A stretch of DNA of 64,000 bases from Panopea generosa (Eukaryota; Mollusca; Bivalvia; Adapedonta; Hiatellidae). This document shows positions 1 through 64,000 of this stretch, in pieces. Position numbers and translations under genes: made by a program. The notes beneath the pieces were generated by a model. The model was given only the letters and a program-made list of their open reading frames with translations, did no database searches and was not told the DNA's origin. Location: NCBI GenBank assembly GCA_029582155.1, contig CM055902.1, forward strand, positions 13,732,041 through 13,796,040, written 5' to 3'. Positions within the stretch are counted from its first letter, which is position 1, and each line of letters begins with the position of its first letter.

Positions 1-33
1 CTGTTGTAATGGATGGCATATCCATTACAACAG
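1..33. repeat. Perfect hairpin (14-bp arms, 5-nt loop)
   Basis: The arms CTGTTGTAATGGAT and ATCCATTACAACAG are exact reverse complements separated by GGCAT. It lies at the edge of the window, so it may be the end of a larger inverted-repeat element cut by the window boundary. No function can be assigned. Confidence 0.8.
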
Positions 34-1533
34 CATTATATAGTCAGTACATAAAAAAGCATTGTCTTCTATTTGTTCAATACGCATAAATTACGACGGG
101 CGTTCAATTAGTAATGTTATTCGTCCCATAAACTAGTTTAAACATATATTTCTTTCAATATCAATATGTAACAATACACTAAATATTTTATAAGATGTAA
201 TAATGATTTGAAGATAGCATTACTTTGCTGTAAAGATATATTACATTTGCCAAAAAGGAAGAAACGAGTTGTAACAGTGTGTAGTTTGTGAGCGGACTGT
301 TTGGAGATTTTCAGAGTTCCTTAAGTTATATCTAGAGGTATCAGCAACAGATTAAAGTAGATAGGTACTCAGGCAAAAGGTTGTTACTAGCTTAGTAAAA
401 TCATGTGAGTTTGTGCTTTGTGCTTTGTTCTTCTCGTTTCGAGTAATTCTCAACAAACTTCGTTGTATAGGTCATGGATAGAAACTAATTGTGTTGCATC
501 ACCGACGATACGCGGTTTTTCGTTCTGAACTTTATCATGTTGTTGTATATCGTACTGGGAACAATTACCCCCGACAGCATCAGCATATTCCAAGACGGGT
601 CCAATAAATGCTTGGTAGATAACCTAAAGAGATTTACGACCCAAGTTTAGTTGAGGCGACGCATAATATTAATTAATTTCCGTTTAGTTGAGGCGACGCA
701 TAATATTAATTAATTTCCAAGCTTTTGCAGTAATATAAGTAATGTGTTCGTGCCATGTACAGTCGTTTGTAAGGTAACTGCACAGATGTTTGTGTGCATC
801 GACTTCTTCATATTTTTATCGTAGTCTTGACCGTATACAGTGGTATACACCGTAACTAAATATAGTTGAAAAAGAGCTGCTAAACGAATCGCAAATTTTC
901 ATACGGATATGGTAAAAGCAAGAAAATTTAACATTAGGTCACTATTCCGAGCTCTATAGATAGAATGGCAACAAAAAGTGACCACCAAAACAGACGAAGG
1001 GTGGTATTTCAGTGTGTGATGGGTGTACACAAAACAGACTTAGACGATAAATTTTGGAATTGTTAAAAAAAATGAAAAAAGTGTATTTCTTTCATGGATA
1101 TTACTTTGAAGATATGAACCAACTATTATCAAGATATTATTTGTTGCTTTTTATCCTATTACAAATATAACAATATATTTTGAACGCCCCTCATCGCACA
1201 CTGCGCTATCAATAAAAAATGTGTTTGTTTTGTTTATGTTTTTGTTAAAAAATGATCGTAAATGGTACCGATTAGCTAAACATACATTACGTTGTTAAAT
1301 TTTCATAAATAGTTCAACTTTGCTTTTTTGCTTGGTAGTTTGATATTGGATTAATCGTCTCATAAACATTCACAGATTACAGTCTAATTAAACTGTCACC
1401 ACGAACATCAAAGGCAACTTGCCAATATTGAACATTTCCCCAGAGTTTTAATGTTCAGCTGTATGTGAAAATAGATCTTGTAAATCTTTGTTTCATTTAT
1501 TTTTTTTGGATCAGAAGGTTAAAATGAATTTGA

Positions 1534-1536
<3 letters not shown>
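34..1536. other. Intergenic tract without recognisable gene
   Basis: AT-rich sequence with no convincing coding exon on either strand. It contains a short perfect tandem duplication, listed separately. Confidence 0.5.
645..718. repeat. Perfect 37-bp tandem duplication
   Basis: The unit starting GTTTAGTTGAGGCGACGC and ending TAATTTCC occurs twice back to back (645-681 and 682-718) with no difference, which points to a recent event or an assembly slip. Confidence 0.85.

Positions 1537-1581
<45 letters not shown>
1537..1581. repeat. (CT)n microsatellite
   Basis: About 22 uninterrupted CT dinucleotides. Confidence 0.95.
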
Positions 1582-1585
<4 letters not shown>

Positions 1586-1834
1586 CCTTACTAAATAACT
1601 TGATAAAGTTCGATCACTTAACAGTATCTGCTGGTAAAAGGTTCTATTGGACGCACATAATGAACCCAAGTACTACATATAAAAAATATCAGACACGGTT
1701 TTTTGAGTTTGTTCATGATGGATAATAAAATGTCTCAACACTGCCTTAAATGGAATTATATTTTCAAGCAACTCTGAATGATCTCCTTGATTCTGAGCCT
1801 TTATTGAATGGAATGAGGTGTAACGCTATTTTAA

Positions 1835-2040
1835 TTACATTTCAGATTATATATGGCATATCCAGTTTTATTGTTTTAGGAAGACCTCAGACTGAGAAGA
1901 ACCACCGTCCTTTTGCAAGAAACTGGCAAAGTTTCTCACATAAAGTTATCGGATCGAGCTGGACTCAAACCTACGACATTAGCGGTGAGAGTTGAATAAT
2001 CTTGAAACGGCGCCTTAAACCACTCGGCCACGGAGGACCC
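1835..2040 (-). mobile_element. tRNA-derived SINE, family S1
   Basis: Read on the minus strand, a tRNA-like head (TGGCCGAGTGGTTTAAGG for the A box, GTAGGTTTGAGTCC for the B box) is followed by a body with GTGGTTCTTCTCAGTCTGAGGTCTTCC and a CTGGATATGCCATATATAA end. The same head-plus-body arrangement recurs at 29075 on the plus strand, so this is a dispersed SINE and not a functional tRNA. The acceptor stem does not close. Confidence 0.75.
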
Positions 2041-3830
2041 TTAAAACTTTCTTTGGATCTGTTCCTGAGAGGTATTAAAACATTCTTCACACCACTCCTC
2101 TAGCAGCGGCCTAATCAGTATTCTATTCTTAAGCAATAGCGAATGAGCTAAACCATGCAAACTAATCAGAAATAATAACGCTAAGCGAAAGAAATTCATA
2201 TTATGTGTTATTAACCTATTCAAACGTGTCATACAACCATTTGGTAATGTAGTGATCACCGAACAAAACATCACCGCTCTGGACTGTTTTAGAAGAGGGA
2301 GAAACATTTCAATATCAATTTGGAAAGCAGCTTTATCCGTGTAAGAAGACCGCAGAATGATTATATTTGAAATGCAATAGGCAGTAGCAGCAATCATCTA
2401 CCGTGCGGGAAGCATACACAACCAGCATCACAGAGATTGAGTCTTGACGCTCTTTTTCACACCGGTAAAAAAGTGTACGCACTATATGGCATCCATTTAT
2501 AGAGTACATACAATTCTGTACCAGTGACGTGAATTCATGATATGTCAACGTGAAACCAGAATATTTTGGTTAATTATGAAAAAAAAGTATTTCTTGTCAG
2601 GTAGTTAAATTCGAATAAAATGTTTTAACACGTTTCTTATCGATATACGAGTATGTATAAGCTGCAGTTTTTTTATCGAAATCAGATGCTGCTATAGAGA
2701 CATGAATTTACGCGGATAAACAAAACACGGAAATCTCTGTCAAAAGAGACACAACAAGAAATCTGAAGTAATAAATGTGTAACATTATCATTTGTTTTAA
2801 CTTAACGATGTACTTTGTACATTTTTGTTGAAGGTACTTAATGCAAATCGGTTCCATACTACCGAGTAAACGGCATCCGCCTGGCAATTGATACGGCACC
2901 CGCGAATTTTCTAAAAAAATGTTTCAATAGTTGTTTGCCGTACAGCGATTGCATAGTTGGTATGTAAATGATTGTTGTCAGATTTCTTATGCGTCCAATA
3001 GTTGTACATATTAGCAGGAATGCTGGAGAGTAATTCTTCAAAATGATGGTATCCAAGATTTAATTTTATTCTATGTAAATGTAACAATATTCTAAGAGTG
3101 ATCTATTGTTGATCAACAGTGTTTATGATGAACTATATGACATGTATGTGTATAATACAGTTACAATTCACCAAACTGGGTTGACTTTGCTGTAACATGA
3201 TATAACTTGCATTTTGTTCCATTTCTTTTTATTGACGAGTATCGTATGTGAAGCTTACGTGTGCAGAATTAAACATACACTATACATTGCTAAAGAAAAA
3301 CATTTTTTTCACGGGTGAGAAAAAACGTGTTCTGGTTCACCCCCCACCCCCCCACCCCGTGAGCACAAAGACAGTAACTGTAATGCAATAATGCGTATAG
3401 CAGATACTACCCGCGAAGAGACAGCTACAGCACAATAATTAACGTAGCTGATATTACCCGCATCATGGTAGGCTGCACTAATAGAATATAACCGACACAG
3501 AAACAGTAGTTGTGCACATAGTACAAAATGACTTTCATCATTTTTAAGACATAATTACCAAAAAGTGATTAATTTATGTTTACATTACTTTTGAGCAAGT
3601 TTACACACTTTAAAAAACTCATATTGTAAACGTGTCACACCAGCAACGTAAAAATGCAGTGCATTATTTTTTGTAATACAACCCCCGTATTTTACACCAC
3701 AAAATTGTTGTGAAGTAGTATGGAGTTGTTGTAAATATGGCAACTGTCCACGTACGTTCACAGTAACAACTAATTTGTATTTAATGAATAATAGAAAAAA
3801 TAGACAGTGACACTCTGCAATAAATATGTA
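2041..3830. other. Intergenic tract upstream of gene A
   Basis: A minus-strand open frame of 118 codons (2041-2397) starts just beyond the SINE. It resembles nothing I recognise and has no clear splice context. A C-rich run lies near 3340-3358. No supported gene. Confidence 0.4.
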
Positions 3831-3834
3831 CCTC

Positions 3835-3842
3835 TATATAAA
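3835..3842 (+). promoter_or_regulatory. TATA box of gene A
   Basis: TATATAAA in the context CTCTATATAAACC, 76 bp before the start codon. Genes B and C have TATA-like boxes at nearly the same distance (81 and 79 bp). That shared spacing is the main reason to accept it. Transcription probably starts near 3866. Confidence 0.7.
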
Positions 3843-3865
3843 CCGAAGCTCCCACAAAGCGTCGT

Positions 3866-3913
3866 GAACACACACTTTAGAGAAAGGAAGAGACCTAAAC
3901 ACCGGTCGGTATG
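3866..3913 (+). CDS. Gene A exon 1: 5'-UTR plus ATG only
   Basis: The start codon at 3911-3913 is followed directly by the donor GTAAGT, so the exon contributes a single Met. The 5' end is estimated from the TATA box. Exon 2 has no in-frame ATG that could serve instead, and the same arrangement is found in the two paralogues. Confidence 0.7.
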
Positions 3914-6900
3914 GTAAGTCTTTGTTATTTCAAATTTGTTTAAACTGTTGTGATGGGTTCGTTCTTTTCTTGAATTTTCTTCTGTTGGACATATATTTTT
4001 CCTATTTGTGACTGTTCAACATGAGTAATGTCTTTCAAAATATTGAAACATATTTGATTAATATATCATTATTTGTGTTATACTCTGAAAAATATTGCGG
4101 CTTTCACTGTTAATGAACTATTATAATTAAGATATTTACCTTGACATGGCGATTTAATCTTCAATTTTGATTAAATTTAAGAATACCGGAAATATTTTTA
4201 GATATTTTAAAAAACAACAATTTATTAATTTATTGAATTCAATGGTCATCTAGTGTACAACGCAAACTTTAATTAATCAAATAACCATAATGAATTCATG
4301 AAGGAAATGTGGTACAAACGGCAGTCGAAATCAGTTGACTGCACTACAATTATGCTTGAAATAAATAAAACATAACATGGAATTGTTGAGATTTATTGTA
4401 CATATATAAATCAACATATTATTATATTATTATTATTACATCTTATTTTCTCAGTAAATGCGTACTATGTCCTCCATTAACTCATCTTTAAAATATGAAA
4501 AAAAGGAACTCTCTTGAATAAAATATAAATGCACATACTATTAATCATTCAAATAGCATTCTGCCGCTGTGTTGCATATTGGACCTCTGTTGTAATGTTT
4601 AAGTGAAATATATGATTTTTGTTAAAGTATTGATATTTTTGTAAGAAAGTGTAATCATGCAATGAACAATTTCCTATACTTTATTATATAAACTGTTTCA
4701 AATAGTTCATTTTCCTATCAAGACACACAGTATAACTGTTTATCAATACAATATAATTGTTCATTGTATATGAGTCATAGCATTTCATACAATAATTTGG
4801 AGCGCATGGTTCAGTGGAGGCGGATCGAACCCAGGATCGGAGGGTCGTGTGTTTGATCCTCCTCCACGGCTACAAGTATGTGTAGCGTCTTTGAGCAAGG
4901 TACTATTTCCCGCGTATGCTTACTACTGGTTCTAACCAGGAAGACTTCGAGTGTGAATTGTATTAGTACTAATAACTTTTTTTCACAATCGAAGTAAATT
5001 ACAACAAAATACATTTTAACTAAAAAAAAAAAATATATATAAAACGATACTGAGAATGATTATAATAATGACAATACAAACACACAGAGACAGTAACAAC
5101 ACGTACTACATCCTTGGAACGGTCACTGAGTACTGGAATACGTAAAGAAGATTTGTTAAAACAATATAAATCGTAAATAATGCACTTCCTTACGTTTCAA
5201 GAATGTTTGAATTATCATCGACTCAGACAATAAAACGTTTTTCCCTTTTTTTAGGAGCGATTATCAACTGTTTTGTGTGTTTTCCTTTGCATGAGCTGTG
5301 TTTACAGATACTCATCCGCAGGCAAGTATTGTTTGAATTATAGAATCAGAATGTAAACGAAACTTAAGATTACGATTTAGTATGTGCATTAATTACATGA
5401 ATTTGTTATTATATTTAATTGATACCAATACTAGTCGTCAGCTTAAAGTAACGTTATCGACACGTATTTCATAACGTCATGGACGCGGAATTTGACTATG
5501 ACTAGCCTTTATGCAGAATAAATAAAACGTATCGGTTCTTCTTAATAATTTAAACTGTCCTGTTTATTGAGATTTAGATATGGCTTTCATTTATATATTA
5601 TCAGACCAGTATATGTTGATTACATATAATTTTCATGTTGAAAAAGTTAAAGAAATGCTTAAAGATATAGCGAATATTGTTTGAAGCACCAAGTGATCAG
5701 CATAATTTATACAATTCTGACGCGTACTCTGAGAGACGTTTAAAATTGGAATGATCCACTTTCTTACCGAGAGTAGTTAACATATTGCAAAGGAACACCT
5801 CGTACAAATGAAAATAAATATACATTTTTAAATTGATTCATAACACTAGATGATACTTAAATTCGAGTCTATGAAACGGCACTTAAACGTCAATTATCGA
5901 AATGGTATACAACGGCATCGCCAAAACCTGAAACATCAATATACCGGCTGTATTTGCCCATGACAAAACAGGTATATGGACGTCGCACATATTTCTAACC
6001 GTCCAGACGGATAATGGTCATTATTAAAAAAAGGCTATGCACAAAGTTTCGAAACAAGCGGCGGACCAAAAGTTAAAACATATCCTGGAAGTGGATCCTA
6101 TCAAATAGTATAAAAACGCGTCGCCTCATGGACCAGAATAGGTAACGTCGTTAATAACGCTATGTGGATTTGAAACCCTCGCTTTATTTTCATGATTTGT
6201 GTCCGTGCGGCTTCGATATATTTCACATACATCTTGAAATCTTGAACTGTTGTCACAATCGTTGAATGGTGACACGCGCGTTGATGTGTTTATTCAGTGA
6301 TTACATGCTGAATTGGTCATATATATTGGTCACAATTTTGAAGTTGTAAAGAATTTTAATCACTCAGATATAGTGCTTTTTTTCATTAAACTGGTAATCA
6401 TTAATTGAGTAATGAACATTTAGTAGGTTAAGCTATTTGATTCCTTTATTGAATCAGTATTGTGTTTTTCGTATGAAATTCTGAAGATTATTAATGGAAA
6501 ACCATACATTGGCAGATATAAACCCATAATAAGCTTGGGTTGATGTAGTAAAATAAATATTAATACTTCTATTAATATAAAATGTGTAGCACAGCAATAT
6601 CAAATAGGTGTTATCAATAATTGTTCATACCGTTTATAAAACAACAAACTGATAAGGAAACTGCTTTAATATTTGATATTAATAATGTTCATAGTTACAC
6701 AATATATAGCAATCATAATTTACGGTTTATTCCATTTATGTACAGTTTTGATATAATATTCAGTTTATAATAAATGTCGGCGTACCAAACCGTCTTTACG
6801 CAATTGTCTGCGATTCTAATTTTAACCGCTCTGCTATTCTGTTACAAGACTCGTTTCTGTAAACGCTACCTCTGTGTTATGTAGGTCATAATAATTTTAA

Positions 6901-9693
6901 CTGATAGTTGCTAATATATGCTTTCACCTTTTCTTAAAACAACAAATGTATGGGTCACTACCGTTATATGGGTTATGGGCGCGTGGTCGCGCGGATTTGT
7001 AGTGTATATAGTTAAAAGTTTTAGTTTGTAATATTTTACAGTAGGTTTCTCAGTCTGTCTGCAATATTTTATATAGAAAATTGTTTATATACTTGTGTTG
7101 TTGTTTTCTTTTCGTTCCGGGTTTAATATTGTAATATATTTACTTTTGAAAGACCATTTACAATAAAACATTTTTCCAAGAATTTAGTAAAGATTTCTTT
7201 CTTTTAGTTTGATTATCTGCAGTACAATCCGTTAGTATTGTTGGATGTATAGGATGTTTTAGATGTTACATGTAAGAGATTTATTAAAGGGCCATGGTAA
7301 TTTTCTAATTGTCGTTTTTTTTTTTTTAAGATAGATGTCAAAATTGAGTGTAATTTTTTGCATTTTACATATTGATTGATATATACTGTTATTATATTAA
7401 CTATACAATTCTATAGTTTGTGAATATTTCGCTTTACAAAAAACACTTAAGGTTTATGGTTAAGGAGAGATTGATTGCACTCGTAAACCATGTTTAAGTT
7501 CCGAGTGTTGACTTTCAACACAGTCCGTCGTTAGCCAGTGTCTCCTGGTGGAGCCTCTCCAGTATGTTTGTATTGGTTCTTATGTTTGTACTGTAGGGGT
7601 GGCATTTGATTGCTACATGATGAAATGTTCAAAATAGGTTAACATTTTTAAAATGAACGCTTTGTTGACAATGGTATTTCAAGGCATCTTGGATATATGT
7701 ACAGTACTGTATGTATTGCTACATTATACATTAATAGTAGTTATTTTTCTCATTAATACCTTGCGTTCTGCCCTTAATACTGCAACACTTATCCTAAATT
7801 CGTTTAATTGGTTTCATGAAAATGATATAATACAATGAAAACACGAGTTCCCTTTGTAGGTCGTGCACTTGTTACAGTATGTATACAATGACTAGATAAA
7901 TCTGCTATCATACCAAAATACCCCTAATACGGTAAGTACCATCTGAATATAAATAACGTAGTTTCACAATAGCGTATTGGATTTATAAAATATCGAACTT
8001 AACAAAATAATAATTATAATAAACACAAATACTCGGATTTAGGATAATATGCGAAGTGCTTTCGGAAATAGTCCGGAATCGCTTTCACTAAAATCAATAA
8101 CGAATACAATTGTTTATAAACAACTTTCTTATTTATTCCAACGATTTACAAGTTACATGGGTTTCTTTCTGACTATGTATAGTTGGTTCATGTCGTGGAC
8201 ATAAACTATATAGGTGAGGCGGCCTCATAAAATGATAAGTTCATACAGGATTTATTCATGTTATAAACATTTCATATGCTTTTGTAAGAATTGCCAATAT
8301 TAAAAAATATCAACATCACATTACTCACGATATAGTTTCCATGTATCGTTTTGTAAAGTCATTTCTCTTACATAAAACGTGTTTCTATAGACGACACCGA
8401 TACGACAAAATACTAAGATGAGAATATTCTTAAACTATCAAGTATTGATAGTTTGTACGAAATTGATAACAATTAACTATTTAATCACTTGTTTCAGATT
8501 GCGGTGATCTTGCAGATGTGGTTAACGGAGCAGTGGAAACTACAACAACAACAGACGGTAGTACCGCTACATACAGCTGTGATTCTGGCTACTCTCTTAG
8601 CGGTGACGCTACAAGGACATGCCATGAGGGAACATGGACTGGCACAGCACCGACATGTGGCGGAGATGGTATGTATATAACTTTGGAAAAACTAAATCTG
8701 TGTAGATATGCTATGCATCAATAGTAACTATCTTTCTTATAATACTGCACAAAATAGACTATGACAATTGCGTATAAAAACGCTTTCGTCTTTATCTGAT
8801 TTTTATGGTGATTTGATTTTAGGCTTTGTAAGATAATCGGTCGTTGTCACTTGTCACATTATTACTTCAGTGTAATATGATTTATGTGTGTAATATGAAA
8901 AAGTAATGTCCGTGTGTTTGTTCTTTACAAAATCTAAATATAAAATTTTAATGAAAAATCTAAGTTTGATACTTTGTTTAAAACTTCGTTTTATCAATTA
9001 CATGTATAAATCATATTACAGATTGTCCTGCGCTAGGAAATATAGAAAACGGAGCTGTAACCTCAACTGACGTAAGCGACGGAAGCACAGTTACATACAC
9101 ATGTAATAAAGGATATACCTTAAGTGCAGTCACAACAAGAACATGTAATGCAGGAACATTGAGTGGCACGGATCCGACATGTGTTGCAGGTAGCGTATAT
9201 ATCCACATAACGCTGAAACATTTACTAGGCCTTTGTCGTATCACGTTTCTAATTTTCAGAACATACATTTTGAAATACATATTGAATTAAATGATGGTAC
9301 ATTAATTGGTATTAAACGTCATATTTTGAAAATACAATAAGAGTAATCGTAGTAATATAAGTATAACACTTACGCGAACACTTATAACATTAGAAAAGCA
9401 TTAATCAGCCATCATATTACATATTACTATGTACTTTTTTTCTTTTGACACATTATTCAGATGTTTATCAAAACGGTTATGATCCTTTATTCAGCAACGT
9501 ACTGTTAAATTAAGTTAAACAAAATTTTAGTCACTAATTAAATGGTAGCCGTATATTCAATTAAGTAACAAGTAAAATGGATTCTGTTTCCCAGTTATGT
9601 AAGTTTTATCATAAAACTAAGTAATGGTTGGATGGTGACACCATGATTTAGAATTCCTGTATAAAGTTATGCTCAACATTGTATTGATTTATT

Positions 9694-9736
<43 letters not shown>

Positions 9737-12700
9737 AGGAGGAAAAAAACTGTTTATTTGGTAATACCCTCACCTTTGTAGTTGTTACACTATCACACTA
9801 TTCTCTCTAAATGTGCAATGAAATTGCTATGTCTCTTGTTGGTGGTATTTTATTCTTATTGTAAAGGAAACTTGCGGAATATCATTATAGAGATATGGGT
9901 TGTATTCACGTAAGCCCATATATGGCGCATCACAGATGAACTCTTGTGATCATATATCGGTAACATTTTCTTTGAAACAAATTTGCATTTATTTTTGTAT
10001 GATCATTGGGTCAAAATTATTAAGATTTGTTAAAAAATATGGAGCATATAAGTGAAAAAGGCGTTTTTTTTATTGAACGTTTAGAAAATAATTAAACTTC
10101 AGTGTAATATGATTTATGTGTGTTGTAGTAAAATGTTATGTGTTTGTTCTTTACAAATTCTAAATATATAATTTTAATGAAAAATCTAAGTTAGATACTT
10201 TGTTTTAAACTTTGTTTTTTTCACAATTACATGTAAAAATCATATTACAGATTGTCCTGTGCTAGGAAATATAGAAAACGGAGCTATAACCTCAGCTGAC
10301 GTAACCCACGGAAGCACAGTTACCTACACATGTAACAAAGGATATACCTTAAGTGCAGCCACAACAAGAACATGTAATGCAGGAACATGGAGTGACACGG
10401 ATCCGACATGTGTTGCAGGTAGCGTATATATCCACATAACGCCGAAACAATTAGCCCTTTGTCGTATCACGTTTCTAATTTTCAGAACATACATTTTGAA
10501 ATACATATTGAATTAAATGATGGTACATTAATTGGTATTAAACGTCATATTCTGGAAATATAATTAAAGTAATCGTAGTCATATAAGTATAACAGTTTGT
10601 ACGCGAACATTAATTACATTACAAAAGCATTAATCAGCCACCATATAATTTTTTACTTTTATTTCGTTTCACGTAGATATAGTGTTATTTATGAAAAATT
10701 GCAATGCTCAGTATGTATAAATGGCTATTTCTTTTACATATGTTAAATCGATGGTGGTCAGAATTGAAATAAAACATGACAATAAAATATATAAAACACT
10801 TGATTATTATTATGATTTTATCAAACAGCTCATACGGCTATAAAGCATGCATTTATTATACAACATGGTCCACTAGCGATATGCATGTTGCTTAATACTT
10901 CGCAATTCTTTAACATATTTGTTTTATATCGATACTTTGAGATAATTTTGGTGACGTTTGCCATAGGTTGTTTCAATGCCGTAATACCCATGGTAACTTC
11001 TTTCAAACTACAAGTCAAACACAATCATTACAATAATAATAATATCACGTACAATACAAACACACGATATGGGTTACCGCCTTGGAACAATCAGCAGCAA
11101 TACCTCCACTGGAGGAGCTTAAACCTTGTGTACGGGTGAAAATATCGGCACCACTTAGGTGGTCATACATGTATAATTAACACACACGTCAATGAAAGTA
11201 GCCTTGGCGACTTGATACTTCCACCACCACACATCATACAAGTATGAGGTCAAAATTGAAATAAATATGATTTATGACAATAAAATATTAAACACAAATT
11301 ATTATTATTATGATTTTATCAAACAGTTAATTCGGCTATAAAGCATGCATTTATTACCCAGCATGGTACACCAGCCGTATATATGTTGCTTAATACTTCG
11401 CAATTCTTTAACATATTTGTTTCATATCGATATTTTGAGATACTTTTGGTAACGTTTGCCGTAGGTTGTTTCAATGATGTAATACCCATGGTAATTCTTT
11501 CAAACTACAAGTCAAACACAATCAATTTTAATGAAAACTCTAAGTTTGATACTTTGTTTTAAACTTTGTTATATCACAATTACATGTAAAATTCATATTA
11601 CAGATTGTCCTGCTCTAGAAAATATAGAAAACGGAGCTATAACCTCAGCTGACTTAACCCACGGAAGCACAATTACCTACACATGTAATAAAGGATATAC
11701 CTTAAGTGCAGCAACAACAAGAACATGTAATGCAGGAACATGGAGTGGCACGGAGCCGACATGTGTTGCAGGTAGCGTATATATCTACATAACGCTAAAA
11801 CATTTAGGCCTTTGTCATATCATGTTTCTAATTTTCAGAACATACATTTTGAAATACATATTGAATTAAATGATGGTACATTAATTGGTATTAAACGTCA
11901 TATTCTGGAAATATAATTAAAGTAATCGTAGTCATATAAGTATAACAGTTTGTACGCGAACTTTAATAACATTACAAAAGCATTAATCAGCCACCTTATA
12001 ATTTTTTACTTTTATTTCGTTTCACGTAGATATAGTGTTAATGATGAAAAATTGCAATGCTCAGTATGTATAAATGGCTATTTCTTTTACATTTATTTAA
12101 TCGATGGTGGTCAGAATTGAAATAAAATATGATTTATGACAATAAAATATTTACACACTTAATTATTACTATGATTTTATCAAACAGCTAATACGGCTAT
12201 AAAGCATGCATTTATTACCCAGCATGGTACACTAGCCGTATGCATGTTGCTTAATATTTCGCAATTCTTTAACATATTTGTTTTATATCGATACTTTGAA
12301 ATAATTTTGGTGACTTCTTTCAAACTACAAGTTAAACACAATCAATACAATAATAATAATATTACGTACAATACAAACGCACGATATCGGTTACCGCCTT
12401 GGAACGACCAGCAGCAATACCTCCGCTGGAGGAGCTTAAACCTTGTGTACGGATGAAAATATCGGAACCACTTAGGTGGTCATATATAACTAATTAACAT
12501 ACACGTCAATGAAAGTAGCCTCGACGACTTGATTCTTCCACCACCACACATCATACAAATATGTTTATATCTCGATAATGCTCATAGATTCGTTTGGTGC
12601 CTGTACCGATGATCCAAAGACATGTCCAGTTGACACAATTAACACCGAATGTGTGGAAGACAGATGTGTTTGTGCGGACGGTTATTACAAGGATGGAGAC

Positions 12701-13421
12701 AGCTGTGCAGATGAAGGTAATGAGTATACATATACGCAATAATTGATAATATTATACTTATATATGTATTATCAAATACTATTGTCTATCGAGTGACTTC
12801 GCCTCAGTAAATTATATCTTGATGTGTGACTGTTTTCATTATTTTATTACCTTATCTAAATAGTTCGTATCCTGCAGGGACGATCTGGTAACAGTAAATT
12901 TACCTGTTATTAAAACCATCAATACAATTATAGAGAAATTTTCATTTTAAAACGGCAAAAGTGGTGACTTACTTTGTAAAATTAAGTTTTTTTTTTTTTT
13001 ATATTCGTTTTGTTTATAACGGTGTGTTAATAAAATGTTTGGCAGAGTTTTGATCCAGATGAAATTATCTTTGACTGGTGTTTTGAATTTGTTTGCATTT
13101 TAATAAATAATGTGTACATCTTACGTTACTTACCTGCATTTTTTAATAACGTTAATACCTATTCATGAACCATCCATGGTTAAATATGTGGTATGCATTA
13201 AGGAACATATACAATCATTTTTCAATAAGCCTTTATTAATGAATGTTATGAAATGATAAGTCAATACATATACATGATCCAAATTACTTTTGACTGCTAA
13301 TTGAAATTTCTAATAAACTATTTTTTTTCTATTTGTTTTAGATCCTGATAGTTTTGCAATGGTGACTAGATTGACGATCTCTGCTATGATAGTCTCACTG
13401 ACAATACATTTGTTCTTTTAA
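3911..13421 (+). CDS. Gene A: secreted/anchored protein with four CCP domains and one EGF/EB-like module
   Basis: Spliced gene with coding exons 3911-3913, 5255-5321, 8498-8668, 9022-9189, 10251-10418, 11604-11771, 12588-12716 and 13342-13421. Together they give 317 residues. The first intron is phase 0, right after the ATG, and all later introns are phase 1. The order is signal peptide (1-23), CCP1 (24-80), CCP2 (81-136), CCP3 (137-192), CCP4 (193-248), a six-Cys EGF/EB-like module (249-291) and a hydrophobic C-terminal tail (292-317) with no cytoplasmic part, fitting a GPI signal. CCP modules usually bind proteins or glycans outside the cell, so the product should sit on the cell surface. 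The ligand is unknown. It is the first of three tandem paralogues. Oddities are a GC-AG intron after exon 2 and loss of the conserved Trp in CCP2. The exon chain comes from splice signals and frame only, with no transcript evidence. Confidence 0.8.
4798..5012 (+). mobile_element. tRNA-derived SINE, family S2
   Basis: tRNA-like head (GCATGGTTCAGTGGAG, then TGTTTGATCCTCCTCC) followed by a body with GCTTACTACTGGTTCTAACC and GAAGACTTCGAG. It matches 25490-25690 throughout and 16262-16402 in part. Lies in intron 1 of gene A. Confidence 0.75.
5255..5321 (+). CDS. Gene A exon 2: signal peptide, with a GC donor
   Basis: With the preceding Met it reads MERLSTVLCVFLCMSCV then YRYSSA: a short basic start, a hydrophobic core and a small-residue cleavage region. 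The acceptor is TTTTTTTAG. The donor reads G|GCAAGT, the typical form of a GC-AG intron, leaving phase 1 as in the paralogous exons. The length (67 bp) equals that of gene B exon 2. Confidence 0.8.
5322..8497 (+). other. Gene A intron 2
   Basis: No further CCP or EGF exon is visible. A 36-codon frame at 6774-6884 encodes a short hydrophobic segment followed by a basic, Cys-containing tail. An AATAAA lies at 7162-7167. Neither is enough to call a nested gene. Confidence 0.45.
8498..8668 (+). CDS. Gene A exon 3: CCP domain 1
   Basis: 57 codons, phase 1 at both ends. The four CCP cysteines are present (DCGDL, TYSCDSGY, RTCHEG, APTCGG), with the conserved Gly-Tyr after Cys2 and the GTWTG Trp between Cys3 and Cys4. 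It is clearly diverged from the other three CCP exons, so it is probably the older copy. Splice sites are GTTTCAG and G|GTATGT. Confidence 0.9.
9022..9189 (+). CDS. Gene A exon 4: CCP domain 2 (Trp replaced by Leu)
   Basis: 56 codons, phase 1-1, four cysteines in CCP spacing (DCPAL, TYTCNKGY, RTCNAG, DPTCVA). The near-invariant Trp between Cys3 and Cys4 is Leu here (GTLSG against GTWSG in exon 6), from a TGG to TTG change. It differs from exon 5 at about 10 of 168 bases. Confidence 0.9.
9698..9733. repeat. (GA)n microsatellite in gene A intron 4
   Basis: About 18 GA units followed by a degenerate GGAGAAGGAGG stretch. Confidence 0.95.
10251..10418 (+). CDS. Gene A exon 5: CCP domain 3
   Basis: 56 codons, phase 1-1, with all four cysteines and the Trp (GTWSD). 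It is about 95% identical to exon 6: nine base differences, seven of the affected codons changing the residue. Acceptor (CATATTACAG) and donor (GCAG|GTAGCG) match those of exons 4 and 6, so the duplication included flanking intron. Confidence 0.9.
10640..12560. repeat. Intronic repeat copied with the CCP exons
   Basis: A roughly 0.6 kb block (10640-11245) recurs after exon 6 (about 12000-12560). A truncated third copy (about 11250-11523) runs directly into the upstream flank of exon 6. The full copies contain the landmark GGTTACCGCCTTGGAAC and end near CCACCACCACACATCATACA. Open frames inside it (10885-11139 and 12244-12456) are intronic and not conserved as protein. Confidence 0.75.
11604..11771 (+). 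CDS. Gene A exon 6: CCP domain 4
   Basis: 56 codons, phase 1-1, four cysteines and the Trp (GTWSG). Youngest-looking pair with exon 5. Its upstream flank begins abruptly at a repeat junction near 11525, marking a duplication breakpoint. Confidence 0.9.
12588..12716 (+). CDS. Gene A exon 7: EGF/EB-like module
   Basis: 43 codons, phase 1-1, six cysteines spaced C-x6-C-x8-C-x4-C-x-C-x10-C, ending C-V-C-A-D-G-Y-Y. The gene C cassette has the same closing pattern (C-V-C-D-A-G-Y-Y), so the two are homologous modules. EGF and EB modules cannot be separated by eye. Donor is G|GTAATG. Confidence 0.85.
13342..13421 (+). CDS. Gene A exon 8: C-terminal anchor tail and stop
   Basis: Begins DPDSFAMVTR, then a hydrophobic run LTISAMIVSLTIHLFF ending at TAA. 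No cytoplasmic residues follow, fitting a GPI-attachment signal with a possible omega site at the Asp-Ser just after the start. Paralogous tails occur at 31889 and 55699. A tail-anchored membrane protein is the alternative. Confidence 0.8.
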
Positions 13422-14675
13422 TTTAGGTGTTATAATGTTTTGATTCTTTAAATTGTAATTCTTTGCTTTTATACCTGTGTGATTTACCATTCTTTCAAAG
13501 ACAATTGGCATGCTATTGTTTACCTTTACGTACATAAGCAAAAACAAAATAAGATTCGTTTAAAAAAAATAATTTTAAAATCATAAAACTTCTGAATTAC
13601 TGCTGAAATAGCCTTCATTACTTTATTACTCATGTAATATGAAAAGGGAAACATATGGAAGTAAACAAATACGTTATCTTGCAGTATACATGCAATTCAA
13701 ACATGTGTAAAATGATAGATGTATACATGATGGATTTATCCCAAATAGCTAACATTTACTGTGTGACATGATCTCCTGGAAAAATATGTATTTGAATGGC
13801 ACAATGTTCAATGTAAATGTATTACATAACTGTTTTGTTTATTCATAAATGGAAAGTGACTAAACTTCAATATCTGGAGATCTGGTGATTATGTAGTTTG
13901 AGTATAGGATACATCACTATGGTGTCGCATATCAAGTTTGTTTTTCGATTCCAAAAGCATTAGTCAACCAGCTGTTAATTAAATATAAATATGTGTAAAA
14001 TAACGTTTGTTAAAACTAGTCAAAACTTTAAACGTCGATGTCTGAATGGTCAAACAACATATTATATAATACGATCTATCATATTGCCAATGATTTTTTA
14101 ACAAAGAGAATCTACTTTTGGGCAATAGTGGACTGAGTAATTTTTACTTCAGTAATGTACTATACAGTAATAATAAATTGAGTGCATTTGTCATTTTTAA
14201 AACACTGAGATAAAAAATTAAAAATGCAATTTCACTCTCTATATTGGTTTTATATTCCTGCAGAAAGCCAAATGAACATTAGTAAATGTTATATCAGATA
14301 ACAAAATTGTTTTTACTTATATTAGTTATTCCTTCAAAAGATTTTCCCTGTTAAATAAACTATTTAATCAATAGACATTTTAAGTTTGTTTTTATAATAG
14401 AATACCTTTATAGTTATTTAATGTATTAATTAATTTTAGTTAGTTGTTATTTTATAACTGATTTTTCTATTCCAAATGATGAATATCCCGAATAATTAGA
14501 TCACTTACTTAGCTTTGCCTACTCGCATGAACGTGTCTCCTGTATCCTGAATATACAAACATCTATACTGTCCCTATGTGTATATTATATTGTTTATAGT
14601 AAATTCAATAGTTGGTTTCAGTTATGGAAAATGATTCCCTCGTAATTCGGGAATAAAAGAAGCATTAGTTACAAA
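13422..14675 (+). other. Gene A 3'-UTR (inferred) with conserved block
   Basis: The region contains GGTTTTATATTCCTG (14246-14260) followed by an AAGCCAAATGAACAT stretch. The same block occurs after the stop codons of genes B and C. The AATAAA at 14652-14657, in a GGGAATAAA context, is the most likely poly(A) signal; another lies at 14172-14177. Confidence 0.6.
14652..14657 (+). terminator. Candidate poly(A) signal of gene A
   Basis: AATAAA in the context CGGGAATAAAAG. Genes B and C have similar signals (GGAAATAAAG and GGGAATAAAG) at a comparable place after the conserved UTR block. Confidence 0.5.
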
Positions 14676-14744
14676 CGTCACTCTTGACATTTGCATAGAA
14701 CTCTTCAGGAATGGTCTAAGGCATAGTCTCAAGAGCACTTACAT

Positions 14745-14870
14745 CTCATCTCTAAGAAATTAGGTTCGAGTTCTGTCGCTTTATATACTTTATGTGAGAA
14801 TATTTGACAGTTACATGCAGAGGCACGGTAGTTCTACTCAGATTCATTCTAACGGTTTTTCTCCATATAC
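14745..14870 (+). mobile_element. S1 SINE fragment
   Basis: Contains TAGGTTCGAGTTCTGTC (B box) and GGTAGTTCTACTCAGATTCA from the S1 body. The head is degenerate. Confidence 0.6.
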
Positions 14871-15754
14871 ATATATAACATTAAATGTATTCTTCCTATA
14901 TGTAGTGTAAATGTGTTATTTTATACTCAGAGATATTTTTATTATAAATACTAATTAAAACGACAATCAAGCTTACATTGTCAATAGATTAAACGATTTG
15001 ATTGACTATTTTTTGTTGAAAAATGTATATTTCATCTAAATAATGTTAATATTTCTCACTTATTCTTCTATTGGTTGAACTAAACAACTTCCAAAGAAAT
15101 ACCATTGGTTATCACAACAACTGTCTAACGTGCTGTCTGGCGGCCGTTTACTATAGCACTGTACTTTGACTTGGTAACTAATAAACGCATTCATAATTGC
15201 TTTAGAATAGAATACCAGTCAGTGCCATGGGGCGTGAGGGCGTTTTTTTTTTTCGATCACCCCTCATGAACAGTCTCACCAAACCAAGCCTGCTATTTCT
15301 TCTTTAGATTGTGTTCTGCGTTCCCTTAGTGTCCTTTTTCATTGAATATTATTTTTATACTAAACTTTTCTAAACACTTCCTACTTCTTTACAGCAATTT
15401 GATATATACATATATGGAAAAATAAAAATGCATTGTTGTTACAGAGTTTACATTACCATCTTTAAGTTAATTTAAGATATTCCAAAATGAAATATTCTAC
15501 TTGCATACTTGAACTTTACAACACTTTTTATGTCAGAATATTAAGTTGGTATTTTAAAATCTTTAATGAGCATTATTTTAAGTTATTATTTGTGATTGGC
15601 AAATCCAACCGATAAAGAAATTAAACAAATGATAAATGTAAAATATGTGTTATTGTTTTACATATATTTCTTTATCTTTTCATTGTACTGTGAAAGTGTT
15701 CTTGGGCAGAAATGGATCAGCGGTCCATTACCACTTGCCTCTACCGCTAAGATC

Positions 15755-15880
15755 ACAGGTTTTACTCCCGCTCGGTCCAAAAACTTGATGTGTTACTTGC
15801 GGATGGACAGTGGTTCTACTCATATTCATTTTGAGGTCTTCCCCCCAAAAAACTGGATATGCCATATATAACATGAACTA
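15755..15880 (+). mobile_element. S1 SINE fragment
   Basis: Contains ACAGTGGTTCTACTCATATTC, GAGGTCTTCC and AACTGGATATGCCATATATA, the body of S1. The overlapping 91-codon open frame (15596-15871) is therefore largely SINE. Confidence 0.65.
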
Positions 15881-16261
15881 ATTTAAAAACAAAACCACTA
15901 ATCTCAGTGCTATATTTCTGCCTCTTATTAAGTTATACAGCGGAGAAATAATGCTATACATTGTAAAAAATATAATTAAGAAATATATAAATATAGTGTA
16001 CAGTATACTGTATAGTGTACTGTATATAAAATCAAAGGAACCGAACTCATTATAGCTCTTGTCTAAGAATGAGTGACTGTATTATGTCCCTTTAGTGTGA
16101 GCGTTAATGTCACGTCATTGTCAGTGATATAGTGAGTACTGAGTATGTTTTATGAGAAATTGAACTATTTTACAGTTTATTTGATACTTTATCTTAGGCT
16201 TGCTTAGGGAGCGAAAATGTTACACTATTTTGTGTTATCCCAATTATTTACCTTAGTGTTG

Positions 16262-16402
16262 TTGTCCTTGAGCAAGATATTTTCCCGCATATGCTTAGTA
16301 CTGGTTCTAATCAGAAAAACTTCGAGCGTGATTTGCCTAAGTTGTAAGAGCTTGTTTTACAATCGAAGTACAGTAAATAAGTTTAAACCAAAACTAAAGT
16401 GA
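16262..16402 (+). mobile_element. S2 SINE 3' fragment
   Basis: Matches the second half of the S2 copies at 4798 and 25490: TGAGCAAGATATTTTCCCGC, GGTTCTAATCAG, ACTTCGAGCG, and the AATAAGTTTAAAC end also seen at 25675. Confidence 0.7.
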
Positions 16403-16609
16403 TGTTGTATTGTAGTTTTATTGTTTTGAGACAAAGAAGACTACATACAAAGGCATGTATAAACTGGTTAATAAAAAACTTTCCACCAAGATATGTATCT
16501 ACTCAAATTGTGATCACAAAGAAGGTGATATATCTAACTTTCTCACATTCAATTTGCTATTTTCTGATTTATAAAAAGTAAAATAAAGTGTTTGTTTATT
16601 ATAGTGTTA

Positions 16610-16840
16610 CCCGTATGGAAGGACCAGCCACAATGGACCAATGAGACACCTTTAATTTGTACATAGTTATTTCCCGAAAGCTATCCTTGCCAAGCGTCAG
16701 ACTATTAGACATTCGGTATCCATCAATTTAACTAGAACAGGCGCATCAGAAAAAGTCCAAGTGCTTACACCGGGATTCGAACCTTCGACATCTCGCTTCC
16801 GACGAGGATGTTTTAACCACTAGGCCACGGAAGACGGTTA
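16610..16840 (-). mobile_element. tRNA-derived SINE, family S4
   Basis: On the minus strand a tRNA-like head (GTGGCCTAGTGGTTAAAAC, then GGTTCGAATCCCGG) is followed by an unrelated body. The acceptor stem does not pair, so a real tRNA gene is unlikely. Only one copy is seen here, so the boundary is approximate. Confidence 0.6.
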
Positions 16841-19800
16841 TATATAACATTCGTAAGAGTTTGAAACTTTCAAACAATCATACAGTTTTTCAGACCCTAA
16901 TGGTTGTACGTAGGCGGGATTTACAACCGTTGTATTTATATTGATAACGGATTATCTTTGCATCAGCGTTAAGTCTTTTAATGGTAATTACATAGATGAT
17001 TTAAAACCTTATATGAGGAATGAAATATTGTTAAATGAGGCAAGTCAATACTATTTGATAGGATTAGACTATTCTAATAAATCGACTAAAGTTAAAGTTA
17101 TGTCATAAATGAAAATAAAAATGAAGGAGTTTTCGGTCGAGGCTTAAGTGTGATATATTACATACAAGTAAGGCGATTATATGATATTAATGCATCAGTT
17201 TCTAACGATTTTCAATTATGAATAAATATATTGTATTGGTAAATCATATGCCATATTGATTAAATATTATATTGGTTATTTAGTACCGTTATGCATACCT
17301 GATATGAATGTATTGTTTACTGGATTAACAACCGTTTACAAGTTTGTGCCATACCCATATAACTTTTGAAGTAATACGTACAATCTAAAATCATGCATTC
17401 AGCATTTTGTTAGTCAACTCCCTTTATGCGAAAAGATTATAAATTACATCGAATATAATCTTTCGTTTAGCATCGCTGACAATGGCATCGTCTTCTTAAG
17501 ATAATTTACCTGACGCGATAGCTACTATCGCTCCGCCCAATGACTATGAGCCGCTGTTTGTCCAAGTAAATACAATGTAATACAATGTAGTGTTTATTTA
17601 GAGGTGGTTCGCATGTCTAGATAAAATGGCAACCGATATCGATCGCTGATTAAATTATCGACATGTTTTATTGACAGTCTGCGTCATCAGTTGTAAATCA
17701 TTTCAAAATGTCATATCCGTATACCATCATACTCCACCCAGTTGAAGTTACATTTAACATTTAACCAATAAGTATCATAACTAGAATTCTAAATGTTAAG
17801 AATCAAATGAGGGATGAATCAATATTGTTTTAAATACCGGATCGGCAACAAAATCATATCGCAAATTGTTACGCGGTCGCACTACTCTACGTGTTATATA
17901 ATATTATACACGTCTGTTTCATGTGTCAACAAGTCATTTTTGACCGACTATACCAAAATGTCGGCTAAGGAAAATTTACGATCCATTCTGCAGTTTTCCC
18001 ACATCAATAAAACTGAATGCCATAAATAACTTTGTGTTTGATATGGCGTATTACATTAAAACGCAATGACACATTGTTAAACAGTAAGAAGTCACATGTA
18101 GTTTTTTAATATCGCCGCGCCGACGCACTCTGTTGTTTTGGTTAAACTGAAGAATAAAATGTTCATCCGAATGAATTAATGACTGAATGAATGAATGGGG
18201 TTTTACGGCATACCGACAATTTATATGTTATTCGACGCCAACATGTAGGAAGATTCCAGGTTCACTCTACATGTACAAAAACAACACATTACCATACAGA
18301 TTATTAAAAATACATCAACAAACGAATATGCAGAATGAACCTAGAACCTTGATAACTACCTTGATAACTGCAGTATTATCGCTTTCTATTCTTGCCATCA
18401 CTCATGTATGCATGAAAATCGCTTTCAGAAAGACTGTTTAAAGGTTTTCCCACACTGACTTCTAACATAATATTCACAAAAAAAAGATTTATTTCAGAAT
18501 ATGGCTTTGCTTCAAACAATTGGTTAAAATAGTTTATACTCAATATAGATATATCATTCATCAACTTGCTATATCATACAGAGATTAGAAATATTATGTT
18601 CATAAAGCCACGATATATATCGTGGATATAGGTGTTTAATGTTACACATAATACTATTGATATTCATTCTATAACGCAAACATAAAGTATCCCTGTCTAG
18701 CGTTATCTGTATTAAACATATTATATTTATTCCCCATGTTTTGTTAATGAAATTTAGTTATAACATGATAATTACTTTATTAAAATGGATGAATGATGTG
18801 ATGATTTCAGTCAAATAAAGTCTACATTCACCCTTGAAGTGGGTTAACTTATTCACAACTCGTGGCCGTACATAATTTCAATTAGACGACTAAAATTCCT
18901 CCTAATCCATGTCTTATAAGCCACATAAAAATACATATTACATTTAGAGTAAATTTAATGCAATCTACCTAATATTGAATGTCTCTCATTCTACTAGTAC
19001 TGCATTGAATAATGAGATTTTGTCGTAAGAACAATTCTTCTTCACAGTCTTAACAGATACACTGCTTAACGTCTGGTTTTAAAAATATATAAGTAATAAA
19101 TAAATGCAGGACACGTGTTTGAAACAACTGACACACAACAAAAAACATTTTCAAGTATATTTTTTACCGTTGAAGTGGTATTATGGACATACGTGGTATT
19201 ATAAGCATACCGCTGCTATCTGAATGATGACGAATTGCAGACTTACTACCCAGGGTATGATACGTGCAGGTACACGAATCCAGATCTGGGCTAGAGTATT
19301 CAGTTTCATGATTTATGGAACAATGAGCGTTGCATGAGAATCGTGCAGTAGGGCTCTACTTATCTCTTATCTTCAAGTTTTATATGATTACGAACCAGGA
19401 AACTCGACCTGTGAACAAACAAATGAGTAATTTATTGACTATGATTAAAGGTGTCAGAACATTTTTTAAAACATCCAATCCGAGTCACAAGTGTTTCATG
19501 TTTGAATCACAAGATAAAACTAGTATTAGTCATATAAATATGTCAATGTTACAAGACAATAAATCAAAACTTAAACGACGTGTGGGTAGGAATACCATAA
19601 CTTGTAACCGAGTGTTTTAGAAATTATTATAATTATATGTACAATTAATGACACTTGGATCATTCTTTTAAGCTATATTCAAAACCATACAACTAAAATA
19701 AAACACAACTATTTTATACTGAAACCAATTATCTTTATAAATACAATTATGTGGTCCATATTCATTTTGTTTACGCAACAGTCCCTTTTTTCCAAAGTTT

Positions 19801-22150
19801 TTTTTTTTAAAGAAAAAGTTATTCAAAAGTCATAAATGTTTCCCTTTTATTGCTTCACTTTCTCTGATTTGTTTAACTTTCACTTCATATTTAAACCTAT
19901 TCCATTCTCCCGACTTTCAGGCTTATACAAGAACATAACAAGTAGCACATGATTTTAAAGGTACACAAAGCAATTTTAAATTGTGGTTCACTCACAATTT
20001 TGCAGAGCGACAAGATGGTATTAATCTCGAGGTATTGCAATCCGAAACCTCGTATTTACGCAATATGTCAATATATGTTATTTATAAGAAGGTACTTCAG
20101 ACACCATAAGGGTGGCAGAAAAACACATTTTTTTCCACATAATGCCTTTTTTTTAAAAAAAAGTTAAACTTTGTAATCCGGTGAAATACCGTATACAGTA
20201 ACATAAATACTTAACAAATATATGTTTATCCTTATCTTATAATTAAACGTTTTCTTGCTCCTAAAAATAATATAACGTTAATTTATGCCACCTGTCTTCA
20301 ATTTATTTTCCTTTTAGGACACCATACCGTATTTAACCCCGTTAGCTATATTTGAGGCAATAGAAAATACTGTATTTTTCGTTGAATAAAAGTCTAAATC
20401 TTTATATGTATACAAATTGAGATTTCCTTACCGACAAATACTGCTGAAAGCAACATAATAGTCACGTGTTTCATCAATATATATGTCGACCAATATACAA
20501 ACCATGGTAACTTTCAATAATTTACAAGAGTTTTGGCCTATTTAAATTTAGAAACCAAATTAGGTTTCCGCATGTATAATGTGTATTTGTTGAATATTTG
20601 CATAGTCAGTGACTAATATGTTTTTTATTTCTCAAAGATAAGGTTACTAGAAAAATATTATTATTGACTTGTATCTTTTGAAGTAACTTGTGCTGCGCGT
20701 CTTGCTTTCCTTAATGAGATTATCCTCCAAAGTAACCTGAATCGTTTGCACTCATCGTAGTTTCTTTATCGTATAGTTTAAGTAACATTTGGCTCATGCA
20801 TTCTATGTAATGTAATTTTCCGAAAGAAACTATCATGTGCTATATGTACAAGGTTACACTGTCACCAAGGAAGATTGGCTTTGTCAATTGAGTCACCCTG
20901 TATAAATGAAAAATCCACTTTTCTTATCAGCTGAAAGGCCCTTACACATGTCATTTTTTGATTGCGACTAAACTAAACAATGCTCTACATAATCTCATAT
21001 TTGAAGTACCAGTAGTCAACGACTTCACGGTTAAAGATATGTTTAGAGTGGCCATACTTCAAAATCATTTCGAAAAGCTAAAACCTCTTCACAGAGGCAT
21101 AAATACCTAATGTGGTGGGTTGAATAAATAATATCATTAATTTATAATCTGTTGGTATTATTTTACCATAGTCTTGTGTTCTATTTACAACGTATAATAG
21201 CTAAAAAAGCTCTGTTTTCACAATCACAAATCTTAAGGACATATCCCAGCTCAACAAAATCTTACATTTTCTATTATAATGCTTACATATATGTTAGCCA
21301 TGTAATCTTATATGATAAAAAAGATAATTTTGAAATTAATATTGTTAATTTTCCTCACACGGATGAGGATCAATGTCGAATATCCACGATATGAAGAATA
21401 AGGAAATTGACACCCGAGGGTATCTGACAATGCCCTAGCTATAGCTTATGGGGTTTATATTTCCCAACTTATTGGTTTTGCAGCTAACGTTTGTAACGTA
21501 ATCTCTTTATTACCATAGAGGGCTACAATTATCATAAAATTGCTAAAGTCGTTTTCTTAATTTGACTATCATATATCTCCCCTCGTTTGCAAATACAACA
21601 CTCGCCGATTAAAAAAACATTTTACAACATTTTAAGTCTTACTTGACATTTTACTGGTGTAATTTATACGCTTCCCGGGTCAACGTTACGTTGACAAATT
21701 CTTTATTGTCACTTCAAAACGTTATATTATTTTGAAAAACAAATATACCAAAATAGGCTATGGTATTTTTAATAAACACCATGATACTGCTTGTTTGGTG
21801 GTTGACTGCTTTACAGTTTGCTGTCGCATCTTCATTTTTAAGTTTGTGATGACCAGAAGGACTGGGTATTCAGTGATGGCAATAACCCTTTAAGCCCTAA
21901 ACGGAGAGAGGCGTTGGCTACTCGACCTATCCTTGTCTTATTGTACTATCAATTATTAGCCCCTTCTCCTCTGGTTTCTGCAAAGTCATCGAATTCATTA
22001 GAGCAGCACTTGCTTTAAGTCCCCGTATAACAACTTAGGGAGATATTAAATTAGGCGTCGTCCGTTTGTTAACCCATTAACGCAATTTTGCAGGCGATAT
22101 TAAATTGGGCACTATCGTTGTACGCGTCCTATAGGGTTTCAAATACCAAT
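16841..22150. other. Intergenic tract without recognisable gene
   Basis: Several chance-length frames (17814, 18187, 19330, 19949 and 21152 on plus) show no domain, splice context or paralogue in the window. A perfect 18-bp palindrome, CCACGATATATATCGTGG, lies at 18608-18625. Confidence 0.5.
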
Positions 22151-22740
22151 ACCGTTCACAATAACTTCGAAACCTTGATCATATGTCAACATAGTGGTTT
22201 ATAATTATCTTTGTCATATTTATTCTGTTACCACGAAAACACATCAATGCCAAAACATATGAAATTCTTTGTTTCTGTTGCATAACTCCAAAATTAACTT
22301 GTACGAAACCTGGTGCACATGTTGACCTAGCGGTTCTGTAACCTTGAAAACAAATAGCCAAAACTTTTTAATTCTCTATTTCCGGAAAGTAACACCAAAC
22401 CAGACAACTTCACGAATCATTGGTCATATGTCAATACAGTGGTCTAGTAGTAGTGGGAGATAATATTTTGATTATTATTTCTGTTACTATGTAATAGAGT
22501 AGCCAAAATGACAAAATTGTCGTTTTCTGATCATATCTCCACAACCGTTTAAGAAATTTTGCACATACATCAGCCTAGTAGTCTAGAAGTTCATATTACT
22601 CTGAGGCAGTTTTCATTTCCAATATAATTTCTGTTGCAATGGAAACAAAAAGACAAAATTACGAAATTCTCCGATCGCGGAGCACAATTAAAAAATAATT
22701 GGTCAACTAGTGTCTTTTGCTGTGAAAGAGCTTTCATATT
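22150..22740. repeat. Diverged tandem repeat of about 190 bp, three units
   Basis: Each unit carries variants of TTCTGTTACCATGGAAAC, GCCAAAA, a 'CATAACTCCA' motif and a 'catatgtcaacatagtggt' motif in the same order. Units are strongly diverged, so boundaries are approximate. Satellite-like. Confidence 0.5.
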
Positions 22741-22899
22741 TAAGTTTCAAAATATCTGAGAAAAATACCCCATGGCGGATGATATTACCGACTACACCTT
22801 ATTGTATATTTACATGAACATTTTTAGAATAGTTTGGAGGAGTTAATTTTATTTTCACCGTCTCGTCTTATGAAGTGATGCCGGGGGAAGCACGTGGTT

Positions 22900-23844
22900 G
22901 GGTGCACTGTGGGACCGCATAGACTTCCTGACGCAGAGAGCTCCCCGAGAAGCTCTATACGTTAAGCCTCGACGTAGAGAGCTCCCGGGATCATCATTAA
23001 AACGGGTATGTCATCTTTACACTCTGAGCCCCCAATTCAATTGATAGCCATACTGACTGTCACGTTATTTGCTAGACCCTAAACGCCATCATTATTATAA
23101 TGTCTAAAATGTCTAAATGTCAATCAGCACTAAAACCGCGCATTAGGACCATCACTATAATAAAACTCGGATTTCTCTTTTGTTTAATTATCATTTTGTT
23201 TAATAATAATATTGCCGATTCTTATATTCGCACCGCTACACGAAGACGGCGTTTATAAAGTTTGTGCAAGGGGTCTTTGTTGATAAGATGTTCATCAGTG
23301 TCATTCTGTTTGTCCCATGTAAGAAATATATGATAAAGATTACATATGTTTCATATGTGCAGTGTATTAGTGAACGAAGAATTAATCTATTTTAACAGAT
23401 TAACATCATTCAGTTATACACTATAGTTGTATTGTTCAATCATTGAACGAGGTGTTATTTTGGATTTCACCCCTCATAAAGTAACATTTTGTATTGTATA
23501 TCTCAAGAATTTAGAGACTGTAAATGGAGAAAATGATGATGAGTGTGATAATGATGATTATGATAACGATGACGGTGAAGACAATGTTGAAGATAAAGAA
23601 ACTGATAATGAAATCGACACCAATGATGATTGGTATTGTTGCTGTTGTGGAAGAAATAGTAGAACAATAATCTTATTATTGATGTCGATATATCCAAATC
23701 GAAGAGCTCAATGCGGACTTATGAGGCACATTGACGCATATAGTTCCCCGCCGTTTGGAGCTCTATGCGGTTTTATAATCGATGCATAAAGCTCTTCGGT
23801 GAGCTCTATGCGTCAGGAGGTCTAAGCGGTCTCACAGAGTACCC
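22900..23844. mobile_element. Candidate terminal-inverted-repeat element (945 bp)
   Basis: The first about 63 bp (22900-22962) match the reverse complement of the last 63 bp (23782-23844) at roughly 80% by eye. The shared core is GACCGC-N-TAGAC-N-TCCTGACGCA. Extra copies of the GAGCTC/CTCTATGCG motif sit inside both ends. No transposase frame is seen: the 120-codon frame at 23427 is mainly a degenerate GAT repeat giving an Asp/Asn/Glu-rich stretch. This could be a non-autonomous DNA element. No target-site duplication is obvious. Confidence 0.5.
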
Positions 23845-24201
23845 GTTTACCAGGTTTAAGGTAATTGTGTCCAGCAGAAAGCACATATGACTACCTATCC
23901 AGAGGTCGTGAGTTCAATTTTCGCCTGGTCACAGAATCTTTGATGATTGCTAGCCGATATCGCGTCTCATTGTCCATCGTATCTCATAGCTGATTCAAAA
24001 GTTAAAGTAATCAGCTACCTGCATAGATAGGTGTGCTTGAGTACTTGTTTACAATTCAGGATCCCAGAAAAAAATGGTTAGGTTTACTAATTGCCTATTT
24101 GCCATCGGTAACATAAAATGACACAAAACATATTCAAACAAACAAACAAACAAACAAACAAACAAACAAACAAAAAACAAACAAACAAACAAACAAACAA
24201 A
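23845..24201 (+). mobile_element. tRNA-derived SINE, family S5, with (CAAA)n tail
   Basis: Head with GACTACCTATCCAGAGGTCG and GTGAGTTCAATTTTCGCC (B box), body with TAGGTGTGCTTGAGTACTTG, and a CAAA repeat tail at 24135-24201. Reverse-strand relatives occur at 37085-37400 and 27868-28085. It abuts the inverted-repeat element to its left. Confidence 0.65.
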
Positions 24202-25489
24202 ATACCCATTCCAAGATGGTGGCCCATATTGTTATTTTAATATTTTTATGGTAAGTGATACACTGAATGCACTTTTTATTAGGTAGGAGGAATTATCTAG
24301 TTTACAATCATTTTATTCTATTTCTTTTCATAAACTCTTAGACCCTTCTGATACACTATGATATGACTAACAATAACTGGTCATATTCTATGTGAGTATG
24401 TGATATGTTTTAAAAAGATAAAAATATTTTTACGACATTTGACGGACCGTATTTGTACATGACCTTTTGTATGGATAAAGTTTTAAATATAAAGTCTCTT
24501 ATAATTTTAAAACGATTGACATGATATGGTTTATTCATGGTATGTACATCGGTATTAGTGTATGTTTGTATATTATGCAGAGACAGAAATAAAAGAAAAT
24601 AATATATTATATAATTATATATTGTAATACTTTTTGTTCTTGAATGTGTTCATGCTGCTTCGGGGACTGTTTCATTTGGCTGCTGCGATCTTTGTGGGTA
24701 TAAAATCTTCATGTTCTTTTGTAAAATAACTGCAAAAAAACAATAAATAAATACACGCATAACCTTGTAAAAATGTTGCATAACCTTCTACAAATGTTGT
24801 CTATTTTAAAATGTATGTATTCATATGTATATACTTTTATTTCTATACCATTTTCAGATAGTTTCAGAAAATAGATAGTTTACTATATCGGGTAAACGAT
24901 CATGTATTGTGTTTCTGTCTAGTGTCATGGTGTGAAGACAGTCTATGAGCGAGGTAGTTGTAACTAGTTTATCCCTGAACCTGATATCTCCTGAATCAGT
25001 TTATTATCAACCACCTCCGCCCTCCACCAATGAAAACGCAGGGATTCTATGCCTGTCCAACAATTCATAGCAATTTAACGCTTACAAAACTGTGACGTCA
25101 TTCACACTTTTAGTTGAAGCAACTCACCATTCAACGTGCGCAATTGCGGCTTTCCAAACATTGCTATTGAACTGATCCTATCGGGAGCGCTGGGTCCGTT
25201 TTATAGACTATTGTTGCAATTGTTATAAGGTTTAGGATAGAAGTTTTGCTTCAGACCAAGGCGGTGACTATTGTGAAACCTCTCCTATATATGTGTATTT
25301 ATATTGTTATAATTCTAAATATTAATAATTATGGTTTTGTTGTGCTGTCTGCATTTCTATCTACAGTGTAACGTATTGGACTTATTATCTTATATATTGT
25401 TTACATTCCGCTAAGGAGATTTTGCCGCACAATTAAACATGTATTTTCATTATATCATGCATTTTCAATCATCATTCTAAACTATTGCC
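24202..25489. other. Intergenic tract without recognisable gene
   Basis: AT-rich sequence; no exon or repeat family recognised. Confidence 0.4.
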
Positions 25490-25690
25490 ACGCGTGGTCC
25501 AGTGGTAAAGCATCGGCCCAAGTATCGGTGAGTCATGAGTTCGATCCTCCGCCACGGCTATATGTGGTGTCTTTGATCAAGACAGTTTTTCCGCAGATGC
25601 TTATTACTGGTTCTATCCAGGAAGACATCGAGCATGCCTGTAGAAGTTGTAACATCTTGTTCGAAGTAAAATAAATAAGTTTAAACAAAG
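25490..25690 (+). mobile_element. tRNA-derived SINE, family S2
   Basis: Most complete S2 copy: GCGTGGTCCAGTGGTAAAGC (A box region), GAGTTCGATCCTCCGCC (B box), body GCTTATTACTGGTTCTATCC, and a short AAATAAATAAG end. Confidence 0.8.
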
Positions 25691-26108
25691 AATAAATTGC
25701 CAATAAATAACAGCCGTGTTATGTTTTAACAATCAAATTAAATAAAATGAAATTATAACATCTGTATAATTTGATAATCATTTTTATGGTGTTTTTATAG
25801 TTTGTTAAGGGTATTTTTTAATCTGTAATCAATTTGATTGTGTATTCTTCGTGTCTTTCTGTTATTTGATCTTCATTGCTATTGGTTATTTCATGAGGAT
25901 TTATTGAGCTTTTGTCATAAAACAGGCACTTCAAACAAGGCACATGATAAACTTTGATCATTGATACATGAATAGACATTATTATGTTTGAGGTTCTTAA
26001 GGAACATTGATTAACTTTTGAAAATGTACATTTCATATGTACCACAGAGCGGTCCCACATGGACCTCTGTGGCCTCTTCCTGGTGTACGCCCATTCCATC
26101 GCAAGAGC

Positions 26109-26116
26109 TATTTAAA
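26109..26116 (+). promoter_or_regulatory. TATA-like box of gene B
   Basis: TATTTAAA in the context GCTATTTAAATG, 81 bp before the ATG of gene B. It is a weaker match than in genes A and C but at the same distance. Confidence 0.55.
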
Positions 26117-26138
26117 TGAATCGAATTGCGTCCTTTAT

Positions 26139-26192
26139 TACAGAACGGAAAAGATACTTCGTTAAGGACTTTCCAAAGAAGACAAAACAATG
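26139..26192 (+). CDS. Gene B exon 1: 5'-UTR plus ATG only
   Basis: ATG at 26190-26192 in the good context AAAACAATGG, followed directly by the donor GTAACT. The 5' end is estimated from the TATA-like box. Confidence 0.6.
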
Positions 26193-29100
26193 GTAACTAT
26201 TTATCATAGTTTTCTTATTTTATGTATATTTTAAATAGCATTTGCATGGGAAAGAAATTATTGTCTAAAACACAAATCCGTTTTTATTCAGATGCATATA
26301 CTTTTATATTTGACAAAACAAAACATATATTCTAATTGCAATTTTAATATTTATCATTTATGAGTTAGAGTAGCCACAGTTGAAGTATACTAATATATGA
26401 TACAAAAATCTAATTAAATATTTACAAGTTGTATCTTAAGTGACCATGTTTAATAATTTATGAATTAACATTGTACAGTTTGGAAAATTACTGATGAAAT
26501 AATATTGTGCAGATTAGAAAATTACTTGTCTTGGATCTATGTTCTTTACGGACAGCACTGTAACAATAAAATATTGATATAAATTAATGGAAATATGTTG
26601 TGAAAAGATTTAGATTAAACATGAATGCGTTAAATCTTAGACATTGCTATCATCAGAAAAAGATGGGAAAAGCGTTGAATGTTAATCTAATATATCATTT
26701 CAATACAAATATATATTTTTATCATAACATTTTTTTTTTACATTTCTACACTTACTTACACCACTTTGCTCAATGGCAAATATATTTCACGATTTATATT
26801 TAATAATTCACTATATTTTACTTAAAAAACTAGTATATACATAGTCACCATTTCGTTTATAAAGCTCCCTTAATTTTACATATAATGAAAGGAAAAACTG
26901 ATTCGTTGAAAAAAAATTATGAAAATCTATTGTACGACTAACGCTCTATAAATAGAGGAGCATGACTTAACTCTAAGGTAAATCTATATGTATATACATA
27001 TCCAATATAATGACTTACTTCTAAAGAAAAGCTAAATTATATACGTATCTAATAGCATAACTTATCTCTAATGTAAAACTATATTTATATACGTATCTAA
27101 TAGCATGACTTACATCTAAAGAAAAGCTTTATGTATATACGTATCTAATAGCATGACTTACTTCTAAAGTAAAGCTATATGTAAATATGTATCTAAAGCA
27201 TGACTTACCTCTAAAGTAAAGCTATATTTATATACATATTTAATAGTATGAGTTACCTCTACTGTAAAGCTATATATATAGATATATACATATTAAATAA
27301 CATTACTTATCTTTAAAAGAAAAGCTTAATGTTTATACATATTTTATAATATGGCTAAGCGTCAATAATATTATAATATTAATAATAACTAAATTAAATA
27401 ATATATGTATACTTATCTCTAAAATAAAAACGTATATAAATATATGTTTAATTGTATGACTCAGCGATAAAAAACAAGCTGTATTTACTTTTTTAACAAT
27501 ATGGCTAGTCTCTTAAAAGATATATGTATATAAATATTTAAGAGTATGAATTAGCACAAAAAAGTAAAAGCTATATATCTTTATATATTTAATAATATGA
27601 CTGTAATATAAAAGCCAAAGATATTGATACTTAACATCAGATGTCTTTTCCGGTGAACTTAAACATGAATATTTAAAGTGTTGCTGAAAACAACAATTTA
27701 ACACCAAAAAATGTGTGATGTGAAATTTTAAAGACATGACTGGTTATTTTATCAAAGTTGGTGTTTAAAAAAAATAAATATGTTAATTGAAATGTAATGC
27801 TTACTGATAAATTATAATCACATTTTCGCGTATAGTTTGATTTTTTTGAACATTTAGCGTCAGTTAAGTGCCATCGAGGGCTAATATATGATCATTTAAC
27901 CCAACTCTTTCCTGGGATGCTGGAAGGTAAACTAGTACTCAAGCTCACACAACCCTCAAAATAAATGCTTACTTTTTCACTTGAAACAGTTATAAGAGAC
28001 GAATAATAATAAGATACGTTGTCTTGTATGAATCGTCACGGAGACTGTGACCGGGCGGGGTTTCGACCTCATGTCCCATGGATTATTATCACTATTCTAT
28101 ATGAAACATTCTCTAAAGAACAAAGCAGTATTATCTCGATGAAGAAATGGAAGTATAACTCATATGACCAGAAACATAATGGTAATATTATACAGAAATA
28201 ACTGCTTGTTACATCTATTGCAGATCTTCACATTACACTTTAAATGCATTATGATTTCTCGTTAAATGTAATTCTTCATTGATCAGTTAGTGACAACACT
28301 TGATTGACGATGAAGCTGACAAAGTTATTTCGCATTCAGACCATCTTGATGATACTTCAATAATAATAGCCAGTTCTTTGATCCAATACTTATACTAATC
28401 TTCCGCAAATGCAATTTCTGAAGAATTTTACAAAAGTGCATCTTGTGTAGCAACCTCAGTTCAACAATAATTCTTAGTGTAACAAGATCAGTTTCAACAT
28501 TGAAGAGAAAATAAACATTTAAATATAGGCTCTAAGACAAACATATGAAGCCTATTTATTTATTTTTTTTCTCTTTCAGATTCGATTAAGCCTGATTACG
28601 TTGATAATGATTGCGTTGTATTTCTTTATGACCTTGGAAGTACAGGGTATGTACAATATATATTCCTACTTGTTTTTAAAACATGTCTAATACTTTGGTT
28701 GTTCTTTGCTCTTCCAATTTAATTGACTATACAGAACAAGTCATACGTGCTGTGTAACAGTCGTACAAAGTCGTCCTGTACTTTTACTCGGTATTGTTTA
28801 TGTTAAGTATACCTTGGAATCATATTATTTAGTTTTACATAAGAACTGAGAAACGCTTAAGCTGGTGCTGTGTGGCGTTACGGCATGTTATGTTTCACTA
28901 AACCTGAGGAAACGATGTGGTTGTTGGTTTGATTTGGTTTGGTTGTGTTCTCCGCTCCCAATGGACCTTTTTTCATTGGTTAGCCAAACACCAGTCTAAC
29001 ACGTCCGTGATGTGTATTGAACGTAAAAAGTCGCCACATACTTTCTTAAATTATTATTTCTAAAGGGTATCTTTCGTGGCCAAGTGGTCAAAGGCGCCGT

Positions 29101-31980
29101 CTCAAGATCACTTACCTTTCACCGCTATGGTCGTAGGTTCGAGTCCCGCTCACTCCAATAACTGTATGCGAGAATGTTTGCCAGATTGTGGTTCTACTCA
29201 GATTCATTCTGAGGTTTTCCATTACCAATAAAACTGGATATGAAATATATAACCTGAAATGTGTTGAGAATGACGTTAAACTCCAATAACTGTATGTGAA
29301 AAAGTTTGCCAGATGGTGGTTCTACTCAGATTCATTCTGAGGTCTTCCATTACCAATAAAACTGGATATGTTATATGAACCTGAAATGTGTTTAGAATGA
29401 CGTTAAACGCCAATAAAAACGTCTGATTCGTTTGAATCATGGAGCTCATTCTGTACTGCCTGAGAATATTATACGACTTTAAAAGTGCCTATGGGCGCAA
29501 GGGTTGTTGCTTTTTTATCACCGCTCGTTTATCATATAAAGTAGAACTTCGTTGGCTCGATAACGGATGGCTTGAACACCACATATAGCTCGAACCATTT
29601 ATGGTTCTGGACTATTCTTATTTGGATGCATATACATGTTTGGTATGATGTTGAACAACATTTGGCTCAAACAACACTTATCTTGAACTTTTTAGCCATC
29701 GAACTGTACATTAACATCCATGCCTGTTATTTTGTATCTTTTGTTCTCGTTATGATCTACTAACGATTCATTATTCGGGTATTATGTGGTTATTTAACTT
29801 TATTTGACAGATAAGTAATTCATTATTATTCAAGATATGGCATATTAAATAGTTCAATTAAATTTGTTTTGTCTTCCTGAAGTAAGATAATAATTCAGTC
29901 AACATTCTGAATGTATCCAACACTTGTGTACGTCATAGAAATCGATTCTAACTGTCCTTGGTTTGCAATGAAAAAAACGTTAGCAAGATCAAATTCATGC
30001 AAGACAGAAAATAATGATATTATACAAAATGTTTAGTATTTTTTATACAATCAAGTACAGCTTTAGCTATGATACTATTTTACTCTAATACATCTGGTCA
30101 CTCAAGCACAAAACGCCTTAATATAACGATGACAAATAAATCACAATCTAGAAGTTCATGGAGATATTGACACTAGGGGCAGGGCTTGAACATGAGAGGC
30201 AAAGAAGATTACTTTTAGAATTACCGATACAAATTTGACACAAGTGTCATGACTTGAATATAATTGAGAGAACGGCACATTAAAATGCTTCAAATCAAAC
30301 CATTCTCTAGAGGTCGTCTGAAGCATGAGTTATAACACACCAGTCGATCGCACACCTGTTGATCAGAATTGCTCACATTTGCTCATATATTCTAAAATAC
30401 GTTAATACCAATCATAACAATTGTTTTAAGTTTACTAAAACAGTTACATTCATTTGCAGCTAATACAAACACAACTGACTCAGCTTCAGATGATTCTACA
30501 ACCACGGTTATAATGACAAACGGAACTAGTAACACGACAGGTAATTGATAAATATTCTATGATTCTGTTTCATTTTATGCATGTTTACTTCCACTTTCTT
30601 GGTTCTGTAGTTTTGTTATTATTTCTGAAATTGTTTGAGAAACCCTTATATTTATATTATTATCCTTCCACTCCATACTAGAATTCATATCTACTAATGA
30701 TCCAGCACCTTTTATCGGTATTATAGTACTAATTTTGTGTTCATTTGTTTAAGTTGATTAACGGAACAGCACATGCCGCCCTTTCTTTCTACTCCCGCGT
30801 CTGTTAGTTTAAACATATCAATGTCATAAAGTTCACCTTTGTGAAACAATTGCAAGCATGCGAACAATAAAAAAAAGTATTGAATTGGAACGATACAATT
30901 ATCTAAATGAGTTCCTCTCCTTATAGATTAATCACATAATACGAAGATGGCAAGTATGGGATATATGATTATAATTATATTATTTAGAAATAAGGAGTTA
31001 TTATTTTGTTTGTCGTCTGTTACAGTTATCGTCTCGCATACCAATTAATTTTGTATTGCTGTACATGTGAAATGGCTGTGCATGTAGCGAAATGTATTTC
31101 TAGTGTACTAATATTTCTGAAAGTATCTTGATTCCGTAGATATCCATACATTGTCAAAAAAATGCAGAAAAAAACATAGGGTTGGCCAGATTGCTTTTTC
31201 ACAATTTCGATGGTATGATGATACCCTTCTTTTTTTGACAATTCTGTTGTTGCAGCGTATTAATAGGTATCTTTAAAATGTTATATCGTCATCCAACAAC
31301 ATCCAGTGTTAGTCGAACTTATCATATCTCCTGATAGTTCCACTCTTCTCATCTGTAAAAAAGCGTGATCATTATAAACATTTAAACAAAAATATAGTAC
31401 CGTTCAATTAATAAAGCTGTAATTTCTCGCGCCCAATAATCTTGCTACCATTAAACTTAATTTATACAGTATATCATAACCGGTCGTATTAATCCCGGTA
31501 ACACTTTTATCGTTAAATGTATCCGAATCTAAAAAAGACCGTTCACGGATATACGTTAATTGGATACAAACGGCAATATTGAATATACGAGCTTTTTTTA
31601 ATGTTTTGATTTTGTTTGATGGGGTTTAACACATTTTAACACATTTCAGGTTATATATGACATTTCTAGTTTTATTGATGGAGAAAGACCTCACAGCTAA
31701 TCTAAGTAAAACCGACGTCCTTCCGCAAGTGATTGGCAAACACTATATGTCCATTGAAGGGTTACGAATGTAAAATAGTTAATCATATCCAGGAGTCACA
31801 TATACAAATAAAAATTATACACATATTTAAGGAATGTATTATTTGTACTACCGTGCTGCTTGTCAAAAAAAAAAATTATATATTTCAGATCCTGGTAGTT
31901 CTGCGGGCGTGGCTGGGGTGACTATTTCTGTTATGATAGGTGCCTTGGCAATTACATTGATGGAGACCTTTTGTGGTTAA
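26190..31980 (+). CDS. Gene B: 80-residue Thr/Ser/Asn-rich protein with signal peptide and anchor tail
   Basis: Exons 26190-26192 (ATG only), 28580-28646 (signal peptide), 30460-30540 and 31889-31980, joined in phases 0, 1 and 1. The signal peptide starts MIRLS like its paralogues and ends ...LEVQ. The middle exon gives 27 residues, mostly Thr, Ser, Asn and Asp, with three N-glycosylation sequons (NTT, NGT, NTT) and many possible O-glycosylation sites. The last exon starts DPGSSAG, near the DPDS of gene A, then a hydrophobic run. The mature peptide after signal and anchor removal would be only about 30 residues, comparable in layout to small GPI-anchored glycopeptides such as vertebrate CD52 (analogy, not homology). 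No CCP or EGF exon was found in its introns. A missed exon or a decaying gene remains possible. Confidence 0.65.
26960..27610. repeat. Minisatellite of about 49-bp units in gene B intron 1
   Basis: Roughly ten or more diverged copies of a unit containing GCATGACTTACTTCTAAAG, GCTATATG and TATACGTATCTAATA. Copies between 27050 and 27250 are the most alike; later ones degrade. Confidence 0.8.
27868..28085 (-). mobile_element. S5 SINE, reverse and interrupted
   Basis: Reverse complement gives GTGTGAGCTTGAGTACTAG and a CATCCCAGGAAAG stretch, and further on ATGAGGTCGAAACCCCGCCC with GGTCACAG, matching the body and B-box parts of the copy at 23845. AT-rich sequence interrupts it. Confidence 0.55.
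28580..28646 (+). CDS. Gene B exon 2: signal peptide
   Basis: 67 bp. With the exon 1 Met it reads MIRLSLITLIMIALYFF then MTLEVQ, a strongly hydrophobic signal sequence. Acceptor CTCTTTCAG, donor CAGG|GTATGT, phase 1. It shares the x-R-L-S start and exact length with gene A exon 2. Confidence 0.7.
29075..29412 (+). mobile_element. tRNA-derived SINE, family S1, with partial tandem second body
   Basis: Head TCGTGGCCAAGTGGTCAAAG and GTAGGTTCGAGTCCCGC, then a body with GGTTCTACTCAGATTCATTC, CATTACCAATAAAACTGG and AATGACGTTAAAC. The body is repeated once more (29279-29412) without the head. Best S1 copy in the window, in gene B intron 2. Confidence 0.8.
30460..30540 (+). CDS. Gene B exon 3: Thr/Ser/Asn-rich ectodomain
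   Basis: 27 codons, phase 1-1, residues ANTNTTDSASDDSTTT then VIMTNGTSNTT. Three N-X-T sequons and no cysteine. Acceptor CATTTGCAG, donor ACAG|GTAATT. It takes the position that cysteine-rich modules hold in genes A and C. Confidence 0.65.
31640..31740 (-). mobile_element. S1 SINE fragment
   Basis: On the minus strand: GGACGTCGGTTTTACTTAG, GAGGTCTTTCTCC and AACTAGAAATGTCATATATA, the S1 body. In gene B intron 3. Confidence 0.6.
31889..31980 (+). CDS. Gene B exon 4: C-terminal anchor tail and stop
   Basis: 30 residues starting DPGSSAGVAGV, then TISVMIGALAITLM and a short ETFCG end before TAA. The small residues Gly-Ser-Ser-Ala before the hydrophobic run are good GPI omega candidates. Homologous in position and start to the gene A tail. 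Confidence 0.75.
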
Positions 31981-32975
31981 TTTAAAGTGGACTTTTTCCA
32001 TTGCTTTTATATATTGACACTGACTTTGCTTTCAAAAACAAAAAACCCAAAAAACTAAATAAAAATAAATAGTAAAAGAAACATCAAGAATTTGAAGATT
32101 TAATGTATAAAGAAACACTGGAAGCAACGAGTCTAAATCAAGCATATGCCCATTTGGTAGAGATTTTATGGAATAATTGTGTTAGATATCCGCTTTTGTC
32201 TTTGCTTATTGGTTACATATTAGTTCCAGATTTGTAAAATAATCGCTTTATCAAATAACTAATATAAAATAAAACACATGATTGTACGTTCCGTTTACTA
32301 CTGAACGACCAACTACCTGTTTTATATGAACTCTTAATCATTTGGTTTTAGTTAAAATTTAGACGATTTGTTTTACTTTCAATATCTTTATCATATCTTA
32401 TCGCTAATGTTTACCATGTGACGTAATATCTAGATATATTATTTCTTTATAAAATATTATATATAAATTAGTAGATCACATCTGTGAGGATCTTGTTCGT
32501 TCGAAACCTAATAAAATATCTAGATATCTGGTGAGTATGCAGTTTAATGAGTATAATATTTATTCGACATCGTAGATTCTATCGTCCAATAGTAGAGGCT
32601 ACATTTCATGATGTAACGTTTACTGAATATGATGCCATTGAGTTCATTATAACCATGGGCAAGAGAGCTCCGTTAACATTGTTTGAAACTATCTGATAAT
32701 GTATGACAACATCCAAAACGACAAAGTTGTATAATAAGTTTTATATTCCTGTGAAAGCCGAATGAACATCGGTAAACGTTAGAAAATATGACAACTTCGA
32801 GACAATATGTATACACTATTTATTTATTAATTATAGTTGCTGTCCTATTTGTTGTTAAATGATGGATATATTGCAATTATTACACTTACTATATTTGTAT
32901 ATTTTTGGTTTAATAACGTTTAAATTTATTGAATTGATATAGTATTTCTGGAAATAAAGTTGGTATGTATCAAAC
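31981..32975 (+). other. Gene B 3'-UTR (inferred) with conserved block
   Basis: The block GTTTTATATTCCTG (32738-32751), followed by AAAGCCGAATGAACATC, is shared with genes A and C. An upstream ATATCTGGTGAGTATGCAG also resembles gene A near 13878-13897. AATAAA at 32953-32958 is the likely poly(A) signal. Confidence 0.6.
32953..32958 (+). terminator. Candidate poly(A) signal of gene B
   Basis: AATAAA in GGAAATAAAG, close to GGGAATAAAG of gene C. Confidence 0.55.
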
Positions 32976-33365
32976 ACTTTTGTGCTTTTTTATGTCTCAC
33001 TTAACCGAATAACTATTGTTAAATAAGGCAAACGTTGTTTCATTCTTATTTGAATAGTTCTATCGAAGGACTATATAATACTACTATTCGTTAAAACGAC
33101 GTGTTTCGATAGCCAGGCGATTTTTTTTATTTACACTGCCTCGTATTATGATTTTACTGCAGGTGAAAGAGCGAGGTATAAGCTTTCAAATGGCGAGTTT
33201 GCTACTGGCCGTTCCAAGGCGGCAATACCTGTTGTCACTATTGTATCATTTTACTGTATTTATTTTTACCATATACATTGATTAGTTAACGCTCATGTTG
33301 TGTCTTTGTTCTTTAAACGATATATCTCTGTCTGGACAAACAAATAGCACTGTGCTGTTAAAGGG

Positions 33366-33485
33366 TTTGAATTGGTTAAACATTTTAGTCGGTTGGCGTT
33401 CTGTGTTTGAATTGGTTAAACATTTTAGTCATTTGGCGTTCTGTGTTTGAATTGGTTAAATGTTTTAATAGTTTGGCGTTCTGTG
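33366..33485. repeat. Three exact-period 40-bp tandem repeats
   Basis: Each unit begins TTTGAATTGGTTAAA and ends TTGGCGTTCTGTG, at 33366, 33406 and 33446. The first two are nearly identical; the third carries several changes. Confidence 0.9.
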
Positions 33486-35552
33486 CTGACATCGAGTAAA
33501 CAGTTATTTAATGCATTATTCCGTGTTGCCCGTATTCTGGCCACACTAGCTCCATGTGAGTAATTGATCATGTTGAACTAGTTTGAAGATACTCCTTCAA
33601 GTACACCTTACAAATAAGCAGATAAATATTGACTCTAAGCCTGTTGTTCACGTCAATATAGCGAACAATGTACACCCTGATAATCATGTTATTAATGTGC
33701 AATCGGACCATAGTATGCGTTACATATATTTTGAGCTAGAATGCAAAATCTTTCAAACACACCTTAAATTGATACGCTAGTAAACCAAACACGAGTTAGG
33801 GGATATATTCTATGACGAGTTAAGAATAGCAATTCAAAAACATTTTGAGACGAACGTGATTCCATAGAAACTATAAGTGAACATTCATAGTTCATAACGG
33901 TTTATATCACAGTAAAGAGTTATTCAATAGCTATGCAATGCACGAATTTGTATCGCAATTGTGTTTACGATCCTTAAATTACACCAATATGAAATAACGT
34001 CAGTCATATACACTGGTCGTATTTTGTTATCCTAATGAATGAAATTTAAAGTTTGATATTAGGGTTTATTCGTACAGATGTATTAAAACGCATAGTAAAT
34101 ATACCTTGTAAAACTACATTTTCTGAATTTTGTTAATATACATGAGACGAATATAAGGTAGATTTTGTCGAACTGTTCTGCTGGTTTGAAGGTTTTTGCT
34201 ATATGTTTAAAGTACAAAATTATTCATTATTTTTATTTTTTTCCAATTGTATGTTAGTTTGTTATTTTTGTACAATGTCATGTGATGCGAGTGTGGAAAC
34301 TTTCCTCCTATTATTATGTTTTGTGTTTTGATATGATCGTGCTTCATGAAATATAACCAATCAATGATGCACACAGTCCCGCAAAGATATTAAGTTGGAT
34401 AGTTTATTGCATTATTGAAGTTTATGATAATCAAACATACGGACTTCGTGCCTTGTATTTCAAGTCTGTATTAATTCACACCAGGAAGAGTTGTCGTATA
34501 GATAGCCATGAAAGTAACTTCAATCTAAAAATGCAACAGGCACATGCATGTCTGTTAATTTCACACATCCAATCACGTTTCGATCAACCACAATCTAATA
34601 TTCTCATTAATATAATTAATTAAAGAAGTGTACTTTGTTTGGGCATCAGATTAATATCATTTTTATAAACGTTAAGAATGTGGACATATAATCCCAAGTT
34701 ATTACTTTCTTAAATTTAGGTTTTAGAAAGTTCAAACATTTTTCTTTTCACAAAACCAATTTGATCACACAAGTTGTTTTATAAGTATTAAAAGTATACT
34801 TGAAAATCCTTTCCAATACAGAAAAGAGATTTACTGTCTGCAAACATACGTTCACTGTAATAACATAATGCCATATTTGCATTATGAAGACGGACGTTTT
34901 CAATAATGTTCAACAACAGATTTTACGTTGAACATTAATGTTGGGAATGGAATACATTAATACATACATATCGTACACTACATGTATATATGTTACTGAT
35001 TAGTGATAATTGTATCGTTTTAAAGATAACGATAAAAGAAAACGGTTTCATTAACGAAAGCCGTAATGGCATAATGAATACCATGAGAAGTTATCATTTT
35101 ATCAGCAAACTAAACACATATACGAAACAATACTAGTTTATTTCAAGTACCCGTATGCATCGATCTCCAATTAAAACGTTATCCGACAGTTTGTTTAACA
35201 TAAATTTTGCCATAAAATTAAGTCAGTTCTAAACACTTTACAAGTTTCATGAGGTTTCATGAAGACTTATTAAGGATATATTTAACTTACATGTAACGCT
35301 ATAACGTTATTAATTGAATTAATTCATATAACCCATGATATCGAGTTGAGGATCGCGTATTAAATCGAGTCCGTAGGCCGAGGGCCAATACGAAAGTCAG
35401 AGGTCCGATATCAAGACTATTAATTTTTTAAGAATGACGTTTAATATATTTAACCATTTTTCAGCGTTCATGTGGTTATTTTTTTTTCAAAAGTTAATTT
35501 AGTATAAGTATATCACCAGTCAAGAGGCCTAAGACTTGTTCATTGTTAGACC
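33486..35552. other. Intergenic tract without recognisable gene
   Basis: No exon with plausible splice context or known domain. The 65-codon frame at 33583 has no support. Confidence 0.4.
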
Positions 35553-35877
35553 GTAGCGTGGTCTCGTGGTAGAGCGTCCGCCTCGCATGTGGAAGGTCGT
35601 GGGTTCAATCACCGGCCGGATCATATCAAATACTTTAAAAATGGTACTAGAAGCCACTTCGCTTGACGCTCAGCATTTAGAGGAGAGTTCTAGGTCTGGT
35701 CGGCCCGCGGTCAGTATAATGTGACTGGGTGGGGTATCATACCATGTGTCAGCGGCATTATACTCCAGTGTGACAGCGCTTAGAATACTGTCTCAAGTAA
35801 ACACCGTCGCGTTATGACTGACAAATTGTTGAAAGCGACGCTAAAGACCATACAACAACAACAACAACAACAACAAA
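35553..35877 (+). mobile_element. tRNA-derived SINE, family S3, full length with (CAA)n tail
   Basis: Head GTGGTCTCGTGGTAGAGCG, TCCGCCTCGC and GTGGGTTCAATCACCGG (A and B boxes), then a body with AGGTCTGGTCGGCCCGCGG, AATGTGACTGGGTGGGG and AAAGCGACGCTAAAG, ending in CAACAA repeats. A second copy at 58641 matches along its length. Confidence 0.85.
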
Positions 35878-36899
35878 TGTTCATTGTTGTCGAACGCGTC
35901 ACCATCTATTTCTTCCTTCTGTCTTCTGCTTGATAAGTACTCCGTGATAATTGTTACTTTCATGAATAAATATAAGTTACAGAATCAGTTGTCGCCCAAT
36001 TGTATCTTTATACGATTTGTTTAGATACTAAGTTTCTCGTTCTGAGCCTCGTGCATACTATATACTACGATTCTTTTGTGGGACTTATTAAATTTAAACA
36101 ATATTGCCATCGTTACCAAACACTGTCTGGAACACGATTCTTGAATTGGCAAAACCCAGTAAAACAGACACTAGTCTAGACAACACAGACTTATATCAGG
36201 AAAATAGTAATGTAAATATAAATCATTGTTTTAGCATTTAATATTGTTAAACCTCTAATGTATCTTAAGTTGTACCGATGGCACTGCATAGCCAATCACA
36301 AAAGATACGATTTTGTGCTAATGGCATTGTTGCAATTGTATACCAGAACTAACGAAATAAATACACATAAACGCCAACAGTTAAGAACACTCTTGTATTA
36401 TTGTATTTAAGTTTAATAAATTGCATATATGTGTATGTGTGCTGTTGTGGCGGCCACGTTATTTTTATTATTTTTTGGCGAGTTTATATTTTCATTAGAA
36501 CATGAATTACAGTTAACCGATGATATACAATAACTTTTTTACTCGCCAATGTTCTTAATTCAAAAGCATTTTAAAAAATGAAAGCTTTCGAGCGTACGTG
36601 ATTTATATCATTTACGAAACTCGCCTATCGTTCTAGCGTTGCTAGTCTTTTTAATACATTTAAATTTCATTTAAATAAGTTTGAATTGGAATGTTTCAAT
36701 GGATAAATGACAATAATTACAGGCTTCAAACGAATTCTTAACATGATAGTTATTATTACGTGTTGCGGTAATTAAATATATAAGTATCTTTCAAATTAGC
36801 AAACAGTACTTATAAAATTCACTAGATATATCACAAAAAGGTTAAAACTATTTAACAACAAAATAACAGTGATTATTTGTAGGGTGAGGGGGTAGGGTT

Positions 36900-36923
36900 G
36901 GGGGGGGGGGGGGGGGGGGGGGG
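36900..36923. repeat. 24-base G tract
   Basis: Uninterrupted G run flanked by further G-rich sequence. It could form G-quadruplexes and is a likely site of sequencing error. Confidence 0.9.
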
Positions 36924-37084
36924 TTGGGGACGCAATTATTTCAATATAATTCCTTGGTTGAAAATGTTCGATTTTCTAAAAATTAATTGAGATACAATGT
37001 GTCTGAGCAAAATCATAATTACCCATGTTAGAAATGTTATGATATTAATGTCGTTAATTTATGATTTTGTTTGTTTGACTGGTT

Positions 37085-37400
37085 TAAGCATAATTTGTTT
37101 TGCCACCGAGGGTTGAAATACAATCAGACCACTTTTTCCTAAGATCCGTTAACCAATGCCTGAGCACACAACTCCGCAGGTATATGTTACCTTTCTCTCA
37201 ACGGTGATAGACGAATGGCAATAGGACACTTTGTTGTATATCAACCATTACAGTGACAATTGCCAGGTGATAGACGAATGGCAATAGGACACTTTGTTGT
37301 ATATCAACCATCACAGTGACAATTGCCAGGTGGAGATTCGAACACCCGACCTCTAGGTAGATAGTCAGATCTGCTATTGACAGATCTAACCGGGTACGTA
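37085..37400 (-). mobile_element. S5 SINE, reverse, with internal 63-bp tandem duplication
   Basis: On the minus strand: AGAGGTCGGGTGTTCGAATC (B box), then GTCCTATTGCCATTCGTC and CTGCGGAGTTGTGTGCTC. It is related to 23845-24110. The segment 37203-37328 is a 63-bp unit repeated twice with one mismatch. Confidence 0.65.
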
Positions 37401-37736
37401 TTTATAATTTTTTTTAAAAAAAGATTAGAAATTCAATGAGCAATGTTTGTCAAATCCTTCGCATGACAGCCTGTGCACGTAAATCAAAGTAATTTTCCAT
37501 TTCCCCCCATTTTATCCCCTACATTGCACATTGATTTAAAAAAAAAAGAACACTTGTGTTGCAAGAAAAAATATAGCTTTTTTAATAAATAGTGGATAGT
37601 CGAGCACTTTATACTTAAATATGACGAATTTATAATACCATTATGCATTACTCTCTTCAGACACGTGTCCCTGCAGGAATGAGGGTGGTGTTCTTCATGC
37701 ATTGCCGCCGTATGCATATTTGTTACCAAAACATGC

Positions 37737-37744
37737 TATATAAA
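37737..37744 (+). promoter_or_regulatory. TATA box of gene C
   Basis: TATATAAA in GCTATATAAACTGG, 79 bp before the ATG. The core and spacing match gene A. Confidence 0.7.
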
Positions 37745-37766
37745 CTGGTGTGCTCATAGCGCCGTA

Positions 37767-37818
37767 CAACGTACACTTCTAGCTTCACAGAGACAAAGAA
37801 GCACACTGAAAAGCTATG
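37767..37818 (+). CDS. Gene C exon 1: 5'-UTR plus ATG only
   Basis: ATG at 37816-37818 followed directly by the donor GTGAGT. The 5' end is estimated from the TATA box. Confidence 0.65.
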
Positions 37819-40800
37819 GTGAGTTACCATTTATTTAAAATAATTATATGTAGTTGAAAACAATAATACAGTCTATATAATAAAACATTGATATGTTTTT
37901 GCTTTTTTTTTTAAAAATTTTGCTTATTTTTGTATTAGAAGTAAACACACGGTGGATTATTACGAATACAGAAATCAGGATTATCAGCATAACAACATAC
38001 ATTATTAATTTTGTGTGATGAAGTGGAATTAACCATGATTTTTTTCCTCGCAGGTATAGTTATAATATTTGGTAACGAATAACTATATAGATGTAATATA
38101 CTATCCTGAGCTTCTCATCCAGTGTTAGATTTAATATTCTGTTTTGAAATTTAAAATTAAATAGATAAAAAAGTCCTTAAATGTTTTTGACATTTCATTG
38201 ACTTCTACGAAATATTTACTTGTGTATAAGCTATTTATATGATTTCACATGTTTCCATGGGAGTTAATGTGAGACAATTTTGTTGCGCTACGTTGCAAAG
38301 TGTCATTTATTCTAGGGATCAAAAACTGTTTAACCACAAGTAATAGAAATAGAAATTTTACGTAAAACGTTTATGGAATAAATTATGCAAAGAGGCGAAC
38401 ATATTTTAATTTTAAATATATATAAATATCATTTAATTCCATTCAATTTAACGGTGTTAAAAAGAGAACATAATAAAACTAATGATAAAAAATGTATAGG
38501 ATATAATTCTGACACAAAATTAAAAAAACCCTGCTTGCTAGATGTAAGTTAGATCTACATGTACTTTATTTTAGTTTGATTACATAGTAAGTTCTGATCC
38601 AAAACATCATTTTTTGTAAACAGTAATGATGTTTGATCCTAATAACAGCAAGTGAGTTATCTATACTTTATTATATCTTTATTAAAAATAATATTTTATT
38701 TTTAATCTCCATTTCTCTTTAAGTGAAAATAAAACTCTGCGCAAGATGCCAGTAGAAAATGCGCATTTTCTTCTTGAGTAATCTGTACATTTAAATAATT
38801 GATCTGATTCGATGCATGAAAACTTTCTTTCAAATATCAATTCAAAACCATAATAGTTAATTGGATTTTGTAGTTCCCGTCACAAGTTGAATCTGGCTTA
38901 ATTATTGCCTAAATATTGCGGTTTTTTTTATGAATTCAGGGATTCGGTTTTTACCATATATTCAAACATTACTCTCTTCACAAAGCATTATAGCATAAGT
39001 GATATAGATGCTTTAACAATCATTGATATTACACTATTAAACAAGACGCATTGATGTAAACTCACATATTTTGACTTTTCATATATACTACTGTACCCTT
39101 GATTTGGGTACATCTCTTTAGTGTATATATGTAGCTAGCACAATATTCTGTACGAAAAGAACCCAATGTTAAATCAGCCCTTTTACCAAGTTGTACTTTA
39201 GGTTTTACGTTTCAAATAATCTTACTTTCCAAAATATAGTTACTAAATGCTTAATTTCACTAACAATGAATAGTAAAAGCATATGCAAATAATTTCGATA
39301 ATACAAAACATAAACGAAGTTTAACTCTGAAATTAAGTTTGTCATTATCTATTTTGAAAAATCATCAATTATTACTAGAAATGATAATGATAATTATTTA
39401 TTCAACGCTATCAAAATAATACATGGATTATAACATTTATTATCTGAATAGATGTTAAGCAATTATACAAACTAAATCATCAACAAGATAATATGACAAA
39501 CCCTCAATGAACATTCACACTATGTGGTTATGTGTGCAATATGCAAATTAGCATTGATCTTTTCAGATTTAAAGCATTAACTGTGATAAGTATCAGTTAA
39601 TTAGGGGGTCAATGACAATGTTTTTGAAGTGACATTAAACATTCAATTAAACGACCTGCATACCGATAAATTATGTGTATTATGTTAATATACATGTATC
39701 TCCAAAAAACTTATTACGTGAAAATTGGTAAAAATAAATATTCGCTAGGTACGGGAATACTAGAATCCTTGAATATAAAGCAAATTGCTACAATGTATAA
39801 ATTACATCTTTTATACGATTATTGACGCGTTTATTTTATTAATGGAGTTTAACATCAGTTTTGACATATTTTTTCTAGTAAATATGTGCCAAAGTTAACG
39901 GAGGTAGACATCAGAAAGAATCCGAGTAGAATAACCGTCCTTCCATAAGTATATCAGTTAAATTTTACTTTCAGATTCTATCTATAAACAACAAAGCAAT
40001 ACTGTAATCGTTCGAATATTTATATAGGCACGCAGAACTACAAACTTCATTTATTGAAAGAAATAATAAATTAATAGATAGTCCGCTTCCTTTACTCTTC
40101 CCATAGACAAATTGACAATTGTGACGTATTTACTCCTGATAAATCTACCAGTTTACATTGTTTAAAAGATCCATCTAGGTAATAGTCATAAAACGGTGTT
40201 TTTGTGGAATTTGTCATTGGTTCGAAATTTCATGACATTATTAATTGAAATGTTTCATGTATAAAAATATTGTTTAAAGTTCTGAGTTAAAAGTGAGTTT
40301 GACATTATTTGGTAACGTCATCATGTAAAGTGGGACAGTTCTGGAAGTAAATTATTTCTTTTGTATTTTTGGTTACGGTTGTTGATTTTTATCGTTATAT
40401 TCAATAATAGTAATTATGTTAATTTTTGTGTCCATATTCGACAACCATGATTATCTATAATGCGAGTCACGTACTTATATATATAAAACCGCTAGTGGAA
40501 CATAGGGTGCCTGCATTGTATTGCTTACCTGTATTTTTTTCAAATGAACTGAAAAGCGGTGACAAATGATCTCATAATACCTTTCAATGTACTGACAGTG
40601 TACTGAAATACTTATAAGTATATTCTATTCAGTATATGTCAGCGATTTCCAGTATCGATTTAGCACGTTTATTATCATTTTAAGCGATTTTCTGAGACCT
40701 AGTGTTATAAGCATGGACAGCAAATTATAATATTTTCAGTCAGAAATTGAAGTTACTGTTAAAAGGTTAAAAAGATAGATATTGCGAAAAATGAAAATGT

Positions 40801-43800
40801 ATTGTTGGTTAATACACAAATACATAATAAAACGAAATGCATGCGGTCTCGAAAGCATAATAATTATCTTTAGATATACTTATACTGTAACGATACAGTT
40901 ATACAGTTAACTAAATAAATGAATAAATAAAACAAATTTGCAAGTAATTATAATATTGTATAAATTTATATTTTTCTACTTTCGTACCATAATAGCTTTT
41001 AAACAAGTAGTTGTTTATATAATACTGGTTACTGAATGCAGTTCGATGACTCTGACAACCTAACAGACGAACTTTTGACAACGAAATGCGCATCTTCAGT
41101 AATCCTGTTGTTCAGAATTATTGAACATGTTTGATACCGCTAATACTAATTGAATAAAATGATAATAAACTTCATTATGGTTTGTAAAATTATACGTATA
41201 ATGTGTCATAAATGTCATTAAGGCGTCACGCTCTACTAAAATAAATTGCGCAATATGTCAGACGCTTAGACCAAATAAACTTTTATACAACATACAACTA
41301 AATAACACACAAAACAATAGTATAATCAAACCTTATATTAAATGGGAATTAGAAGATACCAACATTAACTGGAAAGTTGAACACACCGTACCTTTCAGAT
41401 CACTAATAAATACAATCTTACGCGCTTTTCAATACAAATATATAATTCGAATTATACCTAACAACCAATTTTTGTATAAAGGCAACATATGTTATACAAA
41501 TTTATGTGATTTTTGTGCTATGAATGTTGGAACAAACATACATCTATTTTGGGAATGTCAACTTTCTAGAGCTTTCTGGACATATCTTGAAGTATATCTT
41601 AAAGAAAAACAGTTAACAATAAAGTTGAATTATATGGTAATATCTCTTGGATGTACTAAATAGAGCATTCATTCAAATATGTTCAATACTATATTGATTT
41701 ATTCTAAATATTTCATTTACAAAAACAAGTATGCAAAAATAATTCCCATGTTTATTGAATTTATAAAATATTTCCAACACATAGATAATATAGAGAGAAT
41801 AATTTCAATGACAAAAGAAAAAATTGGACAACATAACGTAAAATAGGACAAATTACAATTAAATTAATGACATCAACATACTAATTGCAGACGTAGAGTG
41901 TTAAGTTCCATCTTCTCTTTATTCTAACTCCCTTCTCTTATCTACTACCCTTTCTTTCATTCTACATAAGCCAACTTGTTATTCATTTTATACATAAAAG
42001 TATTAGTTAATATAACACATTGTGACATTGCTTAACTAAAAGACAGTAAATATATTAGAAAAATGCAAAACAAACAAATATTTTTTTATATTTTAAACAA
42101 TTATAAATTAAGAAATTTTATTATTATGAAAAGATTTCAATTTAAAAAAAAAGAACACGACGTGATATCTTATTAAATAAAAACGTAATAAGTTATTTTT
42201 TTTAGGATCGACTCTCTGCAACGTTTTGTGTATGCCTTTGCTTGATCGGTTTATTCAACTATTCTTCTGCAGCAGGTAAGTGTTTGTGTCTTTATTTTAT
42301 GATCAAACGATTTCTTCGTGTGCTGTATAACGTGTTACACTTATTCGGTTTGTTGAAGGTCTGTATTTAAGCAATGCTTTTGTAGGCAGGTAAAAAACTA
42401 CTTGATATATGTCAAAGTACTGATTTACGTAAATGTAGATGGCCGTGTGGGTAAAGATATGGGAACTGGTTATGAACGCGAACGGTGAAAGCTTAATTGA
42501 TTATGTTATAATATCTAACGAGTTGTTTAAACTGGCTGGACAGTTTGTAGTTCATGATTTTCATCACATTCTCCTATACAAGTCAGTCTTAAAATTCAAA
42601 ATACTAAAGCAGGTAACGATGATAGTAATATAAAGTGGAAAAATAAAAACGTTTGAATGACAATAAGAATATTCAATATAGGGATTAATTCATTATTGAT
42701 TCGTAGAAATTGTTGATAACATTATTACCGAAAATATAAATTGTAATGAGGAAATTGATACATTCGCTAAGACCCTATACAAATGTTCATTTACTATATT
42801 CGGTGTGACATATAATAGTACTTAAAAACCAATAATCCGTGGTTCACGAGTGATTGTTATATTGCACGTGCGGAATTGTGACAGGAGAACAAAGCGTATC
42901 GTAAATAAATAGGTCATTTGATACATGTATTGCACTTGCCGGTACATGTAAGCGGCGTCATAACCAAAAGATCATTAATTCGTCTAGATACAGATTTACT
43001 GTTAAGTAAAAAATGTATTCCACAATTTATCATAAAGTAATCCAAAAAAATTGTAGACGGAAGTTAGGCGAATAAAGGGGAATCTGTAGTAACCTAGTTG
43101 TAACTTGAGTGCCGACGATTTTTAAAAAATTGTTTTCTGCAGAAGATATGTTTAATAAAAGAGATGTTATTAATAGATTGTTTGCTGCAGATCACATTTT
43201 ACGTAATGTCGAACAATTAGACAGTTTATGTACTTTATACGTTGTTAATAAGGCTATATTATCCCTTAAAAGACAAACGAGTGCTGGATTCAATTTATCA
43301 CTTCCGGTAATACTTATTGACGTGATCAACATATTATAACCTATGTTATGTTAATTATTTAAGTACATGATTGGAAAGGGTATGTACCAAGATTTTTGAA
43401 CTAATGGTATCATTATACCAGTGCCAAAACGGGGTGATTTAAACGATGCAAATAACTATCGATAACTATTTTCTAATTTACCTGATGTAAGGTTAAGAAA
43501 ATGGGCTAACGAAAATAATATCATAACCGATTCCCAATTTGGCTTCAGAAAAAGGAAAAGCACTGTTGATTGTTGTTTTGTTTTACAATGTGTAATAGAT
43601 CAATTATATGGGAAAAGAAAATAAAACTTTACTATTCTTTCATCGACTTCCGTAAAGCCTTTGACCTTGTGTAAAGAGATGAAATCTGGTTAAAATTAAT
43701 TGATTATGGTGTTTTTACAAAAAATGGTTACTAGGTTGACAACAATGTATGCTAGTGTTAAATCTGTGTGAAGGTTTATTTATCATTAAGTAATTTTATG

Positions 43801-46800
43801 ATAGTTACATTGGCGTGAAACAAGGTGAATCATTGTCTCCCTTGTTGTGTATTTTATATATAAATGATATGAATGAAACATTAAATAACAGCACATTTGA
43901 TACTGTTACAATAGATGAATTATAATTATTTCTATTATTATTTTTTGAGGATCCGTTCTGTTTTCTTACTCAAAGGAAGGACTGCAATCATTACTTGATC
44001 AATTATATATTTATAGTAAACAAATGGGGGAATAAGAATAAACACTGATAAAACCGTTGCCATGATTTCTAAAACTGGAACAAGATTGAAAATGTTGATA
44101 TATTTTATGACGGTAATAGGATAAATAATGTTAAAAATGTGTACATATTCAGGAATCACATTATCCGCTAATGATTCGTTTTATCAAGCACATCAAGCAA
44201 TGAAAGCGCTATTTTCACTAAATTCCTTGTCTAATAGTATAGGAGTATTATTTTAGTAAGCTGTATGTATACGATTTTTACATCAAAATTAAATAAGAGA
44301 ATCGTTAAGTTTTGTTACTAATCAAATACAATTACTGATTCATAGTTTAGTTTTTTCAAAGAGAACTAGGCAATCGATACAGTTCCCCTTGAAAAATTCG
44401 AAAAATAAAGTTGTTTGATACAATGGTTGCTCCTATTTTAAACTATAGTTCCGAAATATGTTTTTTTATAAAGCGCCTAATATTAAACGCGTCCATGTTA
44501 AATTTTTAAAATAAAAATTAGGAGTAAGAAGTCTAATTATGCTATATATGGTGAAATTAGGTAGATTGTCGTTTTCTGTCATGAGACGGATTAGAATAAT
44601 AAAATATTAGATTAAAGAGATGAAAAACCCTGATAGTTTAATGAGTAAAGTTTTTAATAATGATATAGATGCAAATGGTAAAATACTGGATAAATGTTCA
44701 TGGTCATATAAAGTAAAGTATTAATGCTGATATAACAAATATCCAAAATTGATAGTTATTGAAAGAATAAATGACCAGTATTTACAATCATGGTACTCAC
44801 AAGTATATGCATCGCCTAAACTTGAAAGTTATAAAATGTTCAAAACTGTATATAAGCTGAAAAATATATTTGTTCAGTTAGTACTGATAATCAGAGAAAA
44901 GCATTAACACGTTTATGATGCTCTGCACACAAAGTAGCTGTAGAAGAAGGTATATTTCGTAATATAGATCGTAATTTAAGAGTGTGTCCATTTTAATATA
45001 ATTGTATAATTGAGTATCTTTTTCTAATGATTTGTCCAAAATATAGAATGTTACGTAAAGAATATTTGCCTAAGTATTATTGCTCCTTTTCAACAAAACA
45101 AAATATTATTTTACTGATGAAATCTGATCATTTGGGTTTGCTAAAAAGATTAGCTATGTATGTATAATTTCGCAAATGAAATAAGAATTAAAGTTGATAA
45201 GTACAAAATAATGAATAACAACTGAAAATATATTTACTATTTTAGATGATGTTGAACTATTTTACATAATAACTACTTGTATGTATTTTACTTTGCACTG
45301 TATGTCTATTATGTGTCAAAATGTAATTTAACAATATGCTGTGCCTAGTATATACATATTGGTAGCCCAATCGGTATATTTCTCTTTTATTTTTTTCCCA
45401 AACAACCTTAAATCATTTCATAATCCAACAGGGAATCCATATAATACCATGCTACCACACGCGAACTTCAAGTTCACAATGATTTATCAGAATGCGTAAT
45501 TTACGTTGAACAGCATAAACCTTGAATTGAATTAAATAAAACTTTTTTTGCATTTTGTGTTGAACATACACCTAGATTGAAATGGTATTTTGTTTGTTAG
45601 AGAAAAAGCATTGATAGGTCTAGCATTGACTTGATTACCAGCTTTTGGACATCTGATGCAGTTATATTGGCATTGTTGTTTACATTTAAGGGAGAAGGGG
45701 GAGGGGGGGGGGGGGGGGCTTGTGATAACTAGAGTTTTGTAAAATTTGGGGGTGGGGTGGGGGTAGGTCGGTGTGGGCTTGTGATAATTAGAGATTTGCA
45801 AAATTTGTAACATATTTCTGTGCTCATGTTTTGAAAGTTCAGCATCAAAGTGAGAAATGGACTGTATGATTTTTGTGTCCAGTTATTTTCATGGGCAATA
45901 TTATGACAGTTGGTTTCCTCAGGATATGGTTGGTGACCCTGTATCAGCATTGGCAGTTGCTTCCTTGATGAGGGTTCCAACAGTCATTTTGCCCATTGAC
46001 TTGCGATAATACCTGATATAGTTATATATTAACTTTAATAGCTGTATATTCTTTATTATATTCTATAAATCTATAAATAAAGTAATTTGCCTGTTACACT
46101 ACTTATTTAATTTATTTTTTTTCTAGTTTTACAAGTTCCATGTCTCAGTTATGTTATTATAACATTTATTTTCAATTAATGTGTGTAAGAGATCACTCAC
46201 CAGGGTTCATCAACAGATCCCGAGAGTCTTTGCTGCTGAATAGGGGTCAGGAAATATAGACCGTCACCAGACATCATGTTTCTTGATCTCCTTTAAATGT
46301 ATTTGCTCATAATGCTTCAATGGGTTTCTTTAATTAAACATATTCAACTTGTTTAAATTCAACTAGATGTGTACAATAGTTTATCACAATAATGTCAATA
46401 TTTTAAGAAAAACAATTTTTTAACAGAACTTTTTATATATCTAAATTAAGATCTACTTAATTGATTATACAGTATAGTTTATTTCATTCAAGAGTAGATA
46501 AGAATAAACAAGCTGAAAAAAAAAGAAACATGAAACTGAATACATATTCACGTCGTGATTGAATTTAACAATACTATAAATGTTATTGATACTACTTTCA
46601 CTGGTTCTTCAATTACCAGTGTCTCTAGCAATACCACATTCACTAGCACTACCCTATCACAACCATTTTAACTGCACTACCACTTTCATGTTTATTACCA
46701 CTGTCCACCACTACTACTATTACTATTACAACTCCACCTCCTACTTCTACTACAACTATCATTATTGTAACGGTTACTACTACCACTGCTATTACTACTA

Positions 46801-46905
46801 TTACTACTACTACAACTAGTACTTCTACTACTACTTCTACAATTATTATTATTATTATCGTTACTACTACTACTATTACTATTACTACTACTACTACTAC
46901 TACTT

Positions 46906-46938
<33 letters not shown>

Positions 46939-46950
46939 ATACTAATACTT

Positions 46951-46983
<33 letters not shown>

Positions 46984-47309
46984 ATATTTCTTCTACTACT
47001 GCTACTATTATCATAGTTGTTATCGTTACTACTACTACTATTATTATTACTACTACTACTACTACTACTTCTATTACTAGTACTAGTACTTCTACTTCTA
47101 CTACTACAACTATTATAATTATTATCGTTACTACTTCTACTACTTCTACAACTACTACTTCTACTTCTACTACTGCTACTACTACTTCTACTACTACTAC
47201 AACTACTACTTCTACTACTACTACTACTACTACTACTAGTAGTACTTCTACTACTTCTACTAAAACTATTATTATTGTTATCGTTACTACTACTACTACA
47301 ACAACAACA

Positions 47310-47349
<40 letters not shown>

Positions 47350-50300
47350 GTAGTAGTAGTACTTCTACTACTACTACTACTACTACAACTATTATTATTG
47401 TTATCGTTACTTCTACTACTTCTACTACCACTACTTCTACTAATACTACTACTAGTACTTCTACTATTACTACTACTACTATTTCTACTACTACTATTAC
47501 TACTACTTCTACTACTACTATTACTTCTACAACTATTCCTACTACTACTTCTACTACTACTTCTAGTACTTCTATTTCTTCTACTTGTATGTCTACTACT
47601 TCTACTACTACTACTACTACTACTACTGCTACAACTACTACTGGTATTTCTACTATAACTACTACTACTACTACAACAACTACTACTACTACTACTACCA
47701 CTACAACTACTACTTCTACTACTACTACTAGCATTCAACTATTACTTCTTTTGCTACTACTACTATTACTACTACTACTATTATAATATTACTATTGCTA
47801 CTACTATTATGTAAATTCATATCCATCGAGATGTCAAAATATGGTATGACTGGTTGTACATTTATTCTTTTATTTTGTATTTGTTGGAAGAAGTGAATAT
47901 AGCTTGGTCATAACTATAAAACAATAAGTGACAAAATATATAAGAATACAACACATTTTGCGCATCTTATTCGGAAACATTGTACCGAAGTGCTGGTTTA
48001 TCACAAAGATATAGTCATAACACGAATATATGGGAAAACACTATAAATTAATGGACATTTCTGAAATAATTTCGAAAATAAGTTTTTGCTGAGTAAATTA
48101 GAACAATAACAAAAATATGACTAGTAGTTTCTAGTATTCGACATTTACGCAAAAGACTATATATTATAGATGTTTTGAAAATATTATATAAGTTTAATAA
48201 TGTGCATAGCATAACACCGTACCTATACAGGTTTTTTTTGCGAGTTCAATCCACTTCCATTATACCAACAGCTGCAAAATGAAGACATGCTTTTGATAAC
48301 ACAATTAAAGATGCACCTATAATTTTAACCTTGTAGTCGCAGCATTTATAGGTATTTTAACCCAAATATATATATTTGGCCCGCTGTCACACACAGATAT
48401 TTATATGAGAAGTAAGCTAGGGCTATATCACAAAAAAACGAGCTTATATTGTTACTTTATATCATATAAACATGTAATTTTAATAAGGTGCACATTATAA
48501 CTCTCGATTCCCATCAAGTATATTACATGTAACAGTTGAAAAATAGAGACATGCTTTTGATAATATAATTATGATTGCATATATGAAAATACTTCGTATA
48601 AATGTTTGTTTTGATAATATAACTACATAGTACATTTGATAAAAGTCCATAAACCATGTCAATACTATTATGAGTACATTGTATAAACAAAAATATAAGG
48701 CATATTTTGACATTTCAGGTCACGTATATTAACTAGCAAATGAATCCTAATTTAAAATAACATATATCTTTGACGTTGTTGTTGTACCTTTATTCATTTA
48801 CAAAGTATGATTGACGTAAGGTACATATTGAAAACGCATTTCTGACGAATTAAAAATAATTAAAGTTAACATGAAAAGATAGCATTTGGCAATACACAGC
48901 TATTCAACCAATGCTTCGCAATTGATTAACATAGGTTCTAATTTGAATGTTATTATTTGTGTTGAATTGGAAAGAGAAACAATGTTTGAGCAGACACTAT
49001 ATAAGACATTAATTACATCATTTACACGACATTTATTTTATTTAAAAGGCACATTAATGATTGTCCGATTGGTCTTACTGAAATATGATACAAAATTCAA
49101 AATACCAATCACAATCGACTTCAAGTTTATGCCAGTTAGATATCTAACGTCACAGTGTCATATCTTATATAATGTATTATTTGCATAATATTTGGTATAC
49201 GATCATGTTTAGATATACCTTAAATTTATATTTTACCTGTCAACTTTTAATAAATGTGTACATATATTATCTTTCAACTATGGAAATTATGTCCATATGG
49301 CTTTTATCAACCAAATTCAACATATATTATAAGGTAGGGAAAATGATTATCTTAATATTTATTATATAATTAACTTATATAATGCGGCATCGTATTTTGC
49401 GCATAGTGTAAAATAGCATTAGATATGTTCTTTTTTTTAATATATTACGTAAAAAGTTTGGTGAACGCATGCATTATAATCTGCTTAATGATTTTTCGGA
49501 TTTGTTATCTTCTAACCTACATCCACTTCCCCTAAATTCTGTCCAGCATACCTTATTATGACTCAAAATGGATTCAAGATCAATTTGGAGAAATGCATTT
49601 GACACGACACGCTTGCCAACTAAATTTTTATGATATAAGTATATCTATTCCAAATATTGTCAGGTGTTAATTTGAAACAGTTAGTACTACAATCTTCTTT
49701 TCATAAGGCACTGTGTATTATATCGCTTAAATGGATAACTCCCGATTAAAAGTACGATTATACATTCTTACATAAAAAAACGAAAAACAAATCAGCTACA
49801 TTGCTTGATTTCGTTTTACTTTAAACTTCTTTTAAACAGGTTTTCACTTTAAAAGGTTTAACAGTTATCCTAAAAAACTCGTCAGATTGCACGCATATGT
49901 TCGGTGTATTTGTAATTGATATTTGCAGCAGACTCATGTCATCTATCCCCTTACCATCCTTACCATTACGTCCATCCTCATATGCAATCATAGAACTGCC
50001 CCTGTTACTTAATATACTTTCCTGTCTAGCACACGGAGCGACATGCACGGAAGACGGAGACTGTACCGGTGAACACCAAGTGTGTGGAGATGGGGATACA
50101 AAAACATGTGTCTGTGATGCTGGATATTACCATGAAAGTCCAAATTGCGTTACCGGTAAGTAAATTAAAGAATTGATGTAGTTAATGCTAACAAATACTA
50201 TAACGGTAGTCTCTGAGGTGTACCTCCACCAATGAAAATTAATATACCACACATAACCTGAAATGATTTGAAAATGGCATTAAATCCCATTAAAAAAACT

Positions 50301-53300
50301 GTACATGATTTTCATTTGTCAAAACACAGATTTAGAATTGATGATGCCTGTACATCAAAGCCTTAGAAAACCGGAATTAGCCAGGAGTGTAGAAACGATA
50401 TTAAATAAGCAGGAATTATATGTAAGCAATGTTACGTAGTCTGGATTTGTCCATCAAAGTATAAAAGTATTTTGCATTGACATCAGCATAAACTATTTTA
50501 ATGTCGTTTTTTTAATATTGAATATTTCTCGTATGGTATGATACGATATCTCACTGCGATGCAACTGATGAAAGACAAACTTATCTATTAATAAAGTGGC
50601 ACATAATTGGCTAGAAATATGGTATCAATACTGATCCTATTTTCGTTGGTGATTTCTTAAATATTGAACGTTGAACTCATGATACATGTGAATAAAACAC
50701 TTAATTTTATACCTCCTCCTTCATCTGTCGGTTCGGAATATTCAGAGGAGATACTAGTGCAGTGACCCCGAAATTCATGGACAACTTTGCATATGCTTTT
50801 TATTATGATTACAAATATCATCATCACTATCAGATACAATGTCTTTATTTATTTACATTATTCGTTGCACATTTGTTCTTCAAACAGAGGGCGTACATTT
50901 TTGCCTTTGGAGTTGTTGCTCATTTGTTTATTCACGTCATGGCAACTTAGAGTCTATTAGAAATAAGTTACAAGGCGGAGTGTTTTAAAGGCTGAACTAA
51001 AAATGTATTGATACTATGGAGTAAAATTTGTTATTTTTATCAATAGGATCTGATCGTTTCTTATATAAATATGAAGAGTATGTACATGTTCAACAAAATA
51101 AATTTTGGAAAATTATTTACACCTTAATTCAACTTTTGAAGTGCTTGCAATCGTACTTATTAAGTTCTCGAACAATATCTTTGTTAAGCTCATATATTAT
51201 AATGGTTTATAAAGATAAACATTGTTTTATAATATATATAATACAATATTATAAAAGTTTAATAATGGGCATCGCATAACACCGTACCTATACAGGTTGT
51301 TTTAGCGAGTTCAATTCACTTCCATTATACCAACAGCCGCAAAATGAAGACATGCCTTTGATAACATAATTAAAGATGCATCTATAATTTTAACCTTGTA
51401 GTCGCAGCATTTATATATATTTTAACCCAAATATATATATTTGGCCCGCTGTCACACATAAATATTTATATGAGAAGTAAGCTAGGGCTATATCACAAAA
51501 AAACGAGCTTATATTGTTACTTTATTTTATATAAACATGTAATTTTAATAAAGTGCACCTTATAACTCTCGATTCCCATCAAGTATATTACATGTAACAA
51601 TTGAAAAATAGAGACATGCCTTTGATAACATAATTAAAGATGCATCTATAATTTTAACCTTGTAGTCGCAGCATTGATACATATTTTAACCCAAATATAT
51701 ATATTTGGCCCGCTGTCACACATAAATATGTATATGAGAAGTAAGCTAGGGCTATATCACAAAAACACGAGCTTATATTGTTACTTTATATTATATAAAC
51801 ATGTAATTTTAATAAAGTGCACCTTATAACTCTCGATTCCCATCAAGTATATTACATGTAACAGTTAAAAAAAAAGACATGCTTTTGATAATATAATTAT
51901 GATTGCATATATGAAAAGACTTCTTATAAATGTTTCTTCTGTTAATATAACTACATAGTACATTTGATGAAAGAACATAAACCATGTCAATACTATTATG
52001 AGTACATTGTATAAACAAAAATATAAGGCATATTTTGACATTTCAGGTCACGTATTTAACTAGCAAATGAATCCTAATTTAAAATAACATATATCTTTGA
52101 CGTCGTTGTTGTACCTTTATTCATTTACAAAAATGATTGACGTAAGGTACATATTGAAAACGCATTTCTGATGAATTAAAAATAATTAAAGTTAACATGA
52201 AAAGATAGCATTTGGCAATACACAGCTATTCAATCAATGCTTCGCAATTGATTATCATAGGTTCTAATTTGAATGTAATTATTTGTGTTGAATTGGAAAG
52301 AGAAAGTGTGTTTGAGCATACACTATATAAGACATTAATTACATCAGTTACACGATAAGACATTTATCTTATTTAAAAAGCACATTAATGATTGTCCGAT
52401 TGGCCTATCTGAAATATGATACAAAATTCAAAATACCAATCACAATCGACTTCAAGTTTATGCCAGTTAGATATCTAAGTCATAGTGTCATATCTTATAT
52501 AATGTATATTTTGCATAATATTTGGTATACGATCATGTATAGATATACCTTAAATCTATATTTTACCTGTCAACTATTAATAAATGTGTACATATATTAT
52601 CTTTCAACTATGGAAATTATGTCCATATGGCTTTTATCAACCAAATTCAATATATATCTGACTATAAGGTAGGGAAAGTGATTATCTTAATATTTATTAT
52701 ATAATTAACTTATATTATGCGGCATCTTTTTTTGCGCATAGTGTCAAATTGCGTTATATCTGTTCGTTTTTTTTAATATATTACGTAAAACATTTGCTTA
52801 ACGTATGATTTTTAATCTGCTTAATGATTTTTCGGATTTGTTAATCTCTTCCCTACATCCACTTCCCCTAAAATCTGTCCATCATACCCAATTATGACTC
52901 AAAATGGATTCAAGATCAATTTGGAGAAATGCATTTGACACGACACGCTCGCCAACTAATTTTTTTATGATATAGGTATGTCGATTTCAGATATTGTCAG
53001 GTGTTGATTTGAAACAGTTAGTACTACAATCTTTTCATAAGGCACTGTGTATTATATCGCTTAAATGGATAATCTCCGATTAAAAGTACAATTATACATT
53101 TTTACACCAAAAACGAAAAAACCATAAGTAAGCTTCATCGTTTGATTTCTTTTTACTTAAAACTTCTTTTAAACAAGTTGTCACTTTAAAAGGTTTAACA
53201 GTTATCCTAAAAAACTCGTCATATTGCACGTATCAGTTTGGTGTATTTGTTATTAGTATTTTCAGCAGACTCATGTAATCTATCCCCTTACCATCCTTAC

Positions 53301-55781
53301 CATTACGTCCATCCTTATATGTAATCATAAAGCCGCCCTTGATACTTATATAATTTCCTGTTTAGCGCACGGAGCGACATGCACGGAAGACGGAGACTGA
53401 ACTGGTGAACATCAAGTGTGTGGAGATGGAGATACGAATACATGTGTCTGTGATGCTGGATATTACCATGAAAGTCCAAATTGCGTTACCGGTAAGTAAA
53501 TTAAACAACTGATGTAGTTAGTTCTAACAAATACTATAACGGTAGTCTCTGAGGTGTACCTCCACCAATAAAACTTAATTTATCACACATAACCTGAAAT
53601 GAGTTGAAAGTGGCATTAAACTCATTAGAAAAAAAACTGTACATGATTTTCATTTGTCAAAAATCAGATTTAAAATTGATGATGCCTGTACATCAAAACC
53701 ACAAAAAAATCCTCCGGAATTAGCCAGGAGTGTAGCAACGATATTAAATAAGCATGTTCATTTGGATTGTATAACGATGAAACAAATTAGCCTAATGTTT
53801 TCAGTTGAGTTTGTTATGTGAGATTACTGGTATTTAAATTTATATGTATGTCACAGGCTTTAACTGTGATAAAATATTACAGAATTTATTTTGCTAGGTA
53901 ATTATATGTAAGCAATGTTACGTAGTCTAGATTTGGCCATCAAAGTATAAAGGGATTTTGCATTGACAACAGCATAAACTATCTTAATGTCGTTTTTTTA
54001 TACTGAATATTTCTCGTATGATACGATACGATATCTCACTGCGATGCATCTGATGAAATACAAAACTGTAGATTAATATAGTGGCATATAATTGGCTAGA
54101 AATATGCTATCAGTACTGGTCCAAATTTCTTTGGTGATTTCTTAAATATTGAACTCATGATACATGTGAATAAAACACTTTAATTTTATACCTCCTCCTT
54201 CATCTGTCGGTTCGAAATATTCAGAGGAGATACTAGTGCAGTGATTCCTATACTGATCCCGAAATTCATGGACACCTTTGCATATGCTTATTATTATGAT
54301 TACAAATATCATCATCACTATCATATATCAGTCTTTATTTATCTACATTATTTGTTGTGCATTTGCTCTTCAAACAGAGGGCGTACATTTTTGCCTTTTG
54401 AGTTGTTGCTCTTTTGTTTATACACGTCATGGCAACTAAGAGTATATTAGAAATAAATTACAATGGGTGGGGGGGGGGGGGGGGGTGGGGTGGCGGGTAT
54501 TTTAAAGGCTTAACTCAAAATGTATTTACACTATGGAGTAAAATTTGTTACCTTTATCAATAGGATCTGATCGCTTCTTAAATAAATATGTAGAGTATGT
54601 ACATGTTCAACAAAATAAATTTTGGGAAATTATTTACACCTATATTCAACTTTTGAAGTGCTTGCAATCGTACTTATTAAGTTCTCGAACACTATTTTAA
54701 TTTCATGAGCTTTAATCATCTTTTTACAAATAGAAACAGTTCATTTATGCGTTACCTTTGCATTTGTGCACATAATTTCATCCAATGCGGTGAACAGTGC
54801 GACGATGAATTATAAGCAAGGACAAGAAATTGATAGTATACATTGTTATCAACTACGCATTTTGGTAATTGGAAACAAATGAAGTGGCATACAATAAGTG
54901 CATGTTATTGTTTATATACATCAAGGTACGCATGCGTAATGATTTTCATGAATCCATTCATGTACAGAGGTACACCCAGTTGCATCTATATATGGACGCT
55001 TCCCGGATATATTTATATATGATTGAATGTTTTACATGTGACAAACAATAACTTGCACTTTTTTATTGCATAACATTGCATTTTTTCCAATTTGCAAAAT
55101 ACGCAAATGTACACTTATAACAATAGGACCGATCTATTTCTTGCCTTTATTCATATTAATATGTTACCGTTGCAATAAATAGCCATTTGACGAAAGTAGG
55201 TCTTACCATGAATTGATTTAAAACTAACATTTTACTGACAGTTTACGTCAAATTTCAAGAGCAGTGTTGATAAATTAATTATGTCATTGAACTGATTTCT
55301 GTGCACAGAGGCGAAATTAAAGCATGAAACTATCTGACTGTCTTTGGTAAGAATATGATAATGAAATTATTCAGATTTTTCTGAAGCATATTAAATGACA
55401 TATTTGACTGAATGCATAAAGTTAACAATTCGTTATAACTTTACATGCTTTTGATTTATTCTACTGTTTTCAGTTGAGTTTTATTATATGATTATTTAAA
55501 TTTGTATACATGTCACAGGCTTTAATATCGTTAAAGTATTTAATTCAAAATATTATGTTGTAAAGTATTCATATATAAACAGTTATTTACAAAGTTGGGT
55601 TGACCTATCCGAGTGTAAAATGAAAATGAGTTGGCTAGACATTTTACATCTGCACCTTTCAAAGTCACTTTATATGATTCTGAATATTTCTTTTCCAGAA
55701 AATTCTGCTGGTATGACTGAATTGACTGTCGATGTCATGGTAGTTTCTCTGTTGATTGCCTTTTTTAATCAACTGTGTTAA
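37816..55781 (+). CDS. Gene C: EGF/EB-like module protein with signal peptide and anchor tail
   Basis: Exons 37816-37818 (ATG only), 42206-42275 (signal peptide), 50030-50155 (EGF/EB module) and 55699-55781 (tail). A second EGF/EB exon at 53366-53491 has an in-frame TGA. Skipping it keeps the phase-1 frame and gives 93 residues with an anchor tail. Including it gives 77 residues, no anchor, and probable nonsense-mediated decay. The gene spans about 19 kb, swollen by retroelements, a long ACT repeat and a tandem duplication. It shares promoter spacing, the ATG-only exon, intron phases and 3'-UTR block with genes A and B. It may be an active short surface protein, or a gene on the way to becoming a pseudogene. 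Function unknown. Confidence 0.65.
39838..39960 (-). mobile_element. S1 SINE fragment, degenerate
   Basis: Plus-strand AATGGAGTTTAACATC, a GTAGACATCAGAAAGAATCC stretch and AACCGTCCTTCC correspond to the reverse complement of the S1 tail and body. Strongly decayed, in gene C intron 1. Confidence 0.45.
41220..41850 (+). pseudogene. 3' end of a decayed non-LTR retrotransposon (L1/Tx1-like ORF2 C-terminus)
   Basis: Translation from about 41270 reads RPNKLLYNIQ onward through FRSLINTILRAFQYKYIIR and IIPNNQFLYKG. It reaches a Cys/His cluster (LCDFC then HLFWEC), the C-terminal zinc-binding region typical of L1-type ORF2. After a stop at 41661, a frameshift restores ILSKYFIYKNKYAKIIPMF and more to about 41846. 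No reverse-transcriptase core is present, so the copy is heavily 5'-truncated. In gene C intron 1, same strand as the gene. Confidence 0.7.
42206..42275 (+). CDS. Gene C exon 2: signal peptide
   Basis: 70 bp. With the exon 1 Met it reads MDRLSATFCVCLCLIGL then FNYSSAA, closely parallel to MERLSTVLCVFLC in gene A, including the final Tyr-Ser-Ser-Ala. Acceptor TTTTTTTTAG, donor CAG|GTAAGT in phase 1. It lies in a gap of under 600 bp between two retroelement fragments. Confidence 0.8.
42420..45380 (+). pseudogene. Decayed non-LTR retrotransposon (endonuclease end, reverse transcriptase, C-terminal region)
   Basis: Pieces in order: an endonuclease end (NANGESLIDYVIISNELF, 42475-42530); a linker near 43110-43340; RT motifs PVPKRGDLNDANNYR, DSQFGFRKRKSTVDC (about 43420-43580), a D-F-R-K-A-F-D remnant near 43650 and QGESLSPLLCILYINDM (about 43820-43870); then KEGLQSLLDQLYIYS and YSGITLSANDSFYQAH (43970-44190). 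Many stops and frameshifts break it, and the usual Ala-Asp-Asp of the RT active site reads Glu-Asp-Pro. The clade (CR1/L2/jockey-like) is uncertain. In gene C intron 2. Confidence 0.8.
45703..45718. repeat. G tract in a G-rich stretch
   Basis: 16 consecutive G, followed by a further G/T-rich run at 45745-45770. Just beyond the retroelement remnant. Confidence 0.85.
46708..47811. repeat. About 1.1 kb (ACT)n trinucleotide tract
   Basis: Long imperfect run of ACT with interspersed TTCT, ATT and ACA variants, and a recurring AATTATTATCGTTACT-like block near 46846, 47026, 47111, 47270 and 47393. Frames over 300 codons across it (poly-Ser, poly-Val and poly-Leu) are artefacts of the repeat. Confidence 0.95.
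50030..50155 (+). CDS. Gene C exon 3: EGF/EB-like module
   Basis: 42 codons, phase 1-1, six cysteines spaced C-x5-C-x6-C-x7-C-x-C-x10-C, ending CVCDAGYYHESPNCVT. Acceptor TTTCCTGTCTAG, donor ACCG|GTAAGT. The frame stays open upstream to 49897, but that stretch is intronic in copy 2, where it is not kept open. Confidence 0.8.
50205..50290 (+). mobile_element. S1 SINE tail fragment (copy 1)
   Basis: Contains GTCTCTGAGGTGTACCTCC, CACCAATGAAAATTAATAT and ACATAACCTGAAATG. The same fragment at 53545-53632 shows that the insertion predates the tandem duplication. Confidence 0.55.
51345..51880. repeat. Internal 262-bp tandem repeat
   Basis: GACATGCCTTTGATAACAT begins units near 51350 and 51614, followed by a partial unit near 51877. 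Each full unit has AACCTTGTAGTCGCAGCAT and TTTGGCCCGCTGTCACACA. Copy 1 has only one full and one partial unit (48285 and 48548). Confidence 0.8.
53366..53491 (+). pseudogene. Gene C duplicated EGF/EB exon with in-frame stop
   Basis: Copy of 50030-50155 with intact acceptor (TTTAG) and donor (ACCG|GTAAGT), same length and phase. The codon for the second cysteine is TGA (53398-53400) where copy 1 has TGT (50062-50064). Otherwise it is almost identical. Skipping it would leave the reading frame unchanged. Confidence 0.85.
53545..53632 (+). mobile_element. S1 SINE tail fragment (copy 2)
   Basis: Duplicate of 50205-50290, with CACCAATAAAACTTAAT closer to the S1 consensus than copy 1. Confidence 0.5.
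54469..54485. repeat. 17-base G tract, in duplication copy 2 only
   Basis: Copy 1 reads AAGGCGGAGTG at the matching place (about 50970), so the G run expanded after the duplication or is a sequencing or assembly artefact. Confidence 0.8.
55699..55781 (+). CDS. Gene C last exon: C-terminal anchor tail and stop
   Basis: 27 residues: ENSAGMTELTVD then VMVVSLLIAFFNQLC and TAA. The Asn-Ser-Ala-Gly start suits a GPI omega site, but the hydrophobic run is short and ends with polar residues. Acceptor CTTTTCCAG. Paralogous to the tails at 13342 and 31889. Confidence 0.7.
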
Positions 55782-57215
55782 CAACAATATAAAATTGCCA
55801 CGCAAGAAATAAAACGTGCTTTCATTACTTTCGGAATTAATATCTGGCTATTCTTATAAGATCAAGACTTGAAGTACGTATAACCATAAAAATCAACTAT
55901 AATGCCGACTCAGAATGTGTTTTAGAAAATCAAAAATTGACCATCTGTTAAAGATTATTATATATTGAAAAAAAAAGCGATTTTGTTTTCAACAAAATTG
56001 TATTTTGAAATATGGAATTGCGTGTTTGAAGGATTTACAATGTTTGTAGATGTATAATTTACATTACTTACGAGTACATGGAATCACATTGTATAAGAAA
56101 TAAATAATACGCAAAGTGAATATACTTTTTAAAAATAAAATAATATGATTCAAATGTCTATTATAATATTGAGTTTAATGAAATGTGTAGATGTGTAACT
56201 AAAATGAAATTGTATACTTTTTGTCTAGATACAAACCAATGAAAATGTAGATATATGTTCAACAATTTCTTTAACTTTTTCGTGATGGGAATGTAATTTC
56301 TTCGCGGTATATCAACATTTACGGGCTCTGTCGAAACAACTTTTGATATCTAACAGTTAAACATTACATTTCCATCACTAACAGTTACCATGTGACATAT
56401 TATCGTGGTATTAATTTACTTAAAGGCAAACATATATACCACATATGTATATAAATATAACTTTTATTGTTGGTATTTAGGTAGCTGTTAAAAAGCAACA
56501 AATGCCTTAATGACTGGGCGAATATGCAATTCGAGTTTAAACCTTCTTGTCAACAAAAATAAAAACGTTTGTGTTTATATATTGAACGGAACAGCTAACT
56601 TGCATTTACCTGACAATTATTTTTCAAAAAGTATCAAAGCAATTTCCTAGAAATTTGGACATGAATGAGAGAGAATATTTTGGTGATGTAAAGTCTATAC
56701 ATTTTGATAACGCTATTCAACATTTTGACGATGCTATTGGATAAACAAAAGTGGCGGACTAGCTGTTCTGTTTATATTATTGATTAATACTGCTATTTGT
56801 TTAATTTGTTTTTCAATATAGATAAATTTAATTGTTCAACTTTGTCGCACACACTTAGCTGCATATACCAAAATCAATGAATGTATTTGTGAGCATTTGT
56901 AATAAAAAACGACAAAATTCTAATTTTTCTATTGGTTTTATATTCCTGCAAATAGCCATATGAACATGGTTAACTATTAGACAAGATACTGATGACATAA
57001 ACTTTATCACACAATTAAACATATTATTTTGATTTCATTAATTTTTTTTAATATTTCTTAAAAGTTATGTTCTGTTTAAATTTTCAACTGAAAATCAACC
57101 TACATGTATATAATCAGTGTTTATAAGTGTTATCGTTAATTGTCAGATGATTTTAATGAGATCTGTAAAATTTTGAATGATAATGTTTCATGGGAATAAA
57201 GTAATTTATAATATC
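55782..57215 (+). other. Gene C 3'-UTR (inferred) with conserved block
   Basis: Holds GGTTTTATATTCCTG (56934-56948) followed by AGCCATATGAACATGG, shared with genes A and B, and AATAAA at 57195-57200. Confidence 0.6.
57195..57200 (+). terminator. Candidate poly(A) signal of gene C
   Basis: AATAAA in TGGGAATAAAGTAATT, matching the gene B signal in context. Confidence 0.55.
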
Positions 57216-58289
57216 GTGGTTTCGTTTGTTACTACATCACCCTAATCAAATCAGACTAAAACTGGCAAAGGTAGTATATTTTTGCTTACTTAGTGTGTTA
57301 CTTTGTATTATTATAACAATAATCATACCACAATAAAACATATTTACAGTATCCCTTCTTGCACGGCATTATATATAAAGTCCGTTAAACAGTAATATGT
57401 TGAACGTTAGATTTAAAAATTTAATAAGTACTTTTTATGAGTGACATTGATTGACAAATATTGGTAAGTTTGGTTATGTGCATGTATGATATTGTGCCTG
57501 CTATATAGATCATTGTATCATCCTCTGCCATGTTCCATGTATGTCATTTACCCCCTGCATGAGTTTTTGTACCTTTGACACCAATTGCGTGAATGTGACA
57601 CGCTATAACAGCATCGTCTTAACAATTTTCACAATATGTCAAATTATCAACTTGTAAGAGTCAATATGCTTTTTTTACACAATCCTTCATATTAATGCAT
57701 TGTATTTTTGCAATCTCAACATCCACCGGGAATAATTAAGATAGCTATAAGCAACAGCATATGTCGAGTTTTATCTAAATTATTTATGATTATGTGACTG
57801 TGTAGTACTATTCAAGTGTTGCGTTTATTTATTGCAATGCTGCGTTTAATTTAAGAGTTATACTTTTAGGACTCGTCAAATTGTTGTGACAGATTGAGCT
57901 ACTCAAAGGGCGATTTACCACATTGAACAAACAACACACTGTCAAACATTTAAACAAAAAGTTAAATCGACTGTAGCGTAAGTCACATATTATTTGTTAC
58001 AATTGTTTCTTTTCAAAATAAGAAATTATGTCCGGACAACAGCTGAAGTAACCTTCATAGGACAAAGCGACCAAAAAAACTCATACAAACCACAACAAAT
58101 ATATTCAAAAGAAGTGGTAGTTTGGATGGACAACTAGCAAAAATCGCAGCTTCTGTGTTTTAACCTGATTAATTGGTTCACTCGACCTTGACTACACAAT
58201 GATGAGCACTGTGTGTATATCATTAGACAGTTATTACACATATTTGTACTATCAGTTGAAGTACAACATTGGATAATGTAAACGTATAA

Positions 58290-58555
58290 TATATTTTTGA
58301 ACACATAGTTGTCCAAAACTCACACTAGAAGTGACATTATTGATATATATATATTTTATGTAGAAATGATACCATATTTTGTATTCAAATGCGTATGACA
58401 CAACTTCTATGTAGAAGTGGCATTATTGATTTGATGTTTATTTTGAACATCAAGATGTCCAAATAATTATAATATAACATCTATAAAGAAGTGACAGTAT
58501 TAATTTAATATATACTAAAGTGTTCAAATACAGATCTATGTAGAAATAAACATCG
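58290..58555. repeat. Diverged tandem repeat of about 75 bp
   Basis: Units start near CTATGTAGAAGTG (58407), CTATAAAGAAGTG (58481) and CTAGAAGTG (58325), each followed by a CATTATTGAT-like run and a TTGAACAC/TTCAAATA segment. A further partial unit begins at 58535. Confidence 0.6.
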
Positions 58556-58640
58556 CTTTCGAAAAAAAAGGTAGTAGTATCATTATTTATTTTGTTATAA
58601 AATGAATGTTAATGTGTACTGTAAAATAACCGCAACGGTG

Positions 58641-58925
58641 CTCTAGCGGTCTAGTGGTAGAGCGTCCGCCTCGTATACGGAAGATTGTGGGTTCGATCCC
58701 AGGCCGGGTCATACCAAATATTTGAATTTCTCACTCGGCGCTCAGCATTTTAAGGATATATTAGGTCTGGTCGGTCCGATATCAATATAATGTGACTGGG
58801 TGAGGTACCATGCCATGTGTTTGCGGCATGAAACTCAAGTGTGACAGCGCTTATACTACTGCCAAAATATAACTGAACGATTGCTGAAAGCGACGCTAAA
58901 ATAACAACTATTACAACAACAATTT
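58641..58925 (+). mobile_element. tRNA-derived SINE, family S3, second copy
   Basis: Head GCGGTCTAGTGGTAGAGCG and GTGGGTTCGATCCCAGGC, body with TTAGGTCTGGTCGG, AATGTGACTGGGTGAGG and GAAAGCGACGCTAAA, ending in an ACAACAACAA tail. Matches 35553-35877. Confidence 0.85.
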
Positions 58926-61900
58926 ACAATTACAATTCAAATCAGTGAAACGGTTTTCTCACGTGTTTGGGTGTCCGTAAGAATTTTCATAATATTGAAT
59001 AAAAATTTAGGCACTTCAATGCAAACAGGGGCACGAGATTATTGCTCCTTGTGGATGTTATAAATCAAAGACATATTCAAACAGTTTAGACAGTTTGGAT
59101 CTACTTGAAGACCGAATGATTGTATTTATTGTTGTATGTGAACCATTCAACAAACATCGGAAAGAAAAACCAAATGAATAGTATCATAAATTACAACGTA
59201 CTTGTAATCGGTGAGAAAAGCTTTTGATATCAATCGTAAATCGTTTGTACATGTTTTTGCTTTCGAACACTTAACATGAAGCATTGAATAAAGGGGCTTG
59301 TACATGATTTCATAGTTTTTTAATTGCAAGTCGTTCATAATTCAGAATACAAATGATAAACATTACATAATTATAATTGTATATAGTACGTAGGTTTTGA
59401 TATGTGATATATTCTCCACAAAACAATTATGTCGTCTCTGTGTATTTTTACTTGAAACAAATGTATTCCCTAATTGTTGTTTGGGAATATCTAATTTTAT
59501 TTTTCAATTCGGTTCTATTACACGGTTGATACAGAGTATGCATATATTCTGTTGCAAATTATATAAAATTTTATCTTGACTGTTTATTGTTTTGTAAAAG
59601 TACCAATCGCACTCCCATTTTAAGCGATTTTACATCTCTTGACAATGTTTCTTATTACGTGTAGCTATTCGTATCATGAACATAAAATATGGATAATGTT
59701 TTACATGTCACGTTGGATTTTATCTTACATATTCTTGCGCTTATGCCATTCAGTTCGTTGTTTACTTTGTGTTGTTGTTATCTATGGCCTTTTGACAACA
59801 TGAAACCCAATTAAGTATAGTAGAACACTGCTTTATTTCGCGCTAGGGATATAATAATCTTACAGGGGTTTGAGGTTCAGATAGAAAATGCTGTCCCGAG
59901 TGATAACTGTTTTGGCGGGAACGAGAATTTACGTAATATATTTTATACGATACGTCATAAATGAGTCTTAACGTCATAGCGCGAGAATTTAATCTAGGCC
60001 CTAGGGTGAGATAGAAATATCTAACCCCGGTAAAATGCAGATATCCTTATCCGGTGTACAAAAATAAAAGAGGTGTTAAATCTGCCTTCGTATCTTAAGA
60101 ACATATTCAATAAACCGAGTATGCTATGCGTTTGTGTTGCGTTCAGTGCTTCCAAATGTCTCAATTGCATGTTCATGTCAAGTAATGTTATGTTATTTCC
60201 TTTTCAATATAATATGTTAACACAACCAAAACAGCGAATTTCTGGAAAAACTCTTTTTTCCAAAACCGTTTTTTATATTTTGTTATTTCTATTGACAAAC
60301 TGTACGATCACAAGAGGTAATCAAACGCATTATAAATTGCAGACTTATGTCACAATAATAATCTAAACTATCTAATTTGACAAGAAATTATACCGTATCA
60401 TGTTTAAATTTTATAATATAGTAGATTCTATCACTTGAATACATTGTGTTACCTGTATATATAATGTTTTGCATATCATATATAGAGGATGTTACAAGAG
60501 ATCTCATTTAATATTGAATTTATTGAACGAGTTGGCAAAAATGTAGTATACGAGGCTTTGTCGAGCATTATATAATATTTGCCAACAAGTTTAACACATT
60601 AAATAATAAATGAGCACGAATGTAAGATTCTTTTTATTTTTATAGTACTTCTCTGAAAAATTACTACATTTATCATTTATTGAATATATCATGTTTGATA
60701 AATTTGTTATCGTCATTCGGTGTGTGACGTAACCTCTCAAAAGAACGTCACTTTAGCATGACAACTCGTCGGAGTCATATATATATTTGGGGAAGTTGAA
60801 ACATAATTCGGCATTTTAAGCCTAGTTATATGGAAAACACCGAACTATGAATCGGAAGTAATATTACACAAGGTTGATATAAAAAAGTTGTCATATGTTT
60901 ATTACACTCATACACCATAAGTTATGTGATAAAACGATGTTTGCATTTTTACTAGTATTAATCAATTATACAAAGGGTCGAGTTAAACTTGATCTGACAC
61001 GAGAACAACTATCGCTCTGCCCACTGGTCACGTGACATTGTTTTCCATGTTAATACGATGTAGTGTTTATGTAGATTTGCGCTGGAACGCTGCGTTAAGT
61101 CAATTCTCACACTGTGATGTGGGACCATTATGACGTTATGTATACAGATATATATTCAAACCCACCCACTTTAGTTACTACATTTTCTAAATTACGCATG
61201 ATGTTGGCTGATTGGTTTGAATAGTAACTTAAGTGTAATGCCAACAAATAAAATATTTTATGTATTACAAATTAATGCGTTAATTTATTACATTAACTGT
61301 CATGATATAAAATGGTTTCACAAGAAATTATGCTTATCATGTTTAAATTATATCACTTTAAGTACAAAATCTAAGTGTTATCATACAAACAATAAAAAAT
61401 AACAATAGTATTACATTTTGTAACCAGCCTTGATCATCGAAATCATGAAAACGCTTTCTTGTTGATTCGTCCCCTCTGATTGGTTGGTTGGTTAAAATAT
61501 CCACAATGGGGAAGTCCAGGGCCAATACTGTACAGTATGACAAATAATTTGGATATTCCCCCTGTGTATTAAATGATTGTTTAGACTATTTATTGGTATA
61601 TTCAGCGCATTTTGAACTTGACCACTATAAAACAAAACATAATTTCAAATGTTTTCATAGTATAAAAAATTAGTGCTACACACGGAAAAGATTATTGCAT
61701 TAAGACATGGTTTGGGTCATCTTTGTAGGATCGTATACTATCTTAAGACCTAAGAAACACTTTTTGAAAAAAAAACACACTTTATTTCACCCTTAACATG
61801 GCCATCTTCAAGAGGTCTTAAGACACAAATACAAACGCACGCACGCACACATTTATGTTAAACTGGCCTTTTTTGAAATGACAAAACGTAGTGTTGCTTC

Positions 61901-64000
61901 TCTTTTCGACCGATAGTTTAATCAAAGGAGATAAAAAGCATCCAGAATATACTGAAGTCCTTTTTCTGTTGGTTCTGAACTTGGGATTATTTAAAAATGC
62001 ACTTTTTACATTTAAGGAGGGTAATATTTGTGGGTTATAAGGTATTTTTGTAACACTATATTTTGTAAATTACGCATCATATACTTTTTTTACACATTTT
62101 TTCTTGGTTTTAAGTGAGAATTAAGACTCGGTCAACTTGTTTTACAATATCTTAATGCTACGAATAGTCGCGCGAGTACGGAATCTACGAGAGTGTCGAA
62201 GGGACGAATCTATAAGAATGAACAAATCTATGAGAATAAGGCAATCGGTATTAGAAAGAAGTATCTACATGCATATGCTATATTGTTCTTGGTCAACTTG
62301 GTTGTCATAACCGGGTCTTCAAAAAGCTAACAGTATCAGCACAATATTTTAAAACAAAACATGTTATATTTCATTGATAAGTTATCTATATGGTACTATC
62401 TCTATTCCCGTTACTATACAACTATAATATTACGACTTACAATTGTAGTCACGCTTATACGATTCAGTCGTAACAGTAAAAAAAATCGAAGTGGTTAAAT
62501 CTGTCTCATTGACATGGGAATATAAAATTCTTTGTCATGTTGCTAGATTGATGTGTTGTTGACCATAGAAGGTCATCCCATACTCTTGTAATCAGTAGTG
62601 CTATAATGCGCTAATACAGTAGAGGGCGTTAAGAAAGTCCTCCCTCAGCGTTACTTGAAAATCCTCCTGTAGAATTGATGCCAGAAGAAGTGCTTCTATA
62701 TAAATGAACCTATACAGATATGTATAATTCATTAGAATTTAGCTCGTCAAGCATTTCTCAAAAATAATAAACTGCTTAAACCTCTTCTATGCTTCAAATT
62801 GTGTTCCCTGTTCTTGAGAAAAAGTATTTAAAAGCCGTTCTACTTAATCAGTGACGTCGCACACGGTACAGTTACTTAAGTTATAAAACTAATACCCGAT
62901 ATATATAAAACTGTCCCTGAAAACTTGATCGTTTAGGAATTTTCTTACTAAATATCAAATAAAAGGTGGTCGCGAAATGATATTTTCAGTTGACGGGTAT
63001 AAATATAAAAAATAAAATCATACCATACTTAAGTAAAGTATCAGGGGAACATGCTTACGTGGAATGGCATACATTCACTTTGCTCTGAATGGTTCATATT
63101 TTGCATCTATAATGTCCTATATGATTTGCCAACTCTTAGCATTTTTATCGGAAAATAGCCTATGTCATCACATTTTGACCATATATACAATATTTTTAAC
63201 ACAGAACATTTTGTTTTGAAAAACACATTTTCGAGTAAATATAGTTTCTGTTGGTGTCCCAAAATATTGAAAACAAATAGGAAATTATTTTTACCTTGTA
63301 TCAAGCATCAAGTCCTCTGTCAAATATTAACAACGCCTGTTTGACGTTGTTGTAATACGGCAAAAAACTTATGGACGCCGCTATTTATGATATAATGAAT
63401 TCTTATAGTTCACGTAGAACGAATGTCATTAAAAACATGTTTACCAATAGAATGAAGACGTATTGTTTTATTCGTAACGTCTTTTAATTGTTTATGACGT
63501 TGTGTATTATCATTTATATAGAACCTGGTGAAGGCTGTATAACCGAAATGCAATGTTCTACATAAAAAAATACATTGCGTTTGCCTTTTTGTTTTGAATT
63601 TATTGATTCGTATAAGTGTGTTTTGCGTGCTGTTTTATTCCATTATGCATGATTTATTTTTGTATTCGCTATTTGCTTTTTATCAACGATGATCGTGAGA
63701 TTACATTAGAATTCATTAGGAGAAATTAATTCGCTTTGATTACATTGTTTTAAAAAAGTATCGTTATATCACATGACCATTTATATAATTCTAAAATAAA
63801 AAAATGCGAAAGATATTTAGTTATTTTTTATCGGTTTGATATAAAAGATATCAAGAAAATATGAATTTATATTTTAACGTGACGCCGTTAGCTTTATAAT
63901 TATAGTATCTTTAAATAATTTCTTAAATATAAAGCATTTGATGGTAACACTTGGACATAATTACATACGGTTATCAGTTCATAGTTACTTTTATAAACTT
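58926..64000. other. Downstream intergenic tract
   Basis: No complete gene recognised. A 103-bp stretch at 60214-60316 could be a signal-peptide exon ending at a phase-1 donor (see findings). The rest is AT-rich with chance open frames only. Confidence 0.4.

Follow-up and report, generated by a model that had tools for sequence, protein, structure and literature searches.

The window analyzed here is a stretch of 64,000 nucleotides of Panopea generosa DNA (C9:13,732,041-13,796,040), taken from a genome of 1.47 Gb in 39 contigs. Three genes on its forward strand, referred to as A, B and C, have their parts listed in Table 1. The exon chain of gene A (ATG, signal, four CCP modules, EB and tail) translates to 317 amino acids, that of gene B (ATG, signal, Thr/Ser exon and tail) to 80 amino acids, and that of gene C (ATG, signal, EB and tail) to 93 amino acids. 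All three chains are open throughout, with eight coding exons in A and four each in B and C.

Table 1. Predicted parts of genes A, B and C (positions within the window).
Gene	Feature	Position	Strand	Remarks
A	TATA box	3835..3842	+	76 bp upstream of ATG
A	Exon 1 coding part, ATG only	3911..3913	+	donor GTAAGT
A	Signal exon, (M)ERLSTVLCVFLCMSCVYRYSSA	5255..5321	+	phase 0 to 1; GC donor GCAAGT
A	CCP exon 1, type a	8498..8668	+	CCP
A	CCP exon 2, type b	9022..9189	+	Leu where copies 3 and 4 have Trp
A	CCP exon 3, type b	10251..10418	+	CCP
A	CCP exon 4, type b	11604..11771	+	CCP
A	EB/EGF-like exon	12588..12716	+	cysteine spacing 6-8-4-1-10, shared with the last modules of A2, D and E
A	Anchor-tail exon, DPDSFAMVTRLTISAMIVSLTIHLFF-stop	13342..13421	+	short hydrophobic tail
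A	Conserved 3'-UTR block	14242..14304	+	DNA match to B and C blocks
B	TATA-like box	26109..26115	+	81 bp upstream of ATG
B	Exon 1 coding part, ATG only	26190..26192	+	donor GTAACT
B	Signal exon, (M)IRLSLITLIMIALYFFMTLEVQ	28580..28646	+	diverges from signals of the other genes
B	Thr/Ser exon	30460..30540	+	phase 1-1; cysteine-free; three N-glycosylation sequons
B	Anchor-tail exon, DPGSSAGVAGVTISVMIGALAITLMETFCG-stop	31889..31980	+	DNA match to A tail
B	Conserved 3'-UTR block	32738..32794	+	DNA match to A and C blocks
C	TATA box	37737..37744	+	77-79 bp upstream of ATG
C	Exon 1 coding part, ATG only	37816..37818	+	donor GTGAGT
C	Signal exon, (M)DRLSATFCVCLCLIGLFNYSSAA	42206..42275	+	type I signal; DNA match to A
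C	EB/EGF-like exon	50030..50155	+	cysteine spacing 5-6-7-1-10
C	Second EB exon, broken	53366..53491	+	in-frame TGA; splice sites intact
C	Anchor-tail exon, ENSAGMTELTVDVMVVSLLIAFFNQLC-stop	55699..55781	+	short hydrophobic tail
C	Conserved 3'-UTR block	56930..56988	+	DNA match to A and B blocks

The three genes share a common frame around their modules, and its elements all lie at the positions originally given. As originally predicted, the coding part of exon 1 consists of the ATG alone, followed directly by GT, in all three genes, and each gene closes with an anchor-tail exon and a 3'-UTR block. The TATA box expected 76-81 bp before the ATG is present in each, although that of B reads TATTTAA rather than TATAAA. 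The signal exons start with (M)ERLS, (M)IRLS and (M)DRLS in A, B and C, respectively, but the donor of the A exon is GC. Phase-1 boundaries surround every module exon, whereas the signal exon begins in phase 0, which limits the symmetric exons to the module exons. Outside the modules, DNA matches connect the signals of A and C, the tails of A and B, and the UTR blocks of all three genes, which show 77-81% pairwise identity.

The modules themselves differ among the three genes. Four stretches of A lie above the Pfam cut-off for PF00084 (CCP; E 6.7e-42), and no stretch of B or C exceeds that cut-off. The PDB chains matched in sequence by the CCPs of A are those of CR1, factor H, CR2 and DAF. For EB (Pfam PF01683), the modules of A and C fall under the cut-off, and the array of the neighboring gene Z lies above it. 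Additionally, the signal exon of A has its nearest relatives in the signal exons of genes Z, F and G, and the signal of B represents a third type, apart from type I and from the type II of genes D and E. The predicted mature peptide of B comprises approximately 30 residues, is Ser/Thr-rich and carries three N-glycosylation sequons. A Pfam match of B to a glue-protein family (E 0.011) is below the cut-off and is ascribed to composition.

The module content anticipated for the three genes (four CCP and EB in A, Thr/Ser in B, EB in C) agrees with these chains, except that C contains a second EB exon broken by a TGA codon. The EB exon of C sits in a 3.3-kb tandem duplication of which the second copy is the broken one; because this exon is symmetric, it can be skipped without loss of the frame. 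A 1.2-kb ACT/TCT-rich repeat in the long intron of C (window 46620-47790) is open for 379 amino acids, mostly Thr/Ser, on the forward strand, and nothing marks it as an exon. Stretches on either flank of the C signal exon (window 41202-41663 and ~43000-44300) resemble, by eye, remnants of a LINE-type reverse transcriptase, and a SINE-like repeat recurs in intronic or flanking sequence of all three genes (window 14712-14859, 29085-29410, 50212-50296 and 53548-53623).

Neighboring genes with the same frame

The 264 kb around the window contain five further genes, Z, D, E, F and G, all in the same orientation as A, B and C. Gene Z, upstream of A, B and C, contains five EB modules; D contains five EGF and one EB, E contains three EB and three EGF, and F and G contain four EB each, and CCP exons within the 264 kb occur only in A. 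A signal exon, a tail exon and a UTR block are present in all five genes. Exon 1 is present in Z, D, E and F, and a search for that of G did not find it. A distant paralogue of A, referred to as A2, lies at C9:14,596,404-14,610,227 on the reverse strand and displays a TATA box, ATG/GTAAGT, the signal EQLSTALCVLLCMSCVYRYSSA and the same GC donor as A, with four CCP, an EB, a tail with DPDNSA and a UTR block downstream.

The ATG-only exon 1 with its GT donor, preceded at 68-81 bp by a TATA-like box, is found in Z, A, B, C, D, E and A2; exon 1 of F is preceded by TAAATAAA in place of the TATA-like box. A signal exon of 67-70 nt running from phase 0 to phase 1, as well as the anchor-tail exon and the 3'-UTR block, are found in all eight genes of the 264 kb and in A2. 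Genes D and E carry the second signal type (ERFICTVVLCYCVSSVLITQSS and ERLIYTVVLCYCVSSVLITQSS).

A pattern of an acceptor, x-R-L-S and a hydrophobic open exon, scanned on both strands of the 264 kb, is found at six places on the forward strand, three of them new and the others being A, B and C, and at none on the reverse strand, compared with a mean of 0.15 and a maximum of 1 in 40 order-2 Markov surrogates. The corresponding scan for TATA plus ATG/GT gives seven places on the forward strand and one on the reverse strand (surrogate mean 0.75, maximum 3). Because both patterns were drawn from A, B and C themselves, the test resides in the new places. The region around exon 1 of gene F also has an inverted copy, 73% identical, at C9:13898698-13899120 on the reverse strand.

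Gain and loss of modules

The original prediction that symmetric modules are gained or lost between fixed ends is consistent with the recurrence of the frame in A2, in the neighbors Z, D, E and F and, apart from exon 1, in G, and is further supported by the decaying module copy in C and by a comparison of A with A2. The order of the CCP exons is a,b,b,b in A and x,a,a,b in A2. The three b copies of A are 81-89% alike and 66-72% identical to the b of A2; the two a copies of A2 show 87% identity to each other and 75-77% to the a of A; and exon x is 64% like the a exon of A and 47-58% like the other compared CCP exons. The CCP copies are therefore closer within a gene (81-89%) than between A and A2 (66-77%), which suggests that the four CCPs of A and those of A2 arose through duplication of different exons, with gene conversion within each gene as an alternative explanation for the likeness.

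Additionally, gene A appears as a mosaic. Its signal is 73-82% identical to those of Z, F and G and 27-32% identical to those of D and E, whereas the cysteine spacing of its last module is 6-8-4-1-10, as in A2, D and E, versus 5-6-7-1-10 in C, Z, F and G. In 5000 column bootstraps, with Z and F representing the Z/F/G group and the last-module alignment gapped by hand on the cysteines, A is nearer to Z/F than to D/E in 100% of the replicates for the signal and in 0.3% for the last module (99.7% nearer to D/E). This result agrees with the proposed swapping of modules, and it may also come from differential loss, with an ancestor that possessed both kinds. Together, the different CCP duplications and the mosaic of A support a family in which the ends stay fixed and the modules are added, lost or exchanged, a statement that covers exchange and differential loss alike.

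The differences among A, B and C could instead be mostly losses from a longer multi-module ancestor, without exchange between genes. Genes with several module types do exist, namely D and E (EGF and EB) and A and A2 (CCP and EB), and this account retains a sizeable chance of being correct, although one short of even odds, as the CCP exons that were duplicated differ between A and A2 and the EB exon of C was duplicated recently. These duplications indicate that gains occur; they do not by themselves prove exchange from gene to gene.

Selective constraint and the 3'-UTR core

Among exon pairs of equal length, the dN/dS of signal exons within a type is 0.10 (Z-A), 0.18 (A-F and A-G) and 0.28 (D-E); the pairs Z-F and Z-G give 0.63, on six changes, and F and G are identical. 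The EB exons among Z, F and G give values of 0.09-0.53, and the EGF exons of D give 0.35-0.47. Constraint is not seen in the tail exons of Z, F and G, which show two amino-acid and zero silent changes per pair, or in the CCP-b copies of A, with dN/dS of 0.6-1.3 on 9-13 changes.

Gene B, with its divergent signal, weak TATA box and lack of a recognized module, could be decaying, and B especially, along with some other members of the cluster, might consist of pseudogenes or remnants in which the frame is inherited baggage. The stop in the second EB exon of C and the lack of a recognized exon 1 in G point in this direction, as does a copy at C9:12744345-12744425 in which all 81 bases are identical to the UTR block of A and the nearby CCP match is split over two frames; this place is a very recent and possibly broken copy of A. 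However, the chains of A, B and C are all open, and dN/dS is mostly below 1 in the signal and EB exons of the paralogues (a comparison to which B itself does not belong), which makes this reading unlikely.

The 3'-UTR blocks share a core of approximately 40 nt (38 alignment columns) with a mean identity of 0.85 across nine genes, versus 0.51 in the flanks. A folded RNA in the core is unsupported, as none of the six predicted pairs is changed on both sides, and Rfam gives no match at the gathering threshold within the window. The core contains the motif ACATTCC in Z, F and G, which we take to be a miR-1 seed site, and ATATTCC in the other six genes.

C-terminal tails and the predicted membrane anchor

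A signal, a small-residue site and a hydrophobic C-terminus are recognizable by eye and by hydropathy. Nine tails, from eight genes and A2, were read by the GPI attachment-site rule, and the triplet at the expected place is N-S-A in five, S-S-A in two, N-A-A in one and S-F-A in that of A. In none of the nine is the hydrophobic stretch followed by a basic run. The tails are thus probably best read as GPI-attachment signals. If the tail exon instead encoded a single-pass transmembrane segment without a cytoplasmic tail, or if the protein were secreted, no GPI anchor would be involved. The tails of Z, F and G end in GKLC, with a lysine near the end, and that of B ends in METFCG, with a glutamate near the end, so the hydrophobic stretch is not always terminal, as such a segment or a secreted form would allow; nevertheless, the uniform lack of a basic run and the N-S-A, N-A-A or S-S-A triplet in eight of nine tails make both forms improbable relative to GPI attachment.

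Distribution of the family in the genome

The counts from searches of the 1.47-Gb genome are minimum values in which the query genes are counted. All 18 matches of the type I signal (E up to 10) fall at C9:12.71-14.78 Mb, four of them with E >0.1 and gene C among these four, and all 15 matches of the type II signal fall at C9:12.79-15.77 Mb with E <0.002, so that the 33 signal matches lie in one stretch of approximately 3 Mb. The UTR block of A is matched 32 times, in each case at C9:12.74-15.78 Mb. Of eight UTR blocks found locally, the genome search listed five and missed those of B, Z and G; with these three, the total is 35 blocks, and this rate of omission suggests that the family may actually number closer to 50 genes. 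The family therefore comprises at least 34 signal exons and at least 35 UTR blocks in ~3 Mb of one chromosome. The EB of C is matched at C9:12.7-15.8 Mb in 42 of 45 cases, the remaining three being weak and on C6 and C14. The predicted set of three is thus real as a group of paralogues but far too small, and the EB, UTR and signal matches across the cluster rule out A, B and C as an isolated set.

The confinement to C9 is less strict for the tail exon, because two of the 11 matches of the Z/F/G type lie on C3 and nine on C9. At the C3 place that was examined, ~1 kb matches the Z/F/G tail region at ~70%, and no module pattern or good UTR match is present within 3 kb. For the CCP of A, the best 13 of the 150 matches scored (from 1159 candidates) lie in the C9 cluster, four of them being the exons of A itself, and the remaining scored matches are weaker and mostly on other contigs. 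The possibility that the CCPs of A are unique in the cluster was ruled out, as, apart from the exons of A itself, the top-scoring matches are CCP exons at other places in this cluster. The spread is uneven: the interval from 13.06 to 13.71 Mb contains no match of these searches, and matches past 15.0 Mb are few.

Genes were grouped from the positions of the matches, the CCP matches entered being those of the C9 cluster. In this ordering, 24 of 34 signals are followed on the same strand by a UTR block before the next signal, a count that includes pairs more than 50 kb apart, which may not represent one gene. Type I signals precede EB or CCP exons. CCP exons are found at 14.018-14.022 Mb and a type II signal at 14.0075 Mb. 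Part of a C-like gene with five matched EB-type exons lies at C9:14310878-14317016 on the reverse strand, with a UTR block at 14307770.

An explanation that treats the signal exon, tail exon and UTR block as fragments of a dispersed repeat situated by chance beside unrelated module exons would accommodate the tail exon with ~1 kb of flank on C3 and the SINE-like repeats of A, B and C, but is highly implausible given that all 33 signal and all 32 UTR matches fall within one 3-Mb stretch of the genome and that most signals precede a same-strand UTR block in order.

Comparison with known systems

In modular animal proteins, such as CCP/EGF mosaics, modules have been shuffled on phase 1-1 exons. 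The C9 genes resemble these mosaics in having, after a signal exon and ahead of a putative membrane end, CCP, EGF and EB modules on symmetric phase-1 exons, and they differ in their many tandem copies with constant ends (ATG-only exon, UTR core) and differing modules. Gene A, with four CCPs and a probable GPI tail, resembles CD55/DAF, a vertebrate GPI-anchored CCP regulator; however, A has an EB after the CCPs, and PDB matches of CCPs of this kind are general. By description only, the predicted mature peptide of B resembles short GPI glycopeptides such as CD52 and CD24, whereas its ends assign B to the C9 cluster.

The SpTransformer (Sp185/333) genes of the sea urchin are described as a clustered immune multigene family of an estimated ~50 members, whose sequences are mosaics of internal repeats located in the second of two exons (PMC5491942, PMC8634487, PMC5103432, PMC9623053). 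The clustering and internal mosaics of that description are shared by the C9 family, but here whole modules lie on separate exons followed by an anchor exon, and the number of coding exons in A, B and C does not correspond to a two-exon layout. In Schistosoma japonicum, genes sharing a core promoter and signal sequence are reported from 34 contigs in 18 scaffolds (PMC3434034). A promoter region and signal sequence common to the members is a trait of both sets; however, those genes are dispersed, and the abstract of that report makes no mention of a common anchor or 3' end (PMC3434034), whereas the C9 genes form one cluster with a shared tail and UTR block. The Botryllus fester gene encodes a surface protein linked to allorecognition and contains an SCR/sushi exon as well as skippable exons (PMC3549757). 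A sushi exon in a (here predicted) surface protein is common to both, but fester has predicted transmembrane domains, its diversity arises via alternative splicing and alleles, and a module-varying family with fixed ends is not described in the available part of the account (PMC3549757).

Searches of the open-access PMC literature, in which absence is not proof, found no described family of this kind. On the basis of its sequence, we call the C9 set a candidate clustered, exon-shuffled surface-protein family with ends fixed down to the 3'-UTR, akin to the above systems and filed under none of them.

Proposed organization and function

The results are best explained if A, B and C are members of one clustered family with fixed ends, varying phase-1 modules and putative GPI-anchored display at the cell surface, to which we assign a probability of approximately 0.68. 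In the sequence, the start frame, an ATG-only exon 1 and a short 0-1 signal exon, is constant across members, whereas the phase-1 modules (CCP, EB and EGF, and Thr/Ser in B) vary in kind and number by duplication, loss and probably exchange of symmetric exons. The constant 3' end consists of the short hydrophobic tail exon and the UTR core of ~40 nt. The protein would enter the secretory pathway, the tail, with its N-S-A-like triplet and hydrophobic end, would be replaced by a GPI anchor, and the modules would be exposed on the cell surface, where they would act as binding units carried by a constant chassis.

By analogy with other clustered and varying families, recognition or defense is the likeliest role, although the steps beyond display are predicted with less confidence: the family might serve such a role, unequal exchange in the germ line might generate its diversity, and the UTR core might co-regulate the members. 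A bolder and only tentative proposal is that the ~3-Mb locus acts as a germline module-swapping device for lipid-anchored receptors, supplying individual recognition repertoires and possibly representing an allorecognition or immune-receptor locus. The chassis would then comprise the start, signal, anchor and 3'-UTR control core, with slots for CCP, EB, EGF and mucin-like modules. If the locus varies among individuals, it would be a candidate recognition or defense locus.

Phase-1 exon shuffling is mostly inferred from ancient events. At this locus, recent gains, a decaying copy and differing module sets adjoin between unchanged ends, which makes shuffling measurable within one cluster. Additionally, the UTR core, matched only inside the cluster in the genome search with the block of A, is a testable candidate for a shared control element.
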